The translations under genes and the position numbers were made by a program. Shown here in pieces: positions 1 through 64,000 of a DNA stretch of 64,000 nt. Under the pieces are notes generated by a model. The model saw only the letters and a list, made by a program, of their open reading frames with translations. It made no database searches and had not been told where the DNA came from. This DNA comes from Alloyangia pacifica (GTDB taxonomy: Bacteria; Pseudomonadota; Alphaproteobacteria; Rhodobacterales; Rhodobacteraceae), in contig NZ_JAIVKX010000022.1 in assembly GCF_020524285.1 (NCBI RefSeq), positions 1 to 64,000 of the forward strand, read 5' to 3'. Position 1 is the first letter of the stretch, and every line of letters starts with the position of its first letter.

Positions 1-1544
<1,544 letters not shown>

Positions 1545-1555
1545 GCGCCTGACCT

Positions 1556-1590
1556 CGGACCGCCTTGCCCGCGACGGATCGGGCGGTCCG
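1556..1590. terminator. Hairpin between convergent genes
   Basis: CGGACCGCC (1556-1564) pairs with GGCGGTCCG (1582-1590) around a 17-base loop. It lies between the convergent ends of the M20 deacylase (1544) and RidA (1640). There is no T-tract, so termination here is only likely. Confidence 0.4.
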
Positions 1591-1639
1591 GGTGTCAGCG
1601 GCGGCGTCCGGCACTTCTGCCGGGCGCCGCCGCCCTTGG

Positions 1640-2125
1640 TCAGGCCTCGTCGAGCAGCTCGACGATGGCCTCGACTTCGACCGAGATTCCGCCCGGAAGC
1701 GCCGCCGCCCCGATCGAGGTGCGCGCGTGCACGCCGTCCTCGCCGAAGGCCTCGATGAAGACATCCGAGCAGCCGTCGATCACCTGCGGGATCTCGGCAA
1801 AGCCCGGCGCCGCCAACACGTAGCCGTTGAGCTTCACCACATGCGAGACGCGGTTCAGATCTCCGATCTCGGCCTGCAGGTTGGCCAGCAGCGCAAGCCC
1901 GATGCGGCGCGCGCGGGCGCGGGCCTCGGCCAGGTCGATGTCGGTGCCGACCTGCCCGGTCATCGGAACGCCGGCCTCGTCGAGCGGCGCCAGCCCCGAC
2001 AGGTAGACCGCATTGCCCATGCGCCGCGCGCCGCGGAACAGCCCCACCGGCGCCGGCGCCGCGGGCAGCGCGGCGATCAACTCCGCGGGAACCGGCGCGC
2101 GGCGCGTTGTCAGACCGGCGCTCAT
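1640..2125 (-). CDS. RidA/YjgF-family enamine/imine deaminase-like protein
   Basis: A 161-residue protein with RidA hallmarks: YLSGLAPLD after the first strand, NRVSHVVKLNGYV in the middle, and HARTSIGAAALPGG near the end, where Arg135 corresponds to the arginine that holds the carboxylate of the imine substrate. RidA proteins hydrolyse reactive enamines/imines to keto acids and ammonia; paralogues in catabolic operons often act on a pathway-specific intermediate. The start at 2125 is chosen because it overlaps the stop of the upstream NIPSNAP gene (TCAT on the top strand), making a two-gene unit. It is probably controlled by the operator before the NIPSNAP gene. Confidence 0.88.
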   Translation of the reverse strand: MSAGLTTRRAPVPAELIAALPAAPAPVGLFRGARRMGNAVYLSGLAPLDEAGVPMTGQVGTDIDLAEARARARRIGLALLANLQAEIGDLNRVSHVVKLNGYVLAAPGFAEIPQVIDGCSDVFIEAFGEDGVHARTSIGAAALPGGISVEVEAIVELLDEA

Positions 2126-2736
2126 TGCAGGTCCGACACGGCGGTGGCGACGGCCAGCTCGGACTGCAGCGAGGTCAGCTGCGCCGAGCCGCCGGGGGGC
2201 GGCCAGATGCCTTCGCTGCTTGCCTGCTTGCGCGCCTTCACCCGGTCCTCGAGGTTCCGGTAGGGCCAGATGTGGATCATCTTGGTCGGCGCCCCCTCGA
2301 TGCTGCCCATGATGGTGAGCAGCGGCGACATCTCCTCGCGGCGCGGGATCACCTTGGCCCAGGCTTCCTCGGTCTCGGGCAGGCCGCCCGGCGCGACGGT
2401 GTAGGTGCGGAACTCGTAGAACGGGCCATAGCTGCCGTGCACGATCGGGCGCGCGAAGGACAGCGGCTTGCAGGCCACCCGCGAGACCCCGCCGAGGTGC
2501 TCGCCGATGCCGTAGGGATCGGCGCGTTCCATCACCCGTGCGCGCTCCGCCTGCAGCGCCTCGGTATTCTCGTAGGCCGCGAGGAAGTGGAAGCGGTTGA
2601 GCTGGCCGAACTCGATCGAGAAGCAGCCGAGCATCGTGCCGGTGCTGCTGAAGCTCCCGTAGACGTCGCCAAGGGCAGGCATCACGGCGCCCAGCCGGTT
2701 CGGTAGCAGCTCGAGGGTTGTCAGGTCGTAAATCAT
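2122..2736 (-). CDS. NIPSNAP-family protein (dimeric alpha-beta barrel)
   Basis: A 204-residue protein made of two ferredoxin-like halves. The N-terminus MIYDLTTLELLPNRLG is the typical NIPSNAP opening, and FYEFRTYTVAPGGL begins the second repeat. Members are poorly characterised; several lie in catabolic operons for aromatic or nitrogen compounds and may act like small monooxygenase- or isomerase-type barrels. The start at 2736 (ATG ATT TAC) is preferred over upstream in-frame codons because it opens the conserved domain. It is the first gene of a unit with RidA. A TGGTATGCCA palindrome lies 32 bp upstream. Function in this cluster is unknown. Confidence 0.8.
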   Translation of the reverse strand: MIYDLTTLELLPNRLGAVMPALGDVYGSFSSTGTMLGCFSIEFGQLNRFHFLAAYENTEALQAERARVMERADPYGIGEHLGGVSRVACKPLSFARPIVHGSYGPFYEFRTYTVAPGGLPETEEAWAKVIPRREEMSPLLTIMGSIEGAPTKMIHIWPYRNLEDRVKARKQASSEGIWPPPGGSAQLTSLQSELAVATAVSDLQ

Positions 2737-2768
2737 GGGCAGTGGTTCCCGAGTCGTAGTGTGTACAA

Positions 2769-2778
2769 ATGGTATGCC
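2769..2778. promoter_or_regulatory. TGGTATGCCA operator-like site before NIPSNAP-ridA
   Basis: An inverted-repeat-like decamer 32 bp upstream of the NIPSNAP start codon. It is one of seven TGGTATRCCA-type sites in the catabolic island. The GT-N2-AC core fits FCD-type GntR operators. Confidence 0.6.
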
Positions 2779-2851
2779 ACCGGAAGACCAATAAAGAGCC
2801 ACGCATGCAAGCGGTGCCGGGCAAGAACCGTGCGGCGAGCGCGGCAAACAT

Positions 2852-2883
2852 AAAAAATGCCCGGTGTTTCAGCACCGGGCATT
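2852..2883 (-). terminator. Rho-independent terminator of the first GntR gene
   Basis: AATGCCCGGTG (2856-2866) pairs perfectly with CACCGGGCATT (2873-2883) around a six-base loop. On the minus strand the stem runs straight into six T residues (top-strand A tract at 2852-2857). It lies 41 bp after the GntR stop codon. Confidence 0.9.
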
Positions 2884-2923
2884 CGTCTCGTTCGGCAGAT
2901 CGGGCGGCCGGGACCGCCTGATT

Positions 2924-3607
2924 TCAGCGGGTCACGCCGGTCAGCCGGTTGATGATCGCGATCTTCACCGTGGCGATGTGATCGGCCATGGCCTTCTGCG
3001 CCGCCTCGGGCGGCCCCTCGACCACCGCGTCGAAGAGCTGGCTGTTCTCTTTGTGGTCGAAGCGCGAGTCGTGCGGGCTGCGATAGGCGTTGAGCACATG
3101 CGTCCGGCGGCGCAAATCGCGGATCATCTGCGCCAGAAGCTCGTTGCCCGCGGCATCCGCGATGGTGCCATGCATCAGGTCGTCGACCCGCCAGATGTCC
3201 GCCAGGGTCGGCTCGCCCTGCTCGGCCAGCGCCGCCATCTCGGCGCGGACCTCGGCAACGCGCTCCTTCGGCAAACGCCCGGCCGCGAGTCGCGCGGCCT
3301 CGGCCTCCAGCACCTGACGGACATTGAGAATTTCCATCAAGGCCTCGGTGCTGAACGGGCTGACGGTGACGCCGCGGTTGGCCTGCTTGTAGACCAGGCG
3401 CTCCGCCTCGAGCCGGCCGAGCGCCTCGCGGACCGGGGTGCGCGAGGCATTGAGCCGCGCCGCCAGCCGCCGCTCGACGATGACATCGCCCGGACGCAGC
3501 TCGCCGCTGATGAGGATCTCGACGAGCTGATCGTAGATCTGGTCGGTGAGGTTCGCTTTGGCCTCCGCCTCTTCCGAGTCCGGTCGCTGTGTGATGGCAG
3601 TGGTCAT
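2924..3607 (-). CDS. GntR-family (FCD subfamily) transcriptional regulator 1
   Basis: A 227-residue regulator. Residues about 18-85 form the winged helix (IYDQLVEILISGELRPGD, then SRTPVREALGRLEAE as the recognition region). The rest is an FCD effector domain, with VDDLMHGTIADAAGN and MADHIATVK giving the Asp/His positions that commonly bind a metal and a carboxylate ligand. The start at 3607 has AAGGAGA a few bases upstream. It is transcribed away from the nitrilase-Rieske operon, and a perfect TGGTATACCA site lies in the shared upstream region. FCD proteins are usually repressors relieved by a pathway intermediate. It is a close paralogue of the second GntR gene (both have DLRRRTH in the FCD domain). 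Confidence 0.92.
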   Translation of the reverse strand: MTTAITQRPDSEEAEAKANLTDQIYDQLVEILISGELRPGDVIVERRLAARLNASRTPVREALGRLEAERLVYKQANRGVTVSPFSTEALMEILNVRQVLEAEAARLAAGRLPKERVAEVRAEMAALAEQGEPTLADIWRVDDLMHGTIADAAGNELLAQMIRDLRRRTHVLNAYRSPHDSRFDHKENSQLFDAVVEGPPEAAQKAMADHIATVKIAIINRLTGVTR

Positions 3608-3790
3608 GCAGGGTCTCCTTGGCCTGATATCTTTGGCCTGCCCCCTCTCTACCCCGCAAGCCGCCGTCACGGAAGCCCATTGCGCGCCGAAGGTAGACCA
3701 CCTGTGTTCCCATTGCCGACAACTCTGCCACTTTTCCGCGCGCTCTTCCGGGCCCGGCAAAAAAATTTTCGCCACCACGAGACAGGAAGG

Positions 3791-3830
3791 TTGCAACGAC
3801 GCGTGATTGCTGAATGCTAGTGGTATACCA
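3791..3830 (+). promoter_or_regulatory. Probable promoter with TGGTATACCA operator (nitrilase-Rieske operon)
   Basis: TTGCAA (3791-3796) and TGCTAG (3815-3820), 18 bp apart, form a plausible -35/-10 pair. The perfect palindrome TGGTATACCA (3821-3830) follows directly, where a repressor would cover the transcription start. The nitrilase ATG is 45 bp further on. Confidence 0.6.
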
Positions 3831-3875
3831 ATGGCGTACAACTGCGACGCCAGCAGCCCGGAAGAAAGGACCACC

Positions 3876-4943
3876 ATGACCCGCTGGAGAGCGACCTGCA
3901 TCCAGATGCCGAGCGAAAGGGCCTGCCAGGCACCCGACCTCGCCTCGGCCCGCGCGGTGATCGAGCGCAACCGCGACCGGCTCGTCCGCCTGATCGAAGA
4001 GGCCTGCGCCTCGGAGCAGAAACCCGACCTCGTGGTCTCCCCCGAGTTCGCCATAATGGGCCCGCCGCTCGGCATGCCGGTGCGCGAGTGGATCGCCCGC
4101 GGCTGCATCACCCTGCCCGGCGCCGAGACCGCGCCGCTGCAGGCGCTGGCCCGGCGCGAGGGCATCTACATCTGCGGCAACGCCTTCGAGGCGCCGCCCG
4201 AGTTCCCGGGCCGCTACTTCAACACCTCCTACATCATCGGCCCCGACGGCGAGTTCATCCTGCGCTACCGCCGGGTGAACACCGCGGCCTTCCCCTCGGT
4301 GCACGACTTCCGCAGCGATTATCTGAAGGTCACGCCCGAGGATCAGGTCTTCCCGGTCGTCGACACGCCGCTCGGCCGGCTCTGCGTCATCGCCTGCGGC
4401 GAGATCAACGTGCCCGAGGTGGCGCGGGTGATGATGATGCAGGGCGCCGAGATCATCCTGCACCCGACCAACTCCCGCGCCTCCGCCGCGCAGGAAGCCG
4501 CCAAGCTCTGCCGGGTGTCCGAGAACATGGTGGCGCTGGTCTCGGCCAATGTCGCCGGACCCATCGGCTTCTCGCCGGACGGCACCTTCACCGGCGGGCG
4601 CTCGCATATCCTCGATCACCAGGGCAATACCCTCGCCTGGCGCGAGAGCGACGACGAGAGCACCGCGGTCAGCGCCCTGATCGACCTCGAGCAGCTGCGC
4701 AGCGACCGCCGCGCCGACACCGGCCTGTCGAACCCGCACCTGCGCGCCCGTTACGAGATGTACGTTCCCTTCTACCAGAAGGCCCGCTTCTACCCCGCCG
4801 ATTTCTTCCTCGATGCGCCGATGGCCGAGGTCTCCGAGACCGCCGCGGCCATCGCCCGCGCCCGCGAGAACCTCGAGCGCGCGGGCGTGCTCACCCCCCT
4901 TGCCGCCGGAGCCAAGGAACCGGCCTCAACCGTCGAACACTAG
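3876..4943 (+). CDS. Nitrilase-superfamily carbon-nitrogen hydrolase 1
   Basis: A 355-residue cytoplasmic hydrolase of amide, nitrile or carbamoyl bonds. The catalytic Glu57 (VVSPEF) and nucleophile Cys174 (IACGEINVPE) are visible. At the place of the usual catalytic lysine (YRK in amidases and carbamoylases) the protein has YRR, so Arg133 seems to replace it. The start at 3876 follows AAGAAAGGA at 3862-3870; an upstream in-frame codon at 3807 would place the operator inside the gene. The stop codon lies against the ribosome binding site of the Rieske oxygenase gene, so the two are coupled. A paralogue lies at 12900-13925. Substrate unknown; an amide, nitrile or ureido group of the pathway compound is the likely target. 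Confidence 0.87.
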   Translation: MTRWRATCIQMPSERACQAPDLASARAVIERNRDRLVRLIEEACASEQKPDLVVSPEFAIMGPPLGMPVREWIARGCITLPGAETAPLQALARREGIYICGNAFEAPPEFPGRYFNTSYIIGPDGEFILRYRRVNTAAFPSVHDFRSDYLKVTPEDQVFPVVDTPLGRLCVIACGEINVPEVARVMMMQGAEIILHPTNSRASAAQEAAKLCRVSENMVALVSANVAGPIGFSPDGTFTGGRSHILDHQGNTLAWRESDDESTAVSALIDLEQLRSDRRADTGLSNPHLRARYEMYVPFYQKARFYPADFFLDAPMAEVSETAAAIARARENLERAGVLTPLAAGAKEPASTVEH

Positions 4944-4952
4944 GAGACGACA

Positions 4953-6287
4953 ATGATCACCGCAGAAGAAAACATCGACCTGTGCGCCGTGGGCCGCGGA
5001 ACCCTGATGGGGGAGTTCTTCCGTCAGTTCTGGATCCCGGTCTGCCTGTCGTCGGAACTTGTGTCCGACGGCGACCCGGTGCGCCTGATGATCCTCGGAG
5101 AGAAGCTGATCGGCTTCCGCGACACCGAGGGCCGGGTCGGCGTCATGGACCACCGCTGCCCGCACCGCTGCGCCTCGCTGTTCTTCGGGCGCAACGAGCA
5201 CGGCGGCATCCGCTGCGCCTACCACGGCTGGAAGTTCGACGTGAACGGCAAGTGCCTCGACCAGCCCAACCTCGAGGACAAGTCGAAGTACCCCGCCGGC
5301 ACCCCGGCCTATGCCTACAAGACCCATGAGAGCGGCGGCCTCGTCTTCGCCTACTTCGGCGAGCGCCAGGACGCCCCCCCGCCCCTGCCCGAGATCGAGG
5401 CGATCATGGGCGAAGGCGACGACCGCAACATCGCGCTCACCCACCGCGACTGCAACTACATGCAGGCGCTCGAGGGCGACATCGACACCTCGCACCTGGG
5501 CTTCCTGCACATGGGCGGCATCGACGGCGACAACCTCGACATGTCCGACCCCGAGACCTACACGGTCACCGAGAAGGCGCCGAAGATCAACGTTTCGGTC
5601 ATGCCCTTCGGCACCATGTACTCGGCGCAGCGCGACGCGATGGACGGCCACGAGCACCAGCGCTACGCCTCCTACCTCTTCCCGTTCTGGGTGACCTACC
5701 CGGGCGGCGGCGAGCTCGGCAACGCCAAGACCGCGAACGCCTGGGTGCCGATCGACGACGACAGTTGCATGATCTTCAACATCGACCTCTCCCGCGCGTC
5801 GGGCGGCGGCCACAAGAAGCTGAAGTACAAGGACGGCAGCCCGGTCGTCGGCCTGGCACGCCCGCTGGAGTACCTGCCCACCACCACCGACTGGAAGGGC
5901 CGCTGGCGCCCGGTGAAGGATGCCAGCAACGACTACGGCATCGACCGTGAATGGCAGCGCTCGGGCGACAGCTACACCGGCATCGTCGGCGTGCCGCTGC
6001 AGGACCAGGCGATCCAGGAGAGCATGGGCCACGTGGTCGACCGCACCATGGAACACCTCGCCGCCTCGGACCGCATGGTCATCCTCACCCGCCGGGTGAT
6101 GCTCGACGCCGCGCTCGCCTGGCGCGACAACAAGGAGCTGCCGGACTTCGTCGATCACCCCGAGTACGCCCGCCAGGCCCATGGCGGCGACATCGTGGTG
6201 CCCAAGGGCACCGACTGGCTCGAAGGCTACGAGGAGCACATGGCCAAGATGAAAGGCTACGTCCCGCCCAAGGACGCGGCGGAATGA
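4953..6287 (+). CDS. Rieske aromatic ring-hydroxylating oxygenase, alpha subunit (phthalate-dioxygenase type)
   Basis: A 444-residue oxygenase. The Rieske [2Fe-2S] ligands are Cys69-x-His71 (HRCPH) and Cys88-x2-His91 (CAYHGW). The catalytic domain has NYMQALEGDIDTSHLGFLH from about residue 168, with His181 and His186 as mononuclear iron ligands and Asp178 in the bridging position. Sequence and size match the phthalate 4,5-dioxygenase/vanillate demethylase group, which has no beta subunit and hydroxylates or demethylates aromatic and heterocyclic rings. AGGAG overlaps the stop codon of the nitrilase gene, and its own stop overlaps the reductase start. The ring substrate is unknown. Confidence 0.92.
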   Translation: MITAEENIDLCAVGRGTLMGEFFRQFWIPVCLSSELVSDGDPVRLMILGEKLIGFRDTEGRVGVMDHRCPHRCASLFFGRNEHGGIRCAYHGWKFDVNGKCLDQPNLEDKSKYPAGTPAYAYKTHESGGLVFAYFGERQDAPPPLPEIEAIMGEGDDRNIALTHRDCNYMQALEGDIDTSHLGFLHMGGIDGDNLDMSDPETYTVTEKAPKINVSVMPFGTMYSAQRDAMDGHEHQRYASYLFPFWVTYPGGGELGNAKTANAWVPIDDDSCMIFNIDLSRASGGGHKKLKYKDGSPVVGLARPLEYLPTTTDWKGRWRPVKDASNDYGIDREWQRSGDSYTGIVGVPLQDQAIQESMGHVVDRTMEHLAASDRMVILTRRVMLDAALAWRDNKELPDFVDHPEYARQAHGGDIVVPKGTDWLEGYEEHMAKMKGYVPPKDAAE

Positions 6288-7282
6288 CGGCGCATTTCAG
6301 CGCAAAGGACGAGGCCGCGCCACAGGGCGTGGCCTCCACCGCCCCGCTCTCGCTGCGGGTCGAGGCGATCCGGTTCGAGGCCAGCAGCATCCGCTCGATC
6401 GAGCTCCGCGATCCCTCGGGCCGCCCCTTGCCGCCGGTGGAACCGGGCATGCACCTTGACCTCGCGCTGCCCGGCGACCTGATGCGCAGCTACTCGCTGA
6501 CCAACGGCCCCGAGATGACCGACGCCTGGGTGATCGGCGTCAACCGCGACCCGGCCAGCACCGGCGGCTCGGCCTATCTCTGCGAGGAGCTGCGGGTCGG
6601 CGATCTGCTCGAGGTCTCCCTGCCCCGCAACACCTTTCCGCTCACCCCGGCTCCGGCAATCTTCTTCGCGGGCGGCATCGGCGTCACCCCGATCCTGTCG
6701 ATGGTCCGCCACCTCGCCGCGCAGGGCATCGACTGGCAGCTTGTCTACGCCGCGCGCGGCCGCGCCGAGGCCGCCTTCCTGCCCGCGCTCGCCGCGCTCG
6801 ACCCCGAGGGCCGCCGCATCCACCTGCATTTCGACGATGCCGAAGGCGCGGTGCTCGACCTCGCGGCCCGTGTCGCCGAGGCCCCCGCGGCGGCGCATCT
6901 CTACTGCTGCGGCCCCGCCCCCATGCTCGACGCCTTCGAGGCCGCCACCGCCGGGCGCCCGCCCGAGCAGGTCCACCTGGAGCGCTTCCACGGCGGCGAG
7001 GTCGCAGGCGCCGAGACCGGCTTCACCGTTGTGCTGAAACGCTCGGGCCGCGAATTCACCGTGCCGCCCGGCGCGACGATCATCGAGACCCTGCAGGAGG
7101 CCGGCGTCCGCGTCTCCTATTCCTGCCGCTCCGGCGTCTGCGGCACCTGCGAGACGCGGGTGATCGAGGGCACCCCCGACCACCGCGACAACCTGTTGTC
7201 GGAGCGCGAGCGCGACAGCGGCAAGGTGATGATGATCTGCTGTTCGCTGGCCAAGAGCGACCGGCTGGTGCTCGACCTCTGA
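6284..7282 (+). CDS. Phthalate-dioxygenase-reductase-type electron transfer protein
   Basis: A 332-residue single-chain reductase: N-terminal flavin domain (MRSYSLTN), NAD(P)H domain (FFAGGIGVTPILSM, then YCCGPAPML) and a C-terminal plant-type [2Fe-2S] ferredoxin domain with Cys281, Cys286, Cys289 and Cys319 (SCRSGVCGTC). This flavin-NAD-ferredoxin order is that of PDR/VanB reductases. It passes electrons from NAD(P)H to the Rieske oxygenase encoded immediately upstream. The start at 6284 overlaps the oxygenase stop (ATGA). A strong terminator follows the gene, so the operon is nitrilase-oxygenase-reductase. Confidence 0.93.
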   Translation: MTAHFSAKDEAAPQGVASTAPLSLRVEAIRFEASSIRSIELRDPSGRPLPPVEPGMHLDLALPGDLMRSYSLTNGPEMTDAWVIGVNRDPASTGGSAYLCEELRVGDLLEVSLPRNTFPLTPAPAIFFAGGIGVTPILSMVRHLAAQGIDWQLVYAARGRAEAAFLPALAALDPEGRRIHLHFDDAEGAVLDLAARVAEAPAAAHLYCCGPAPMLDAFEAATAGRPPEQVHLERFHGGEVAGAETGFTVVLKRSGREFTVPPGATIIETLQEAGVRVSYSCRSGVCGTCETRVIEGTPDHRDNLLSERERDSGKVMMICCSLAKSDRLVLDL

Positions 7283-7327
7283 GCTTTGTTCCCCGAGGAG
7301 ACCCCGACCGGCGCCTGGCTGGCGCAA

Positions 7328-7359
7328 GCCCCCGCGGCGCGATCCGCGGGGGCCTTTTT
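7328..7359 (+). terminator. Rho-independent terminator of the Rieske operon
   Basis: GCCCCCGCGG (7328-7337) pairs with CCGCGGGGGC (7344-7353) around a six-base loop and is followed by CTTTTT. It lies 45 bp after the reductase stop codon. Confidence 0.9.
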
Positions 7360-7377
7360 CACGTTGCGCAGCTGTGA

Positions 7378-7635
7378 TCAGTAAACGTCCATGGAGGCCG
7401 GCCCGTCGCCCGCCTCGGCAAGCTGGTGCTGTTCGGCCTCCTGCTCGATCCGGCGTCTGAGCGTGCGCGCCTCGCGCCAGGCGGTCACCAGTTCCTGGCG
7501 CACGCCCTGCCCGTCGACGTGATCGGCGCTCAGCACGAGCGCCGACCAGTAGTTCTCGTATTGCCGGAGCGCATGCAGAAGGCTCGCGACCTCGCGCGTA
7601 TCGAAGCTGGTTTCCAATTTCCGGACCTGCGACAT
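7378..7635 (-). CDS. Small hypothetical helical protein
   Basis: An 85-residue protein, not recognised. It looks almost entirely helical (TREVASLLHALRQYENYW, then EARTLRRRIEQEAEQHQ, which may form a coiled coil). The start at 7635 (MSQVRKLETSF) is preferred because the residues beyond it up to 7698 look non-coding; the ribosome binding site is weak. It sits between the Rieske operon terminator and the LuxR gene and is transcribed away from the latter. Composition and amphipathic pattern suggest a real gene, but no function can be given. Confidence 0.5.
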   Translation of the reverse strand: MSQVRKLETSFDTREVASLLHALRQYENYWSALVLSADHVDGQGVRQELVTAWREARTLRRRIEQEAEQHQLAEAGDGPASMDVY

Positions 7636-7824
7636 CTGAACCCCCGATTCTCGTATTCCCCCACGCCCTTTGGAGCGCGCATAAAAAGCTTGGAGCATCA
7701 GGCGGGTCAGTCTACCTATAGGAAGTAATAGGTTGCCGCGATCGACGGGGCCGCCGCCATCACAGGACCGGCGAAATTACCCGTCACGCAAGGTATTCGA
7801 GGCAAAGCGAAATAAACCTTAAGG

Positions 7825-7851
7825 TGAATTGAAGAGGCCTCGCGCAATTCA
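7825..7851. promoter_or_regulatory. Inverted repeat upstream of the LuxR-type gene
   Basis: TGAATTG (7825-7831) and CAATTCA (7845-7851) form a perfect inverted repeat centred on AGGCCT, in an AT-rich stretch 32 bp before the LuxR-type start codon. Position suits autoregulation; the binding protein is unknown. Confidence 0.35.
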
Positions 7852-7882
7852 AAAAATGCTCTTTTGGTGTTTGGTGTGATAT

Positions 7883-8974
7883 ATGAATCCCACTCTCTCC
7901 CATCATGATATTTACGACGCGGCGTTGGACCAATCGCTCTTCGAGGCACTTCCGGGCAAATTGGCGCGCGAGATGGATGTGCCCTCGGCGATGTTCTTCT
8001 GGCTGCACCCAGGCGACATCCAGGAAATCACCGCCGGGACCCAGCCAGAGGCGCATTCGGACTACGACGACTTTCTCGACGACGATCCCTGGATGGCCCA
8101 GGTCACCGAGGACAAGATCGGCAAGGGCGCCTTCCGCCTGACCCGCTACGTGAGCCCCGACGACTTCCAGAAAAGCGCGATGTACAACGACTACATCGTC
8201 AAGAACCGGCTCGACCGTTTCTGGTGCGCCGGGATGCTGCAGAAAACCCGCGACGGCGTGGTCGCCACCGCCTTTCACAAGGGCAGGACCGCAGGTGATT
8301 TCAGCGATACGGAAATGCGCTACGTCAATCGCCACGCCTCCGATCTGGGGCGCCTGCACGCGATCCGGCGCGAATTGCTCCGCACCGGCATCCGCGAGAT
8401 CGCCGCCCCGGACCGCAGCCTGCGCGACGAGGTGCCGACCTTCGAGCTCGACCACGAAGGCAGGCTGATCCGCATCAACGGGCTGGCAGAGACCCTGCTG
8501 TCGCTGCACCCGCGGCTGATCGTGAAATACGACCGGACCCTCGCCATTGCCGGGCCGGGCGCGCAGCAGCTTCAACGGCAGGTCGCCGCGGCCACCGACC
8601 GGCAGGCCAGCGCGGCCGGCGCCGTCGATCTGCCGGGGCTGCGGGCGGTGGACGGGCGTCTGCTGCCGGCGCTGAAGCTGAACCTCCTGCCGCGCCACGA
8701 AGGCGGACGGCGGGTGCTGGTGATCGTCACCACCGAAGAGCCGTCGGGACTGCGGGACTGCATCGCCTCGCCCGAAGACAGCGTGACGCTGACCCCGCGC
8801 GAGCGCGACGTGCTGGACGGGCTGGCGCAGGGCTACCGGCGCGACCAGCTCGCCCACGCTCTGGGGCTGGCGCTGCCCACGGTGGATTTGCACGGCGCCT
8901 CGCTGCGGCGCAAGCTCGGCGCCCGCACCATCCCCGAGGCCATCGCGATCGCCTTCCGGCTCGGGCTGCTCTGA
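7883..8974 (+). CDS. LuxR-type HTH transcriptional regulator
   Basis: A 363-residue protein. The last 60 residues are a GerE/LuxR-type helix-turn-helix (LTPRERDVLDGLAQGYRR, then LALPTVDLHGASLRRKLGA). The N-terminal 300 residues are not a recognised autoinducer-binding or receiver domain; the middle part may be PAS-like (FELDHEGRLIRINGLAETLL). There is no neighbouring luxI. It lies between the Rieske operon and the first ABC importer and lacks the TGGTATRCCA sites of the surrounding units, so it may respond to a different signal. No strong Shine-Dalgarno sequence precedes the ATG. Target genes unknown. Confidence 0.8.
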   Translation: MNPTLSHHDIYDAALDQSLFEALPGKLAREMDVPSAMFFWLHPGDIQEITAGTQPEAHSDYDDFLDDDPWMAQVTEDKIGKGAFRLTRYVSPDDFQKSAMYNDYIVKNRLDRFWCAGMLQKTRDGVVATAFHKGRTAGDFSDTEMRYVNRHASDLGRLHAIRRELLRTGIREIAAPDRSLRDEVPTFELDHEGRLIRINGLAETLLSLHPRLIVKYDRTLAIAGPGAQQLQRQVAAATDRQASAAGAVDLPGLRAVDGRLLPALKLNLLPRHEGGRRVLVIVTTEEPSGLRDCIASPEDSVTLTPRERDVLDGLAQGYRRDQLAHALGLALPTVDLHGASLRRKLGARTIPEAIAIAFRLGLL

Positions 8975-9003
8975 GCCGGGCTCCACGCCCCCCTGCCCCA
9001 CAA

Positions 9004-9037
9004 GAAGAACCGCCCCCGCCTGCGCGGCGGGGACGGT
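9004..9037 (-). terminator. Terminator-like hairpin between LuxR gene and ABC importer 1
   Basis: ACCGCCCCCGCC (9009-9020) pairs with GGCGGGGACGGT (9026-9037) with one mismatch. On the minus strand it is followed by TCTTCTTG. It lies 28 bp after the permease stop and could act in both directions. Confidence 0.65.
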
Positions 9038-9064
9038 GTCCGGTCGTGTGTTCTGGGGTGCCCC

Positions 9065-9883
9065 TCAGCCCTTGCCCGAAAGCTCCACGCTCTCGCGCCA
9101 GGGGATCGCCACCCGCTCGAGCCAGGTCAGCAGCCCGAAGAAGCTCATGCCCATCAGCGAGATCAGGATGATCGAGGCGAACTGCCGCGCGATGTCGAAG
9201 TTGGCCCCGGCGATGAGGATCAGGTAGCCCAGCCCCTTGTCGGCGCCGATGAACTCGGCGACGATCGCCCCGATCACCGACAGCGCCGTGGCCAGCTTGA
9301 GCCCGCCGAAGATGAAGGGCAGTGCCTTGGGCAGGCGGAACTTCCAGAAGATCTGCCAGCCGTTCGCCCCCATCGAGCGTGCGAGGTACAGCATCTCGGG
9401 CGTGGTCGCGCGCAGCCCCATCACCGTGTTGATCACGATCGGGAAGAAGCTCAGCATGATGACAATGACGATCTTCGGAGTCACCCCGTAGCCGAACCAG
9501 GTCAGCAGCAGCGGCGCGATGGCGACCTTGGGGATGGTCTGGCTCATCACGATGATCGGGAAGACCGCCCGCGCCATGAACTGCGAGTAGACCACCGAGA
9601 CCGCCAGCGGCACGGCGATGCAGACCGCGCAGGCGAACCCGAAGAGGATCTCGCCCAGCGTCACCAGCGCGTTCGGCCAGAGCCGGTGCCAGTAGCTGAC
9701 GATCTCGGCGAAGATCACCGAGGGCGCGGGCAGGATGTACTGCGGGATTTCGCGCAAGCGCACCATCACCTCCCAGAAGAGCAGCAGCGCGATCAGCGTC
9801 CAGACCGCCGGCGGAATGCGCTCGCCGAGGGTCTTCAGCGGGTTGCGGCGGGCGATGTAGGTGGTGTCGGGAACCGAGGCCAT
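9065..9883 (-). CDS. ABC transporter permease, importer 1 (SsuC/TauC-like)
   Basis: A 272-residue inner-membrane permease with about six hydrophobic segments (VWTLIALLLFWEVMV, LFGFACAVCIAVPLAV and others). The EAA-type cytoplasmic loop is visible around EMLYLARSMGANGWQIFWKF, which docks the ATPase. This permease type works with NMT1/THI5- or sulfonate-type binding proteins. It is the last gene of the operon SBP-SDR-ATPase-permease and starts four bases after the ATPase stop. The transported compound is unknown; the shared operator motif suggests it is the growth substrate of the island. Confidence 0.9.
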   Translation of the reverse strand: MASVPDTTYIARRNPLKTLGERIPPAVWTLIALLLFWEVMVRLREIPQYILPAPSVIFAEIVSYWHRLWPNALVTLGEILFGFACAVCIAVPLAVSVVYSQFMARAVFPIIVMSQTIPKVAIAPLLLTWFGYGVTPKIVIVIMLSFFPIVINTVMGLRATTPEMLYLARSMGANGWQIFWKFRLPKALPFIFGGLKLATALSVIGAIVAEFIGADKGLGYLILIAGANFDIARQFASIILISLMGMSFFGLLTWLERVAIPWRESVELSGKG

Positions 9884-9887
9884 GGGA

Positions 9888-10694
9888 TCATTCCTCCTTG
9901 AAGACGCCGAGGGACTTGAAGATCTCGGTCAGCTCGTGGACGTAGCCGATGAACTTCGGATCCTCGCGCAGGGCGAGGCGGCGGGGACGCGGCAGGTCGA
10001 TGTCCATCACCCGCTCGATGCGCCCGGGGCGCGGCGTCATCACCACCACCCGGTCCGACAGGAAGATCGCCTCCGAGATCGAGTGGGTTATGAAGAACAC
10101 CGTCATGTCGCGCGCCGCGCAGAGCTTCAGCAGGTCGATCTGCAGCTGGTCGCGGGTCATCGCGTCGAGCGCGCCGAAGGGCTCGTCCATCAGCAGCAGC
10201 GGCGGCTGGTGCAGCAGCGAGCGGCAGATCGACACCCTCTGGCGCATGCCGCCCGACAGCTCGCGCGGGTAGGCATCCTCGAAGTCCTGCAGCGAGACCA
10301 TGCGCAGCAGCTCGCGGGCACGGGTGCGCGCCTCGCCCATGTCGCTCTTGCGGATCTCGGCCTGCAGCAGCACGTTGTCGAGCGCCGAGCGCCACTCCAG
10401 CAGCACGTCCTGCTGGAAGACGATCCCGAGGTCCGAGTTCGGCCCGGCGATGCTTGCGCCGTCGATGGTGATTTCGCCGGCGCTGCGGCCCAGCAGACCC
10501 GAGAGCAGCATCAGCAGCGTCGACTTCCCGCAGCCCGAAGGACCCACGACCGAGACGAACTCGCCGCGACGGATGTCGAGATCGACGGTGCGCAGCGCCT
10601 CGACCTCGCCCTTTCGCCCGGAGAAGACCTTGGTCACCCCCGAGATGCTGACATGGGGGGCTTCCAGGGCCCCGTGGCTTGGCATGACGTTCAT
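9888..10694 (-). CDS. ABC transporter ATP-binding protein, importer 1
   Basis: A 268-residue ATPase. Walker A is GPSGCGKST (residues 51-59); the signature is LSGGMRQR, Walker B LLLMDEPFGA, and the switch His lies in FFITHS. The closest known types are the SsuB/TauB/ThiZ-like subunits that pair with SsuC-type permeases. It energises the permease encoded four bases downstream. The start at 10694 gives MNVMPSHG; the second Met at 10685 is also possible. It forms part of the operon that begins with the binding protein at 12666. Confidence 0.92.
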   Translation of the reverse strand: MNVMPSHGALEAPHVSISGVTKVFSGRKGEVEALRTVDLDIRRGEFVSVVGPSGCGKSTLLMLLSGLLGRSAGEITIDGASIAGPNSDLGIVFQQDVLLEWRSALDNVLLQAEIRKSDMGEARTRARELLRMVSLQDFEDAYPRELSGGMRQRVSICRSLLHQPPLLLMDEPFGALDAMTRDQLQIDLLKLCAARDMTVFFITHSISEAIFLSDRVVVMTPRPGRIERVMDIDLPRPRRLALREDPKFIGYVHELTEIFKSLGVFKEE

Positions 10695-10773
10695 TCTCTG
10701 CGGCCGGGAACCCGGCCCCCCTGTTGTTGTCGGTTGCGCGGCCCCGTGCGGGCGGGGCCGGATGGTGTCTGTC

Positions 10774-11562
10774 TCAGACCGCGCGGATCGCGCCGCCGTC
10801 GATGCGGATCGTGCTGCCGGTCACGTAGGCGGCGGGCCCGCTGGCGAGGAAGGCGGCAACCGCGCCGAACTCCGCGGGGCTGCCGTAGCGCCCGGCGGGG
10901 ATGCTGGCGGCCGAGGCGCGCGCGACCTCCTCGACGGTCTTTCCGCTCTTCGCGGCATTGGCGGCGTCCAGCTCGGCGGTGCGCGCGGTGGCGATGCGCC
11001 CCGGCGCGAGCACGTTGACGGTGACGCCGTCGGCGGCGACCTCCCCGGCGAGCGACTTCATGAAGCCGACCAGCGAGGCGCGCAGCGTGTTCGACATCGG
11101 CAGATGCGGGATCGGCTGGATCACCCCCGAGGAGGTGACGGTGAGCACCCGGCCCCAGCCGCGGTCGCGCATTCCCGGCACCAGCGCCAGCGTCAGCCGC
11201 ACCACCGGATCGATCATCTTGCCGTACTGCGCGGCCATCACGTCGGGGTCGATGGCGCTCGGCTGCCCCGGGGGCGGCCCGCCGGTATTGGCGACGAGGA
11301 TGTCCACCCGGCCTGTCTGCCGCACGGCCGCCTGCAGCATCGCCTCGACCGCGCCCGGAGCGCCGAATTCCGCCACGACCGTGTCGCAGCGCGCGCGCTG
11401 CGCCTCGGGCAGCGCCGCCACCGCCGCCTGCAGCTTCTCCGCCGAGCGGGCGGCGAGGGTGACGCTGGCCCCCTCGGCCAGCAGGCTCTGCGCGATGGCC
11501 AGCCCCAGCCCCGAGCTCGCGCCGGTGACAAGGGCGTGCCTGCCCGAGAGTTCGAAATCCAT
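10774..11562 (-). CDS. SDR-family protein with altered catalytic residues
   Basis: A 262-residue Rossmann protein with the NAD(P)-binding motif TGASSGLG (13-20) and the C-terminal GSTIRIDGGAIR typical of FabG-like SDRs. The NNAG motif is replaced by ANTGG, and at the catalytic YxxxK site the alignment gives Ser157 and Arg161 (MSNTLRASLVGFMKSLA). The usual Ser is retained near residue 144. Such proteins form a recognisable divergent SDR subgroup; whether they reduce ketones by the standard mechanism is doubtful. It lies inside the ABC importer operon between binding protein and ATPase, so it probably acts on the imported compound or an early product. Confidence 0.82.
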   Translation of the reverse strand: MDFELSGRHALVTGASSGLGLAIAQSLLAEGASVTLAARSAEKLQAAVAALPEAQRARCDTVVAEFGAPGAVEAMLQAAVRQTGRVDILVANTGGPPPGQPSAIDPDVMAAQYGKMIDPVVRLTLALVPGMRDRGWGRVLTVTSSGVIQPIPHLPMSNTLRASLVGFMKSLAGEVAADGVTVNVLAPGRIATARTAELDAANAAKSGKTVEEVARASAASIPAGRYGSPAEFGAVAAFLASGPAAYVTGSTIRIDGGAIRAV

Positions 11563-11623
11563 AGCTGTGTCTTTCCGCCGGCATTCGCCGGCACGTCAGG
11601 CCGGTGTCCCGGCAGTCAAGGAC

Positions 11624-11646
11624 GCGGGGGCCGCTCGGGCCCCCGC
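11624..11646 (-). terminator. GC-rich hairpin after the importer 1 binding protein
   Basis: GCGGGGGCC (11624-11632) pairs with GGCCCCCGC (11638-11646). It has no T-tract. Lying between the binding protein and SDR genes of one operon, it may protect the upstream mRNA and lower downstream expression. Confidence 0.45.
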
Positions 11647-11655
11647 CCGATCGGC

Positions 11656-12666
11656 TTACTGGGTCAGCACCGGCAGGTAGGCATCGGAGTAGATGTCATT
11701 CGGCGTCAGGCCCGGCTCCATGCCGGAGTATTTCTCCAGCAGGGAAATGGTCAGCTCCACGTCCTCCGGCGCGACCCAGCCATAGGGCTGCCCCTCGGAG
11801 GCGGCGGTGTGCTCGTATTTCTGCATCACCTCGATCTCCAGGAGGATCGCATCGGGATCGGCGTCCGGGCGGTATTCCATGAAGATGTCCCGCGCGGCCT
11901 CGGGGTCAGCGGCGACATCGGCCTTGCCCTTCTGCAGCGCCGCGAGGAAGCCTTTCACCGCATCGCCGTTCTCGGCCAGCCAGTCCTTCTTCACGATCAC
12001 CGACGAGCCGATCAGGTTCACGCCGTAATCGGCAAAGAGCAGCGGCTCCTCGATCGGGTGCATGGCGGAAACCTTGTCGCCATCGGGATTGGCCCAGCCA
12101 TTGATGAAGTCGACATCGCCCTTGAGCAGCGCCACGCGGTCGCCGCCGCCGTTGATGATGATCACCTCGATCTTGTCGAAATCGACGCCATTGGCCTCGG
12201 CGAAGGCGCGGATCATGCCGTCCTCAAGGTTGCCTGCGTCGGTGCCCATGCGCTTGCCCTCGATGTCCTTGGGCTCCGCGATGCCCGAGCCCTCGAGCGA
12301 GATGATCGAGGTCGGATCCTTCTGCAGCAGCCCGGCGACCGAGATGATGTCGCTGGCGCCCGCGGCCTGCTGGGCCTGCGCCAGCGCGCCCATGCCGGCG
12401 ATGCCGATGTCGAAGTCGCCGCTGCCGATCGCCTGGATCGTGCCGGTGGAGCCATTGCCGTCGACGATCTCCACGTCGAGGCCGGCGTCGGCGAAATAGC
12501 CCTTCTCGGCGGCCATGAAGATCGGCGCGTCCACGCCCCCGGCGATCCAGGCGAGCCGCAGGCGGACGTCCTGCAGATCCTGTGCCGCGGCAAGCCCCGG
12601 CAGCGCGAGGCTGGCAAAGGCACCGACAGCGAGCGCCCTGAAGTCTATGCGGAATTGCTTTGTCAT
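11656..12666 (-). CDS. ABC transporter substrate-binding protein, importer 1 (NMT1/THI5-like)
   Basis: A 336-residue periplasmic protein. The N-terminal signal peptide (basic start, then a hydrophobic run ending LPGLAAAQ) is followed by LRLAWIAGGVDAPIFMAAEKGYFADAGLDVEI in pieces typical of the NMT1/THI5-like family, which binds pyrimidine precursors, riboflavin, sulfonates, nitrate or aromatic acids. The start at 12666 (MTKQF) has AGGGAA upstream. A CGGTATACCA site lies 48 bp before it. It heads an operon with the SDR, ATPase and permease. The ligand cannot be inferred from sequence; co-regulation with the nitrilases suggests the pathway substrate. Confidence 0.9.
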   Translation of the reverse strand: MTKQFRIDFRALAVGAFASLALPGLAAAQDLQDVRLRLAWIAGGVDAPIFMAAEKGYFADAGLDVEIVDGNGSTGTIQAIGSGDFDIGIAGMGALAQAQQAAGASDIISVAGLLQKDPTSIISLEGSGIAEPKDIEGKRMGTDAGNLEDGMIRAFAEANGVDFDKIEVIIINGGGDRVALLKGDVDFINGWANPDGDKVSAMHPIEEPLLFADYGVNLIGSSVIVKKDWLAENGDAVKGFLAALQKGKADVAADPEAARDIFMEYRPDADPDAILLEIEVMQKYEHTAASEGQPYGWVAPEDVELTISLLEKYSGMEPGLTPNDIYSDAYLPVLTQ

Positions 12667-12714
12667 GGTGGTTCCCTGCTGGTTTTTGGGTGCCGCGACG
12701 TGCTGGCACATTTG

Positions 12715-12724
12715 CGGTATACCA
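12715..12724. promoter_or_regulatory. CGGTATACCA operator-like site before importer 1
   Basis: One base off the perfect TGGTATACCA palindrome, 48 bp upstream of the binding protein start. On the coding strand it reads CCGTTGGTATACCG, sharing CCGTTGGTAT with the site before nitrilase 2. Confidence 0.6.
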
Positions 12725-12845
12725 ACGGAATGCCTTAAACCGATTCAGATCCAGAAAATTTGTGCCACCGGCCGGGAATTCGCGAAAAACCGAAGATCGC
12801 TGCCCGAAAAGGCGGCGCTTGCCCCGGCAGGCGCCGAAAATGAAG

Positions 12846-12867
12846 AAGCCGCCCCGAAGGGCGGCTT
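12846..12867 (-). terminator. UUCG-capped hairpin after nitrilase 2
   Basis: AAGCCGCCC (12846-12854) and GGGCGGCTT (12859-12867) enclose a tetraloop that reads TTCG on the transcribed strand, followed by CTTCATTTTC. It lies 32 bp after the stop codon. Confidence 0.7.
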
Positions 12868-12899
12868 CCATCCAGACAGCGCATCTCGCTGCAGCGGCA

Positions 12900-13925
12900 T
12901 CACTCCCCGCGCAGCACGCCGGAGCGCGCGAGCTGCGCAATGGCTTGCTCCTGGACCGGCGCGAAATCCTCGTTCTGCGCCACCGGCGTCTGCGCCAGCG
13001 CGTTGGCCGGGTAGAAGTCGGCGGTGGAATAGTAGCTGCGGTACATGTCGAAGCGGCTGCGCAGCAGGCTGTTGCCCATACCCCGGTCGTGCCGCGCCGC
13101 CTGCAGCGCCTCGATGTCGATCATCGCCGAGCATTCGATGCTCTCCTCGGCGCTGTCCTCATAGGCGATGCGGTTGCCGCGGAAGTCGACGATCATCGAA
13201 TGCCCGCCGGTCGCCGTGTCCGAGAAGCCCGCCACCCCGGCGATATTGCTCGAGACGAGATAGGTCATGTTCTCGAAGGCGCGGCACTGCTTGGCCATGT
13301 CGGCGATCGGCGTCAGCGGCTCGTTGTTCGGGTGCAGGATCACCTCGGCGCCGCGCAGCATGAACACGCGGGTGATCTCGGGCACGTTCACCTCGCCGCA
13401 GGGGTAGATCGCCAGACGGCCGAGCTCGGTGTCGGCCACCGGGAAGATGCCCTCCTCGCCATAGGCCGCGCGGTACTCGTCGAGGATGTCATGCGGCGAG
13501 GTCCAGCTGCCGGTGTTGATGCGGCGGTAGCGCAGGATCACCTCGCCCTTCGGATCGAGCAGGAAGGACGAGTTGAAATAGCGGTCGGGCCATTTCGGAT
13601 CGACCTCGAAATGGTTGCCCGCGATGTAGATGCCGAACTCGCGGCAGAGGTCCGCCAGGGTCTCGGTGATCGCCCCGGGGATGGTGGTGCAGGCGCGCTC
13701 GATCCAGTCCGCCACGGCGGTGGCACGCTGCGGCCCGGTGAAGACGAACTCGGGAAGCACCACCAGCTTCGGCGGCGTCGGCCCCTCGCAGGCGGCGCGG
13801 ATCTTGCTCAGCGCATTGGCGATATTGCCGTTGATGATCTCCCATGCCGCCTCTTTCGAAGGTGCATTGCTGGCGATGCGGCTCTCCATCTGGATGCAGG
13901 TCGCGCGCCAAGGTGCGATGGCCAT
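12900..13925 (-). CDS. Nitrilase-superfamily carbon-nitrogen hydrolase 2
   Basis: A 341-residue paralogue of the hydrolase at 3876-4943; both begin with WRATCIQM and share RYRR, CGE and VNVPE/INVPE. Catalytic Glu59 (VVLPEF) and Cys176 (YPCGEVNVPE) are present, and Arg135 again stands where lysine is expected. The start at 13925 follows AGGGAGA on the minus strand. A TGGCATACCA site lies 41 bp upstream, over the -10 of a promoter with TTGACC 18 bp away. The gene is divergent from the second GntR regulator. Probably it cleaves a different amide, nitrile or carbamoyl group of the same pathway from paralogue 1; substrate unknown. Confidence 0.87.
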   Translation of the reverse strand: MAIAPWRATCIQMESRIASNAPSKEAAWEIINGNIANALSKIRAACEGPTPPKLVVLPEFVFTGPQRATAVADWIERACTTIPGAITETLADLCREFGIYIAGNHFEVDPKWPDRYFNSSFLLDPKGEVILRYRRINTGSWTSPHDILDEYRAAYGEEGIFPVADTELGRLAIYPCGEVNVPEITRVFMLRGAEVILHPNNEPLTPIADMAKQCRAFENMTYLVSSNIAGVAGFSDTATGGHSMIVDFRGNRIAYEDSAEESIECSAMIDIEALQAARHDRGMGNSLLRSRFDMYRSYYSTADFYPANALAQTPVAQNEDFAPVQEQAIAQLARSGVLRGE

Positions 13926-13966
13926 CTGGGGTCTCCCTTTCAGGTCTGGCGTGATTGGTACGCAGG

Positions 13967-13997
13967 TGGCATACCAACGGGACACAAATTTGGTCAA
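13967..13997 (-). promoter_or_regulatory. Promoter and TGGCATACCA operator of nitrilase 2
   Basis: On the minus strand TTGACC (top-strand 13992-13997) and TATGCC are 18 bp apart. The -10 lies inside the operator-like decamer at 13967-13976, so a bound regulator would block RNA polymerase. Confidence 0.6.
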
Positions 13998-14065
13998 TTG
14001 CACAGGACGCCCTGCGACATATGTTTCTAGCCGCTTCACAGCCTGTGCCCAATAAGGTATCACAT

Positions 14066-14075
14066 TGGTCGACCA
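14066..14075. promoter_or_regulatory. TGGTCGACCA palindrome before GntR gene 2
   Basis: A perfect palindrome 58 bp upstream of the second GntR start. It keeps the TGGT-N2-ACCA frame of the other sites but has CG in the centre, which could mark the binding site of the second regulator. A near copy (TTGTCGACCA) is at 21658-21667. Confidence 0.5.
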
Positions 14076-14133
14076 TTGGGATGCAATGCCGCCGCCTGCG
14101 CCCTCATCTCGCATCGAACACGGGGACTCACGC

Positions 14134-14814
14134 ATGGACGGAATGGACGACAGCAGCCTCCCGGCGATTCCGCCGCAACTGGCACCGGGAGAGCAGAGCC
14201 TCTCCGACCAGGCCTACACCCGCATCCTCGAGATGCTCCTGGCCGGGCAACTGGTGCCCGGCGAAGCGCTGCAGGAGCGGCGGCTGGCGCAGATGATGGA
14301 CATCTCGCGCACCCCGGTGCGCGAGGCGCTGTTCCGGCTCGAGGCCGAGGCGCTGATCCTGCGCGGGCCGGGCCGCAAGCTGGTGGTCAACGACATCAGC
14401 ATCGAGAGCTACGTACGGCTGCTCGACCTGCGCCGCATCCTAGAGATGGAAGCCGCCGCCCGCGCCACCGGCCGGATCAGCCCCGAGAAACTGGCCGAGG
14501 TCGACGAGATGCTGCATCTCGAAACGGTGAGCGCGGCGCAGCACTGGGCGGTGGACGACCTGGTGCACCACACCATCGCCGAGGCCGCGGGCAACCCCAT
14601 GCTGACCCGCACCATCCTCGACCTGCGCCGCCGCACCCACATCTTCAACACCAACCGCATCTCGCACCGCCGCCGCCCCGGCACCGAGGAGCACCTCGCG
14701 CTCATCCGCGCCGCCGCCGGCAGCGATCCCGAGCTGACCCGGCGCCTGATGGGCACGCACCTCGACCACGTGCGCAACGCCATCGTCGATTTCATCCTCG
14801 GGATCCGGCACTGA
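14134..14814 (+). CDS. GntR-family (FCD subfamily) transcriptional regulator 2
   Basis: A 226-residue regulator. The winged helix covers AYTRILEMLLAGQLVPGEAL and SRTPVREALFRLEAE. The FCD domain has VDDLVHHTIAEAAGN, GTEEHLALI and THLDHVRNAI, supplying the conserved Asp and His residues. The start at 14134 (MDGMDD) is the first Met that does not run through the palindrome; an in-frame ATG at 14065 overlaps the operator and is less likely. It is divergent from nitrilase 2 and followed after four bases by an MFS transporter. It shares DLRRRTH and RTPVREAL with regulator 1, so the two may read related operators and different ligands. Confidence 0.9.
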   Translation: MDGMDDSSLPAIPPQLAPGEQSLSDQAYTRILEMLLAGQLVPGEALQERRLAQMMDISRTPVREALFRLEAEALILRGPGRKLVVNDISIESYVRLLDLRRILEMEAAARATGRISPEKLAEVDEMLHLETVSAAQHWAVDDLVHHTIAEAAGNPMLTRTILDLRRRTHIFNTNRISHRRRPGTEEHLALIRAAAGSDPELTRRLMGTHLDHVRNAIVDFILGIRH

Positions 14815-14818
14815 CCCC

Positions 14819-16249
14819 ATGACAGACACCACTTCCCAACCAATCGAGCCGACCTCCGCGCCGGGTCGCCTCGGCTTCCTCGCCCCCGGCACGCCGCGGC
14901 TGCTGTCGGCGGCGCTGCTGGCGCTCTTCGTCGCGGCGCTCGAGCAGACCATCGTCGGCCCGGTGCTGCCGGATATCCTGGATCGCCTCGGCGGCGGCGC
15001 GCTGCTCGGCTGGATCGCCACCGGCTACCTCGTCGCCGCCACCGTGGCCGCGCCGCTCTACGGTGCCATCGCCGACCTGCGCGGACGGCGGCAGGCGCTG
15101 CTCATCGCCAACGGGCTCTTCCTTGCCGGATCGGTGCTCTGCGCACTCGCCCCCAGCCTGCCGCTGCTGGTGCTGGCGCGGCTGGTGCAGGGCTTCGGGG
15201 CCGGCGGCATGGTCGCCCTGCCCTTCATCATCATCGCCGACCGCGTGCCGATGTCGAAACGCGCCGGATACAGCGCCTATATCTCGACCATCTACGCCGT
15301 CGCCGGGCTGATCGGCCCGCTGCTCGGCGGGCTGGTGGCCGAGCGGCTGAGTTACACGGTGGTGTTCTGGCTCAACCTGCCCGCCTGCGCCGCCGTCGCC
15401 TGGGGGGTGATGACCGCCCTCGCCCCGCGCGCCGCCACCCGCGGCCGCCGCATCGACTGGCCGGGCGCGGCCTTCCTGCTGCTGGCCACCGTGCCGACGC
15501 TGGTGCTGATCGACGGCATCGCCGGGGCGCAGCTGCTGCCCGGCTGGGGCCCCGTGCTGAGCGTTCTGGGCCTGATCGGCTGGATCGCCTTCGGCCTGCG
15601 CATGGCGCGGGCGGGCGATCCGCTGATCCCGCTCACCGTGTTCCGCAACCGCACCATCCTGCTCGCGGCGCTGTCGCTCTCGACCTGCCAGGCGGTGAAC
15701 ATCGGCCTCGCGGTCTACCTGCCGCTCTACTACCACGCCGCCTTCGGCTTTTCCCCGGCGCTTGCCGGCGCGGCACTGCTGGCGCTGGTCGGCGGCATCA
15801 TGATCGGCGCCTACGTGCCGCCCTTGCTGCTGCGCCGCAACCCCGCCTACAAGCCGCTGCTGATCCGCGCGGCGCTGGCGGGAACGGCGCTGGCCGGGGG
15901 GTTCACCGCGCTGGTGGCGCTGGCGCCAGCGCCGGGGCCGGTGATCGCCAGCACCTTCGGGCTCGGACTGTCGATCGGTATGCTCTACCCGGTGTTCACC
16001 CTGGCGGTGCAGAACGCCGCAGAGCCCGGCCAGATGGGCGCGGCGATCGGCGTTCTGGCCTTCATGCGCTCGATCGGCGGCACGCTCGGGGTCTCGCTGA
16101 TGGGTCTCGCGGCGCTGAACGCGGGGCTGGCCGGAGAGCCCGCGACCCTGCCGCTCTGGTCGCTGCCCGCCGCCGCCTGCGCGCTGATGGCGGTGGGGCT
16201 GGCGGCGAACCTGATGATGCCCGCCCGCAGGCTGAAGGGGTTCCGCTGA
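14819..16249 (+). CDS. MFS transporter (DHA2/multidrug-type)
   Basis: A 476-residue, very hydrophobic protein with the 14-helix layout of the DHA2 group. The motif GAIADLRGRRQALL is the conserved loop between helices 2 and 3, and GPLLGGLVAERL is the antiporter-type motif C in helix 5. Such proteins export drugs or metabolites with proton motive force. It begins four bases after the GntR gene, so it is translated from the same message. In this context it may export a toxic intermediate or take up a pathway compound; direction is not shown by the sequence. Confidence 0.88.
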   Translation: MTDTTSQPIEPTSAPGRLGFLAPGTPRLLSAALLALFVAALEQTIVGPVLPDILDRLGGGALLGWIATGYLVAATVAAPLYGAIADLRGRRQALLIANGLFLAGSVLCALAPSLPLLVLARLVQGFGAGGMVALPFIIIADRVPMSKRAGYSAYISTIYAVAGLIGPLLGGLVAERLSYTVVFWLNLPACAAVAWGVMTALAPRAATRGRRIDWPGAAFLLLATVPTLVLIDGIAGAQLLPGWGPVLSVLGLIGWIAFGLRMARAGDPLIPLTVFRNRTILLAALSLSTCQAVNIGLAVYLPLYYHAAFGFSPALAGAALLALVGGIMIGAYVPPLLLRRNPAYKPLLIRAALAGTALAGGFTALVALAPAPGPVIASTFGLGLSIGMLYPVFTLAVQNAAEPGQMGAAIGVLAFMRSIGGTLGVSLMGLAALNAGLAGEPATLPLWSLPAAACALMAVGLAANLMMPARRLKGFR

Positions 16250-16307
16250 CGCGGAGCCCCCAAGGGTCTCGAAGAGGGTCTCGAGGCAGGCTCTTCCGCC
16301 AGACTCC

Positions 16308-17243
16308 TCAGGCGGGCGCGACCAGCGCCGCCAGCTTCGCCTCCTGCCGGGCCAGCATGCACTCGACCTCGGCCACGGCGGCGGGCGGCAGCGCCGCGCC
16401 GGGGCGCCGCTGCGCCGCAGAAGCGATGGCACCGCGCTTGGTCAGGACGTATTTGCGCACCGCCAGACCGACGCCGGGCTGCTGCTCGTAGCGCACCAGC
16501 GGCATGTAGGCCTCGAAGACATCCGCCGCGCGGTCCCAGTCTCCGGCCTGCGACAGGCGCACGATGTCGCGCATCATCTCGGGGAAGCCGAAGCCGGTCA
16601 TCGCGCCATCGGCGCCGCGCCGCATCTCCTCGGGCAGGAACAGCCCGCCGTTGCCGCAGAGGATCGACACCCGCCGCCGTCCCGCCGCCTCGGCGGCGCG
16701 CAGGGCGGTGATCTTCGCCAGCCCCGGCCAGTCCTCGTGCTTGACCATGACGATGCTGTCATGCGCCTCGAGAATGCGCCCCAGCGAGCCCGTGGAGATC
16801 GGCACCTTGGTCGACAGCGGGAAGTCCTGCAGCACCAGCGGCACATCCGGCCCCAGCACCTCGACGACCTGCGCGAAATAGCTCTCGACCTGCTCGTTGG
16901 TCGCCAGCCCCATCGGCGGCGCCACCATGACGCCCGCCGCGCCGAGATCCATCACCGCCTTCGACAGCTCGCCGATCGCCGCCAGCCCCGGCGCCGAGAC
17001 GCCCACCACCACCGGCTTGCCCCCGGCGCGGCGGATGGTGGCGGCGGCCACCTCGCGGCTCTCGGCCATGGTCAGCTTCGGCGCCTCGCCCATCATGCCG
17101 AGGATGGTCAGACCGTCGGCCCCCTTCTCGAAGTAGAAATCGGTCACCCGGTCGAGGCTCGCGCGGTCGAGCGCGCCGTCCTCGGCGAAGGGGGTCACGG
17201 CGATGACGAAGACACCCGCCGTGCGGGTCGTGATGAGGCTCAT
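16308..17243 (-). CDS. Dihydrodipicolinate synthase (DHDPS/NAL) family lyase or hydratase
   Basis: A 311-residue (beta/alpha)8 protein of the class I aldolase superfamily. The Schiff-base lysine is Lys168 (IVMVKHEDWPG). The N-terminal loop reads GMMGEAPKLT instead of GTTGE, and the conserved Tyr-Asn of true DapA is replaced by Gln-Asp-Phe-Pro (139-142), so this is not DapA. Members with this pattern cleave or dehydrate 2-keto acids. The start at 17243 has AGGAGA upstream. It follows the second binding-protein gene in the same direction but behind a terminator. With the aldehyde dehydrogenase at the window start it might produce and oxidise 2,5-dioxopentanoate; this is only inference. Confidence 0.82.
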   Translation of the reverse strand: MSLITTRTAGVFVIAVTPFAEDGALDRASLDRVTDFYFEKGADGLTILGMMGEAPKLTMAESREVAAATIRRAGGKPVVVGVSAPGLAAIGELSKAVMDLGAAGVMVAPPMGLATNEQVESYFAQVVEVLGPDVPLVLQDFPLSTKVPISTGSLGRILEAHDSIVMVKHEDWPGLAKITALRAAEAAGRRRVSILCGNGGLFLPEEMRRGADGAMTGFGFPEMMRDIVRLSQAGDWDRAADVFEAYMPLVRYEQQPGVGLAVRKYVLTKRGAIASAAQRRPGAALPPAAVAEVECMLARQEAKLAALVAPA

Positions 17244-17284
17244 GTCGGCACTCTCCTGAAAGGCTGGCCGGAGGACCGGCCTGA

Positions 17285-17316
17285 AAAACGCACCGCCCGG
17301 CGCGAAGACCGGGCGG
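17285..17316 (-). terminator. Terminator after the importer 2 binding protein
   Basis: CCGCCCGG (17293-17300) pairs with CCGGGCGG (17309-17316). On the minus strand the stem is followed by TGCGTTTTT. It lies between the binding-protein stop (17344) and the DHDPS-family start (17243), so the latter may need read-through or its own promoter. Confidence 0.75.
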
Positions 17317-17343
17317 CGCACTCCGGCAAGACGGAGCCGCGGC

Positions 17344-18333
17344 TTACTCGGCGACCTGGTAGACCACGTCCTCGGCGCTCAGCGTCTTCGACAGCGGCGT
17401 GACCTTGTCGACCACCTCGATGTTATGCGCGACGCGGGCCATGTCGAAGTCGTAGCCGTTCGCCTCGAAGACACCGTTGTCGAAGGCGAAGGAGAGCGAG
17501 TTCGGCACCATCCGCGCCTGGCTCTCGCGCAGCGTGCCGTCCACATGCGCGACGATGGCGTCGATCGCCGCCTCCGGGTCGTCCTGCGCGGCGTCGTAGG
17601 TGCACTCCACCGCCGCCTTGAAGCGCTTCACCAGGTCGGGGTTCTCGGCGATCATCTTGTCCGAGGTGAAGATCGAGGCGTTGTAGATATCGAGCGCGTC
17701 GCCGTAGTAGACCGCCCGCACCTTCTTGCCCGCGTTCTCGGCCAGCGCCTGGATGCCCACGACCGAGGTCACGTAGCTGGCCAGCGCGTCGATCCGCCCC
17801 TGCAGCAGCAGCCCGTTCAGCGCCGAGCCGTCCGCCGTCTCGACGTTCACCGCGTCCATGCTCGCGCCTTCCATCTGCAGCCCGAGCGGCAGGAAGGAAT
17901 ACGCCGCATTGCCCACCGAGGTGCCGATGGTGCGGCCCTGCAGGTCGGCCAGCGTCTGGATCGGGCTGTCGTCGAGCACCGCGATCGACGCCGGGTTCTG
18001 CGACACGATCGGCATGATCGCCTTCACCGGCGCGTCGCTCTCGGCGATGGTGCCGATGATCGTGCCGAGGTCGGTGACCGAGAAATCCGCCACGCCGGTC
18101 GCCACCTTAGTCACCGCATCCGCCGCGCCGTAGCCGCGCGAGATCGTCACGTCGATGTCCTGCTCGGTGAAGCAGCCCTGGTCGAGCCCGAGGTAATAGG
18201 CGGCCGAGATGCCGCCGGGCGTCCAGTCGAGCTGGAAATCGACCTGATCCGCGGCGCGCGCCGCCCCGGCAGCGGCGGTCATCCCCGCAACTGCCCCCGC
18301 AACAAGCACCGCGCTCGGAAACGTTGTCGGCAT
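17344..18333 (-). CDS. ABC transporter substrate-binding protein, importer 2 (NMT1/THI5-like)
   Basis: A 329-residue periplasmic protein with a signal peptide ending GAARAADQ. VDFQLDWTPGGISAAYYLGL is the characteristic THI5/NMT1 beginning, where the DW and nearby aromatic residues line the ligand pocket, and DFSVTDLGTII is the second conserved strand. CAGGAG precedes the ATG. TGGCATACCA lies 35 bp upstream in the region shared with the divergent M20 amidohydrolase. The ATPase and permease it probably serves are at 19765-21413, on the far side of that gene. The ligand is unknown; it is clearly different in sequence from the importer 1 binding protein. Confidence 0.9.
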   Translation of the reverse strand: MPTTFPSAVLVAGAVAGMTAAAGAARAADQVDFQLDWTPGGISAAYYLGLDQGCFTEQDIDVTISRGYGAADAVTKVATGVADFSVTDLGTIIGTIAESDAPVKAIMPIVSQNPASIAVLDDSPIQTLADLQGRTIGTSVGNAAYSFLPLGLQMEGASMDAVNVETADGSALNGLLLQGRIDALASYVTSVVGIQALAENAGKKVRAVYYGDALDIYNASIFTSDKMIAENPDLVKRFKAAVECTYDAAQDDPEAAIDAIVAHVDGTLRESQARMVPNSLSFAFDNGVFEANGYDFDMARVAHNIEVVDKVTPLSKTLSAEDVVYQVAE

Positions 18334-18368
18334 GATGGATTCTCCTGTTGGTCTGTTTGGTTTGTCGT

Positions 18369-18378
18369 TGGCATACCA
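18369..18378. promoter_or_regulatory. TGGCATACCA operator-like site, divergent (SBP 2 / M20)
   Basis: It is placed between two divergent genes, 35 bp before the binding protein start and 86 bp before the M20 start, so one site could control both. A half-site AGGATACC follows at 18381-18388. Confidence 0.6.
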
Positions 18379-18464
18379 TTAGGATACCGATACGCTCCGA
18401 CAAAGCGAATAACGCAAGACCGGGCCGATCCAGCCCCCAAGATCCCAACGTGAGAGGAAAAATC

Positions 18465-19670
18465 ATGCAGATGGAAAAGGTCCTCGCCGCCTTCGAGGCG
18501 CGGCAGCAGGAAATGGTGGCCCTGCGCCACGACATCCACATGCATCCCGAAACCTCCTATGAGGAAGTCCGCACCTCGGCGCTGGTCCGCCGCAAGCTCG
18601 ACGAGTGGGGCATCGAGAACCACGCCGGGCTCGCCGGCACCGGCGTCGTCGCGGTGATCCGCGGCCGCCTGCCCGGCAACCGCGCCGTCGGGCTGCGCGC
18701 CGACATGGACGCGCTCAACATGGACGAGACCAACAGCTTCGGTCACCGCTCGACCATCCCCGGCAAGTTCCACGGCTGCGGCCATGACGGCCACACCACC
18801 ATGCTGCTGAACGCCGCGCGCTACCTCTCCGAGAACCCCGATTTCGGCGGCACCGTGCATTGCATCTTCCAGCCCGCCGAAGAGGGCGGCGCCGGCGGGC
18901 TGCGGATGATCGAGGAAGGGCTCTTCGAGCAGTTCCCCTGCGACGCGGTCTACTCGCTGCACAACAAGCCCGGCGTGCCGGTCGGCAAGTTCATCACCCG
19001 CGTCGGCGGCCAGCTCGCCTGCGCCGACCAGTGGGAGGTCACCTTCCACGGCACCGGCGGCCACGCCGGCGCGCCCGAGAAATCCGTCGACCTGATGACC
19101 GCGCTGGCGCATTTCATCCTCGGCATCCAGGGCATCGTGGCGCGCAACGTGGTGGCGCAGGAATCCGCCGTGCTGACCATCGGCGTGATCCAGGCCGGCA
19201 GCTCGCACAACGTCATGCCCTCGAAGATCGTGGTCACCGGCACCGCCCGCTGCCACAACCCAGAGGTGCGTGACCTTCTGGAAAAACGCCTCAAGGAAGT
19301 CGCCGACAGTTCCGCCGCCATGTGCCTCGCCCGCGCCGAGCTGGACTACCAGCGCGGCTACCCGCCGCTGGTCAACGCCCAGGCCGAGACCGACAAGGCC
19401 GTGGCCGCCGCCGCCGCGGTCAGCGGCATGGAAAACGTCGACCCCAACTCGCCGCCGATCAACGCCGCCGATGATTTCGCCTACATGGCCATCGCCCGGC
19501 CCGGCTGCAACGTGATGATGGGCAATGGCGACGGGCCGGAGTGGAAGAACAACCACCGCCCCGACTACGACTTCAACGATGCGGCGATCCCCTACGGCTC
19601 GGCCTATTGGGTCTCGGTGGTGAACCAGGAGCTCGGCCAGGGCGCCGACACGCAGCAGTCAGCCGCCTGA
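18465..19670 (+). CDS. M20D-family amidohydrolase (hippurate hydrolase-like)
   Basis: A 401-residue metallo-amidohydrolase. HGCGHDGHTTMLL gives metal ligands Cys105 and His107, and FQPAEEGGAGG gives Glu139/Glu140, the catalytic base and ligand region. LRHDIHMHPETSYEE at the N-terminus is the family opening. Relatives hydrolyse N-acyl amino acids such as hippurate, N-acetyl-amino acids or IAA conjugates in the cytoplasm. The start at 18465 follows GAGAGGAAAAAT. It is divergent from the importer 2 binding protein and shares its operator region, so it probably acts on the imported compound. It is distinct from the ArgE/DapE-like enzyme at 255-1544. Confidence 0.9.
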   Translation: MQMEKVLAAFEARQQEMVALRHDIHMHPETSYEEVRTSALVRRKLDEWGIENHAGLAGTGVVAVIRGRLPGNRAVGLRADMDALNMDETNSFGHRSTIPGKFHGCGHDGHTTMLLNAARYLSENPDFGGTVHCIFQPAEEGGAGGLRMIEEGLFEQFPCDAVYSLHNKPGVPVGKFITRVGGQLACADQWEVTFHGTGGHAGAPEKSVDLMTALAHFILGIQGIVARNVVAQESAVLTIGVIQAGSSHNVMPSKIVVTGTARCHNPEVRDLLEKRLKEVADSSAAMCLARAELDYQRGYPPLVNAQAETDKAVAAAAAVSGMENVDPNSPPINAADDFAYMAIARPGCNVMMGNGDGPEWKNNHRPDYDFNDAAIPYGSAYWVSVVNQELGQGADTQQSAA

Positions 19671-19703
19671 CCCCCCTGCCCTGCCCCACGCGTCCAGAAC
19701 GAC

Positions 19704-19729
19704 AAAGGCCGGCGTCCCCGCCGGCCTTT
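19704..19729. terminator. Bidirectional terminator between M20 gene and importer 2 permease
   Basis: AAAGGCCGGCG (19704-19714) pairs perfectly with CGCCGGCCTTT (19719-19729) around TCCC. It sits between convergent stops at 19670 and 19765 and has A/T ends on both sides. Confidence 0.85.
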
Positions 19730-19764
19730 CCCATATCCGCAGAGGCGCTGCGCCGAGGCGCCGC

Positions 19765-20532
19765 TCACTCCCCCGCCTTGGTCTTGATCGACCAGCCGAA
19801 GAACGCCCGATGCGCCCAGTTCACCGCCTCGTAGAGCACCACCGAGATCACCGCGAGGATCACCACGCAGGCGGTCGCCGTGGGAATGGCGAACTGCGCC
19901 GTCGAGGAGGTCACCAGGAAGCCCAGCCCCTTGTTGGCGTTGACGAACTCGGCCACCACCGCGCCGACCACGGCGACGGTCACCCCGATCCGCAGCCCGC
20001 TGAAGATGAAGGGGATGGCGCTCGGCAGGCGCACGCTGAGGATCTCGCCCATGCGCGAGGCCCCGGCGACCCGCGCCAGGTCCAGCATCTCCTTCGGCGT
20101 GTCCATCATCCCGGCAGCGGTGTTCACCATGATCGGGAAGAAGCAGGTCAGCGTCACGATGATCAGCCGCGTCGTCATGTCGGTGCCGAAGATCACCACG
20201 AGGATCGGCGCGATGGCGATGATCGGAATCGCGTTCAGGAAGACGATCAGAGGGTAGATCATCTCCGAAATCGTGCGGTTGACCGAGACCACCACCCCCA
20301 GCGGAATCCCCACCACGCAGGCGCAGACGAAGCCGAGCAGGATGGTCTTCAGCGTCTCGAGCGTGTTGCTCAGGATCGCCGGGCCGAGCTTGCCGCCGCC
20401 CTCGTAGATGTCGAGCGGCGAGGGCAGCAGGTAGACCGGCACGTCCAGCGCCTCGCTCAGCAGCTGCCAGCCCAGCAGGAAGCTCAGGAAGGTGCCGACG
20501 GGCAGGACGATCTTTCTCAGGGCGGGGCTCAT
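19765..20532 (-). CDS. ABC transporter permease, importer 2 (SsuC/TauC-like)
   Basis: A 255-residue permease with about six membrane segments (FLSFLLGWQLLSEAL, LLGFVCACVVGIPLGVVV and others) and an EAA loop around EMLDLARVAGASRMGEILSV. It pairs with the ATPase encoded just upstream; its start codon overlaps the ATPase stop by four bases. It is paralogous to the importer 1 permease, so the island has two complete systems of the same type. The matching binding protein is most likely the one at 17344-18333. Confidence 0.9.
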   Translation of the reverse strand: MSPALRKIVLPVGTFLSFLLGWQLLSEALDVPVYLLPSPLDIYEGGGKLGPAILSNTLETLKTILLGFVCACVVGIPLGVVVSVNRTISEMIYPLIVFLNAIPIIAIAPILVVIFGTDMTTRLIIVTLTCFFPIMVNTAAGMMDTPKEMLDLARVAGASRMGEILSVRLPSAIPFIFSGLRIGVTVAVVGAVVAEFVNANKGLGFLVTSSTAQFAIPTATACVVILAVISVVLYEAVNWAHRAFFGWSIKTKAGE

Positions 20533-21413
20533 GCGCGGCGTCCTTTGCGGCTCAAACGGGGTCCGAAGATGTCGTCGCGGATACGCTGCGACAGGGCGAG
20601 GAAATCGGGCCGTGCGCCGCTCTCGGCGCCGCGCGGCTTCGGCACGTCGATCTCGACCAGGTCCTGCATCCGCCCCGGCCGCGCCGACATCACCGCCACC
20701 CGGTCCGACAGCAGCACCGCCTCGTTGATCGAATGGGTGACCAGCAGGATGGTCTTGCGGGTCTCGGCGTGGATATCCAGCAGATCGAGCTGCAGGTCCT
20801 CGCGGGTCAGCGCATCCAGCGCGCCGAAAGGCTCGTCCATCAGCAGGATCTTCGGATCGAGGATCAGGCTCCGGGCGATCGAGGCGCGCTGCTGCATGCC
20901 GCCCGACAGCTCGTGCGGCATGCGGTCTGCCATGTCCTGCAGCCCGACCAGCTCGAGCAGCTCCATGGCGCGGCTCCGATGCGCCTTGGTCGGGCGCTGC
21001 AGCACCTTCACCGGGTAGAGCACGTTATCCATCACGCTCAGCCAGGGCAGCAAGGTCGGGCGCTGAAAGACGAGGGCCACCTCGGAAAAGCCGCGCTGCG
21101 TCTTGCCGCCACCGATCCATATGTCGCCGCTGGTCGGCTGCTGCAGCCCGGCCAGCATCCGCAGCACCGTCGACTTGCCGCAGCCCGACGGGCCGACCAG
21201 CGAGACGATCTCCTCGCGGTAGATGGTCAGGTTCATGTCCTCCACCGCCACCAGCGGATCGCCCTTGGCGGTGGCGAAGGTCACCCCGGCATGGGCCAGC
21301 TCGATGATCGGCTCGCGGCGTGCTGTCCCCGCCCCTTCGCGACCTTGCATTCCGAAATCCGGCCTGGTCTCCGGCTTGCTGTGCGCCTCCCGCGCTGGCG
21401 TTGCATGGATCAT
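20529..21413 (-). CDS. ABC transporter ATP-binding protein, importer 2
   Basis: A 294-residue ATPase with Walker A GPSGCGKST (74-82), signature LSGGMQQR, Walker B ILLMDEPFGA and the switch His in LVTHS. It has about 35 extra N-terminal residues compared with relatives. The start at 21413 (MIHATPAR) is supported by AAGGAGA upstream. A TGGCATACCA site lies 53 bp before it, so ATPase and permease form a separately regulated two-gene unit. It is paralogous to the importer 1 ATPase. Confidence 0.92.
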   Translation of the reverse strand: MIHATPAREAHSKPETRPDFGMQGREGAGTARREPIIELAHAGVTFATAKGDPLVAVEDMNLTIYREEIVSLVGPSGCGKSTVLRMLAGLQQPTSGDIWIGGGKTQRGFSEVALVFQRPTLLPWLSVMDNVLYPVKVLQRPTKAHRSRAMELLELVGLQDMADRMPHELSGGMQQRASIARSLILDPKILLMDEPFGALDALTREDLQLDLLDIHAETRKTILLVTHSINEAVLLSDRVAVMSARPGRMQDLVEIDVPKPRGAESGARPDFLALSQRIRDDIFGPRLSRKGRRA

Positions 21414-21466
21414 GCTCTCGTCTCCTTTGTCCCCCCGGGACCGGCCTGCAGCCCCGCGTGACACGA

Positions 21467-21476
21467 TGGCATACCA
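21467..21476. promoter_or_regulatory. TGGCATACCA operator-like site before importer 2 ATPase
   Basis: The decamer is identical to the copies at 13967 and 18369, 53 bp upstream of the ATPase start. The flanking 220 bp up to the divergent SDR gene hold no credible gene. Confidence 0.6.
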
Positions 21477-21646
21477 AAGGAACACCAAGCGCCAGAGGGA
21501 AGAGCGCCCTGCCCCGCCAAGGCAGCACCGGGCGCCGCCCGGCGCCGAAAACTTGTGCAACCACGGCTCGAATGCCCGCCGGATGATCCATTGATCTCGT
21601 TGCTTCTTCCCCTCCCGACCCCGGATATTGCCCGGCGGCGCGAATC

Positions 21647-21667
21647 TGGCATTCCAATTGTCGACCA
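21647..21667. promoter_or_regulatory. Paired operator-like sites before the SDR pair
   Basis: TGGCATTCCA (21647-21656) is a degenerate copy of the island motif, and TTGTCGACCA (21658-21667) is a near copy of the palindrome before GntR gene 2. They are adjacent, ending 22 bp before the SDR start, so both regulators might bind here. Confidence 0.4.
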
Positions 21668-21689
21668 CTAATATTCCAAGGAGACAGCC

Positions 21690-22364
21690 ATGCCGAGAAT
21701 TCTGGTGTCAGGGGCGAATCGCGGGATCGGGCTCGAGCTCGCCCGGCAATTCGCCGCAGCGGACTGGGAGGTGATCGGCACCGCCCGCCGACCCGACCGC
21801 GCCGACGCCCTGCGCGCGACCGGGGCGCAGGTGCTGCCGCTCGAAGCGGACGACGAATCCTCCATCGCCGCCCTGAAGGAGACGCTCGGCGACACGCCGA
21901 TCGACGTGCTCATCGCCAATGCCGGCATCGCCCTCAACCTCGAAGCCGGCCCCGCCGAGGTGACCCGCGCCGAGTTCGCCCGCACGATCGGCACCAACAC
22001 CTGGGGACCGCTCGCCCTCGCCCGCGCATTGAAGCCGAACATCGCCGCCTCCGGGATGAAGACCTGCTGCGCCATGTCGAGCCTGATGTCCTCGATCTCG
22101 GCCAACGACTGGGGCACGCAATACAGCTACCGCGCCTCCAAGGCGGGCCTCAACGCGGCCTGGGTCGGGCTTGCCGACGCATGGCGCCCCGACGGCATCA
22201 CCTGCCTGCTGCTGCGTCCGGGCATGGTCGCCACCGACATGACCGAGGGCCGCGGCATCGCGGTCGAGGACAGCGTCGCCGGAATGAAGCGCGTGGTCGA
22301 ACAGATCACCGCCGCCGATGCCGGGCGGATCATCGGCTACGACGGGCTCGACGTGCCCTGGTGA
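21690..22364 (+). CDS. Short-chain dehydrogenase/reductase
   Basis: A 224-residue SDR with SGANRGIG (residues 7-14) for NAD(P) binding, IANAG at about 75-79 and an intact catalytic Tyr147-x3-Lys151 (YRASK) with Ser130/131. It resembles the small csgA/YbbO-like SDRs that reduce or oxidise diverse carbonyl compounds. CAAGGAG precedes the ATG. It is the first gene of a two-gene unit with another SDR and ends the island. The two operator-like sites upstream suggest it belongs to the same regulon. The substrate is unknown. Confidence 0.88.
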   Translation: MPRILVSGANRGIGLELARQFAAADWEVIGTARRPDRADALRATGAQVLPLEADDESSIAALKETLGDTPIDVLIANAGIALNLEAGPAEVTRAEFARTIGTNTWGPLALARALKPNIAASGMKTCCAMSSLMSSISANDWGTQYSYRASKAGLNAAWVGLADAWRPDGITCLLLRPGMVATDMTEGRGIAVEDSVAGMKRVVEQITAADAGRIIGYDGLDVPW

Positions 22365-22417
22365 CCTGTCGCTGATTTCGACCCGCCGACCCCTCTGCCG
22401 ATCCAAAGGAACCAGAC

Positions 22418-23065
22418 ATGCCCACCGTCCTCATCACCGGCGCCAACGCCGGAGCCGGTCTCTCCCTCGCCCGCACCTACGCCCGCCGGGGCTGGGCCGT
22501 GCTCGCCGCGAACCCCCGTCCCTTCACCGCTGCCGATTTCGCCACGCTGGGTCCGGACGTCTCGGAGTTGCGCTACGACCCCGGCTCCGACTCCAGCGCC
22601 CGCGACCTCGCTCTGCGGCTCACCGGCCGGACCATCGACCACGCGATCTTCACCCACGTCCTGCGCGAGGAAACCGCTACGCCGATCGACCACGTCACCG
22701 GCGCAGTCTTCGAACGCGCCATGATGAAGAACACCTTCGCGCCGCTGAGCCTCGCCGCGCTACTGGCCCCGAACCTCGCTTCTGCGGCGAAGCCGGTGGC
22801 GGTTGCGCTCATCGATCCCGCGGGTCGCACGGGCCGTTTCCACGGGCCGGCGCAATACGGGCTGCGGGCCTCTCAGGCGGCGCTGGCGCAGATGTGGCGC
22901 ACGCTGGCAGTGGAGTGGCGGGACAGTGGAATCCATTGCCTTGCGCTGCATGGCGCGGGAGATCCGGATGCGCTTGCCGCCGCGGTGCTGCGGGAGATCG
23001 ATGCGCCGGATCGGAGGTCGTCGGGCGATATCGTCGACCTGGACCTCGCAGCTACTCCGGCCTGA
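22418..23065 (+). CDS. Degenerate SDR-family protein
   Basis: A 215-residue Rossmann protein with TGANAGAG (residues 7-14). At the catalytic site it reads YGLRASQAAL: compared with its neighbour, Leu149 and Gln153 take the places of Tyr and Lys, while a Tyr is two residues earlier at 147. Normal SDR catalysis is therefore unlikely. The protein may have arisen by duplication of the upstream SDR type and could act as a partner subunit or ligand-binding protein. AAAGGAAC precedes the ATG. A clear terminator follows at 23109, closing the catabolic island. Confidence 0.75.
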   Translation: MPTVLITGANAGAGLSLARTYARRGWAVLAANPRPFTAADFATLGPDVSELRYDPGSDSSARDLALRLTGRTIDHAIFTHVLREETATPIDHVTGAVFERAMMKNTFAPLSLAALLAPNLASAAKPVAVALIDPAGRTGRFHGPAQYGLRASQAALAQMWRTLAVEWRDSGIHCLALHGAGDPDALAAAVLREIDAPDRRSSGDIVDLDLAATPA

Positions 23066-23108
23066 TGCGGGCAGGGATCAAACCTGCTGGATAGTCGGTT
23101 GGAGCCTC

Positions 23109-23152
23109 GGTCGGAGGGGACCCCGGAGTCCCGTCCGACCAACCTATTTTTT
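23109..23152 (+). terminator. Rho-independent terminator closing the catabolic island
   Basis: GGTCGGA (23109-23115) pairs with TCCGACC (23134-23140); GGGAC and GTCCC extend the stem after one mismatch. AACCTATTTTTTA follows. The terminator separates the SDR unit from the convergent repC gene. Confidence 0.85.
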
Positions 23153-23275
23153 ACCTCGGTTGGCTCAGAAACTGAGATTATTCCAAGCGAGGTTTTGGCG
23201 TGACCCTAGGTTCGAGGGGCCAGCCCCCGCGCTGACGTTCTCAGCCATTGCGGCGCAGTTCACAGCTGTGAACTT

Positions 23276-24475
23276 TCACGCCGCGCGACGTTCGAGCGCC
23301 ATCACCATCCGTGTCGACGAGAAGGTGCCTTCACGCGCCTTCTTGGTCAGGTGCCGCAGGTAGCCGCCGGGATTACGAATCTCGGAGAACCTCTGAAGCA
23401 TGGCGCAGAGAGTTGCAGACGCCTGTTCCGGTCCCATCGCAGCCTTGGCGTCGTGCCAGGCGCTATCGGAAATCCCGGTCATTGGACGGATCTTGTCGGC
23501 AGCCCTGACGAGGCCGTTCCAGTCCTGAATTGGGTCCGGCGTGAAGACGGCAATCTCGGAGCATGTCCCAAGAACGAGGCGGAGCGGTGGGGGAGGCGCT
23601 GCGCTTTTCTCAGCATCTAGACTCTGTTCTTCGATCTGTTCCGGAGCTTCGACAAGAGTCTCTTCCGCGTCTCTGTGGTGCTGTTCAGAGTCTAAGTATT
23701 CTTTAGATGAACTCTGTTGGTGCTGCTCATTGCGAGCGTCACTGCTGCTCATTTCTGCTGTTTCGACATCGAAGAACCCGGTTGCGCGGGCGACGGCAGT
23801 GCGCAGTTCACGGGCGATCTGCTCGAGGGTTTCGAGGTCGAGCTTGCGGCGGAGCTGGCGCGCGGTCAGACGGGCAAGATCGGAGAATGCATCCCAGGGG
23901 CCATCGGGCGCTTCGAGGCGCCCGAGGTCGGCGAGGGCGGCAAGGTCGCGACGCAGGAGGCTCGCGGTCTCGCGCAGGGCCCTGGTGCGGGCCTCGAGGT
24001 CGCGGGCTTCCTCGGCACGTTCGGTGATCTCGCCCGCGCGGTGGAGCAGGGGGCTCAGGTCGAAGCCGAAGGCAATCTTCTCGCCGCCGACGCGGCGGGC
24101 GTAGCGCTTGCCGTTCGGGCTGTCGCGGCGGACCAGCAGCCCGGCCTCGACAAGGCGCGCGAGATGGCGGCGCATGGTCGAGGAGGCCATGCCGCCGGCA
24201 CGGGCGCAGATGGTCTCGTTCGACGGGTGGATGACCAGAGACTTCGCGGCGTCGAGCTTGGCGTCGGGGTGGAAGCTCAGCAGGGCCTGCAGCAGCGTGA
24301 TGTCGCGATCGGACAGATCGAAGCTCTTGCGGGCCACGGTGAGCTCGCGCAGGAGCTGCCACTTGTCGAGCGCGCAGGGGGAATCGCTGGGCTGCGACCG
24401 TGCCCTGAGAGAGGTCAGGACAGCCTCAGCCGTTCGCCCAAAAGGCGTGATGGGGTGATAGCCCATGTTTTTCAT
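23276..24475 (-). CDS. repC: RepC replication initiator of a repABC replicon
   Basis: A 399-residue initiator. The N-terminal half begins ITPFGRTAEA and has winged-helix segments (NETICARAGGMASSTMRRHL) that bind the origin; PNGKRYARR is also typical. The middle is rich in Ser, Gln and Glu, and the C-terminal domain (KIRPMTGISDSAWHDAKAAMG, GYLRHLT) is conserved in RepC. In repABC plasmids the origin lies within repC; the AT-richer part at about 23,690-23,770 is a candidate. No strong ribosome site is seen; a second Met at 24466 is an alternative start. Transcribed after repA and repB, with a counter-transcribed RNA likely upstream. Confidence 0.95.
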   Translation of the reverse strand: MKNMGYHPITPFGRTAEAVLTSLRARSQPSDSPCALDKWQLLRELTVARKSFDLSDRDITLLQALLSFHPDAKLDAAKSLVIHPSNETICARAGGMASSTMRRHLARLVEAGLLVRRDSPNGKRYARRVGGEKIAFGFDLSPLLHRAGEITERAEEARDLEARTRALRETASLLRRDLAALADLGRLEAPDGPWDAFSDLARLTARQLRRKLDLETLEQIARELRTAVARATGFFDVETAEMSSSDARNEQHQQSSSKEYLDSEQHHRDAEETLVEAPEQIEEQSLDAEKSAAPPPPLRLVLGTCSEIAVFTPDPIQDWNGLVRAADKIRPMTGISDSAWHDAKAAMGPEQASATLCAMLQRFSEIRNPGGYLRHLTKKAREGTFSSTRMVMALERRAA

Positions 24476-24517
24476 TCACGAAGACAAAAAATACCCGTCC
24501 CGCGAATCGATTTCGAC

Positions 24518-24606
24518 TTGCGGACAATGGCTCCGGACACTACCTTGAGGGTGCTAAGAACAAGTCAGGGTCTCGTGGAGCGTAAGCTTTGCGGGGCTCT
24601 TTCTTT
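24518..24606 (+). ncRNA. Probable counter-transcribed RNA in the repB-repC gap
   Basis: All well-studied repABC plasmids encode a short antisense RNA between repB and repC that limits RepC synthesis. Here the top strand, opposite to rep transcription, has TTGCGG (24518-24523), a 17-base spacer and TACCTT (24541-24546), and then a hairpin (24578-24599, GAGC...GGCTC with an inner stem) followed by TTTCTTT. A transcript of roughly 55 bases from about 24553 would fit the family. No transcript is proven; promoter and terminator are read by eye. Confidence 0.6.
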
Positions 24607-24647
24607 GTCGGGCTCGTGCCTCCTATCTTATTGTTTTCATTGACTGC

Positions 24648-25655
24648 TCAGTCTTCCGCGCGGCTTTTCCAGCGCGCGTGAAGCTCTTCGAAGACAACCT
24701 GCGCCTCGGACTCGATCCAATCGGCGAAACGCGGGTCATCCAATTCCATGTTGAGGCCCTTGGCGGTGCGCTTGAGCGTGCCGGCCTTCCGTCCCGCCAC
24801 CACCAGCGCCTGCCGCCGCGGCTTTTCCGCCGGCTTGGCCTTGGGTGCCGCGGGACGGGCAGGGGAGGGGGCCAGATGCCCCATCACCGCGTCGAAGGCG
24901 GCGACGGAGACGTCTTCGGGCGGGGTCTCGCCGTTGACCACGGCGACCTGGGCACGGGTGTGCACGTCGTCGGCAAGCCGGGCCAGCTCGTCGCGGTCGG
25001 CGCCGTTCTCCTCGATGGCACGGGCCATGGCCTCCCAGCGGGGGCGACCGATGCCATGCGCGGCCCCGATGGCGGTGGCGAGGTCGAGGCCGATCAGCTC
25101 GGCCACCGACAGCGCCATGGAGATCGCCGATTTGCTGACCGTCAGCACCTCGGCCACCTGGCTCTGGTTGCCGAAGCCGGTTTCGACCAACTCCTTGGCG
25201 AACAATGCCTTTTCAATGAAGGACAGGTCGCGCCGGGCCATGTTTTCCGAGATTTGCGCGGTCATCGCATCGCGCTCGTCGAGCGTGGCGACCAGCGCAC
25301 GGACCTTGGTGACCTTGTCGGAGGTGCGAATCGCCTCGAGCCGGCGTCCGCCGTAGACCAGCAGGTAGCGGCCCTCTTGCTCGGGGTGACGGCGCACGAG
25401 GATCGGCACGGTCTGGCCGTTCGCCTCGATCGCGTCACGCAGGTCGTGCACGTCCGAGGGGTCGAGCCGGTCGCGGGTGCGCGTGTCGTCGATCTGCGTC
25501 GGGTCGAGCTCCCAGATGCGGTGGCTGTCGACCGCGTCCCGGGCGGAGCGCAGGGCGCGGTTGGAGGCCATCATCGGAGAGGCCGCGCCGCCCTGCTTGC
25601 CGGCGGCGGCGAGGCTGTCGAGCATCGACATGCGTTTCTTGCGGGTGTCACTCAT
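24648..25655 (-). CDS. repB: RepB, ParB-like partition protein of the repABC replicon
   Basis: A 335-residue centromere-binding protein. The ParB N-terminal domain is marked by YLLVYGGRRLEAIR and the interaction box ISENMARRDLSFIEKA; the helix-turn-helix is NQSQVAEVLTVSKSAISMAL. A basic linker follows. It binds parS sites and cooperates with RepA in plasmid segregation. It starts 23 bp after the repA stop. I did not find a convincing parS palindrome within the window, although short inverted repeats occur in the flanks. Length and order are normal for alphaproteobacterial RepB. Confidence 0.95.
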   Translation of the reverse strand: MSDTRKKRMSMLDSLAAAGKQGGAASPMMASNRALRSARDAVDSHRIWELDPTQIDDTRTRDRLDPSDVHDLRDAIEANGQTVPILVRRHPEQEGRYLLVYGGRRLEAIRTSDKVTKVRALVATLDERDAMTAQISENMARRDLSFIEKALFAKELVETGFGNQSQVAEVLTVSKSAISMALSVAELIGLDLATAIGAAHGIGRPRWEAMARAIEENGADRDELARLADDVHTRAQVAVVNGETPPEDVSVAAFDAVMGHLAPSPARPAAPKAKPAEKPRRQALVVAGRKAGTLKRTAKGLNMELDDPRFADWIESEAQVVFEELHARWKSRAED

Positions 25656-25678
25656 CGGTCAATCCCTCATCGGCGCGC

Positions 25679-26890
25679 TCAACGCCCCCAGGTCTTCTGG
25701 ATCAGTGCGGCGATCTCGTCGTTCACCGCGTTGAGGCTTTCGAGCGCGCGGTCGTAGGTGGCGCGGGTGAAGGCGCTGCGGTCGACCTCGTAGAGCGTCT
25801 GCTTGGTGAGGCCGGCATCGGAAATGGCGGTGGACTTCAGCATCGGCGCGTTCAGCACCTTCTCGCCGTACATGGTGCGCAGGAAGGCGACGATGCGGTT
25901 CTGCGGCGCGTCGGTCGGCTCGTAGCGGGTGAGCAGGTAGCGCATCCAGTCGTGCTTCATGTTGGCGCCGCTCTCGGCGATCACGTCCATGAGGTCGGCG
26001 GTCATGCGCAGGAACTGCGACATCGACATGACGTCGAGCATCTCGGGGTGGATGGTGACCAGCACGCCGGAGGCGGCCGAGAGCGCCGACATGGTCAGGA
26101 AGCCGAGCTGCGGCGGGCAGTCGATGACCACCACGTCGTAGTCGTCGTCGACCTGCGACAGCGCGTCCTTGACGCGGAAGAAGAACAGCCCGGCATTGCC
26201 CTGCGCCAGCGCGCGGGGGGTCTCGTGCTCGAATTCCATCAGCTCGAGGTTGCCGGGGATCAGGTCGAGCCCGGGGATGTAGGTCGGGCGGATGACATCG
26301 GTGATCGGCACCGGGTCATCGTAGCGGATGGCGTCGTAGAGCGTGCCGCCGTCGGGCAGGTCGAACTCGGGCTGCACGCCGTGCAGCGCGGTGAGCGAGG
26401 CCTGCGGGTCGAGGTCGATGGCCAGCACCCGGTAGCCCAGCAGGGCCAGGCGCTGCGCCAGGTGCGCCGAGCTGGTGGTCTTGCCCGAGCCGCCCTTGAA
26501 GTTCATCACGCCGATGACCTGCAGGTGGTCGAGGTATGTCTGCTCGCTGCCCTCGGGGGCGCGGCGCCGGCCGGGCAGGTAGTCGCCGGGCTTGCGGGCG
26601 GTCTTTTCCAGCAGGATGCGCAGATCGTGGATGTCGTGCACCGAGTAGAGCCGGCGGTTGCCGGGGGTCAGCTCGGGGGAGGGGCCCTTGCCGTCGAGAT
26701 GCAGCTTGCGAAGGTAGGAATCGTTGACCCCGAGGAGCGCGGCGGCTTCCCCGGAGGTGAACTTGCGCATTTCCTTCGCCGCGTCGGGCGGGAACATGCT
26801 TTCGGCCTGCGCATGAAGCTGCGCGGTCAAACGTTCGGAATGGTCACGAATGACCGTGTTCAGGTCTTCGTCTTCGGTGATATCCTGCAT
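25679..26890 (-). CDS. repA: RepA, ParA-like partition ATPase of the repABC replicon
   Basis: A 403-residue ATPase. An N-terminal MerR-like DNA-binding part (FTSGEAAALLGVNDSYLRKL, residues 44-63) is followed by the deviant Walker A KGGSGKTT (132-139), the DLDPQASLT motif and VVIDCPPQLG. RepA drives plasmid partition and represses the repABC promoter. The start at 26890 (MQDITEDEDLN) is chosen because upstream residues look non-coding; GCAGGATACC is a weak ribosome site. The 250 bp upstream form a divergent promoter region shared with the parD-like gene. Confidence 0.95.
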   Translation of the reverse strand: MQDITEDEDLNTVIRDHSERLTAQLHAQAESMFPPDAAKEMRKFTSGEAAALLGVNDSYLRKLHLDGKGPSPELTPGNRRLYSVHDIHDLRILLEKTARKPGDYLPGRRRAPEGSEQTYLDHLQVIGVMNFKGGSGKTTSSAHLAQRLALLGYRVLAIDLDPQASLTALHGVQPEFDLPDGGTLYDAIRYDDPVPITDVIRPTYIPGLDLIPGNLELMEFEHETPRALAQGNAGLFFFRVKDALSQVDDDYDVVVIDCPPQLGFLTMSALSAASGVLVTIHPEMLDVMSMSQFLRMTADLMDVIAESGANMKHDWMRYLLTRYEPTDAPQNRIVAFLRTMYGEKVLNAPMLKSTAISDAGLTKQTLYEVDRSAFTRATYDRALESLNAVNDEIAALIQKTWGR

Positions 26891-27089
26891 GCGCACGGTA
26901 TCCTGCTCACTGTCTTGCCTCTGTGCCGTGCCCTTGACCGCTTGTATCCGACGGGGTCCTGTGCGCCCTGTCGTGTTCACGGTTTTTGGCGTGTTCCGGC
27001 TCTTTTTCGTGACTATTGCCGGAGAGGCACGAGTCGCGCAAGAAGTTTTCCACACCAATCAGTGGGATGAGGGGTTTCGAGCACGCTCG

Positions 27090-27128
27090 TTGACCGTTCG
27101 GACGCCCGTGCCATATACTACTGGGTAG
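27090..27128 (+). promoter_or_regulatory. Promoter and operator-like repeat of the toxin-antitoxin operon
   Basis: TTGACC (27090-27095), 18 bp, then TATACT (27114-27119) is a near-consensus promoter. The inverted repeat CTAC-TGG-GTAG (27118-27128) overlaps the -10 and start region, a typical place for autoregulation by an RHH antitoxin. Confidence 0.7.
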
Positions 27129-27142
27129 CAAAAGAGGGTGCC

Positions 27143-27400
27143 ATGAGCGTCAAATCTTCCATCTCGCTGACCGACTCGCAGGATGCCTATGTCCGCGGCC
27201 TCGTGCACGAGGGGCGATTCCCCTCGGTGAGCGCGGCGCTGCAGCACGGCATCGAGCTGATGCGGCTGGAAAGCGAGCAGACCGAGGCGCTGCGCCGGCT
27301 TCTCGAGGAGCGGCGGGGCGGGGAGTTCCTGTCGATGGACGAGGGGCGCGCGCGCACCGAGGCGATGATTGCCGGCAAGCGGCGGGCGCGTGGCCTATAG
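27143..27400 (+). CDS. parD: ParD-family (ribbon-helix-helix) antitoxin
   Basis: An 85-residue protein. KSSISLTDSQDAYVRGLV and the following GRFPSVSAALQHGIELMR form the RHH DNA-binding fold; the charged C-terminus (EQTEALRRLLEERRGGEF) is the usual toxin-binding arm. It neutralises ParE and represses its own promoter. AGAGGGTGCC lies before the ATG. The toxin gene overlaps its end. The position next to repABC fits a plasmid stabilisation role. Confidence 0.88.
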   Translation: MSVKSSISLTDSQDAYVRGLVHEGRFPSVSAALQHGIELMRLESEQTEALRRLLEERRGGEFLSMDEGRARTEAMIAGKRRARGL

Positions 27401-27740
27401 AGTCCTGCGCGCGGCGGCGGTCGAGCGGGACCTCGAGCTGATCTTCGATTTCGTGGCCAGCAGCGCCGAGGCGCTGGGGGAGCCCGCCGAGGCGGCCTTC
27501 GACATGGCAGCGCGGCGGATCGGCGGCATCCTCGACGCGATGGAGGGGCTCGGGGCCGTGCCGCACCAGGGCACGCGGCGGCCGGAGCTGGGGCCCGCGC
27601 TGCGCCATGTCACCAAGGATCGGGCGATCTTCTATTTCGACGTGGATGACGCCGCCGAGGAGCTGCGGGTGCTTGCGGTGTTCTTCGGCGGTCAGGATCA
27701 CGACCGGCGGATCCTGCTGCGATTGCTGACCGGGGCGTGA
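27390..27740 (+). CDS. parE: ParE/RelE-superfamily toxin
   Basis: A 116-residue protein beginning VAYRVLRAAAVERDLELIFDFV, the first strand and helices of the ParE fold, and ending with FYFDVDDAAEELRVLAVFFGGQDH, the conserved beta sheet. ParE toxins poison DNA gyrase. The GTG at 27390 overlaps the antitoxin stop by 11 bases and gives the normal N-terminus; a TTG at 27369 would add seven residues. No ATG fits. The protein is slightly longer than typical ParE (about 95-105 residues), with an insertion around QGTRRPELGPAL, but the core is intact. Confidence 0.85.
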   Translation: MAYRVLRAAAVERDLELIFDFVASSAEALGEPAEAAFDMAARRIGGILDAMEGLGAVPHQGTRRPELGPALRHVTKDRAIFYFDVDDAAEELRVLAVFFGGQDHDRRILLRLLTGA

Positions 27741-27753
27741 GCCGGGGCAGGGG

Positions 27754-28410
27754 CTATCTGGCCCGGCAGAGCGTGTGGATGACCTTGATGTCGTCGCCGA
27801 AGTCCGCGTGGCCGGGCAGGTAGTCGCGCGCGCCGGTGATCTCGAGCACGGACCAGCTGCCCTCGGCCTCGAGCGCCGAGAGGGTCTTGTCGAAGCCGAG
27901 CGCCTGCCAACGGTCGGTGCGCTGCGTGAAGGTCACCAGCCCGCCGGGACGCAGGCAGCGGCAGATATCGCGCAGCAGCGCCGCGGCGTCGTCTATATAG
28001 GTCAGCACGCCGACGCAGGCGGCCGCGTCCATGCTGTCCTCTTCGATCGGCAGCGGCAGGCTCTGGAGATTGTGCGCGACGATCTCGGCGTAGATGCCGC
28101 GCTCGCGCGCCTTGCGGATCGATTGCACCGAGATGTCGAGGCCGGTCAGGTGAAGCGCGCCGCGCTCCTGCAGCGCCTGCCCGAAGAGCCCCGTGCCGCA
28201 GCCGACGTCGAGCACCCGCGCGCCCCGCGCCAGGTGAGGCAGCAGCATCTCTGCCGAATCGCTCGGGGTCCGGTAGTTCCACGATTCGAGCGTGGCATCG
28301 TAGGTCGCGGCCCAATCGTCGTAATAGGCGGTGATCTGGCGGTGGTCGGTGCCGCCGGATTTCAGATCGAAGGCCTCATTTGAACCGTTTTTCGCTCGTC
28401 TTGTGGTCAT
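27754..28410 (-). CDS. Class I SAM-dependent methyltransferase
   Basis: A 218-residue protein with motif I VLDVGCGTGLFG (from about residue 67), the acidic LTGLDIS motif and a post-motif AAACVGVLTYIDD. ITAYYDDWAATYDATLESWNY at the N-terminus resembles WBSCR27- and UbiE-like enzymes of unknown substrate. The start at 28410 has GGAGGG seven bases upstream. It is convergent with the ParE gene, only 13 bp away. The substrate is unknown and no neighbour suggests one. Confidence 0.85.
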   Translation of the reverse strand: MTTRRAKNGSNEAFDLKSGGTDHRQITAYYDDWAATYDATLESWNYRTPSDSAEMLLPHLARGARVLDVGCGTGLFGQALQERGALHLTGLDISVQSIRKARERGIYAEIVAHNLQSLPLPIEEDSMDAAACVGVLTYIDDAAALLRDICRCLRPGGLVTFTQRTDRWQALGFDKTLSALEAEGSWSVLEITGARDYLPGHADFGDDIKVIHTLCRAR

Positions 28411-28867
28411 GGAAACCCTCCTGCACGCCAATCCGGCGCCGACAATTCCGCTGCTTTCTTCGACACCCGTCTCCGGCAGGGTCGATCGAGACAAGGCGCC
28501 CTGCCGAAAAATGGCCGAGGCAAGTCCTGCGTCCGCGCGCCGCAGGCAGAGGGTATGGGCAGAGGCGCCGAAGGTCAAAAAGCGCCGAAAAGGGTTCGAC
28601 TTCCGAAAGCAGAGTCGTGTTCCGGTTGCCAAGATGCGGCGCGGCGGGTCGATGCCGCGGCCTGAAGGTTGCCCGATGTGAGGATCGTCGCAGGGATATA
28701 TTCTGAATTTTAATTGCAATCTTTTTGGAATTGAATTCCGCCATATTTTTGACGCCACTCATTGGCGATGTGGGTTTATTGTAAACAGGGCGTGAGCAAT
28801 ATGGATATTTGGCGAGAATTGTACTAGGCCTTGACGCGTATCGACGTGGTAGTTTGGGTTGTTGAAA
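28411..28867. other. Gene-free stretch
   Basis: 457 bp between divergent genes with no credible frame. The part from about 28,690 to 28,860 is clearly AT-richer than its surroundings and may hold promoters. No mobile element end is recognisable. Confidence 0.5.
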
Positions 28868-29296
28868 ATGGGACTGGAGAAGTTTTCGGAGAGTCGTGGC
28901 GAGGCGCTGGACCGGCTTGGCGCATCTGCTCCGACAGGCCTGAAAGTCCCGACCGGCCACGACAGCGCGCCAGGAAGCAACGGCTGGGCGAACTGGCCCC
29001 CGAACATTCGCGATCTTTCCGCCAGGCGGGACGGCCGCGGCGATGGAACCGCACGCACGCTGATCGGAGCAAAGATATCCTCCTACTCGGACGGTGAGGG
29101 ATACCTTTTCGATTTCGCGCGGTCCGTGTTGATCGGGCCGAGCGGCATGCCAACCAGTTTGAGTGCCGTCTTCCGTTATGTCCGGGAGCTCGAAATCCGC
29201 TTGCAGCACGCAAAGACTCCGGAAGCGATGCTGGACCTGCTCCGGCGGCATGCGCCCGAACGGGAAGTCGTCGACCCGCTTTATTTCGAGAGCTGA
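28868..29296 (+). CDS. Hypothetical protein
   Basis: A 142-residue protein, not recognised. The C-terminal half (SLSAVFRYVRELEIRLQHAK, then MLDLLRRHAPE) is helical and looks coding; the N-terminal 60 residues are Gly/Ser/Pro-rich and may be disordered. The ATG at 28868 is preferred over a TTG at 28859; no strong ribosome site is seen. It lies downstream of the AT-rich gap and before the PAP2-type gene. Base composition in its 5' part is less biased than in neighbours, which could indicate transfer. Confidence is limited. Confidence 0.45.
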   Translation: MGLEKFSESRGEALDRLGASAPTGLKVPTGHDSAPGSNGWANWPPNIRDLSARRDGRGDGTARTLIGAKISSYSDGEGYLFDFARSVLIGPSGMPTSLSAVFRYVRELEIRLQHAKTPEAMLDLLRRHAPEREVVDPLYFES

Positions 29297-29593
29297 CCCT
29301 CGGTCGCCGCGCCCCGGCGTGGCGCAGCGGTCGGGCAAGGCGGCTCGCAGTGCCGGAGCCTGGCACGCTGTGCGCTTTTTCCAAATCGTCGGGGCGGGGG
29401 AACCGCCGGGATGCCGAAGGGCGCGGCTTGCGACCGCGCCTCTGCGCCCGGTTTGGCGGGTTCGTGCCACCGGCCGCGGCTTCTTGCTGCCCGGGTCTTC
29501 CCGACCGGGGGTTTCCGCCTAGATCCCCGATTTATGTCAGATGCTTCAGGCCGCCATGTTACTGTCTTGCCCACCCCTGAGCGGAGCGCGACC

Positions 29594-30610
29594 ATGATCC
29601 CGTCTTTCGCCTTCTTCGCCTTCGGCCTCGCCTATGCGGGGTTTTCCTTCCTGCTTGCCCTGCTGTTCCGCGACGGGGTCATCGCCGATCTGCGCGGCTC
29701 GGTGACGGAGGATCTGGACGTCTCGCTGTGGTACGTCGGGGTGATCGCGCTGCTGGTCGCAGCCTGGGCGCTGCGCGCCGAGACGCGGCGGGGCGCCAGC
29801 CGGGGCAGGGCGGCGGGCAGTGTCGCGATGGTGTTTGCGGCCATTCTCTCGCTGCACCTGGGCTTCACCCTGTTCAAGACCACGATGCCCGAGATCGTGC
29901 CCTATTACGCCGATCCCTACCTGGCGCGCATCGATGCCTGGCTGCATGGCAATGCCGACCCCTGGGCGGTGATCAACCGCGTCTTCGGCCCCGACACCAT
30001 GCTGACGCTCACGCCGCTCTACCACGGGCCCTGGCTGATCGCCGCCTTCCTGTTCCCGGTCATCCTGGTGGCCTGCGACGACGACCAGGCGCGGGTGAAG
30101 CGGTACCTCGTGCTCTACTGCGCGAGCTGGATCGTGATCGGCAATGTGCTGGCGCTGGGAGGCATGTCGGTGGGGCCGGTGTTCTACGACCGGGTCTACG
30201 ACAGCAACCGCTTCGCCATGCTGACCTGGACGCTGCGCTTCGCCGGGGTGGAGGGTTCGACCATGGGCGCGCTGCAGGACTACCTGTGGCAGATGTATGC
30301 GGCCGGGCGGGGGAGCTTCGGCACGGGGATCTCGGCCTTCGCCTCGGTGCATGTCTCGGTGGCCACGGTGGTCGCGCTCTATTGCGGCGAGCGCTCGGCG
30401 CTGCTGGGCCTGCCGGCGGCGCTGTTCTGCGGCACCATCCTGCTGCTGTCGATCTGGAGCGGCTACCATTACGCGGTGGACGGCTACTTCTCGATCGGGG
30501 TCATGGCGCTGCTGTGGATCTCGCTGCGGCGGCGCGCGGGGCTTGTCGAGCTCCGCCCGGCAATGCGCGGCGTGGCCCGGCCCGAACCCATGCGGGTGCG
30601 CAAGGACTGA
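29594..30610 (+). CDS. PAP2-superfamily membrane protein (inositolphosphotransferase-like)
   Basis: A 338-residue integral membrane protein with about six helices (FAFFAFGLAYAGFSFLLALL, WYVGVIALLVAAWAL and others). The PAP2-like active site is seen as SAFASVHVSVA, with His after the fifth loop, and SGYHYAVDG, with the catalytic His and Asp. This arrangement is that of PAP2_3/inositolphosphotransferase proteins, which move or remove lipid-linked phosphate head groups. The ATG at 29594 starts right at the first helix; an in-frame ATG at 29534 would add 20 residues. No operon partner is obvious. Confidence 0.75.
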   Translation: MIPSFAFFAFGLAYAGFSFLLALLFRDGVIADLRGSVTEDLDVSLWYVGVIALLVAAWALRAETRRGASRGRAAGSVAMVFAAILSLHLGFTLFKTTMPEIVPYYADPYLARIDAWLHGNADPWAVINRVFGPDTMLTLTPLYHGPWLIAAFLFPVILVACDDDQARVKRYLVLYCASWIVIGNVLALGGMSVGPVFYDRVYDSNRFAMLTWTLRFAGVEGSTMGALQDYLWQMYAAGRGSFGTGISAFASVHVSVATVVALYCGERSALLGLPAALFCGTILLLSIWSGYHYAVDGYFSIGVMALLWISLRRRAGLVELRPAMRGVARPEPMRVRKD

Positions 30611-30716
30611 GGCGCCGGCATGATGCGATGGCCCGGCCGGGCGGTTGCATTCGCGCCGGTCGCTGGTAGGGCTGGCGCTTTCGCCCGAACCCCGACCCAG
30701 CCCCGAGAGGCCCCTC

Positions 30717-31757
30717 ATGTCCGACCTCGAAAATGCCCTGATCATCCACGTCTTCGGCGAGACCGATTACACCTCCTTCCTCTACCCCAAGAAATCCTTC
30801 GGCGGGCAGGAGGCGATCTTCGGCACGCCGCGCGCCGAGGTGATGGTCAAGACGGTCGGCGCCCTGCTCGGCTTCGACAACTGGGAGACGCTGCGCGAGA
30901 AGAGCACGCCCGCCGGGGCGAGCTACGAGGATGCGTTGTCGGAGAGCGTGCTGCACCTGATGAACGGCGCCGACGACGTGAACTTCGCGCTGGAGAACGA
31001 CTACAACATCGTCCTGCTGGGGGTGTTCCGCGGCCCCGATGGCGCGGCGGGGGAGCCGGCATTCAGTGCCCGGGTACTCGGGGTCTCGCGGACCTCCTCA
31101 GCCGATGTCGACGTGCACGCGGGTCTGGCGCGCGACGGGGTGCTGGCCATGGCGCCGATGCTGCGCGACGAGATCGCCGGGGGCACACTCTCGAAGACCG
31201 GGATCGTCGCCGAGATCATCAGCACCGGCGACGGCGCGGGGCTGACTGGGGACGACGCGGCGGAGGCCCCGCTGCCGAACATGGTCGCCTTTCACGAGAC
31301 GGTCACCGAGAAGGGGCTCGAGACGGTGGTGCTCTGCGCCTGCGAGCCCGAGCTTGCCGCCGCGATGAGCGCGCCGGAGAGCACGCTGGCGGTCGGGCTG
31401 GTGGCGGCGGTGATCCCCACGCCGCACGGGCCGGTCGGCTACTGGCTATGGCAGGTGGTGCCGGGCGCGGTGCCGGGCTTCGTGCAGGAGCAGTTCGTCG
31501 ATCCGCATGACTTCCCAAATGCCACCTACGACCGCCTCAAGTCGGGCGACGAGGTGCGGTTCCTCGTGGTCGACCGGGAGAGCCACATGACGACGCGGGT
31601 GGTCACGCTGGACGCCGGCTCGCTTGGGCTGGAAGACTTCGAGCGCAGCGCCATCGAGGCCGCGCGCATGACGATGGAGGGCGATTTTTCCGCCGCCTGC
31701 GATTACGTCATGGCCCATTACAGCGTCGGCGATTTCCTGGATCAGGCAAAGCACTGA
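30717..31757 (+). CDS. Protein of unknown function, 346 residues
   Basis: I do not recognise this protein. It is soluble-looking and acidic with no signal peptide. Visible pieces are IIHVFGETDYTSFLYP at the N-terminus, a central region with VVLCACEPELAAAM and a C-terminal FLVVDRESHMTTRVVTL. The clean reading frame, the codon bias and GAGAGGCC before the ATG at 30717 support a real gene. It lies between the PAP2-type gene and fdhD in the same direction, with 106 bp and 261 bp gaps, so operon membership is uncertain. Confidence 0.7.
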   Translation: MSDLENALIIHVFGETDYTSFLYPKKSFGGQEAIFGTPRAEVMVKTVGALLGFDNWETLREKSTPAGASYEDALSESVLHLMNGADDVNFALENDYNIVLLGVFRGPDGAAGEPAFSARVLGVSRTSSADVDVHAGLARDGVLAMAPMLRDEIAGGTLSKTGIVAEIISTGDGAGLTGDDAAEAPLPNMVAFHETVTEKGLETVVLCACEPELAAAMSAPESTLAVGLVAAVIPTPHGPVGYWLWQVVPGAVPGFVQEQFVDPHDFPNATYDRLKSGDEVRFLVVDRESHMTTRVVTLDAGSLGLEDFERSAIEAARMTMEGDFSAACDYVMAHYSVGDFLDQAKH

Positions 31758-31945
31758 TCCGAAGAGGGTGGGCTGACGCAGGGGCCGTGGCGCTGCGGTC
31801 CTCGTCGCGCCGTGGCTCTCTGCGGGCGGGCAATTGATGCGCCGAAACAGGGGGAGCCGGGCGGGAGTCCGTCTGTGCGACGATTGATATTTTCAATCGA
31901 TAGACGGAACAGCGAAATTGATTGGCTATCATGATCCGGGCCATA

Positions 31946-31976
31946 GGGGGGCATGCTGCCGTGCAGCATCCCTCCC
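31946..31976. promoter_or_regulatory. Long near-perfect stem-loop upstream of fdhD
   Basis: GGGGGG at 31946-31951 and ATGCTGC at 31953-31959 pair with GCAGCAT at 31963-31969 and CCTCCC at 31971-31976, interrupted by one C-C mismatch and one G-T pair; the loop is CGT. It lies 42 bp before the probable fdhD GTG start and has no T-tract, so it is more like a 5' leader structure or operator than a terminator. Confidence 0.5.
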
Positions 31977-32018
31977 GATGCGGCGCCTCCCGCCGCCAGA
32001 CGACCCGGAAAGAGCCCC

Positions 32019-32846
32019 GTGCAACCGACCCATGAAAGCCGACCAAGCCTGCGCCTTGCCTGCGGCGTCGCGCAGCCCGCGCGCCGGGCGCTGATCGAGG
32101 AAACGCCCGTCGCGGTGGTCTTCGACGGCGCGACCCAGGCGGTGCTGATGACCAGCCCGAGCGATCTCGAGGATTTCGCCGTGGGCTTCGCGCTGTCGGA
32201 GGGGATCATCACCGATGCCACGCAGCTGCGCGAGATCGAGATCGTGCGGCAGGAGGCGGCCGGGGGCGGGATCGAGGCGCGGGTCTGGTTGCAGCAGGAC
32301 CGCTCTGCCGCGCTGACCGCGCGGCGGCGGTCGGGGATCGGGCCGGTCGGCTGCGGGCTGTGCGGGATCGAAAGTCTCGAAGCCGCCATGCGCCCGCTGC
32401 CGCCGGTGCCCTTCCGGCCGCTTGGGCTCGGCGCCGAGGAGGTGCTGGCCGCGCCCGATCTGCTGCGCGAGGGGCAGGCGTTGCACGCGGCGACCCGCGC
32501 CGCCCATGCCGCCGGGTTCTACCTGCCCGGACGCGGCATGCTCTGCCTGCGCGAAGACGTGGGGCGGCACAATGCGCTCGACAAGCTGCTCGGCGCCCTG
32601 CTGCGGCAGGGCATCGACCCCGGGGCGGGGGCGATCGTGATGACCAGCCGCCTGTCGGTCGAGCTGGTGCAGAAGACCGCCATTGCCGGCTGCGGCTGCC
32701 TGATCGGGGTCTCGGCCCCCAGCGCGCATGCGCTGCGCCTGGCCGAGCGCGCCGGGATCACGCTGATCGGCTCGGCCCGCAACGGCGCGGCGGATGTTTT
32801 CAGCCACCCCGACCGACTGACCCTCGCCGTCGCGCAAAGCGCCTGA
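32019..32846 (+). CDS. fdhD: FdhD, formate dehydrogenase sulfurtransferase
   Basis: A 275-residue accessory protein that transfers sulfur from a cysteine desulfurase to the molybdenum cofactor of formate dehydrogenase. The CGLCG motif (Cys112, Cys115) holds the persulfide; EETPVAVVFDG and EDVGRHNALDKLLG are further hallmarks. The GTG at 32019 is preferred: it has GGAAAGAG upstream and gives the usual N-terminal length; an ATG at 31953 would start inside the stem-loop. It lies 33 bp before the YdeP-type oxidoreductase, its presumed client. Confidence 0.93.
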   Translation: MQPTHESRPSLRLACGVAQPARRALIEETPVAVVFDGATQAVLMTSPSDLEDFAVGFALSEGIITDATQLREIEIVRQEAAGGGIEARVWLQQDRSAALTARRRSGIGPVGCGLCGIESLEAAMRPLPPVPFRPLGLGAEEVLAAPDLLREGQALHAATRAAHAAGFYLPGRGMLCLREDVGRHNALDKLLGALLRQGIDPGAGAIVMTSRLSVELVQKTAIAGCGCLIGVSAPSAHALRLAERAGITLIGSARNGAADVFSHPDRLTLAVAQSA

Positions 32847-32879
32847 CGGCCTCTCCCAGACAAGACACGGAGCCAGATC

Positions 32880-35177
32880 ATGGCCAAGGACGATTTCACC
32901 GGAAGACCCTCTCGAGCGGCGGGCGGCTGGGGCGCGCTGAAGAGCGTCGGCAAGCACCTCATGGGCAGCGGCGTGCCGCTGCGCGGGGCGCAGACCCTGC
33001 TGCGCGCCAACCAGGAGGACGGGTTTGACTGCCCCGGCTGCGCCTGGGGCGATCCGGAGCATCGCTCGTCCTTCGAGTTCTGCGAAAACGGCGTGAAGGC
33101 CGTCGCCTGGGAGGCGACGCGGGCGCGGGCGACGCCGGAGTTCTTTGCCGAGCACAGCGTAAGCGAGTTGCGGAGCTGGAGCGATTATGACCTCGAGCAC
33201 CAGGGCCGGCTGACCGAGCCGATGCGCTACAACGCCGAGACCGACCGCTACGAGGCGGTGAGCTGGGAAACCGCCTTCGAGGGCATCGGCGCGGCGCTGC
33301 GCGGGCTCGATCACCCGGATCAGGCCGAGTTCTACACCTCGGGCCGGGCCAGCAACGAGGCGGCCTTTCTCTACCAGACCTTCGTGCGGCTTTTCGGGAC
33401 CAACAATTTTCCCGACTGTTCGAACATGTGCCACGAGGCCAGCGGCGTTGCGCTGAACGCGGCCATCGGCATCGGCAAGGGCACGGTGCGGCTCGAGGAT
33501 TTCGAGCTGGCGGATGCGATTTTCGTCGTCGGGCAGAACCCCGGCACCAATCATCCGCGGATGCTGGCCGACCTGCGACGGGCCACGGCGCGCGGCGCCC
33601 GGGTGGTGGCGGTCAATACGCTGAAGGAAAAGGGCCTGAAGCGCTTTGCCGACCCGCAGGACAAGCTCGAGATGCTGAGCGGTGGCAGCAAGCCGACGTC
33701 GACCGACTTCCTGAGCCCGCGGCTCGGCGGCGACATGGCGCTGTTCCGCGGCATGGCCAAGGAGATCCTTGCCGAGGATGATCTGGCCCGCGCCGAAGGG
33801 CGCGCGCCGGTGCTGGACGATGCCTTCCTGGCGGAGCATTGCGACGGGCTCGACGCCTGGCGCGCCGAGGTGGAGGCGACGCCCTGGGCGCAGGTGCTGG
33901 AGCAGTCCGGCCTGAGCCGCGAGGAGATCCGCCATGCCGCCGAGGTCTACATGTCCTCGGGGCGGGTGATCCTGACCTGGGCGATGGGCATCACCCAGCA
34001 CCGGCACTCGGTGGCGACGATCCGCGAGATGGTCAACGTGATGTTCCTTCGCGGCAACATCGGGCGACCCGGGGCCGGTCTCTGCCCGGTGCGCGGCCAT
34101 TCCAACGTGCAGGGCGACCGCACGGTCGGGATCAACGAGCGCCCCTCGGACGACTTCCTCGACGCGATGGAGCGCGAACTCGGCGTGGCGATGCCGCGCG
34201 CGCCTGGCCACAACGTGCTGGGGGCGATCGGGGCGATGCTCGACGGGCGGGCCCGGGCCTTCGTCGCGCTGGGGGGCAACTTCGCCCGCGCCACCCCCGA
34301 CAGCGCGCTGATCGCCGAGGCAATGCAACGGCTCGAGCTGACGGTCAGCATCGCCACCAAGCTCAACCACAGCCACCTGCTGACCGGGCGGCAGTCCTAT
34401 CTGCTGCCCTGTCTCGGGCGCACCGAGATCGACCGCAATGCGCAAGGAGCGCGGCAGATCGTGACGGTGGAGGACTCGATGAGCATGGTGCATGGCTCGG
34501 GCGGCTTCAATCCGCCCGCGAGCCCGGCGCTGAAGTCCGAGGTCGGCATCGTCGCGGGGATCGCGGCGGCGACGGTGGGCTCGAAGGTGGTGGACTGGGG
34601 CGCGATGGCCGGGGACTACGACCTGATCCGCGCGACCATCGCCCGCGTGCTGCCCGACTTCGGCGACTTCAACGCCGCGGTGCGCAGCCCCGGCGGCTTC
34701 CACCTGCGCAACCGCGCGGCGGAGCGGATCTGGCGCACCGCCTCGGGCCACGCCTGTTTTGGCACCCATGCGCTGCCGCAGGCGACGGAATGGCAGCGCG
34801 CGCGCCGCGAGGCGCGCTGCTTCGTGCTGCAGACCTTCCGCTCGCACGACCAGTACAACACGACGGTCTACGCCATGGATGACCGCTATCGCGGCGTCTT
34901 CAACGGGCGGCGTGTGGTGTTCATGCACCACGCCGACGTGCGGATGCTGGGGCTGGGGGCCGGCGCGACGGTCACCCTGCGCGGGCTGCATGACGACGGG
35001 GTGGCGCGGGTGCTCGAGGGCTACCGTGTGGTGCCCTATGACATTCCGCGCGGCTGCCTGGCGGGCTACTACCCCGAGATGAACGCGCTGGTGCCGCATG
35101 GGGTCTTCGGCGATGGCAGCGACACCCCGGCGTCGAAATCGGTGCTGGTGCGGGTGGAGGCGGGCGCCTCGTCCTGA
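32880..35177 (+). CDS. FdhF/YdeP-family molybdopterin oxidoreductase (formate dehydrogenase-like)
   Basis: A 765-residue protein of the bis-MGD molybdoenzyme family. The N-terminus has FDCPGCAWGD (Cys51, Cys54) and FEFCENG (Cys68), the YdeP-type iron-sulfur region; FPDCSNMCHEASG contains the residues around the metal site. NPGTNHPRML and NIGRPGAGLCPVRGHSNVQGDR are typical cofactor-binding loops. No Tat signal is seen, so it is cytoplasmic. YdeP proteins are linked to acid tolerance in enterobacteria; formate is the assumed but rarely proven substrate. Co-transcription with fdhD supports need for a sulfurated cofactor. Confidence 0.9.
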   Translation: MAKDDFTGRPSRAAGGWGALKSVGKHLMGSGVPLRGAQTLLRANQEDGFDCPGCAWGDPEHRSSFEFCENGVKAVAWEATRARATPEFFAEHSVSELRSWSDYDLEHQGRLTEPMRYNAETDRYEAVSWETAFEGIGAALRGLDHPDQAEFYTSGRASNEAAFLYQTFVRLFGTNNFPDCSNMCHEASGVALNAAIGIGKGTVRLEDFELADAIFVVGQNPGTNHPRMLADLRRATARGARVVAVNTLKEKGLKRFADPQDKLEMLSGGSKPTSTDFLSPRLGGDMALFRGMAKEILAEDDLARAEGRAPVLDDAFLAEHCDGLDAWRAEVEATPWAQVLEQSGLSREEIRHAAEVYMSSGRVILTWAMGITQHRHSVATIREMVNVMFLRGNIGRPGAGLCPVRGHSNVQGDRTVGINERPSDDFLDAMERELGVAMPRAPGHNVLGAIGAMLDGRARAFVALGGNFARATPDSALIAEAMQRLELTVSIATKLNHSHLLTGRQSYLLPCLGRTEIDRNAQGARQIVTVEDSMSMVHGSGGFNPPASPALKSEVGIVAGIAAATVGSKVVDWGAMAGDYDLIRATIARVLPDFGDFNAAVRSPGGFHLRNRAAERIWRTASGHACFGTHALPQATEWQRARREARCFVLQTFRSHDQYNTTVYAMDDRYRGVFNGRRVVFMHHADVRMLGLGAGATVTLRGLHDDGVARVLEGYRVVPYDIPRGCLAGYYPEMNALVPHGVFGDGSDTPASKSVLVRVEAGASS

Positions 35178-35374
35178 ACTTGCGCTGGGGGACCGCGCGG
35201 CGTTTGCTTGGAGGTGGCTGTCGTGGGCGCGCAGCGGGCTGGGCGGCGAACATGGCGCAAGGTCTGCTGGCGGGACTGCGGCGATCCCGCCGCAGGGACG
35301 AGGGTGGGGCGGTTCGGTGACTTGATCGCCGGGCGCGAGGCAATAAATGTTCTGCATCCGGCCGAGGAACGCCC

Positions 35375-36718
35375 ATGCCCGAAGACCTGCCGCCCCGCAT
35401 CGCGCCCGCCACCCAGCCGCTTGGCATGCTGGCCAGCCTCCGGGCCGCGCGCAGCAACGTGCTGCGGATCATCCCCGAGATCGCCTACACCCAGCCGATC
35501 GTCACCGGCACCACCGGCCACGCCCGCTGGCACATGGTGCAGGGTCCCGAGGGGATGAAGCGGCTGTTCCTCGACAACGTCGACAACTACCCCAAGTCCG
35601 AGGTCATGCTGCGCATGCTGCGGCCGGCGGTGGGCGACAGCCTGTTCACCTCGGAAGGCGCGCAGTGGCGCTGGCAGCGCCGGGCCATCGCCCCGGTCTT
35701 CGCCGCACGCAACGTCGAGGCCTTGGCGCCGGTGATGACCGCCACCGCGGAGCGCGCCTGCGCGCGGCTGGACGGGGTGGGAAGCGCCGAGATGGTGGCC
35801 GAGATGCTCTCGGCGACCTTCGACGTGATCTGCGACGTGGCCCTCTCGGGGCGCGAGCATTTCGACGCCGAGACCTATGGCGCCGCGATCACCCGCTATT
35901 TCCTGACGGTGGGGCGGGCATCGCTGCTCGACTTTCTCGAGGTGCCGCCCTGGGTGCCGCGCCCGGCCGAACTGTTCGGGCGCGGGGCGGTGAAGACCAT
36001 GCACGCGATGGTGGCCCGCGCCATCGAGGCGCGGCGGCGCGAGGCGACCGGGGCGGCGGACGATCTGCTCGACCACATGCTCGCGGCGCGCGACCCGGAG
36101 AGCGGACGCACCATGTCGCCACAGGATCTGCTGCACAACATGCAGTTCTTCATCGTCGCCGGGCACGAGACCACGGCGCTGTCGCTGGCCTGGGCGCTCT
36201 ACCTGCTGGCCCATGACGAGCCGGCGCAGGCCCGGGCGCGGGAGGAGGCGCGGGACGTGCTGCAGGGCGGCCGCTGCGGCCACGAGGAGCTGGAGCGGAT
36301 GCCGGGGATCACCGCGGTGCTCGACGAGACCATGCGGCTCTACCCGCCGGTGGGCATGCTGGCGCGCAACGTGCGCGCGGTCGACACGCTCTACGATCGC
36401 GAGATCCGCCCGCGCGAGACGATCTTCGTCAACACCTGGGCGCTGCATCGCCACCATGCCTACTGGGAGCGGCCCGACCATTTCGATCCCACGCGCTTCG
36501 GCTCCGGCGCAACGATCGACCGCTACCTGCACATGCCGTTCGGGGCCGGGCCGCGCATCTGCGTCGGCGCGAACTTCGCCATGATGCAGGCGGGGATCAT
36601 CCTCGCGACGCTGCTGTCGCGCTACCGCTTCGCGCCGAAGGGGCCGCGCCCCGAGCCGATCATGCACATGACGGTGCGCCCCGACCCCGGCGTCACGCTG
36701 GAGGTCACGCCGCTCTAG
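35375..36718 (+). CDS. Cytochrome P450
   Basis: A 447-residue haem monooxygenase. The haem ligand is Cys396 in FGAGPRICVG; the I-helix oxygen-activating motif is AGHETT (262-267); Glu318-x2-Arg321 (ETMR) forms the K-helix pair. FTSEGAQWRWQRR in the C-helix is reminiscent of CYP102/CYP4-like chains that often act on fatty acids or terpenoids. No signal or membrane anchor is seen, as expected for bacterial class I enzymes. No ferredoxin or ferredoxin reductase gene is adjacent, so electron partners must come from elsewhere. It lies 197 bp after the YdeP gene. Confidence 0.93.
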   Translation: MPEDLPPRIAPATQPLGMLASLRAARSNVLRIIPEIAYTQPIVTGTTGHARWHMVQGPEGMKRLFLDNVDNYPKSEVMLRMLRPAVGDSLFTSEGAQWRWQRRAIAPVFAARNVEALAPVMTATAERACARLDGVGSAEMVAEMLSATFDVICDVALSGREHFDAETYGAAITRYFLTVGRASLLDFLEVPPWVPRPAELFGRGAVKTMHAMVARAIEARRREATGAADDLLDHMLAARDPESGRTMSPQDLLHNMQFFIVAGHETTALSLAWALYLLAHDEPAQARAREEARDVLQGGRCGHEELERMPGITAVLDETMRLYPPVGMLARNVRAVDTLYDREIRPRETIFVNTWALHRHHAYWERPDHFDPTRFGSGATIDRYLHMPFGAGPRICVGANFAMMQAGIILATLLSRYRFAPKGPRPEPIMHMTVRPDPGVTLEVTPL

Positions 36719-37090
36719 CGGCGAGGGCCGCCGCCCGGGGCGCGGCCTCGGCCGGGGCGTGCCGGACCCTGCGCGCGACACGCCGAAGGACGGGATCGCC
36801 CGGGCGCCTTGCCTGTCCATTGGCAAGGACAGGACCGCTCACCGGGGGCTCTCTGGAGACATGTGCAGGGATTTTCGGGGGAGGGTCCGGCGTGTTTTGG
36901 GCGAACGTGGTTTGGGCGAACGCCTCGCGAAGTCCAACGCGCGAGCCGGCCTTTCGGTTTCATGAGCCTGACTCATGCCGGTGATGAGCGACACGGCGTT
37001 GGACAAACGTGTTCGGCGCCACACCCTTCCTGCCAAAGTCGCGCGCCCGGAGCTCGTCGCGCGACGCCCCATCGACAGGAAGGAACTCCG
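36719..37090. other. Gene-free leader region before paoA-like gene
   Basis: 372 bp with no credible gene. It holds two direct copies of TTTGGGCGAACG (36896-36907 and 36911-36922, period 15), about 170 bp before the paoA-like start, which might be activator or repressor sites for the downstream operon. Confidence 0.5.
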
Positions 37091-37753
37091 ATGTCCCCAC
37101 CCATCGAATTCGAACTTCGCCGCCGGACGCTGATGGCCGGAAGCGCGGCGATTGCCATGAGCGCCGCCGCCGGGCAGCGCGGCGCGGCGCAGTCCGCCGC
37201 CCCCGCGGCCGCGCCGGTCGGTCCCGAGAGCACCTCGGTCAGGCTGATGGTGAACGGCGAAGAGCGCGAGTTGACGGTCGACAACCGCACCACGCTGCTC
37301 GACGCGCTTCGCGAGCAGCTGCAGCTCACCGGCACCAAGAAGGGCTGCGACCACGGCCAATGCGGCGCCTGCACCTGCACGGTCAACGGCCAGCGCATCA
37401 ACTCGTGCCTGTCGCTGGCGGTGATGCACGACGGCGACGAGGTGCAGACCATCGAGGGCATCGGCACGCCCGAGCGGATGGACCCGATGCAGGCGGCCTT
37501 CGTCGAGAATGACGGCTTCCAGTGCGGCTATTGCACGCCGGGCCAGATCACCTCGGCGAAATCGGTGATCGAGGAGATCCGCGCCGGCATCCCCAGCCAT
37601 GTCACCGGCGATCTGACCGCCGAGATCGCGCTGACCGACGCGGAGATCCGCGAGCGCATGTCGGGCAACATCTGCCGCTGCGGCGCCTATGCGAACATTC
37701 TCGCCGCCATCACCCAAGTCGCCGAGCAGGCCGCCGAAGGAGACGAGGCATGA
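37091..37753 (+). CDS. paoA: Periplasmic aldehyde oxidoreductase, [2Fe-2S] subunit (PaoA/YagT-like)
   Basis: A 220-residue small subunit of a xanthine-oxidase-family enzyme. A twin-arginine signal ([18 protein letters not shown]) directs export; since the other two subunits lack signals, the folded trimer is expected to ride on it. The first cluster is [12 protein letters not shown] plus the later Cys of INSC; the second is CGYCTPGQ and NICRCGAY. In E. coli PaoABC oxidises aromatic aldehydes in the periplasm. AAGGAAC precedes the ATG. The stop overlaps the FAD subunit start by four bases. Confidence 0.92.
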
Positions 37754-38700
37754 GAGCGTTTTCCTACGAGAAGGTGAGCGACCCGGCACAGGCCGCGGCG
37801 CGCGCCGCCGAGGTGGAGGGGGCCAAGTTCCTCGCCGGCGGCACCAACCTGCTGGACCTGATGAAGCTCGAGATCGAGCGCCCGGCGCATGTGATCGACG
37901 TCAACGGGCTCGGCCTCGACGAGATTACCGAGACCGACGAGGGCGGGCTGCGCATCGGCGCGCTGGTGACCAACACCGCGCTCTCGGCGGACGCGCGAAT
38001 CCGGCGCGACTACCCGGTGCTGACGCGGGCGATTGCCGCGGGGGCCTCGGGGCAGCTGCGCAACAAGGCGACGACGGGCGGCAACCTGCTGCAGCGCACG
38101 CGCTGCCCGTATTTCTACGACACCGCCCAGCCCTGCAACAAACGTGCGCCGGGTTCCGGCTGCGCGGCGTTGAGCGAGGGGGCGTTCTCGCGCCAGCTTG
38201 GCGTGATCGGCACCTCTGACGCCTGCATCGCCACGCATCCGTCGGACATGGCGGTGGGCATGCGGGTGCTCGACGCGATGGTCGAGACGGTGACCCCCGA
38301 GGGCATGACCCGGACCATCCCGCTCGAAGAGTTCCACCTGCTGCCCGGCGACACGCCGGAGCAGGAGAGCGCGCTGATGCCGGGCGAGCTGATCACCGCG
38401 GTGACCCTGCCCGCGCCGGTGGGCGGCGAACAGAAGTACCACAAGGTACGGGACCGCGCGTCCTATGCCTTTGCACTGGTCTCGGTGGCGCTGATCCGTC
38501 AGCCCGACGGCACCGGCCGCGTGGCGCTTGGCGGTGTCGCGCCGAAGCCATGGCGCAGCGCGGCCGCCGACGCCGAGTTGCCCAACGGCGCGGCGGCGGT
38601 GATGGCCGAGCTGCTCGGCGGCGCGCGCCCGACCGAGGAGAACGCCTTCAAGATCACCCTGGCCGAGCGCACGCTCGCGGCCATGCTGGCAGAGGAGTGA
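37750..38700 (+). CDS. paoB: Aldehyde oxidoreductase, FAD and [4Fe-4S] subunit (PaoB/YagS-like)
   Basis: A 316-residue flavoprotein with the PP-loop-like [13 protein letters not shown] for FAD pyrophosphate. The stretch from TRCPYFYD through PCNKR to GSGCAAL supplies the extra cysteines that bind a [4Fe-4S] cluster in PaoB, unusual among xanthine oxidase relatives. It takes electrons from the molybdenum and iron-sulfur subunits and passes them to an acceptor. The length is almost that of E. coli PaoB (318). The start overlaps the paoA stop (ATGA), and paoC follows after four bases. Confidence 0.92.
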
Positions 38701-38704
38701 CGCC

Positions 38705-40891
38705 ATGAAATTCGACAAAGCAGCAGGCGAGAACACCCTGTTCGACAATGCCGAGGTCGTCGGGCGCCCGACGCACCGCGTCGATGGCCCGCTGAAGGTC
38801 ACCGGCACCGCGCCCTATGCCTACGAGCGTCACGACGTGGCCGAGGGCCAGCTCTACGGCTACCCGCTGGGCAGCGCGATCGGCCACGGCCGGATCGTGT
38901 CGATGGATGCCGAGGCCGCGCGCAATTCGCCCGGCGTGCGGGCGGTTGTCACCACTCTGGAGATCGATCCGCTCGAGAAGGGCATGAACAACGTCGCGCG
39001 CCTTTTTGGCGGCGCCGAGGTGCAGCACTATCATCAGGCGATTGCCGTGGTGGTGGCCGACAGCTTCGAGCAGGCGCGTGCAGCGGCCTCGCTGATCGAG
39101 GTCGAGTACGAAAAGGGCGATCCCGAGGACTACGATCTTGGCGCCGCCTTCGAGCGGCTTCAGGGCTCGGGCGAGATGGACACCGACACCGGCGATGTCG
39201 AGTCCGCCCTGTCCGGCGCGGCGGTGATGCTCGACGAGATGTACCATACGCCCTCGCACTCGCACATGGCGATGGAGCCGCATGCCTCGGTCGTCGACTG
39301 GTCGGACGGAGACCGGATGACCGTCTGGACCTCGAACCAGATGATCAACTGGAACCACGGCTCGCTGGCCACCACCTTCGGGCTCGACAAGGAGAAGATC
39401 CGCGTCGAGAGCCCGTATATCGGTGGCGGCTTCGGCGGCAAGCTGTGGCTGCGCGCCGACGCGGTTCTGGCGGCGCTCGGCTCGCGCGCGGCGGGGGCCC
39501 CGGTGAAGGTGGCGCTGCCGCGCCCGATGATCATGAACAACACCACGCACCGTTCCGAGACCGTGCAGCGCATCCGCATGGCGGCGGGCGAGGACGGCAA
39601 GCTGACCGGCATCTGGCACGAGGCGGCCTCGCACACGCTGCCCGATGGCCGGGGCGAGAACGCCACGGCGCAGACGCCGTATTTCTATGCCTCGGAGGCT
39701 ATTCGGACCAAGCACCACACCGTCTCCATGTCGCTGCCCGAGTCCGCCGACATGCGGGCGCCGGGCGAGGCCTCGGGCCTGATGGCGCTGGAGATCGCGA
39801 TGGACGAGATGGCGGAGAAGCTGGGCATGGACCCGGTGGCGTTCCGCAAGCTGAACGACACGCAGGTGAACCCGTCGAACCCGGATCAGAGGTTCTCGGA
39901 CCGGCATTTCGTCGAGTGCCTAGAGCGCGGCGCCGCGACCTTCGGCTGGGCCGATCGCAACACCGCGCCGGGCGCGACGCGCGACGGCCAGTGGCTGATC
40001 GGGCATGGCGTGGCCGGGGCCTATCGCGGCGCGCTGGTGCTGCCGTCGGGGGCACGGGCGCTGCTCGAGGGCGGCAAGCTGGTGGTCGAGACAGACATGA
40101 CCGATATCGGCACCGGATCTTACACCATCCTCGCGCAGACCGCCGCCGAGACCATGGGGCTCACCCTCGATGACATCGAGATGCGCATGGGCAACAGCGC
40201 CTTCCCGGTGTCCTCGGGCTCGGGCGGCCAGTTCGGCGCGGCCTCCTCCTCGGCGGGGGTCTACGCCGCCTGCATGGCGCTGCGCGCGCGCATTGCCGAA
40301 GAGCTCGGCGTCGAGGAGCCGGAGTTCCGCGAAGGCCGGGTGATCGCCGGGAACACCAACCGCGCGCTGTCGGAGCTGGAAGGCGAGATCGACGCGGTGG
40401 ATTCCATCGAGTGGGGCGACTTCCAGGACGAGTACCAGATGGCCACCTTCGGCGCGCATTTCGTCGAGGTCGGGGTGCATGCCGGCACCGGCGAGACGCG
40501 GGTGCGGCGGATGCTGGCGGTCTGCGACTCCGGGCGCATCCTCAACCCGGTGACCGCGCGCAGCCAGGTGATCGGCGGCATGACCATGGCGGTCGGCGCG
40601 GCGCTCTCGGAGGATATGGCGCTGGACAGCGGACGCGGCATGTTCGCCAACCACGACCTCGCGGGCTACGAGGTGGCAGTGCATGCCGACATCCCCGAGC
40701 AGGAGGTGATCTTCCTCGACACGCTCGACCCGGTGGCCTCGCCGCTGAAGGCCAAGGGCGTCGGCGAGCTGGGGGTCTGCGGCGTGGCCGCAGCGGTGGC
40801 GAATGCCGTCTACAACGCCACCGGCGTGCGGGTGCGCGACTATCCGGTGACGCTCGACAAGCTGATCGGTGGGCTGCCCCCGCTCGGCTGA
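38705..40891 (+). CDS. paoC: Aldehyde oxidoreductase, molybdenum cofactor subunit (PaoC/YagR-like)
   Basis: A 728-residue catalytic subunit binding a molybdopterin cytosine dinucleotide-type cofactor. GRPTHRVDGPLKVTGTAPYA opens the family; GGGFGGKLW and SGSGGQFGAA are cofactor loops, and Glu688 (KGVGELG) is the catalytic base near the C-terminus, as in PaoC. Substrates are expected to be aromatic or aliphatic aldehydes. No XdhC/PaoD-type cofactor-sulfurating gene follows, so the chaperone must be encoded elsewhere. A seven-base tandem repeat overlaps its stop codon. Confidence 0.93.
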   Translation: MKFDKAAGENTLFDNAEVVGRPTHRVDGPLKVTGTAPYAYERHDVAEGQLYGYPLGSAIGHGRIVSMDAEAARNSPGVRAVVTTLEIDPLEKGMNNVARLFGGAEVQHYHQAIAVVVADSFEQARAAASLIEVEYEKGDPEDYDLGAAFERLQGSGEMDTDTGDVESALSGAAVMLDEMYHTPSHSHMAMEPHASVVDWSDGDRMTVWTSNQMINWNHGSLATTFGLDKEKIRVESPYIGGGFGGKLWLRADAVLAALGSRAAGAPVKVALPRPMIMNNTTHRSETVQRIRMAAGEDGKLTGIWHEAASHTLPDGRGENATAQTPYFYASEAIRTKHHTVSMSLPESADMRAPGEASGLMALEIAMDEMAEKLGMDPVAFRKLNDTQVNPSNPDQRFSDRHFVECLERGAATFGWADRNTAPGATRDGQWLIGHGVAGAYRGALVLPSGARALLEGGKLVVETDMTDIGTGSYTILAQTAAETMGLTLDDIEMRMGNSAFPVSSGSGGQFGAASSSAGVYAACMALRARIAEELGVEEPEFREGRVIAGNTNRALSELEGEIDAVDSIEWGDFQDEYQMATFGAHFVEVGVHAGTGETRVRRMLAVCDSGRILNPVTARSQVIGGMTMAVGAALSEDMALDSGRGMFANHDLAGYEVAVHADIPEQEVIFLDTLDPVASPLKAKGVGELGVCGVAAAVANAVYNATGVRVRDYPVTLDKLIGGLPPLG

Positions 40892-40913
40892 CGGCTGACG
40901 GCTGACGGCTGAC
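40886..40913. repeat. Heptanucleotide tandem repeat at the paoC stop
   Basis: Four exact copies of GGCTGAC. The first copy supplies the last Gly codon and the TGA stop of paoC, so gain or loss of units would leave the protein unchanged. Confidence 0.9.
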
Positions 40914-40935
40914 GGCGGCGATCCGATCTTACGTG

Positions 40936-40965
40936 CGACCCCGCGGGCCCTGCCCTGCGGGGTCG
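40936..40965 (+). terminator. Terminator-like hairpin after paoABC
   Basis: CGACCCCGC (40936-40944) pairs with GCGGGGTCG (40957-40965) and is followed by TTGCGTTCT. It lies 44 bp after the paoC stop. Confidence 0.65.
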
Positions 40966-41074
40966 TTGCGTTCTGGGCGTGGCGTCGCTGCGGGGGTCAT
41001 GAAAGCTTCACTTGTCTTGGCGCGGTCGCCGCAGCATCGGAGGGGCGAAGACATGCCTTGCGAAAGAGACCTCC

Positions 41075-41905
41075 ATGCCCTTGCTTTCCCTTGAGACCGC
41101 CCTTCCCGACACCGCCTCCGAGGGGCTGCGCGCCATGGCGCGGGCGGCGCTGGCCGGGGGCGAGGTGGCCCGCGGCACCCTGCGCCGGCGCGACACCGGC
41201 GAGATGGTGCTCAAGGGCCGCCAAGACTACCAGACGCAGGGCGATTTGCAGACCGAAGCGGTGATCGTCAAGGCGCTGAAGGCGGCCTTCCCCGGTTGCG
41301 GCATCATGGGCGAGGAGCAGGTGGGCGACCGCGCGGCGGACGCAGACCGGCCGACCTTTGTCATCGACCCGATCGACGGCACGACGAACTACGCCTGGGG
41401 CATCCCGCATTTCGGCGTGGTTATCACCCGGCTCGAGCGCGGCGAGGTGGTGGCGGGCGTCACCTATGATCCGATGATGGGCGAGATGTTCGCCGCCGAG
41501 AAGGGGCAGGGGGCCTGGCTCAACGGCGCCCGGCTCGATGCCACCGGCGGCGGAGACGTCGAGAACTCGGTGATCGGGGCGGGGCTGCCGGTCCGCGGGC
41601 AGGTGCAGAGCGTAAGCGAGGAGACCTACCATGCCGCGCTGCGCCGGGCGATGGACAGCACGGCGGGGGTGCGGCGGCTGGGAAGCTCGGCGCTGTCGAT
41701 CGCCTATGTGGCGGCGGGGCGGCTCGACGGCTTCTTTGAGGACATGCTGTCACTGGTCGATTACGGCGCCTCGGTGCTGATCCTGCGCGAGGCGGGCGGC
41801 GTGGTCACCGGCTTCGACGGCGGCGACATCCGCAGCCCCGGCGCCATCCTTGCGGGCAGCGCCGGGATGCATCCCTGGCTTCTGGAGGGCTTCGCCGCGG
41901 GCTAG
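41075..41905 (+). CDS. Inositol monophosphatase-family phosphatase
   Basis: A 276-residue Mg2+-dependent phosphatase. GEE (79-81) and DPIDGTT (98-104) are metal-binding motifs; the C-terminal VDYGASVLILREAGG carries the last Asp. The family dephosphorylates inositol 1-phosphate, histidinol phosphate, fructose 1,6-bisphosphate or 3'-phosphoadenosine nucleotides. The start at 41075 follows AAAGAGAC. It is convergent with a glycerophosphodiesterase gene, overlapping its end by four bases. The pairing suggests handling of phosphoinositol or other sugar phosphates, which is inference. Confidence 0.88.
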   Translation: MPLLSLETALPDTASEGLRAMARAALAGGEVARGTLRRRDTGEMVLKGRQDYQTQGDLQTEAVIVKALKAAFPGCGIMGEEQVGDRAADADRPTFVIDPIDGTTNYAWGIPHFGVVITRLERGEVVAGVTYDPMMGEMFAAEKGQGAWLNGARLDATGGGDVENSVIGAGLPVRGQVQSVSEETYHAALRRAMDSTAGVRRLGSSALSIAYVAAGRLDGFFEDMLSLVDYGASVLILREAGGVVTGFDGGDIRSPGAILAGSAGMHPWLLEGFAAG

Positions 41906-42750
41906 GCCAGCGCGGCAAACAGCCCTTCGGGGTCGTCCGTGGTGATCTGGTCGATCCCGAGCGCCATCAGCCGCCGGCACAGGTCCACCGTGTCCGGGCT
42001 GACGCCCTGCACCGTGTAGGCGTCGATCCGGCGGCCCGCGGCGTGGAAGGCGGCGATCATGTCGAAGCCGCGGCTCAGCGCATCCATGATCAGCCGGATG
42101 TCGAGATAGATCATCCGGGCGGTCCCGGCCTCGGCGAGGGCGCGGGCGACGAAGCCGCTGTCATCGCCCGACAGCTCGAGCGCCTCGCGGGCGCCGAAGT
42201 GGCAGGGGTCGTGGCCGGTCTGCATCTGCGGCAGCGCTGCGGCCAGACGGCGGACGGCCCGCGCATCGCCGCCCGAGAGGATCACGTGGCGTTGCACCGG
42301 CGCGACGTCGCGGGCAAAGGCGTCGATGTCGCTGTTCGTCAGCGTGCTGCTGTCTTCCTTCAGGTCGAGTTGCAGCAGGGCGCCCTCGCCAATGGGGGCC
42401 GCCGCGAGATCGCGGCAGAGATCGCCGAGCAGCGCGACGGGGACATCGGTGGCGGTGCCGTCGTTGGCGCGGTGGTGCAGGGCGCGCAGGGTCTCCGCCG
42501 AGGCAAGCGCCACCGGGCCCCGGCCTGTGGTGCCGCGGTCGAGGGTCTCGTCGTGCAGCACCGCGAAGCCGCCGCCGGCGTGGCGCCGCAGGTCGATCTC
42601 GACCGAAGCGCCGAGCCGCATGCCCTCGCGGATCCGCTGCGGGTCGAACTCGAAATCGGCGAAGCGGCGGCGGCCCCTGTGCCATTTCAGCCAGGTTCGG
42701 CCCGCGGCGTGCGCGATCGCGGTGGGGGCGGGGGTCATCACCTCAGACAT
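41902..42750 (-). CDS. Glycerophosphodiester phosphodiesterase-family protein
   Basis: A 282-residue TIM-barrel hydrolase. The first His and Arg are in KWHRGRRRF, EIDLRR holds the metal-binding acid, and LHDETLDRGTTGRG the second His. No signal peptide is seen, so it acts in the cytoplasm on imported glycerophosphodiesters to give glycerol 3-phosphate and an alcohol. The start at 42750 overlaps the upstream ATPase stop by eight bases, placing it last in the ABC importer operon. This arrangement resembles phosphodiester uptake systems such as Ugp-UgpQ, but with a different transporter class. Confidence 0.87.
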   Translation of the reverse strand: MSEVMTPAPTAIAHAAGRTWLKWHRGRRRFADFEFDPQRIREGMRLGASVEIDLRRHAGGGFAVLHDETLDRGTTGRGPVALASAETLRALHHRANDGTATDVPVALLGDLCRDLAAAPIGEGALLQLDLKEDSSTLTNSDIDAFARDVAPVQRHVILSGGDARAVRRLAAALPQMQTGHDPCHFGAREALELSGDDSGFVARALAEAGTARMIYLDIRLIMDALSRGFDMIAAFHAAGRRIDAYTVQGVSPDTVDLCRRLMALGIDQITTDDPEGLFAALA

Positions 42751-43804
42751 GATCCGCCACCCGACGCTCGACCGTCACCTCGGCCAGTTTCGCATCACCG
42801 CGGAAGAGCGCGACATGGCTGGCCCCGGGGGCGACCTCCTGGCCCGTTTCGTAGCGCGCACTCGGCGGGCACATGGCCTTGAGACGGCCGCCATCGGGCA
42901 GGTCGACATCCACCAGCAGATGCGTGCCGTAGTCGGTGACGCGGTGCACCCGCGCGCCGGTGCCGCTGGCGGGCAGCAGGGTCAGCGCCTCGGGGCGGAT
43001 CGCCAGTTCCACCGGCCCGTCGGAGACCGCCGCGCGCACGGTGAAGAGCGGGTGGTCCGAGACGCCGCCGCGCATGTCGCAGGGCAGGAAGTTCATCGAT
43101 CCGATGAACCCCGCGACGAAGCGCGTCTGAGGCGCGCGGTACATGCGGTCGGGGCTGGCGACCTGCTCGATCTCGCCGCTGCGCAGCACCACGATGCGGT
43201 CGGCCAGCGCCAGCGCCTCGTCCTGCCCGTGGGTGACGAAAAGCGTGGTGATGCCGAGCCGCCGCTGGATGTCGCGCAGCTCTTCGCGCAGGCGTTCGCG
43301 CAGGTGCTGGTCGAGGCTGGCGAAGGGCTCGTCGAGCAGCAGGATCTTCGGCTCGAGCACCAGCGCGCGGGCGATGGCGACGCGCTGCTGCTGGCCGCCC
43401 GAGAGCTGCCAGACCCGGCGTTCGCCGTAGCCCTCGAGGCCGACCAGCGCCAGCGCCTCCTGCACCTTGTCGAGGATCTGCGCCTTGGGCAGGCCACGCA
43501 GCTTCAGGCCGAAGGCGACGTTGCCCGCCACCGACATGTGCGACCAGAGCGCGTGGCTCTGGAACACCATGCCCGTTGGGCGCTTCTCGGGCGGCACGCG
43601 GGTGACGTCCTCGCCGTCGATCAGGATCGCGCCGCGGTTCGGCGTCTCGAAGCCGCCGACCATGCGCAGCACGGTGGATTTGCCCGAGCCCGACGGCCCG
43701 AGCAGGCAGACCAGCTCGCCGTCGGCGACGTCGAGCGAGAGGTCGCGGATCACGTCGGTGTCGTCGAAGGACTTGCCGAGGTTCTTGAGTGTCAGTTGTG
43801 CCAT
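42743..43804 (-). CDS. ABC transporter ATP-binding protein (PotA/FbpC/UgpC class)
   Basis: A 353-residue ATPase with Walker A GPSGSGKST (36-44), signature LSGGQQQR, Walker B ILLLDEPFASLD and switch His in FVTHGQ. Beyond residue 235 a TOBE-type regulatory domain follows (VELAIRPEALTLL). This class works with spermidine/putrescine-, iron- or phosphodiester-type importers. GAGGAG precedes the start at 43804. It lies between the permease pair and the phosphodiesterase in one operon. Confidence 0.92.
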   Translation of the reverse strand: MAQLTLKNLGKSFDDTDVIRDLSLDVADGELVCLLGPSGSGKSTVLRMVGGFETPNRGAILIDGEDVTRVPPEKRPTGMVFQSHALWSHMSVAGNVAFGLKLRGLPKAQILDKVQEALALVGLEGYGERRVWQLSGGQQQRVAIARALVLEPKILLLDEPFASLDQHLRERLREELRDIQRRLGITTLFVTHGQDEALALADRIVVLRSGEIEQVASPDRMYRAPQTRFVAGFIGSMNFLPCDMRGGVSDHPLFTVRAAVSDGPVELAIRPEALTLLPASGTGARVHRVTDYGTHLLVDVDLPDGGRLKAMCPPSARYETGQEVAPGASHVALFRGDAKLAEVTVERRVADHV

Positions 43805-43814
43805 TGTTGTCTCC

Positions 43815-44669
43815 TCAGACGCCGAAGCCCTTGGCAAAGGATCCCGAGCCGACGAGGCGGCGGGTGAACATCAGCGCGATGAAGCTCGGCACCCACAGCA
43901 GGACCGACAGCACCGCGCCGTATTGCACGACGATCTGGTTGTTGATGTAGGTGATCATCAGCACCGGCATGGTGCGGATCTCGGGCGCGCCGATCAGCCA
44001 GGCGCCCTCGGTTTCGTAGAAGGTGCCGACGAAGCTCAGCAGCACCGCGGCAAAGATGGTGGGGGCGGCCTGCGGCAGGCTCACCGACCAGAACACCCGG
44101 ATCGGCCCGGCGCCGGCGTCGCGCGCCGCCTCTTCCATGGCGCGGTCGACGTTCTGGAAGGCGGCGACGGGGATCCAGATCATCATCATCAGCGTGCCGA
44201 CGAGCTGGATCAGCACCACGCCCCAGAAGGTCGAGATCAGCCCGAGGTTCAGGAAGATCCCCGCGATCGCCACCAGCAGGCCGAACTTCGGGAAGGCGTG
44301 CGAGGCGAGGAACGACAGGAAGAGCACGTTGCGCCCCGGGAAATCCATCCGTGCGAAGGCATAGGCGGCGGGCAGGCAGATCAGCGCCGAGAGCAGTGTG
44401 ACGGTGATCGACAGCCGCAGCGAGAGCGACATGGCGTTCCATACGTCGGGGCGGGCGAGCGTGGCCTGCCAGAAGCGGAAGCCGAATTCCTGCGGCAAGA
44501 GGCTCGGGTAGCGCCAGACCTCGGCAAAGGCCCAGATCGCCACCACCAGCAGCGGGATCACCACGACGATGCCGAGCGCCAGCGCCAGCGCGAGCCCCAG
44601 CCAGTCGGGGCGTTTCGTGCGGTGGACGGGCACCTCGGCGGAAAGGGTCGTAGGGTCGATGGCGGTCAT
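43815..44669 (-). CDS. ABC transporter permease 2 (PotC/FbpB-like)
   Basis: A 284-residue permease with about six membrane helices (LALALALGIVVVIPLLVVAI and others) and an EAA loop around AMEEAARDAGAGPIRVFWSV. The start at 44669 overlaps the stop of permease 1 by four bases; it ends 10 bp before the ATPase gene. Together with permease 1 it forms the membrane channel of the importer, which belongs to the class handling polyamines, iron and phosphate-containing compounds. Confidence 0.9.
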   Translation of the reverse strand: MTAIDPTTLSAEVPVHRTKRPDWLGLALALALGIVVVIPLLVVAIWAFAEVWRYPSLLPQEFGFRFWQATLARPDVWNAMSLSLRLSITVTLLSALICLPAAYAFARMDFPGRNVLFLSFLASHAFPKFGLLVAIAGIFLNLGLISTFWGVVLIQLVGTLMMMIWIPVAAFQNVDRAMEEAARDAGAGPIRVFWSVSLPQAAPTIFAAVLLSFVGTFYETEGAWLIGAPEIRTMPVLMITYINNQIVVQYGAVLSVLLWVPSFIALMFTRRLVGSGSFAKGFGV

Positions 44670-45559
44670 CGGCGGGCCTCCCGGTTCTTGGCGATGGAGC
44701 GCACGTAGAAGGCGCCGAAGACGGCGCAGATGGCGAAGGTGATCACCGCCTGCGTGACCGCCATGCGCGGGTCCATCACCTGCGAGAAGGTGCGCTGCAT
44801 GAAGGGGCCCATCATCTCGGGCGAGGCGGGGCCGAGCACGTAGGGCAGGGTGAAGGCCGAGAAGATGCTGAGCACGGTGAACGACAGCACCACCAGCATC
44901 GCGTTGCCGATCTGCGGCAGGATGATGTGGCGGAGCAGGGCAAGCGGGCGGGCCCCGGCGTCGCGCGCGGCCTCGACCGCGTTGTCCGAGACGGCGCCCA
45001 GCCCGGCGACCAGCATCAGCGTGGTGAGCGGGATATTGTCCCAGACCAGCCCGATGATCGGGCCCCAGGGGGTCAGGTAGGGCGAGTTGATCTTCGGCAG
45101 GCCGAGCGCGTTCAGCACCAGGTCGACGCCGCCGTTCGGCCCGATGGTGCGGATCAGCGCGTAGGCGAGGATCACCGAGGGCACGAACATCGGGAAGAGC
45201 GCGAGCCCCTGCACCACGCCCGCGACCCGGCTCTTGGCGAAGCGCAGGTAGAGCGCCAGCGGCAGGCAGATCGCCAGCAGCAGCGCGGCGCAGACCGCCG
45301 TCACCGAGAGCGTCAGCCACAGGTTCGCCAGCGCATAGCCGTCGGAGAAGAAGCGGACGTAGGTGTCTGTGCTGAACGCCGTGCCGGTTTCGGTCGGGGC
45401 AAGGAGGGTACGGGCGATGGCGTTGAAGATCGGGTAGATGATCAGCCAGCCCAGCAGAGCGACCGGCGCGGAAACGAGAAGGAGGCCCGTGAGCCCCCTT
45501 CCGTTGCTTGCTGCCGTGCCGCCCGTCCGGCGCGTGCCGGAGGACGCAAGGTCGGTCAT
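44666..45559 (-). CDS. ABC transporter permease 1 (PotB-like)
   Basis: A 297-residue permease. A 25-residue polar N-terminus precedes the first helix (LLLVSAPVALLGWLIIYPI); the EAA loop is around NAVEAARDAGARPLALLRHI. It starts five bases after the stop of the binding-protein gene (45565) and overlaps permease 2 at its own stop. Two separate permeases, one ATPase with TOBE domain and a Tat-exported binding protein are the standard set for a 2-aminoethylphosphonate/polyamine-type importer. Confidence 0.9.
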   Translation of the reverse strand: MTDLASSGTRRTGGTAASNGRGLTGLLLVSAPVALLGWLIIYPIFNAIARTLLAPTETGTAFSTDTYVRFFSDGYALANLWLTLSVTAVCAALLLAICLPLALYLRFAKSRVAGVVQGLALFPMFVPSVILAYALIRTIGPNGGVDLVLNALGLPKINSPYLTPWGPIIGLVWDNIPLTTLMLVAGLGAVSDNAVEAARDAGARPLALLRHIILPQIGNAMLVVLSFTVLSIFSAFTLPYVLGPASPEMMGPFMQRTFSQVMDPRMAVTQAVITFAICAVFGAFYVRSIAKNREARR

Positions 45560-45564
45560 CGCGC

Positions 45565-46722
45565 TCAGCCCCGGGTCAGGCCGGGGGCGACGTTGCGGTA
45601 CCAGCCGTCGTTGATCGCGGCGTCCCAGTCGCCGCCGGGGAAGGTCGGGATCGAGGCGGGGATGACGTCGGCGTATTTCTCGCGCAGCGCGCCGTCCACG
45701 TGGTCCCAGGACACGCCCGGGAAACCGCCGAGCTCGGTGATGATCTTCGACTGCACCTCCTCCGACAGCACGTAGGCCGCGAGTTGCAGCGCCACGTCGC
45801 GGCTTGCGGCGTTGGTCGGCACGGTGATGCGGCTGAAGCCGCCGCAGAGCGCAAGATCCTGCAGCTGCACGAGGCCGGTGTTCTCGGGCAGCACGCCCAT
45901 CGAGATTGCCTGCAGCACCTGGTCCGACCAGACCGGGGTCATGGTCACGACGACCTGCGCCAGAAGCTGGATCGACTGGGTGTTGCCCGAGGAGTAGGAG
46001 CCGCCCTCGTAGAGGCTCGGCGCGAGGCCGTTGAGCAGTTCCCAGGCACCCGGCAAGGTCTCGGCGGCGTAGCCCTCGGAGAAGTTGTCGAGGGTGAATT
46101 TCTGCGGGTCGCGACCGTTGGCCTCGTGGATGGCGCGGCGCACGAAGTTGCCGCCCGAGCCGCCCTTGTCGGGGCGGTTGTAGATGAACTGGCCGGGGTT
46201 GGCGTGGATCCAGGCGGTCATCTCGTCCCAGGTCTTCGGCGCGTCTTCGGCAGCGACCTTGGAGGCGTCATAGGCCAGCAGGACCTGGCTGCCGCGATAG
46301 GGCAGGTCGAAATCGGTCTGCCTAGCGGCGGGGTTCACCTTGTCCAGGTTCTCGACCCCCGCCTCGGCGAAGTTCACCCAGAGGCCCGCGTCGATAGAGC
46401 CGGGGGTCTGGTCGGGGGTATAGGCCTCGAAGAGGTCGACCTGCGGGTCGGCGTCGCTGCCGAGCGCCGCCATTGCGCGGTCGGCCATGGCGCGCAGCCC
46501 GGCGCCGTCGCCGGCGTCGACGACGCGGACCTTGGCGTCGGGGTTCACCGACTTGAAGCCGGGCAGGATCACGTTGGTCCAGAAGTCCGAGATATTGCTG
46601 TCCGAGCCGGTGTAGACGTTCACGAAGCCGTCGGCGGCAAGGGCGAAACGGGGCAGGGCCAGCGCGGCAGCGGAGGCGGAAGCGGTCGCAAGGAAGCCGC
46701 GGCGCGAGAAATGGGAGGTCAT
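45565..46722 (-). CDS. ABC transporter substrate-binding protein, Tat-exported
   Basis: A 385-residue extracellular solute-binding protein. MTSHFSRRGFLATASASA is a clear twin-arginine signal, with cleavage likely after ALAAD. VNVYTGSDSNISDFW starts the mature domain and WDEMTAW and GGFSRITVP are typical of the iron/polyamine-type class. CAGGAG precedes the ATG. It heads the operon binding protein-permease-permease-ATPase-phosphodiesterase. The final gene suggests glycerophosphodiesters as ligands; sequence alone cannot exclude iron or polyamines. Confidence 0.9.
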   Translation of the reverse strand: MTSHFSRRGFLATASASAAALALPRFALAADGFVNVYTGSDSNISDFWTNVILPGFKSVNPDAKVRVVDAGDGAGLRAMADRAMAALGSDADPQVDLFEAYTPDQTPGSIDAGLWVNFAEAGVENLDKVNPAARQTDFDLPYRGSQVLLAYDASKVAAEDAPKTWDEMTAWIHANPGQFIYNRPDKGGSGGNFVRRAIHEANGRDPQKFTLDNFSEGYAAETLPGAWELLNGLAPSLYEGGSYSSGNTQSIQLLAQVVVTMTPVWSDQVLQAISMGVLPENTGLVQLQDLALCGGFSRITVPTNAASRDVALQLAAYVLSEEVQSKIITELGGFPGVSWDHVDGALREKYADVIPASIPTFPGGDWDAAINDGWYRNVAPGLTRG

Positions 46723-46920
46723 GGTGGCTCCTGAAAGGTCACAGACGTCCCGCCGGGGAGGTCGGCGGGCTCACAGGCGGCGCAGATAGGCCCGCAATGT
46801 TAAGCTTTTGTAATGCTTTGGTGATGGCTTGATGAAGAACGGCGGCGGCAGCGGATTGCGCATGGACTTGAGCCGGGATTGGTGGTTCTGCGAAGCTCCC
46901 CTCCAGAGGTATGTCTGACC

Positions 46921-48096
46921 ATGACCCTTCGCGCCCCCCTCTTTGCGCTGCCCGCCGCGATCTTCCTGGTGAACGCGGTGCTCTACGTCACGCTCTATTC
47001 CCGCCTGCCCGAGGTGACCGCGGCGCAGGGCATCAGCCCGGCGGCGCTGGGGCTGGGGCTGCTGGCGCAGACCGGTGGCACGCTGCTCGGGTTTCCGCTG
47101 GCGGCGCGGGTGATCGAGCGCTTCGGGGCGCGGCGCGTCGCCGGGGTCACGCTGTTTGCCGCCGTGCTGCTGCTGCCGCTCGCGGCGTCGGGCCGCATGG
47201 CGCCGGGCCTCGCGGGTCTCGCGCTGCCGCTTTTCGGGTACGGCTTCGCGATGGCGATCATGGAGGTGGCCAAGAACCTCATCGCCGCGCGGATCGAGGA
47301 AAAGAGCGGTCGCAACGTGATCTCGAAATGCCACGGTTTCTGGTCTGCTGGACTTTTTGTCGGGGCAATGCTCGGGGGCTGGGCCGCGAGCCGCGGGATG
47401 AGCGCCGCGTCAGAGCTTGGCCTGCTCGGCGCCGCCAGCCTGCCGCTGGTTGTCCTGCTTCTGCTCCGCGCCGGCGATCCGGAGCCGCTGGTCACCGCCG
47501 AGGCGCCGGTGAAGGGGCCGCGCTTCGCGCGTCCCGACGCCTTCGTGATCGGCCTGCTGATCCTCATCGCGGGCTTCAGCATCACCGAAGGGGTGATCTA
47601 CGACTGGTCGATGTTCTATCTGCGCGAGGAGCTGGGCCTGGACGCGCTGAGTGCCTCGCGGATCTACGCCGCCTTCACCATCGGCATGTTCGCGGCGCGC
47701 ATGGCCGGCGACGGGCTGCGGGCGCGGCTGCGCGTGCGGGTGCTGCTGCGGATCATGGCGGTGGCGACGCTGGCGGGGCTCGCGCTGTGCATTGCCTCTC
47801 CCGCCGCGGGGCTCGGTCAGGCCGGGCTGCTCGCCGGGTTTGCGCTGGTCGGCGGAGGGGTGGCGCTCGGCGCGCCGGTGGCCACCTCGTTGGCGATGCG
47901 CCACCCGACGCGCTCCGCCACCAAGACCATGGCGGCCTATTCGCTGACCTCGCTGCTGGCGCTCTTCGCGGTGCCGCCGCTGCTCGGCGGGCTCGTCGAC
48001 GCCTATGGCGCGGTCTGGGCGCTCACCGTCTCGGTGCCGCTGCTGCTCGTGGTGCTGGGCGGGGCCGGGCGCATCGTGGGCTGGATGGGGCGTTAG
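46921..48096 (+). CDS. MFS transporter (YbjJ/fucose permease-like)
   Basis: A 391-residue protein with about 12 hydrophobic segments. RVIERFGARRVAG is the cytoplasmic loop between helices 2 and 3; KNLIAARIEEKSGRNVISKCHGFWSAG resembles the central part of YbjJ- and FucP-like carriers, which often transport sugars or small metabolites with protons. CAGAGG precedes the ATG at 46921. It is divergent from the ABC importer operon, with a 198 bp gap that should hold both promoters. Substrate unknown. Confidence 0.85.
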   Translation: MTLRAPLFALPAAIFLVNAVLYVTLYSRLPEVTAAQGISPAALGLGLLAQTGGTLLGFPLAARVIERFGARRVAGVTLFAAVLLLPLAASGRMAPGLAGLALPLFGYGFAMAIMEVAKNLIAARIEEKSGRNVISKCHGFWSAGLFVGAMLGGWAASRGMSAASELGLLGAASLPLVVLLLLRAGDPEPLVTAEAPVKGPRFARPDAFVIGLLILIAGFSITEGVIYDWSMFYLREELGLDALSASRIYAAFTIGMFAARMAGDGLRARLRVRVLLRIMAVATLAGLALCIASPAAGLGQAGLLAGFALVGGGVALGAPVATSLAMRHPTRSATKTMAAYSLTSLLALFAVPPLLGGLVDAYGAVWALTVSVPLLLVVLGGAGRIVGWMGR

Positions 48097-48256
48097 GCGC
48101 TGTCGGGCCGGGCGCGGCTTTTCGCGCGCCATGCCGGAAACTGCGCCCGCCGCAAGAAACTGTTACGTTCCGGCCTTATGCGCTCCGGCAGTGCGCCGGC
48201 TCGAGGGCCGCCGCACCGGACAATGCCAGCATCAGACGGCAAGCAGGAGACACGCC

Positions 48257-50137
48257 ATGAACCGCAATGAAATCATCGACCTGTCCTGGGACGACTTCGA
48301 CGAACTCCGTGATCCCCGCCCGGAGGAGAACGGATTCGACCAGGTCGTCGAGCGGGCCATCTCGCGCCGCGGCTTCCTCGGCGGCGTGCTGGCCTTCGGC
48401 TCGGGCGCGACGGTCTTCGGCTCGGGGCTGCTGAGCTCGGCCACCTCGGCCCGCGCGCAGGTCTCGGTCTTCGCCTTCGAGCCGGTCGGGATCGCCACCG
48501 ATTTCGACATCCATGTCCCCGCCGGCTACACGTGGAAGCCGCTGGTGCGCTGGGGTGACGCGCTGTTCTCCGAGGCCGAGGGCGCCTTCTCGCCCGAGAC
48601 CGGCGTTTCGGTCGAGATGTCGGACAAGGTCTTCGGCGAGAACACCGACGGCATGGAGCTGTTCGAGGTCGACGGCAAGCAGGTCATCGCGGTCAACTCG
48701 GAATACGTGAACCCCAAGGTGAACCTGCCTGAGGGCAGCGAGGGCATGCCGAAGAACGCCGATGAGGTGGTGCTGCTCAAGCACATGCAGGGCGTGACGG
48801 TGATGGAAGTCGCGGACACCGGCAACGGCTACGAGGTGGTGGTCGACAGCCCGTTCAACCGCCGCATCCACCACGACACGCAGATGACCATGGACGGCCC
48901 CGCCGCCGGCTCGGATCTGGTCAAGACCAAGGCCGACCCCGAGGGCCTGTCGCCCAAGGGCACGATGAACAACTGCGGCTCGGGCAAGACCCTCTGGGGC
49001 ACTTATCTGACCTGCGAAGAGAACTTCAACGGCTACTTCGGCGCCACCGGCGCCTTCGAGGAAACCGAGGAGTTCAAGCGCTACGGCATCGGCGGCGAAG
49101 GCCGCTACGCCTACGAGAAGCACGATCCGCGCTATGATCTGTCGCAGGAGCCGAACGAGCCGCACCGCCACGGCTGGGTCACCGAGATTGACCCCGCCGA
49201 CCCGCAGAGCACCCCGGTCAAGCACACCGCTCTCGGCCGCTTCAAGCACGAGAACGCCGAGATGGTGCAGGCCGCCGACGGCCGCATCGTGGTCTACATG
49301 GGCGACGACGAGCGCGGCGAGTTCATGTACAAGTTCGTCTCCAACGGCACCTGGGCCGAGGGCCAGCCGACCGACGGGCTGCTGTCCGACGGCACGCTCT
49401 ACGTCGCGAAGTTCAACGACGACCAGTCCGGCGAATGGCTGCCGCTGACCCCCGAGACCACCGGCATGAGCCTCGAGGAGATCCTCGTCTTCTCGCGCAT
49501 GGCGGGCTCGAAGGTCGGCGCCACCACCATGGACCGCCCCGAGTGGATCGCCGCCAACCCGCTGCGGGTCGAGGCCTATTGCGCCCTGACCAACAACAAG
49601 AACCGCGGCCTGAAGACCAATGCCGGTGGCGACGAGACCCCGGTCAGCGGCCCCAACCCGCGCGAGGCCAACCACTACGGCCAGATCGTGCGCTGGCGCC
49701 CCGAGGGCGAGGATCACGGCGCCGATGCCTTCACCTGGGACCTCTTCGTCATGGCCGGCAACCCGGAGGTGCACGACGATGCCTATGCAGGCTCGCCGAA
49801 CGTGACGCCGGGCAACATGTTCAACTCGCCCGACGGCATGGCCTTCGACACCCAGGGCAAGCTCTGGATCCAGACCGACGGCGAAGACAGCAACGAGGGC
49901 GACTTCGCCGGCATGGGCAACAACCAGATGCTGGTGGGCGATCCGGAGACCGGCGAGATCGCGCGCTTCCTGACCGCGCCGAACGGCGCCGAGGTTACCG
50001 GCCTGTGCTGGTCCGCCGACCGCAAGACCGCCTTCGTCGGCATCCAGCACCCGGGCGGCAGCTGGCCCGACGGCGCCGGCAAGCCGCGCTCGGCGATCAT
50101 CGCCGTGTGGCGCGAGGACGGTGAGCTGATCGGCTAA
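48257..50137 (+). CDS. PhoX/DUF839-family alkaline phosphatase-like protein
   Basis: A 626-residue protein with an internal-looking but typical PhoX twin-arginine signal: 35 polar residues, then ISRRGFLGG (36-43) and a hydrophobic stretch ending SARAQ. MNNCGSGKTLWGTYLTCEENFNGYF and DGMAFDTQGKLWIQTDGE are conserved blocks of this beta-propeller family, which carries calcium and iron and releases phosphate from esters in the periplasm. GCAGGAGA precedes the ATG. PhoX would fit the phosphodiester importer nearby as a phosphate-scavenging set. No Pho box was identified by eye. Confidence 0.88.
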   Translation: MNRNEIIDLSWDDFDELRDPRPEENGFDQVVERAISRRGFLGGVLAFGSGATVFGSGLLSSATSARAQVSVFAFEPVGIATDFDIHVPAGYTWKPLVRWGDALFSEAEGAFSPETGVSVEMSDKVFGENTDGMELFEVDGKQVIAVNSEYVNPKVNLPEGSEGMPKNADEVVLLKHMQGVTVMEVADTGNGYEVVVDSPFNRRIHHDTQMTMDGPAAGSDLVKTKADPEGLSPKGTMNNCGSGKTLWGTYLTCEENFNGYFGATGAFEETEEFKRYGIGGEGRYAYEKHDPRYDLSQEPNEPHRHGWVTEIDPADPQSTPVKHTALGRFKHENAEMVQAADGRIVVYMGDDERGEFMYKFVSNGTWAEGQPTDGLLSDGTLYVAKFNDDQSGEWLPLTPETTGMSLEEILVFSRMAGSKVGATTMDRPEWIAANPLRVEAYCALTNNKNRGLKTNAGGDETPVSGPNPREANHYGQIVRWRPEGEDHGADAFTWDLFVMAGNPEVHDDAYAGSPNVTPGNMFNSPDGMAFDTQGKLWIQTDGEDSNEGDFAGMGNNQMLVGDPETGEIARFLTAPNGAEVTGLCWSADRKTAFVGIQHPGGSWPDGAGKPRSAIIAVWREDGELIG

Positions 50138-50156
50138 GCCGCGACGTCTACAGTTC

Positions 50157-50190
50157 GTCCGGCGCCGTCCCGAGGCGGCGCCGGACATTT
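50157..50190 (+). terminator. Terminator after the PhoX-like gene
   Basis: GTCCGGCGCCG (50157-50167) pairs perfectly with CGGCGCCGGAC (50176-50186) and is followed by ATTT. It lies 20 bp after the stop codon. Confidence 0.8.
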
Positions 50191-50401
50191 CCATGAACAG
50201 CCGCTGGCTCGGGCGCTCGGCGATGTTGCGCCGAGCCGCATGCATCCCCCAGCCATGGCGCGCCCACGGCCAGGCGCGATCCGCCGGGCACCCGTCCCGC
50301 GATGATCGAGACGGCATGGCTCAAGCCCCCCTTCTGCGACGGTACCAGAGTGAGGCAGGGCGTGGGGGTCCAAGTGCTGCGCCAGATGCTCAGCCAAGTC
50401 T

Positions 50402-51427
50402 TCAGAGCGTGGCGAAGGTGGCCTCGAGCTGCTCCCAGCGGTCGGCGGGCGGCAGGCCGAGGCGGATCCAGTGCTGCGAGTAAGGAAAGATGCGGGACCA
50501 GATCTGCGCGCCGGCAAGCCCCTCCTGTGCCGCTTGGGCATTTGGGGTGGCATAGCTGCGGAAGAGCGGCGTCCCGCCGACCGGCTCCCATCCTGCCTGC
50601 CGCGCCAGACCGTCGAGCCGAGCCGCGCCCCGGGTCAGCCGCTGCACCGTTTCGGCTTGCCAGTGCTTGTCGATGAGCGCCGCCGAGGCGATCTCGATGG
50701 CCGGGCCGGAGACCGGCCAGGGCCCGGCCAGTTCGGCCAGCCGCTCGGCCATGGGCGCTTGAGCCAGCGCGAACCCCAGCCGCAGCCCGGCCAGCCCGTA
50801 GAACTTGCCGAAGGAGCGCAGCACCGCGACGTTCGGCAGGCGACCGTCGAGGCGCGGCGCGATGGATAGGTCGGGGTCGGGGTCGGCAAAGCTCTCGTCG
50901 ACCACCAGCAGGCCCACCTGCGCCGCCAGTGCAGAGAGCGCCTCGGGCGCGCTGCGCCGCCCGTCGGGGTTGTTGGGGTTCACCACCACCGCAAGATCGG
51001 CGCCGTGCAGCGCGTCGAGGCTGCCGACCTCCGTGACCTGCCAGCCGCCCGTGCGCAGCGCCGCGGCGTGCTCGTTGTAGGTCGGACCCAGCACCGCGGC
51101 CCGTCCGGGTGGGCGCAGCGCAGGGACGAGCTGGATCGCCCCCTGCGCGCCATTCACCGGCACGATGTGGGCCGGGCAGTTATAGGCCGCGCGCGCGGCG
51201 GCGATCAGCCGGTCCATGTCCTCGCGGCGCGGCAGCACGGCCCAGGCCTCGGCGGGGATCGCGGGCACCGGGTAGGGATCGGGGTTGATGCCGGTCGAGA
51301 GATCCAGCCAGTCGGCGCGCGTGCCGCCGAAGCGCGCCATGGCGGCATCGAGGTTGCCGCCGTGGTCCCTGGGAGGTCTGGCTGGCGCGGCGGGGGGCGT
51401 TTCGGGCAGGCTGTCCATGCGGCTCAC
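50402..51427 (-). CDS. cobC: CobC, threonine-phosphate decarboxylase (cobalamin synthesis)
   Basis: A 341-residue fold type I PLP enzyme. Lys208 (LRSFGKFYGLAG) binds PLP; NPNNPDGR and VVDESFAD are the conserved Asn and Asp regions. It decarboxylates L-threonine O-3-phosphate to (R)-1-aminopropan-2-ol phosphate, the linker of the cobalamin nucleotide loop. The protein is called CobC in alphaproteobacteria and CobD in Salmonella. Its start overlaps the CbiB stop by four bases; a second Met at 51418 is possible. It is last in the operon phosphatase-bluE-cbiB-cobC. Confidence 0.92.
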   Translation of the reverse strand: MSRMDSLPETPPAAPARPPRDHGGNLDAAMARFGGTRADWLDLSTGINPDPYPVPAIPAEAWAVLPRREDMDRLIAAARAAYNCPAHIVPVNGAQGAIQLVPALRPPGRAAVLGPTYNEHAAALRTGGWQVTEVGSLDALHGADLAVVVNPNNPDGRRSAPEALSALAAQVGLLVVDESFADPDPDLSIAPRLDGRLPNVAVLRSFGKFYGLAGLRLGFALAQAPMAERLAELAGPWPVSGPAIEIASAALIDKHWQAETVQRLTRGAARLDGLARQAGWEPVGGTPLFRSYATPNAQAAQEGLAGAQIWSRIFPYSQHWIRLGLPPADRWEQLEATFATL

Positions 51428-52365
51428 CGGAACAGGATCAGCGCGGCGAGCGCAAGGGCGCAGAGCGCCATGGTCCGGCGGTAGAGGCGCAGCGCGCGGG
51501 CGAGATCCCGCGGCGCGGGGTCGGGCGCGCTGCCGTTGAGCCAGGGCTCATCGGCGATGCGGTCGCCGTAGATGCGGGGGCCGGAGAGGCGGACGTTCAG
51601 TGCCGCCGCCATGGCGCCCTCGGGCCAGCCGGCATTGGGCGAGCGGTGCTTCGGCGCATCGCGTCCCATCACCCGCAGCGCTTTGGGCAGGTGGCGGCCC
51701 GAGGCGAGGGCGAAGAGCAGCCCGGTGAGCCGCGCCGGGATCCAGTTGACCGCATCGTCGAGCCGGGCCGCGCATTTGCCGAAGGCTTCGAAGCGCGGGC
51801 TGCGATGGCCGATCATCGAGTCGAGCGTGTTCACCGCCTTGTAGGCGGCGATCCCCGGCAGACCGGCCACCGCCCCCCAGAACAGCGGCGCGATGATGCC
51901 GTCCGAGCTGTTCTCGGCCAGGCTCTCGGTGGCGGCACGGGCGATCCCGGCGGCGTCCAGCGTTGCCGGGTCGCGCCCGACGATCATCGACACGGCGCGG
52001 CGGGCGGCATCGAGATCGCCCGCTGCAAGGGGGCGCGCGACGGCGGCGACGTGATCGTGCATCGAGCGCATCGCGATCAGCGGCCAGGCCAGCACGGCGC
52101 CGATGAGGCTGCCCGCGATCCCCTCGGGCAGCAGCGCCTGGACGGTAAAGGCGGGCAGCGCGGCGATGGCGACGATGAGCAGCGTGGTCAGCGCGCCGAG
52201 CCACAGCCTGCGCCTCCGGCCGCCCCGGTTCAGCCGCCGTTCCAGTGCGGTGATCGCCCGGCCGAGCCAGGTGACCGGGTGACCGACGCGTGTGTAGAAC
52301 CCATCCGGCCAGCCCATCGCCAGGTCGAGCGCCATGCCGCCCAGCATCATCAGCGCGAAGCTCAT
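51424..52365 (-). CDS. cbiB: CbiB/CobD, adenosylcobinamide-phosphate synthase
   Basis: A 313-residue membrane protein that joins cobyric acid with aminopropanol phosphate. Characteristic are HPVTWLGRAITALE near the N-terminus, AATESLAENSSDGIIAPLFW, YKAVNTLDSMIGHRS and SPNAGWPEGAMAAAL. Several hydrophobic helices anchor it in the inner membrane. It is named CobD in Rhodobacter-type nomenclature. Start and stop both overlap neighbours by four bases, so the four genes are translationally coupled. Confidence 0.95.
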   Translation of the reverse strand: MSFALMMLGGMALDLAMGWPDGFYTRVGHPVTWLGRAITALERRLNRGGRRRRLWLGALTTLLIVAIAALPAFTVQALLPEGIAGSLIGAVLAWPLIAMRSMHDHVAAVARPLAAGDLDAARRAVSMIVGRDPATLDAAGIARAATESLAENSSDGIIAPLFWGAVAGLPGIAAYKAVNTLDSMIGHRSPRFEAFGKCAARLDDAVNWIPARLTGLLFALASGRHLPKALRVMGRDAPKHRSPNAGWPEGAMAAALNVRLSGPRIYGDRIADEPWLNGSAPDPAPRDLARALRLYRRTMALCALALAALILFR

Positions 52366-53159
52366 GCCCCGCCCGTCCGGAAGCTGATCACGCCGGAAAA
52401 CTCGGCCTCGGCGAGCGCCCCCGCGCCATCTCTGGGAACGGTCCCAGGCGCGAAGATCAGCCCCCGCGCCGAGCCGGTGTGGGCGCGCAGCCAGCCGAGC
52501 GCGCCGAGGTCGCGCGCCAGATCGGGTGTCGGGTCGGGTGTCAGGTAGGGCGGGGGACCGCGCCGCTCGGTGCAGCGCTGCGCCGAGGTGCTTGCGAGGG
52601 TTGCGCAGCGTCGGAGATCGCGCAGTTGGACCGCCTCGGCCCATGCCGCTGCCAGGTCGGTGATGTCGTCGAAATCCATGTCGCCGGGGTCGGTGCGATG
52701 CGGTCGGCCCCAAAATCCTCCGAGGATCTGGCAGGTGGGCGGCGGCGGCATCCGGCGCAGGATGCGCCCCTCGCGCGAGGCCCAGAGCAGGGTGTCGGGC
52801 TGCGGAAACATCAGCGGATCGCTGGCGCCCTCGACGGCGAGGCAGGCGGCGGCGAGCGCCTCGGCGCTGGCGGTGATACCCGCGGCGCGGGCGAGGGCGA
52901 TGAGGGTCGCGGTGGAGGCACCGGCGCCGCCACCGAGCGGGGCGTTGCATGTGGCGCCGGGGAACTGCGCCGGGCTCCCGAGCTGCGCGGCGAAATGCGC
53001 GAGCTGGTCGCGGCTGAAGGGCGGATCATCCGCACCGGGCGCACGGACACGCAGCGGCGGGCAGCGGACGGTCACCAGTGCAACCGGGCCGGTCGCGCCC
53101 ATGCGCCCTTGCAGCCACTCGCCGAAATGGCCCTCGACGATCACCGGTTGCCAGCTCAT
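52362..53159 (-). CDS. bluE: BluE-like L-threonine kinase (GHMP family)
   Basis: A 265-residue GHMP kinase with the phosphate-binding motif PLGGGAGASTAT. VEGHFGEWLQGRMG is the opening shared by BluE and PduX, which phosphorylate L-threonine to give the substrate of CobC. The BluE form is typical of Rhodobacteraceae. The start at 53159 overlaps the phosphatase stop, and its stop overlaps the cbiB start. Gene order kinase-synthase-decarboxylase covers the whole linker branch of cobalamin assembly. Confidence 0.88.
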   Translation of the reverse strand: MSWQPVIVEGHFGEWLQGRMGATGPVALVTVRCPPLRVRAPGADDPPFSRDQLAHFAAQLGSPAQFPGATCNAPLGGGAGASTATLIALARAAGITASAEALAAACLAVEGASDPLMFPQPDTLLWASREGRILRRMPPPPTCQILGGFWGRPHRTDPGDMDFDDITDLAAAWAEAVQLRDLRRCATLASTSAQRCTERRGPPPYLTPDPTPDLARDLGALGWLRAHTGSARGLIFAPGTVPRDGAGALAEAEFSGVISFRTGGA

Positions 53160-53743
53160 GTCCGGCCCGCCTCGATCACCGAGAAGGGTCCCTCGACGCC
53201 GCAGCGCAGGCGGGTCACCGAGAGGGTCGCGATCTCGAAGGCGAGGCCCGCGTGCACGGCCCCCATGACCTGCGAGAGCGCGGCGCGGATCACCCCGGCA
53301 TGGACCACCAGCACCACGGGCGCGCCGGCTTGCGCCGCCTGGCGGCCATGGCGCAGCAAGGCGGGGCGGACGCGGGTGCAGAGATCCGCGAAGCTCTCGC
53401 CGCCGGGCGGTGTCCATTGCGCCAGCGCGGCGCCGTCCAGCGGGCCGAGGTCTGGCAGCTCGGCGTAGGGCAGCCCGTCATGGGCGCCGAAATCCTGCTC
53501 CCAGAGCGTGGCATCGGGCGTGGCGGGGCGCTCGGGCCAGAGCACCCCGGCGGTCTGCCGGCAGCGCAGCGCCGGGCTGCTCACCAGCGCGCCGGGGGCG
53601 GGCAGGGCGGCGCGCAGGGCCGCGATCCGCGCGGGATCGATCCGCGCCGGCGGATCGGTGCGGCCGCAGAGTCTGCCGGGCTCGGCAATCGGGGCGTGAC
53701 GGATCAGGGTCAGCTCTCCGGAGCCGGGTGTTTCGTGCTGCAA
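53156..53743 (-). CDS. Histidine phosphatase family protein (probable alpha-ribazole phosphatase, BluF/CobC-like)
   Basis: A 195-residue phosphoglycerate-mutase-fold protein. LTLIRHAPI holds the phospho-accepting His, LVSSPALRCRQTA the second Arg, WEQDFGAHDG the Glu region and VVHAGVIRA the last catalytic His. In this context it should remove phosphate from alpha-ribazole phosphate or cobalamin phosphate. No ATG fits well: the only in-frame one (53815) lies inside the divergent cobU gene. A TTG at 53743 gives the standard short N-terminus, so it is chosen with caution. Confidence 0.82.
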   Translation of the reverse strand: MQHETPGSGELTLIRHAPIAEPGRLCGRTDPPARIDPARIAALRAALPAPGALVSSPALRCRQTAGVLWPERPATPDATLWEQDFGAHDGLPYAELPDLGPLDGAALAQWTPPGGESFADLCTRVRPALLRHGRQAAQAGAPVVLVVHAGVIRAALSQVMGAVHAGLAFEIATLSVTRLRCGVEGPFSVIEAGRT

Positions 53744-53795
53744 CGGCCTGCTTGCCTCTTTCCTTTTGGCGACATTGATGCTTTCCCATGCGGAA

Positions 53796-54326
53796 ATGAC
53801 AAGGTCGATACTCATCACGGGCGGGGCACGGTCAGGCAAGTCGAGGCTTGCCGAACGCAGGGCGCTCGCCCCCTGTGGTCGGGCGATTTATATCGCCACC
53901 GCAGAGATTTACGAGGGCGATGAGGAAATGGCCTCGCGCATCGCAGAACACCGGGCGCGGCGCGGGGAGTGCTGGCAGAACCTGCATGCGCCGCGCGATC
54001 TTGGCGCCGCGCTGCGCGCCAGCGACGGCGAGTTGCCGCGGCTTGTCGATTGCCTGACGCTCTGGCTGACCAACCTGCTGCTCGACGATGCGGACTGGAG
54101 TGCCGAGGTGCGGGCGCTGGTGCAAGAGATCGCGCGGCAGCGCGCCCCGGTGATTTTCGTGAGCAATGAAGTCGGGGCGGGAATCGTCCCCGAAAACCAG
54201 CTCGCCCGCAGCTTCCGCGACGCCGCGGGGTGGATGAACCAGGCGGTGGCCGAGGCCTGCGACGAGGTCTGGCTGGCGGTGGCGGGCTATCCAGTGAAGG
54301 TGAAACCGAATGAGCATTCTTTCTGA
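53796..54326 (+). CDS. cobU: CobU/CobP, adenosylcobinamide kinase and guanylyltransferase
   Basis: A 176-residue bifunctional enzyme. LITGGARSGKS (P-loop 9-16) binds the nucleotide, IAEHRARRGECW holds the guanylylated His, and VSNEVGAGIVPENQLARSFRD is a strong signature. It phosphorylates adenosylcobinamide and then forms AdoCbi-GDP. The start at 53796 follows GCGGAA; an earlier in-frame start at 53766 would collide with the divergent promoter. The gene overlaps cobT by 17 bases. Confidence 0.95.
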   Translation: MTRSILITGGARSGKSRLAERRALAPCGRAIYIATAEIYEGDEEMASRIAEHRARRGECWQNLHAPRDLGAALRASDGELPRLVDCLTLWLTNLLLDDADWSAEVRALVQEIARQRAPVIFVSNEVGAGIVPENQLARSFRDAAGWMNQAVAEACDEVWLAVAGYPVKVKPNEHSF

Positions 54327-55326
54327 CATCCCCACGCTCGCCGCGGTCGCGGGTCTGGCCGGAGCGCTGCCGGTGGCCGACGCCGCCGCGGCGCAGGCGG
54401 CGCGCGACCGGCAGGCAAGCCTGACCAAGCCGCCGGGTTCGCTGGGCCGGCTCGAGGAGCTCGCGGTCTTCATGGCGGGCTGGCAGGGCGTGGCGTGCCC
54501 GCGGATCGACACGGCTCAGGCGTTGGTCTTTGCCGGCAACCACGGGGTCTGCGCACAGGGGGTGAACCCCTTCCCGCAGGAGGTCACCGCGCAGATGGTC
54601 GCCAATTTCGAGGCCGGGGGTGCGGCGATCAACCAGCTCTGCCGGGCGTCGGGAGCGGACCTGTCGGTCGTCGCGCTCGATCTCGACCGGCCCACGGCGG
54701 ATATCACCGCGGCCCCGGCGATGAGTGAGGGGGAGACGCTGGCCGAGATGCGGCGCGGCGCCGAGGCGGTCCCGGGTGACGCGCAGGTGGTGATCCTCGG
54801 CGAGATGGGCATCGGCAATTCGACCATCGCGGCGGCGCTGGCCTGCGCCAGCTTCGGCGGCGACCCCGAGGGCTGGATCGGCCGCGGCACCGGGTCGGAC
54901 GCGGCCGGTCTTGCGCGCAAGGCTGATGCGGTGCGCCGCGCCTGCGCCCGTCATGCCGGGGCGCAGGGCCTGGGCATTCTGGCGGCGCTCGGCGGGCGCG
55001 AACAGGCGGCGATCTGCGGCGCGGTGCTGGAGGCGCGGGCGCGGCGTATCCCGGTGATCCTCGACGGGTTCATCTGCACCGCCGCCACCGCGCCGCTTTA
55101 TGCCGCCGATCCGCGACTGCTGGACCATTGCCTTGTCGGCCATGTCAGCCGCGAGCCCGGCCACGCCCGGCTGCTCGAGGCGATGGGCAAGGTGCCGGTG
55201 CTGGCGCTCGACATGGCGCTCGGCGAGGGCTCGGGGGCGGCGCTGGCGCTCGGCGTGCTGCGCGCGGCGCTGGAGTGCCACACCGGCATGGCGACCTTCG
55301 CGCAGGCCGGGGTCGCGGGCGGATGA
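54310..55326 (+). CDS. cobT: CobT, nicotinate-nucleotide:dimethylbenzimidazole phosphoribosyltransferase
   Basis: A 338-residue enzyme making alpha-ribazole phosphate from DMB and nicotinate mononucleotide. SLTKPPGSLGRLEELAVFMA, FAGNHGVCAQGVNPFPQEVT, ILGEMGIGNSTIAAAL and EGSGAALALGVLRAALECH are family blocks; the last contains the region of the catalytic Glu. It overlaps cobU at its start and cobS at its stop (ATGA). Length is normal. Confidence 0.96.
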   Translation: MSILSDIPTLAAVAGLAGALPVADAAAAQAARDRQASLTKPPGSLGRLEELAVFMAGWQGVACPRIDTAQALVFAGNHGVCAQGVNPFPQEVTAQMVANFEAGGAAINQLCRASGADLSVVALDLDRPTADITAAPAMSEGETLAEMRRGAEAVPGDAQVVILGEMGIGNSTIAAALACASFGGDPEGWIGRGTGSDAAGLARKADAVRRACARHAGAQGLGILAALGGREQAAICGAVLEARARRIPVILDGFICTAATAPLYAADPRLLDHCLVGHVSREPGHARLLEAMGKVPVLALDMALGEGSGAALALGVLRAALECHTGMATFAQAGVAGG

Positions 55327-56090
55327 GAGCTTTCCGCCCCCGGCTGCGCGAGTTGCAGGTGGCGGTGATGCTGCTGACGCGGCTGCCCGCCGGGCGGATC
55401 GCGGGGCAAGCGCCCTCGCTGGCCGCCGCCCGATGGGCCTTTCCGCTGGTGGGCGCGCTGGTCGGGCTGATCGGCTGGGCCCTGTTTGCCGGGGCACTGG
55501 CCGCCGGGGCGTCATCGCCGCTGGCTGCAGTGCTGGCGGTGGCGGCGCAGGTGCTGGTCACCGGCGCGCTGCATGTGGACGGGCTGGCGGATTTCGCCGA
55601 CGGCATCGGCGGCGGGCGAGACCGGGCGCATTGCCTCGAGATCATGCGCGACAGCCGCATCGGCAGCTACGGGGTGATGGCGCTGATCCTTGTCTCGGCG
55701 CTCTGGATCGCGGCGCTGGCGCAGCTTGGTGCGCAGTTGGGATCATTGGCGGGTGCGGGGTGGTTCGCGATGATTGGCGCGCTCAGCCGCGCTGCCATGG
55801 TCGCGGCGCAGGAGGTGCTGCCCCCGGCGCGCGCCGATGGCATGGCGCGGCTGGCCGCGGGCCGGAGCCGCACCGCGCGCGCCGCGGTGCTGGTGGTGGT
55901 TCTGCTTGGCGGGCTCGCGGGAGGCGCCTTCGGGGCGGCGCTGGTGGTGGTGTGCGGTGGCACCGGCGCGGCGGTCGGCGCTCTGGCGCAGCGCCGGATC
56001 GGCGGGGTGACCGGCGATGTGCTGGGCGCGATCCAGATGCTCTCCGAGGTGCTGTGCTGGACGACCTTGGCGCTGCTGCTGGCCGGCTGA
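55323..56090 (+). CDS. cobS: CobS, adenosylcobinamide-GDP ribazoletransferase
   Basis: A 255-residue inner-membrane protein that joins AdoCbi-GDP with alpha-ribazole (phosphate), the final step of nucleotide loop assembly. LLTRLPAG at the N-terminus, VTGALHVDGLADFADGIGGG with the metal-binding Asp residues, and MRDSRIGSYGVMAL are diagnostic. Five or more hydrophobic segments follow. The start at 55323 overlaps the cobT stop. No BluB or corrin-ring genes are in the window. Confidence 0.95.
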   Translation: MRAFRPRLRELQVAVMLLTRLPAGRIAGQAPSLAAARWAFPLVGALVGLIGWALFAGALAAGASSPLAAVLAVAAQVLVTGALHVDGLADFADGIGGGRDRAHCLEIMRDSRIGSYGVMALILVSALWIAALAQLGAQLGSLAGAGWFAMIGALSRAAMVAAQEVLPPARADGMARLAAGRSRTARAAVLVVVLLGGLAGGAFGAALVVVCGGTGAAVGALAQRRIGGVTGDVLGAIQMLSEVLCWTTLALLLAG

Positions 56091-56540
56091 CGCCACGCGG
56101 CATGGCCGGACCGCGGGCGATTGGGCCTGGATGTGGCGCCGGGCGACCCGCTGAAGGCGCCCTTGGGGCGTCCCTCGAACACAGCGGCGATGAAGGGGCC
56201 GGTCTCGGCGCCCGGTGATGGCGCGCAGATCGACCTTGTAAGAGATCATCCTGCTCGGCGCGCCCGATGACCGGCGGCCCCTCTCCCTTTGGATGTGCTT
56301 GCGCTTTGATGGCTCAACGCTGGCAGGAGTGCCGGATGCCGGACTCTCTGGCGAGGTCGCGTTTCTGCCTCAAAATGCCGTAAACGGTTTGCGTTTCCCT
56401 GCCCGAGTTGATAGCCGACGCTTCGATGATGAAAGCGAAGCGCATACTCAAGCCACCAGTAAGGCTCTGAAAATGCGCGCGCTCCCTGCGAGGGAGTGCC
56501 GTTTCGCTGAATTATACTTCATAAATCGAAGGAGAATACC
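56091..56540. other. Gene-free region between cobS and the betaine importer
   Basis: 450 bp. The first 160 bp may contain a decayed minus-strand frame (see findings). Nearer to proX, GCGCTCCCT (56480-56488) pairs with AGGGAGTGC (56492-56500), followed by a TATACT box at 56514-56519, 21 bases before the proX ATG; together they look like an operator or leader hairpin and a -10 element. Confidence 0.45.
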
Positions 56541-57527
56541 ATGCGCTCGTCGAAGCTCTTCTCGGCCGCATTTGCCGCCACCCTGACTCTGCCGATGGCA
56601 GCCGCCGCGCAGGACGATGCCGGACAATGTGGCGAGGTCTCGATCGCCCAGATGGGCTGGGCCGCGGCCGAGGTGACCACCAATATCGCCAAGTTCCTGC
56701 TCGAGCAGGGCTACGACTGCAGCGTCAACCTCGTGCAATCCGACACCATCCCCGCAATCACCTCGGTGGCCGAGAACGGCGAGCCGGACGTGGTGACCAA
56801 CCTGTGGCTGAACTCGGCGGGCGACGCCTACACCAAGCTGGAAGAGGGCGGCACGATCAAGCGCCTGACCTCGGTGCTCGAGCCGGGCGGTGTCGAAGGT
56901 TGGTGGATCCCGACCTCGCTGGCCGAAGAGCACCCCGAGCTGACCACCATCGAGGGCATCCTCGAGAACCCCGAGCTGGTCGGCAGCCGCTTCAACAACT
57001 GCCCCGACGGCTGGGGCTGCCGCGTGGTGTCCGACAACCTCGCGCGCGCGCTTGACCTGGAAGGCCACGGCATCGAGGTGTTCAACCACGGCTCCGGCGA
57101 GACGCTGGCGACCTCGATGGGCGCAGCGGTGACCAACGGCGAGCCCTGGTTCGGCTACTACTGGGGTCCGACCGTGCCGCTCGGCAAGTACGACATGACG
57201 CGCGTCAAGCTCGGCGACTACGACGAGGAGAAGTTCGCGCCGCTGCAGAACGCCGATACGCCCGATCCGCAGGTCTCGGACTTCCCGGCCGCGCCGATCC
57301 TCACCGCGGTCACCGCGGACTTCGCCGAAGAGAACCCGGGGGTCACCGAGTTCTTCAGCAACATGACCTTCAGCACCGACGAGATGTCCGGCCTGCTGGC
57401 GTGGAAGGACGAGAACAACGCCTCGAACGAAGAGGTCGCCGTGCACTTCCTCAGCACCTCCGGCGACACCTGGGCCGGCTGGGTGAACGACGCCGCGCGC
57501 GAAAAGCTCTCGGCCCTGCTGCAGTAA
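56541..57527 (+). CDS. Glycine betaine/choline-type ABC transporter substrate-binding protein (ProX/OpuAC-like)
   Basis: A 328-residue periplasmic protein with a signal peptide ending AAAAQDD. IAQMGWAAAEVTTNIAKFLL, NLWLNSAGD and GEPWFGYYWGPTVPLGKYDM are typical OpuAC-family segments, with Trp and Tyr residues that form the aromatic cage for quaternary ammonium groups. GAAGGAGAATACC precedes the ATG. It is followed by a partial terminator and then the permease and ATPase genes. Glycine betaine, proline betaine or choline are possible ligands. Confidence 0.9.
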   Translation: MRSSKLFSAAFAATLTLPMAAAAQDDAGQCGEVSIAQMGWAAAEVTTNIAKFLLEQGYDCSVNLVQSDTIPAITSVAENGEPDVVTNLWLNSAGDAYTKLEEGGTIKRLTSVLEPGGVEGWWIPTSLAEEHPELTTIEGILENPELVGSRFNNCPDGWGCRVVSDNLARALDLEGHGIEVFNHGSGETLATSMGAAVTNGEPWFGYYWGPTVPLGKYDMTRVKLGDYDEEKFAPLQNADTPDPQVSDFPAAPILTAVTADFAEENPGVTEFFSNMTFSTDEMSGLLAWKDENNASNEEVAVHFLSTSGDTWAGWVNDAAREKLSALLQ

Positions 57528-57573
57528 ATTCCGTGCTGCCTCCGGCGCCTGGCGCCCGGGGCAACGCCTTCCG

Positions 57574-57600
57574 ACGGGGCCGGACCACCGGCCCCGTCTT
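57574..57600 (+). terminator. Intra-operon terminator after the betaine-binding protein
   Basis: ACGGGGCCGG (57574-57583) pairs with CCGGCCCCGT (57588-57597), followed by CTTTCG. Partial termination here would give more binding protein than permease and ATPase. Confidence 0.7.
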
Positions 57601-57644
57601 TCGTTATTCACAACAAGGGCGGGCCCCTGCGGTCCGACAGATAC

Positions 57645-58685
57645 ATGGCAACCTATGACGGCCTTTTCGACACGTTGGGCCTCAGAGACTGGTGCGACGG
57701 CGGTGCCTCGGACGGCCCGATGTCGATGGCCGACCTGCTGGCCAAGACCCAAGGTGACGACAAGGCCGGCGCAACTTCGCTACGCGAGCTGCCGTTCCCC
57801 TCGCTCGACGCGCTGCATGACGCCTGCGGCGCCATCCCGCAGTCGCGCGATCTCACCTCGGGGCTGGAGGCCGGCTTCCTGGGGATCCGCGACGCGCTGC
57901 GGGTGGTGGTCGATCCGTTGACCCAGCCGCTGAGCTGGGCGCTGGAAGGCATGCTCAACGTGATGACCGGCACGCCGTGGTGGATCATGGTGCCGATCCT
58001 GATGCTGATCACCTGGGCGGTGAGCCGGTCGTGGAAGATCGTCGGCTTCGTGGCGCTGGTCATCGCCGGGCTGGCCTTCGTCGATCATTACGAGGTGGCG
58101 ATGCAGACGCTGGCGATCATCTTCGTCTGCGCCTTCATCTGCGTGCTCATCGGGGTGCCGATCGGCATCGCCATGTCGCGCAGCGACCGGCTGCAGAACA
58201 TCGTCACGCCGATCCTCGACATGCTGCAGACCTTGCCGCCCTTCGTCTACCTGATCCCGCTGATCTTCCTGTTCTCGGTGACCGAGCCGAAGCTCTACGG
58301 CATCGCGGTCATCCTCTATGCGATCGTGCCGGTGGTGCGGCTGACCAACCTCGGCATCCGGCTGGTGGATCCGGACGTGATCGAGGCCGCAGACGCCTTT
58401 GGCATGACCAAACGCCAGAAGCTCTTCGGCGTGCAGATCCCGCTCGCGCTGCCCAACATCATGGCCGGGGTGAACCAGACGATCATGATGTCGCTCGCCA
58501 TGGTGGTCATCGCGTCGATGGTCTCGGCGCCGGGGCTCGGCATCCTCGTGCTGCGCGGCATCCGCAACCTCGAACTGGGCACCGGCCTAGTCGCCGGCCT
58601 CGGCATCGTGGTGCTCGCCATCGCGCTCGACCGGGTGACCAAGGCCTCGCTCGCGCGCATCGACGCCAGCCAGGCGAAACGCTGA
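57645..58685 (+). CDS. proW: Glycine betaine-type ABC transporter permease (ProW-like)
   Basis: A 346-residue permease. The long soluble N-terminus (about 100 residues) precedes the membrane segments, as in ProW. TPWWIMVPILMLITWAVSRSW and MLQTLPPFVYLIPLIFLF are transmembrane or conserved parts, and DVIEAADAFGMTKRQKLFGV is the EAA loop. It lies 118 bp after the binding-protein gene, behind a terminator-like hairpin, and 10 bp before the ATPase gene. Confidence 0.93.
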   Translation: MATYDGLFDTLGLRDWCDGGASDGPMSMADLLAKTQGDDKAGATSLRELPFPSLDALHDACGAIPQSRDLTSGLEAGFLGIRDALRVVVDPLTQPLSWALEGMLNVMTGTPWWIMVPILMLITWAVSRSWKIVGFVALVIAGLAFVDHYEVAMQTLAIIFVCAFICVLIGVPIGIAMSRSDRLQNIVTPILDMLQTLPPFVYLIPLIFLFSVTEPKLYGIAVILYAIVPVVRLTNLGIRLVDPDVIEAADAFGMTKRQKLFGVQIPLALPNIMAGVNQTIMMSLAMVVIASMVSAPGLGILVLRGIRNLELGTGLVAGLGIVVLAIALDRVTKASLARIDASQAKR

Positions 58686-58695
58686 GGAGAGGGCC

Positions 58696-59739
58696 ATGAC
58701 AGACAAGACCGTGAAAGTCTCGATCCGCAACCTGTACAAGATCTTCGGCGAGGATCCGGCGGGCGCGCTCGCCGAGGTCCGATCGGGCACGACCAAGGCC
58801 GAGCTGCTCGACCGCAGCAACCACGTGCTCGGCCTCGACGACATCAACGTCGACATGAACGAGGGCGAGATCACCGTGATCATGGGCCTGTCCGGCTCGG
58901 GCAAGTCGACGCTGATCCGTCACCTGAACCGGCTGATCGAGCCCACGGCGGGCGAAGTGCTGGTGAACGGCGAGGACATCCTGGGGTGGAACGAGACGCG
59001 GCTGCGCCAGCTGCGCCGCGAGACCATGTCGATGGTGTTCCAGAAGTTCGCGCTGCTGCCGCACCGCACCGTGCTCGAGAACGCCGGCATGCCGCTCGCG
59101 ACCCGGGGTGTGGCCCAGGAGGACTGCGATGCAGAGGCGCGCAAGTGGCTCGAGCGGGTCGGGCTCTCGGGCCAGGACGAGCAATATCCGCACCAGCTTT
59201 CGGGCGGCATGCAGCAGCGGGTGGGCATCGCCCGGGCGCTGGCTTCGAACTCCGACATCATGCTGATGGACGAAGCCTTCTCGGCGCTCGACCCGCTGAT
59301 CCGCACCGACATGCAGGACCTGCTGCTGGAGCTGCAGGCGGAGCTCCACAAGACGATCATCTTCATCACCCACGATCTCGACGAGGCGCTGAAGCTGGCC
59401 GATCACCTGGTGATCCTGAAGGACGGCGCGGTGGTGCAGCAGGGCGAGCCGCAGGCGATCCTGCTGAACCCGTCCGATCCCTACATCGAGGAGTTCGTTG
59501 CCGACATCAACCGCGCTCGGGTGCTGCGGGTCCGCTCGATCATGTCCCGCGACGCTCCCGCGGGGGAGATCGCCGGAGAGGTCGCTCCGGCCGACAACCT
59601 CGAAAGCGTGATCGCCAAGGCCGGCGGCAACGTCGGGCTGAGCTATCGGGTGGTGCGCGGCGGCGAGACGCTGGGCTATGTCAGCATGGCAGAGATCATG
59701 CGCGCGCTGGTGCCGCGGCGGGCGCGCGAGGCCGCCTGA
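58696..59739 (+). CDS. proV: Glycine betaine-type ABC transporter ATP-binding protein (ProV-like)
   Basis: A 347-residue ATPase. The extended N-terminus, Walker A GLSGSGKST (64-72), FQKFALLPHRTVLEN, LSGGMQQR and LMDEAFSALDPLIRTDMQ are typical of ProV, which has Ala in place of Pro after the Walker B Glu. The C-terminus (NVGLSYRVVRGGETLGYVSM) is a short CBS-like remnant that senses ionic strength in relatives. It starts 10 bp after the permease gene. A terminator follows. Confidence 0.93.
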   Translation: MTDKTVKVSIRNLYKIFGEDPAGALAEVRSGTTKAELLDRSNHVLGLDDINVDMNEGEITVIMGLSGSGKSTLIRHLNRLIEPTAGEVLVNGEDILGWNETRLRQLRRETMSMVFQKFALLPHRTVLENAGMPLATRGVAQEDCDAEARKWLERVGLSGQDEQYPHQLSGGMQQRVGIARALASNSDIMLMDEAFSALDPLIRTDMQDLLLELQAELHKTIIFITHDLDEALKLADHLVILKDGAVVQQGEPQAILLNPSDPYIEEFVADINRARVLRVRSIMSRDAPAGEIAGEVAPADNLESVIAKAGGNVGLSYRVVRGGETLGYVSMAEIMRALVPRRAREAA

Positions 59740-59772
59740 GCGCGGACCGGGTTCTCTGTTCGTGAGACCTTG

Positions 59773-59800
59773 AGGGCTGGCGCCTGTGCGCCAGCCCTTT
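59773..59800 (+). terminator. Terminator of the betaine importer operon
   Basis: AGGGCTGGCGC (59773-59783) pairs perfectly with GCGCCAGCCCT (59788-59798) around CTGT and is followed by TTT (from 59798). It lies 33 bp after the ProV stop. Confidence 0.8.
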
Positions 59801-60491
59801 GCGTGCGCGGTCCCCGGAGGCGGCGGGGACGGGGCGCCGGCTGACGCATTGCCGGCATGGGTGCTGGGATCGGCTGATCCGGCGATCGTTCGGCCTGAGT
59901 GTGCTGTTTGTCAGAAACACATTGCCGGGAGGCTGATTTCGCGGCTCGGAGATCCATGCGCGCGGCAGCAATGTTCGCGACCAGACGAATCGGCACGCAT
60001 AAGTTGCGGGTTGCACTTTTGCCTCTTCTAGAGAGTGCCGAATTTCGGCGCGATCTTGACGTCGACGGGCAAGAAAACAGCGCGGCGACTAATTTTTTCG
60101 TTACCTTCCCCGGCGGGGTCTCCAGCGGCGGTCGCTGCGAACCGTGTCAAGAATGAGGCGTCGAAAGCCGGTTTCGTGGCCTTGACCGATACGGGTGTCC
60201 CGGCCTTTTGGATCACTTTATCTCACTTCTGTGATCGCAGGTCGGTTGCCGAAATGTGACCATCGTTGGCGACGGCAGGTACACATTCGAAACGTGCGAT
60301 CTTGTTCGCCCGGAAGCTCTACTTAAAATAGAATATGTCCACAAGAAGGCCGATGCGCATCCAAAACATGTCCAATCGGCTGATCTCCAGTCTGTGTATG
60401 TAGAAAATTCTCGAGATGATAAAAAATCACAACAGAGTCAGCGTGTTGACATCCATTTCCCCAAAGGCATCTGTGAAACTTGAAGCTCGAG

Positions 60492-60512
60492 TTAACGAAT
60501 TCTTAACGAATT
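60492..60512 (+). promoter_or_regulatory. CtrA-like binding site (TTAA-N7-TTAA)
   Basis: TTAACGAATT occurs twice in direct orientation (60492-60501 and 60503-60512), which creates TTAA-N7-TTAAC, the consensus of the alphaproteobacterial response regulator CtrA. It ends 21 bp before the ATG of the zinc-ribbon protein gene. Confidence 0.6.
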
Positions 60513-60533
60513 GTGGGGGTGAAAGAGCATTCA

Positions 60534-61046
60534 ATGAAAGTACCAGCAGTCGAGGTCAAATGTCCCAACTGTGGAGGCTGTGCAAAATTCCATGAGCCAT
60601 TCAGGTTCTACCATGCACGCAGATATGGATCGGCTCCAAAGAATGCGCACAGGTGGGGCCGACTGATCGTCGAAGAAATCTTTCCAAATGATTTCAAGTG
60701 GGAGCAGCCAGAGGGCGAAACGCCGTCGTTCCGGCACTATCCGACGGATCCCGGAGAGGGGTATCTGTTCAACCACCGTGGCATGCTGGAGTGCCCGCAG
60801 TGCAGGGCCATCGAGCCGACCGAGATCCATTGGCCCGAGGCGGCCTATTGGCGCTGGATCGCGGCAGGGGAGATTCTGGTCGCGCGAAACCGCGAACACG
60901 CCAAGGAAATCTATGAGTTCCTGGCCGGAAGCCACCGTCCGCCGAACCGCCGTCCGTCGCTGCGGAGCATTCCGTCGGTCATGCTGACCAAGCAGGTCTG
61001 GCCCGAATTGGCGCAGACCATCCTGCGCGATCTCGTCGCGGCCTGA
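60534..61046 (+). CDS. Hypothetical protein with zinc-ribbon-like CxxC pair
   Basis: A 170-residue soluble protein, not recognised. KCPNCGGC near the N-terminus and LECPQCRA in the middle form two CxxC knuckles that could bind one zinc ion. The second half is helical (EAAYWRWIAAGEILVARN, then SVMLTKQVWPELAQTILRDL). The ATG at 60534 is chosen; in-frame GTG codons at 60513 and 60519 are possible. A CtrA-like site just upstream suggests cell-cycle or motility-type control. Base composition at its 5' end is less GC-rich than in neighbouring genes. No function can be assigned. Confidence 0.7.
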   Translation: MKVPAVEVKCPNCGGCAKFHEPFRFYHARRYGSAPKNAHRWGRLIVEEIFPNDFKWEQPEGETPSFRHYPTDPGEGYLFNHRGMLECPQCRAIEPTEIHWPEAAYWRWIAAGEILVARNREHAKEIYEFLAGSHRPPNRRPSLRSIPSVMLTKQVWPELAQTILRDLVAA

Positions 61047-61659
61047 GACACGGCGTCGAGGCCCGCCCTTCGCGCCGCATCGGTTGATCGTTCCGTACAA
61101 GCGTCGCTGCCGTGCATGCCGCTTGAGTTCCCGAGTGAATACAAATGTCGTTTGATGATTATAACGTTGTGAGAGCAACAAGGCTGAGCGCTGCAATTCA
61201 GGCAGAAATGCTGGCGCGCACTGCCAACCACTATGCGGCGGCCATGGAAGCCGCCATTCGGCTCGACGCGCTCTGCGGTGCTGAACCCGAAAACTGCCTG
61301 AGAGAGATCGCGATATGGCGAACCCGGCAGCGGTCAAATGGCTGAGGCTTCGCGCAGATATCGGGTCTTTCGGGATTATCGCGTTCGTGGAATGTGACGG
61401 CCTCGATCGATCGAGAGATTGGCGTCCCCGCGTCAGGATGGGCCTCGAAGGAGCGGCGCGCGGGACCGCCACGCCGCCGCCGCAATTTCCGGTGCGGATG
61501 TCTCGCGGACGATAGCCCTGAAGACCCGCACCGCATCCGGGTGACTCTCTATCCCGCGGCGCCCGAGGCCGGGCTGCGGGCAAGACCACCGGCGCCGCGG
61601 TCTGGCCGATCCGGAGGTGGGCGCCGAAGCCCGGCGGGGCGTCAGGCCCTGTCTCCGGA
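61047..61659. other. Region with one doubtful small frame
   Basis: 613 bp. A 66-codon frame at 61145-61345 (+) starts MSFDDYNVVRATRLSAAIQAEML and could encode a small helical protein, but it lacks a ribosome site and family signs. The rest holds no credible gene. Confidence 0.35.
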
Positions 61660-62592
61660 TCAATATCCGCGACGGGCGTCGGCGATGTCGGGCACGGTGC
61701 CCTCGGCCTCGAAGAGCTTGATATTGGCGGCGACGATGCGGCTGCCGGTCTCGGCGTCGATGTAGGAGGCGACATGCGGCGTCACGACGATCTTCGGGTG
61801 GTCCCAGAGCGGGCTCTCCTCCGGCAGCGGTTCGATCTCGAAGACATCGAGGCTGGCGCCCGAGAGGCGGCCGCTGTCGAGCGCCGCGAGGAGGTCCGCC
61901 TCGTTGAGTTGCGGGCCGCGGCCGAGGTTCACCACCACGGCACCGGGGGCGAGCTTGTCGAAGAGCGTGGCGTTCAGGATGCCGCGGGTGGCCTCGGTCA
62001 GCGGCAACAGGCAGACGAGGATCTCGCAGCCGTTCAGGAAGTCGTCCAGCGCCGCTTCGCCAGCGTAGCAGGTGACGCCCTCGAGCTTGCGCGGGCTGCG
62101 CGCCCAGCCCCGCACATCGAAGCCAAGCCCGGCTAGGCCCCGCGCCGAAGCGGCGCCGATATTGCCGAGCCCCATGACGCCGACGGTGCGCTTCGGCGCG
62201 GGCGGAGTCACCAGCTTGTCCCAGACATGCGCCCTCTGCTGCGCCAGGAAATCGGGCAGGCGGCGGTGGTGCAGCAGCACCTGCAGCGCCACGAATTCTT
62301 TCATCCGCTGGGTCAGGTCGGTGCCCACGGTGCGGATGATCGGCAGGTGGTCGGGCAGTTCTTCATCGGCCAGCACGTGGTCGATCCCGGCGCCGAGCGA
62401 AACCACGGCCTTGAGGTTCGGGTAGCCCGCGATCAGCCCGGTCGGCGGCGACCAGACCACGGCGTAGAGCACCGATGCGGGATCGCTGACATCCTCGTGG
62501 CTGAGCGCGGTCATGCCGGGCAGCAGGCCCGAGAGCATTCGCGCCCAGTCTCGGCTGAGTTCGGGCGAGGGGGTGTAGACGGAAATGGACAT
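61660..62592 (-). CDS. ghrA: D-2-hydroxyacid dehydrogenase (glyoxylate/hydroxypyruvate reductase A-like)
   Basis: A 310-residue NAD(P)H-dependent reductase. VMGLGNIGAASARGL is the Rossmann motif; VVNLGRGPQLNEADLL carries the substrate-binding Arg region, VFEIEPLPEESPLW the Glu and TPHVAS the catalytic His. These features and the short N-terminal domain match GhrA, which reduces glyoxylate and hydroxypyruvate in the cytoplasm. GGAGAGCCC precedes the start at 62592. It lies downstream of the gamma-glutamyltransferase gene in the same direction, with a 300 bp gap that holds a probable RraA-family remnant. Confidence 0.88.
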   Translation of the reverse strand: MSISVYTPSPELSRDWARMLSGLLPGMTALSHEDVSDPASVLYAVVWSPPTGLIAGYPNLKAVVSLGAGIDHVLADEELPDHLPIIRTVGTDLTQRMKEFVALQVLLHHRRLPDFLAQQRAHVWDKLVTPPAPKRTVGVMGLGNIGAASARGLAGLGFDVRGWARSPRKLEGVTCYAGEAALDDFLNGCEILVCLLPLTEATRGILNATLFDKLAPGAVVVNLGRGPQLNEADLLAALDSGRLSGASLDVFEIEPLPEESPLWDHPKIVVTPHVASYIDAETGSRIVAANIKLFEAEGTVPDIADARRGY

Positions 62593-62729
62593 GGGCTCTC
62601 CGGGAGGTCTTGAAGGCGGCATCGAAAGGGGGGGGACGGTTCGGCGTTTGGCGCCGGCCAAACCCTTGGCGGTGGCACCGGACAGCTGGCCGAGGGTCTC
62701 GCCTAGCGAAGACGTCTCCCCGGTGCCCG

Positions 62730-62885
62730 CGCCGGCGGTGAAACAGGCTCGGGGGCGTCGATGGCCCCGGCAAAACCTTTGGCGCAAATCAAAACCAGCC
62801 CGGTGTCGTCTGCAAGTACCGTGTCGCCTGGCGATACCGTTGAAGACGGGCGGGTGACCGGGGCCGCCGATGGGCGAGGGGCGTG
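62730..62885 (-). pseudogene. Probable remnant of an RraA/HMG-aldolase-family gene
   Basis: On the minus strand one frame reads SPIGGPGHPPVFNGIA and the next frame continues VSPGDTVLADDTGLVLI. Together they match the conserved end of RraA-like proteins (a GGxxVxPGDxVxADDxGVVVxP pattern), split by a frameshift and lacking the rest of the gene. It begins directly after the gamma-glutamyltransferase stop. Assignment is by eye and rests on about 35 residues. Confidence 0.4.
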
Positions 62886-62892
62886 CGGGGGC

Positions 62893-64000
62893 TCAGCCCG
62901 CCGCGTCCTCTTCGTTGATCTCCAGCGAGAAGCGCACGCCTTCGGCGGCGAGACCGCCGCCGAGGCCGCAGGCCGTGCCATCGGCGCGCCAGCAGCAGGC
63001 GCCCTCCATGCTGCCGTCGTCGTGGAAGCGGATGGCGTTGAGACCGCCGCCGACCAGCTTCACCTTTTTCACCTCGTTGCCAAGCGCCTCCAGCGCCGGT
63101 GCGAGGTGGTGGAAGGCGGGCTCGAGCTCGATATCCTGTCCCTGCGACCAGACCCGGGGGGCTTCCACGGCCTCCTGCAGATCCATGCCGTGATCGATCA
63201 CGTTCAGGATCGCCTGCATCACCGAGGGGAAGATCCGCGTGCCGCCGGGCTGGCCGAGGGCAAGGAAGGGTTTGCCGTCCTTTGTCAGGATCAGCGGCGC
63301 CATCGAGGTCGGCACCCGCTTGCCGGGGACCACCGAGAGCGCCTTGCCCGGGCGAGGGTCGAAATTCCAGTTGTAGTTGTTGGGGATGATCCCGGTGCCG
63401 GGCACCATGAATTTCGCGCCGAAGAGCCCGTTGATGGTGAAGGTCGCGCTGACAATCAGCCCGTCCGCGTCGGCGACGGTGATATGGGTGGTGTCGCGGC
63501 TCTCGCGGACCGCGCGCTCGGGCATCTGCGGGTCGCCGGCCTCCAGCTCGGCGAGGCACTCCTGCGCATAGGTGTCCGAGATCAGCCGCGCCACCGGCAC
63601 GTCGACGAAGCGCGGGTCGCCGCTGTAGCGGTTGCGGTCGGCGAAGGTGCGCCGCATGACCTGTCCCAGAAGGTGCGCGCGCGCGGCGTTGCCGAAGCCC
63701 ATGCCCGCGAGATCGAAATGCGACAGCATGTTGAGCATCTGCGGGACGTGCACACCCGAAGAGGCCGGGGGCGGCGGTCCGTAGACATCGAAGCCGCGGT
63801 AGCTGCCGCGGATCGGCTTGAGGATCTGCGGGGCATAGTCGGTGAGATCTGCCTCGGTCAGATGCGCGGCGGGCAGGGGGCCCTCGGCCAGCGTCTCGAC
63901 CAGGGCCTTGCCGAGCGCGCCACCATGGAGCGCCGCGGCGCCCTGCTCGGCGATCAGGTCCAGCGAACGGGCGTAGTCCTCCTGCACCAGCCGGTCGCCA
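62893..64000 (-). CDS. Gamma-glutamyltransferase family protein, 5' end outside the window
   Basis: The last 368 codons of an Ntn-hydrolase; the frame is open to base 64000 (GDRLVQEDYARSLDL at the edge). RDTTHITVADADG contains the autocleavage Thr that becomes the N-terminus and nucleophile of the small subunit. PPPPASSGVH, GKRVPTSMAPLIL and LGQPGGTRIFPSVMQ form the substrate pocket and the GG oxyanion loop. Members cleave or transfer the gamma-glutamyl group of glutathione, or act as cephalosporin-type acylases. Localisation cannot be judged because the N-terminus is missing. Confidence 0.9.
   Translation of the reverse strand, partial: GDRLVQEDYARSLDLIAEQGAAALHGGALGKALVETLAEGPLPAAHLTEADLTDYAPQILKPIRGSYRGFDVYGPPPPASSGVHVPQMLNMLSHFDLAGMGFGNAARAHLLGQVMRRTFADRNRYSGDPRFVDVPVARLISDTYAQECLAELEAGDPQMPERAVRESRDTTHITVADADGLIVSATFTINGLFGAKFMVPGTGIIPNNYNWNFDPRPGKALSVVPGKRVPTSMAPLILTKDGKPFLALGQPGGTRIFPSVMQAILNVIDHGMDLQEAVEAPRVWSQGQDIELEPAFHHLAPALEALGNEVKKVKLVGGGLNAIRFHDDGSMEGACCWRADGTACGLGGGLAAEGVRFSLEINEEDAAG

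Follow-up and report, generated by a model that had tools for sequence, protein, structure and literature searches.

Three-box operator arrays probably join the scattered operons of a Rieske-nitrilase island of Alloyangia pacifica into one regulon

Introduction

In the window, i.e., the whole stretch of 64,000 nucleotides of Alloyangia pacifica DNA analysed here, genes for uptake and breakdown are scattered over the separate operons of a 21-kb island, which raises the question of whether a single operator switches them together. An earlier note had proposed that the decamer TGGTATRCCA ties these operons into one regulon. Comparative evidence (the arrays of two congeners and of 27 of 30 further loci) supports the joining of the operons well, and shared sites do precede them, but what marks the regulon specifically is a three-box array; the decamer itself also occurs elsewhere without the additional boxes.

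Genes of the island

On the minus strand lie nipsnap (2122-2736, Pfam NIPSNAP) and ridA (1640-2125, an NCBIfam Rid subfamily match below the cut-off), together 1640-2736, followed by the regulatory gene gntR1 (2924-3607, minus). The plus-strand operon at 3876-7282 carries nit1, a nitrilase-fold amidase gene, and the genes of a Rieske oxygenase (4953-6287) and a reductase (6284-7282), all assigned by Pfam; the best solved matches of the Rieske protein are phthalate-dioxygenase-like, the first being 7fhr, named putative phthalate 4,5-dioxygenase subunit alpha. A LuxR-type gene (7883-8974) is followed on the minus strand by importer 1 (perm1, atp1, sdr1, and the NMT1/THI5-like sbp1; 9065-12666, Pfam) and by nit2 (12900-13925, Pfam), a second nitrilase-fold amidase gene whose product is 47% identical to that of nit1 and distant from all solved nitrilases (best E 8.8e-16). 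The second regulatory gene, gntR2 (14134-14814, plus), has an MFS transporter gene directly behind it (14819-16249, plus, Pfam). Beyond it lie the gene of a DHDPS-family lyase with the NMT1-like sbp2 (16308-18333, minus, Pfam), the amidohydrolase gene m20b (18465-19670, plus; Pfam, and NCBIfam TIGR01891 above the cut-off), importer 2 with perm2 and atp2 (19765-21413, minus, Pfam), and a plus-strand SDR pair (21690-23065) formed by sdr2 (21690-22364, Pfam adh_short) and a second SDR-like frame (22418-23065). This last frame was recognised by synteny and by 77-79% protein identity in two congeners, with weak sdr2-like matches in relatives.

The island occurs in several families. Nine of its ten proteins tested fall below NCBIfam cut-offs, which points to an uncharacterised pathway. 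Literature searches for the NIPSNAP-Rieske-nitrilase combination returned nothing relevant, a weak absence given that most subscription papers lay outside the search, and the idea of a homarine pathway was dropped, as no literature support was found for it. Another M20 gene (255-1544) was rejected as a member of the regulon, since it has no array above 3 bits nearby and no match in the examined stretches of the two congeners.

The decamer in the window and in the genome

A search of both strands that allowed two mismatches recovered all seven TGGTATRCCA sites of the earlier note, although the first lies at 2770 and not at 2769, and that at 21647 is weak. Copies exact on at least one strand were found at 2770, 3821, 13967, 18369, and 21467, while the site at 12715 has one mismatch and that at 21647 has one on the minus strand and two on the plus strand. 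An extra one-mismatch copy (17357) falls within sbp2, in the end of its coding sequence, and the array matrix described below gives it less than 3 bits. Distances to the start codons, previously given as 32-53 bp and 86 bp for the M20 gene, were measured as 33 (NIPSNAP), 45 (nit1), 48 (sbp1), 41 (nit2), 35 (sbp2), 86 (M20), and 53 bp (atp2), to which the coordinates add about 32 bp between the 21647 decamer and sdr2. The absence of copies from the last 40 kb was also borne out, with no exact or one-mismatch TGGTATRCCA beyond 21656. At up to two mismatches, the window held 49 copies against 30.5 +/- 6.3 expected, a number reached by one of 100 shuffles; this is barely above chance, so the signal is carried by the exact sites and their context.

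Over the 5.7-Mb genome, TGGYATRCCA matched exactly at 16 sites and the same pattern read backward at two. Five of the 16 fall inside these 22 kb (binomial P 3.5e-9), so the equal frequency elsewhere that had been named as a ground for abandoning the regulon was not observed. The remaining 11 (C2, C7, C8 with five, C11, C30, and C32 with two) mean that the decamer is concentrated in the island, yet not exclusive to it. The decamer adjoins two other FCD genes, on C8 and C30, without extra boxes; the neighbours on C8 are the FCD gene and genes for a TRAP binding protein, an ILVD/EDD dehydratase, a DHDPS, and a dehydrogenase. The bare decamer exceeded its backward control in just six of 14 relatives' genomes, being no commoner in the other eight, so a plain genome-wide count would miss the regulon there. 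On both grounds, the decamer alone was rejected as the sign of the regulon. With the array matrix, single decamers elsewhere in the genome reached up to 22.7 bits, the level of the weaker island arrays, in an own-genome control whose stretches overlap slightly.

Structure of the operator

The array spans 32 bp and consists of three palindromic boxes 11 bp apart, about one helix turn, with the island decamer in the middle. Its central box, TGGYATRCCA, is strong, and each side carries a weaker relative, nGGnATnCC. When 140 non-zero offsets were compared in the window, +11 and -11 came out on top (z 8.5 and 5.0). A larger set started from 104 sites upstream of island genes. One of these extended past the edge of its locus, and removal of 14 near-duplicates from the remaining 103 left 89 non-redundant sites, the window being among the 28 loci represented; here the same two offsets again ranked highest of the non-zero ones (z 14.9 and 12.7). 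The 11 decamers elsewhere in the same genome showed no flanking boxes (z -0.9 and 0.0 at +/-11). Registers +/-5 (z 4.7-5.8) and +16 (z 3.8) were raised too in the multi-locus set, which is expected of overlapping half-sites but may also reflect a different register.

These figures bear on how many proteins would sit on one array. An ordinary single FCD site, with one dimer on the central palindrome and outer boxes acting as half-site contacts or relics that modulate affinity, agrees with a central box of 1.1-2.2 bits per column next to outer boxes of mostly 0.2-0.7 bits, albeit in sites picked by the central box, and the genome's other decamers presumably work as such single palindromes. We regard it as unlikely, because the outer boxes stand at exactly 11 bp in the 89 non-redundant sites, across genera, resemble a whole palindrome instead of a half-site extension, and are absent from the other genomic decamers. 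One dimer on each of the three boxes is the arrangement that we favour.

Arrays before the operons of the island

A 34-column array matrix, trained on 76 sites of other genera and controlled with 20 shuffles, ranked the six strong decamer sites first in the window (23-34 bits), found two further arrays, at 14066 and 21658, and gave no match above 3 bits between 22.4 and 64 kb. In what follows, identical columns refer to the 32 columns of each array in three congeneric genomes.

The array at 2759-2790 (core 2770-2779) lies 33 bp before nipsnap-ridA (minus; 32.1 bits, 25/32 columns identical), and that at 3810-3841 (core 3821-3830) 45 bp before nit1-Rieske-reductase (plus; 34.3 bits, 25/32). Importer 1, read as sbp1-sdr1-atp1-perm1 (minus), is preceded at 48 bp by the array at 12704-12735 (core 12715-12724; 28.6 bits, 26/32). 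In the nit2-gntR2 intergenic region, the array at 13956-13987 (core 13967-13976; 31.4 bits, 29/32) lies 41 bp before nit2 (minus) and 157 bp from gntR2, and a second one at 14055-14086, with the core TGGTCGACCA at 14066-14075, lies 58 bp before gntR2-mfs (plus; 20.4 bits, 31/32). The latter was missing from the first list of sites, scores above all 20 shuffle maxima, and is found in the same form in both congeners. The array at 18358-18389 (core 18369-18378; 34.3 bits, 32/32) is common to the divergent sbp2-dhdps (minus, 35 bp) and m20b (plus, 86 bp), and that at 21456-21487 (core 21467-21476; 23.2 bits, 25/32), whose third box is poor, precedes atp2-perm2 (minus) by 53 bp. The weak decamer at 21647 proved to be box 1 of an array at 21647-21678 centred on box 21658, 22 bp before the SDR pair (plus; 27/32); its 14.5 bits are slightly above the best shuffle (13.6), and its counterpart in the two congeners, TGGCATTCCAA TTGTCGACCAT TGGAACTCCAA, scores 16.7 bits. 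Finally, a weak and tentative candidate at 3680-3711 (core 3691-3700), 83 bp before gntR1, has 23/32 columns identical and 10.8 bits, within the range of the shuffle maxima (1.4-13.6).

Each array lies 22-58 bp ahead of the start codon of its operon (86 bp in the case of m20b), in the zone where RNA polymerase would bind or start, so binding is expected to repress. As for promoter elements, the trinucleotide TTG begins 29-33 bp upstream of the core in 20/20 nit1 and 6/6 nipsnap sites; in 15/21 sbp1 and 6/8 nit2 sites the distance is 18-22 bp. None of ten sbp2 sites has a TTG at either distance, and at most three of nine atp2 sites have one; the best mean match to TTGACA outside the core was 4.0 of 6. 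The overlap with the expected promoter region also speaks against the arrays serving an activator or a protein of a different family, with the GntR genes as bystanders. The LuxR-type gene of the island would be a candidate for such a role; it was not found in one congener (G011) and, among 33 loci, occurs only in the window and in the other congener (G009), whereas arrays occur in 30. As the box also fits the FadR-subfamily consensus (PMC4494728), we consider this alternative very improbable.

Conservation across loci

Over 33 loci (685,666 bases), the matrix gave 164 matches, 150 of them no more than 300 bp upstream of an island gene and none inside one, against two for the mirrored matrix; because it was trained on most of these loci, only the window and its two congeners are blind tests. 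One locus, L089, was left out of the counts, being evidently the same contig as that of G009, equal in length and with the same arrays. Counting gene rows with enough flank and an array at most 300 bp upstream, which divergent genes may share, arrays preceded m20b in 14/14, sbp2 in 13/13, gntR2 in 24/24, gntR1 in 25/25, and nipsnap in 13/13 cases. The values were 26/28 for sbp1, 23/26 for nit2, 23/28 for nit1, 16/26 for sdr2, 13/21 for atp2, and 8/27 for dhdps, and fell to 2/32 for atp1, 1/25 for sdr1, and 1/32 for rieske, with none for orf2 (0/11), perm2 (0/16), mfs (0/13), perm1 (0/26), red (0/30), ridA (0/9), and luxR (0/2). Sites therefore precede most operons of the pathway, are conserved before orthologs, and are rare elsewhere. 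Arrays are absent from the three loci that have neither regulator, a weak control, since these loci also lack most island genes.

In the two congeners, the corresponding genes are preceded by the same arrays. Such conservation might come from shared ancestry, the decamers being leftovers of a recent duplication or neutrally kept, as the island is retained as a block and, depending on the aligned piece, 80-92% of its DNA is shared by the congeners. Yet the eight arrays have 220/256 columns identical in the three congeners, compared with 552/1015 outside them, and the boxes recur between families amid otherwise dissimilar flanks. With the enrichment of the decamer, the matrix ranking of the window sites, the absence of matches inside island genes, and the offset statistics, this already contradicts chance or ancestry as the explanation, to which we assign a practically negligible probability.

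The two FCD-type GntR regulators

That two FCD-type GntR genes lie within the set was confirmed, as both products carry the GntR winged helix-turn-helix and the FCD domain above curated cut-offs. GntR1 belongs to a clade with 100/99 support, and its structure model matches FCD regulators; GntR2 is 43% identical to it over the matched stretch. Both clades share their recognition-helix residues, with Arg46, Ser-Arg-Thr-Pro 55-58, and Arg60 identical in 21/21 GntR1 rows with data and 24/24 GntR2 rows.

In TM0439-type FCD proteins, the metal/ligand site is made of an Asp and three His. Here Asp142 is nearly invariant in 27 rows, and His146 and His210 are present in 22/22 GntR1 and 24/24 GntR2, while position 188 is His in 24/24 GntR2 but, among the 22 GntR1, Asn in 17 and Ser in five. 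Judging by these residues, GntR2 would have the same reading head as GntR1 and a different ligand pocket.

A fitting reader of the boxes had been seen in the FCD-type GntR proteins, and gene content together with the agreement of the box with the TKGT/ACMA consensus (PMC4494728) points the same way. The reader could be either GntR or both. In four genomes that have no GntR2 ortholog, GntR1 is retained along with four to six arrays per genome; the GntR1 frame is apparently broken in the assembly in two of them (two pieces in L109, one TGA in G201), which leaves L111 and L119 as clean cases, and as some of these genomes are drafts or MAGs, the absence of GntR2 is uncertain. A Peristeroidobacter locus (L107) has arrays together with one regulator only, whose position next to GntR2 is poorly supported (93/36). 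GntR1 is most likely the main reader of the arrays.

The labour might be divided instead, GntR1 reading the nit1, nipsnap, sbp, and atp arrays and GntR2 only those of nit2 and gntR2 (TGGTATTCC and TGGTCKACC cores). In Rhizobium/Devosia relatives, the nit2 cores TGGTATTCCA and the TGGTAGACCA-like gntR2 cores indeed differ from the canonical decamer, and an alignment shows different wing residues in the two GntR proteins of the window. We find two separate regulons doubtful, given the identical recognition-helix residues, the canonical nit2 core in 10/10 Rhodobacterales loci with nit2, and the 11-bp spacing and flanking boxes that are alike at both kinds of promoter. An impression that 11 of 23 readable loci (the L107 row ignored) had no nit2 site was discarded, as their DNA shows arrays with the TGGTATTCC core, which the search pattern had excluded.

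A probable shared repression switch

Taken together, the sequence evidence indicates that one of the related repressors, or both, very probably switch the scattered operons of the island in concert. We give a probability of roughly three in four (0.77) to the fuller reading, in which the island is one catabolic regulon whose promoters are blocked by FCD-type GntR dimers on the three boxes. Dimers of GntR1 most likely, and probably of GntR2 too, would sit side by side on boxes 11 bp apart, all facing one side of the DNA, and their binding would repress uptake through both ABC importers together with the Rieske-nitrilase pathway and, at a minimum, gntR2 itself, until a metabolite of the pathway released the repressors.

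A more tentative extension is a two-input switch, in which the two paralogous repressors, with the same head and different pockets (His188 versus Asn/Ser188), compete or mix on the three-palindrome operators, three dimers along one DNA face joining the promoters of an undescribed Rieske-amidase pathway. The island also offers a naturally occurring pair of paralogous repressors that share one reading head and differ in their pockets. More generally, the arrays provide a concrete operator code, three boxes with an 11-bp period within 32 bp, by which one FCD regulon can be distinguished from others with the same decamer, a practical problem for regulon prediction in a genome with 41 FCD genes and with 14 relatives of which eight show no excess of the bare decamer over its backward control.

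Comparison with known systems

UxuR/ExuR-type operators have the core TGGTATACCA, and a literature search for it gave no GntR-related title among the matches listed. Their decamer, like that of the C8 and C30 sites of this genome, is identical to that of the island; unlike the island arrays, the C8 and C30 sites lack boxes at +/-11 bp. FadR-subfamily (FCD) operators are single palindromes with TKGT/ACMA boxes (PMC4494728); the island shares this type of box and has three of them instead of one.

The closest analogy is with E. coli NanR, an FCD-type GntR repressor with a (GGTATA)3 operator, described (PMC8012715) as having direct-repeat boxes with dimers about half a turn apart and a cooperation that requires a 32-residue N-terminal extension. 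Both systems have FCD-type GntR regulators and three neighbouring boxes at a fixed spacing, for which cooperative occupation by three dimers would be a natural analogy. In contrast to NanR, and judged from length and model only, GntR1 does not have such an extension: in its model the first helix begins at residue 20, residues 1-17 (pLDDT <50) being predicted as disordered, and Foldseek ranked PmiR, McbR, and TM0439 before NanR. The island boxes differ as well, as they are palindromes that follow one another at a full turn (11 bp), so that the two-repressor switch, if true, would have a geometry different from the half-turn direct repeats of NanR.

Gene content of the island

The catabolic gene block in the first ~22 kb, hereafter the island, encodes two importers with NMT1/THI5-like binding proteins (sbp1, sbp2), two nitrilase-fold amidases (nit1, nit2), a phthalate-dioxygenase-like Rieske oxygenase with its reductase, an M20 amidohydrolase, a NIPSNAP protein, a Rid-like protein, a DHDPS-family lyase, and SDRs. 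From its genes, it is read as serving the uptake and breakdown of an aromatic or heterocyclic amide; when ten of its proteins were run against NCBIfam, the M20 protein was the sole one to score over a cut-off. A LuxR-type regulator gene inside the island (7883-8974) is without an operator array; no match to it was found in the corresponding stretch of the congener G011, and a 76% identical counterpart is present in G009, the second congener. The island adjoins a RepABC-type replication/partition module (RP-C, RepB/ParB-like, and ParA-like; 23276-27058, minus strand), which makes the 110-kb contig a probable secondary replicon.

A three-box array marks the island

A pattern search of the window located all seven TGGTATRCCA copies that the earlier note had placed before genes within the first 22 kb and taken as the sign of a single regulon; six of the positions were right, the first was off by one (2770), and the distances to the start codons agreed. 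The decamer matched exactly, on one or both strands, at 2770, 3821, 13967, 18369, and 21467, with one mismatch at 12715, and with one to two at 21647. As the two-mismatch total in the window (49 versus 30.5 by chance) was barely higher than expected, the loose matches prove nothing; the exact sites do count. Along the 5,725,348-base genome, TGGYATRCCA appeared 16 times and the backward pattern twice; five of the 16 fell within the island's 22 kb (P 3.5e-9). The longer pattern GGYATRCCANNGGNNNRCC, with one mismatch allowed, gave 19 matches against 6 for a control pattern, eight of them in the island at six distinct places, including all three exact matches. The motif is thus not equally frequent elsewhere in the genome, and the regulon claim stands in this respect.

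The decamer is not, for all that, private to the island, and it outnumbers its backward control in only 6 of 14 relatives' genomes. Five perfect TGGTATACCA sites, mostly in a TTTGGTATACCAAA-like or AATGGTATACCAAA-like context, lie on contig C8 of the same genome (L035 and L036; positions 1462, 1519, 15114, 19671, and 31128), in a stretch with genes for an FCD GntR protein, a TRAP binding protein, an ILVD/EDD dehydratase, a DHDPS, and a dehydrogenase, which probably forms another FCD regulon, distinct from the island's and concerned with a sugar acid.

The island's sign is a three-box array of 32 bp, not the decamer alone. When the decamer profile was slid along the DNA around the seven window sites, the best of 140 non-zero offsets were +11 (z 8.5) and -11 (z 5.0), and when 89 non-redundant sites drawn from 28 loci were used, these rose to z 14.9 and 12.7, followed by -5, +5, and +16 (z 5.8, 4.7, and 3.8), taken for half-site overlaps. 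The logo showed three palindromic boxes, one per 11 bp (nGGTATTCC, TGGYATRCCA, and nGGnATGCCA); the outer boxes had played no part in selecting the sites for the logo or the offset test. The decisive control came from within the genome, where 11 decamers outside the island gave no signal at +11 or -11 (z -0.9 and 0.0), in contrast to z 8.0 and 5.5 for six island decamers.

Matrix predictions on DNA outside the training set

A 34-column matrix was trained on 76 sites, with the window and both congeners excluded. Its top scores in the 64-kb window were the six strong sites already listed (34.3 to 23.2 bits), followed by a further array, absent from that list, at 14066 (20.4 bits, core TGGTCGACCA), before gntR2 (14134..14814, plus strand); the highest score among 20 shuffles was 13.6 bits. 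The weak copy at 21647 emerged as the first box of an array centred at 21658 (14.5 bits, slightly over the best shuffle), which is better formed in G011 and G009 (16.7 bits). A place at 3691, before gntR1 (2924..3607, minus strand), scored 10.8 bits, not above chance, and between 22.4 and 64 kb of the window no match exceeded 3 bits. Ten other stretches of the same genome, picked around other decamers and along the same contig (144,174 bases with small overlaps), reached a maximum of 22.7 bits, which stemmed from perfect cores within A/T-rich flanks rather than from outer boxes. Score alone therefore does not tell these controls apart from the weaker arrays of the island, whereas the boxes at +/-11 do so.

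Conservation of the arrays

Of 19 genomes of the genus that were searched, two (G011 and G009) contain GntR1 at 86-88% identity together with the same island. Their island DNA is 80-92% identical by piece and holds all six strong sites; across eight arrays in six intergenic regions, 220/256 columns were identical in all three congeners, against 552/1015 outside the arrays, 3691 being excluded from both counts.

A scan of genome contigs with both nitrilases yielded 31 loci in Rhodobacterales, Devosia, Rhizobium and relatives, and Peristeroidobacter soli (Steroidobacteraceae). Leaving out L089, a copy of the G009 contig, and adding the window and both congeners gave 33 loci (685,666 bases). The matrix made 164 matches there, none inside island genes, 150 upstream of such a gene at no more than 300 bp, and 14 elsewhere, versus 2 for the mirrored matrix, a count that was blind for the window and congeners but not for most other loci, which had fed the matrix. 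Arrays were present in 30 of the 33 loci, the matrix scan finding none in L106, L110, and L117. They preceded the operon-leading genes m20b (14/14), sbp2 (13/13), nipsnap (13/13), sbp1 (26/28), nit2 (23/26), and nit1 (23/28), less often sdr2 (16/26) and atp2 (13/21), and operon-internal genes 0 to 2 times; since divergent genes share one array, the gntR1 and gntR2 counts take in the neighbour's. Arrays apart from recognised island genes, at 3969 in L096 and at 5512 and 6663 in L119, are perhaps further regulon members. In Peristeroidobacter soli (L107), whose family we take to lie outside Alphaproteobacteria, arrays stand at 1321, 2373, and 14820 with nitrilase-Rieske-reductase genes, and a search of its genome found one regulator only.

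Candidate readers of the arrays

The island's two regulators both belong to the FCD-type GntR proteins; they share 43% identity across the matched stretch and fall into two clades (support 100/99 for GntR1; 98/93 for GntR2 without L107). Searches of four genomes turned up no GntR2 ortholog (best matches 35-40%), yet each locus there has 4 to 6 arrays, an observation that favours GntR1 as the principal reader. The GntR1 frame is broken in the assembly in two of these four, leaving L111 and L119 as clean cases, and the three arrays of L107, with a single regulator of uncertain clade, run counter to this reading. Arrays are absent from the three loci that lack both regulators, but these also keep few island genes. 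Interrupted GntR1 frames with persisting arrays (G201:C1:71935-72567, one TGA; L109 16792-17434, two overlapping pieces) are either assembly faults or decaying regulators.

Arg46, Ser-Arg-Thr-Pro 55-58, and Arg60 (numbering here), presumably the base-contacting residues in FadR, are identical in both clades (21/21 GntR1 rows with data; 24/24 GntR2). Position 188, which we take to be a metal ligand of FCD domains, differs, being His in 24/24 GntR2 and Asn or Ser in 22/22 GntR1 proteins; from this combination, we infer that the two read the same DNA and respond to different ligands. The GntR1 model (pLDDT 84.7) combines a winged helix with a six-helix bundle, the first 17 residues being disordered, and its first Foldseek matches include PmiR, McbR, and TM0439.

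Probable promoter overlap and likeness to known operators

The arrays lie 22-58 bp upstream of the first codon, or 86 bp in the case of m20b. A TTG such as a -35 element would have occurs 29-33 bp before the core at 20/20 nit1 and 6/6 nipsnap sites; at 15/21 sbp1 and 6/8 nit2 sites it stands nearer, at 18-22 bp. At these two distances it is wanting at sbp2 (0/10) and nearly so at atp2 (1 and 2 of 9). Such spacing would put the -10 region and the start within the array at the first four promoters. Repression by steric block is suggested, in which a repressor on the array would obstruct the promoter until a pathway metabolite lifted the block. Between gntR1 and nipsnap, a strong inverted repeat (AATGCCCGGTG...CACCGGGCATT, about 2850-2890), kept in the alignment of both congeners, is probably a terminator.

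The decamer conforms to the FadR-subfamily consensus given in PMC4494728. In E. coli NanR, according to PMC8012715, three dimers occupy three boxes that are direct repeats half a turn apart, and the protein carries a 32-residue N-terminal extension. The island array likewise has three boxes, but each is a palindrome separated from the next by a full turn, and the GntR1 model shows no comparable extension; by analogy, the island operator would work like a multi-dimer FCD operator, yet for these reasons it is not a NanR system.
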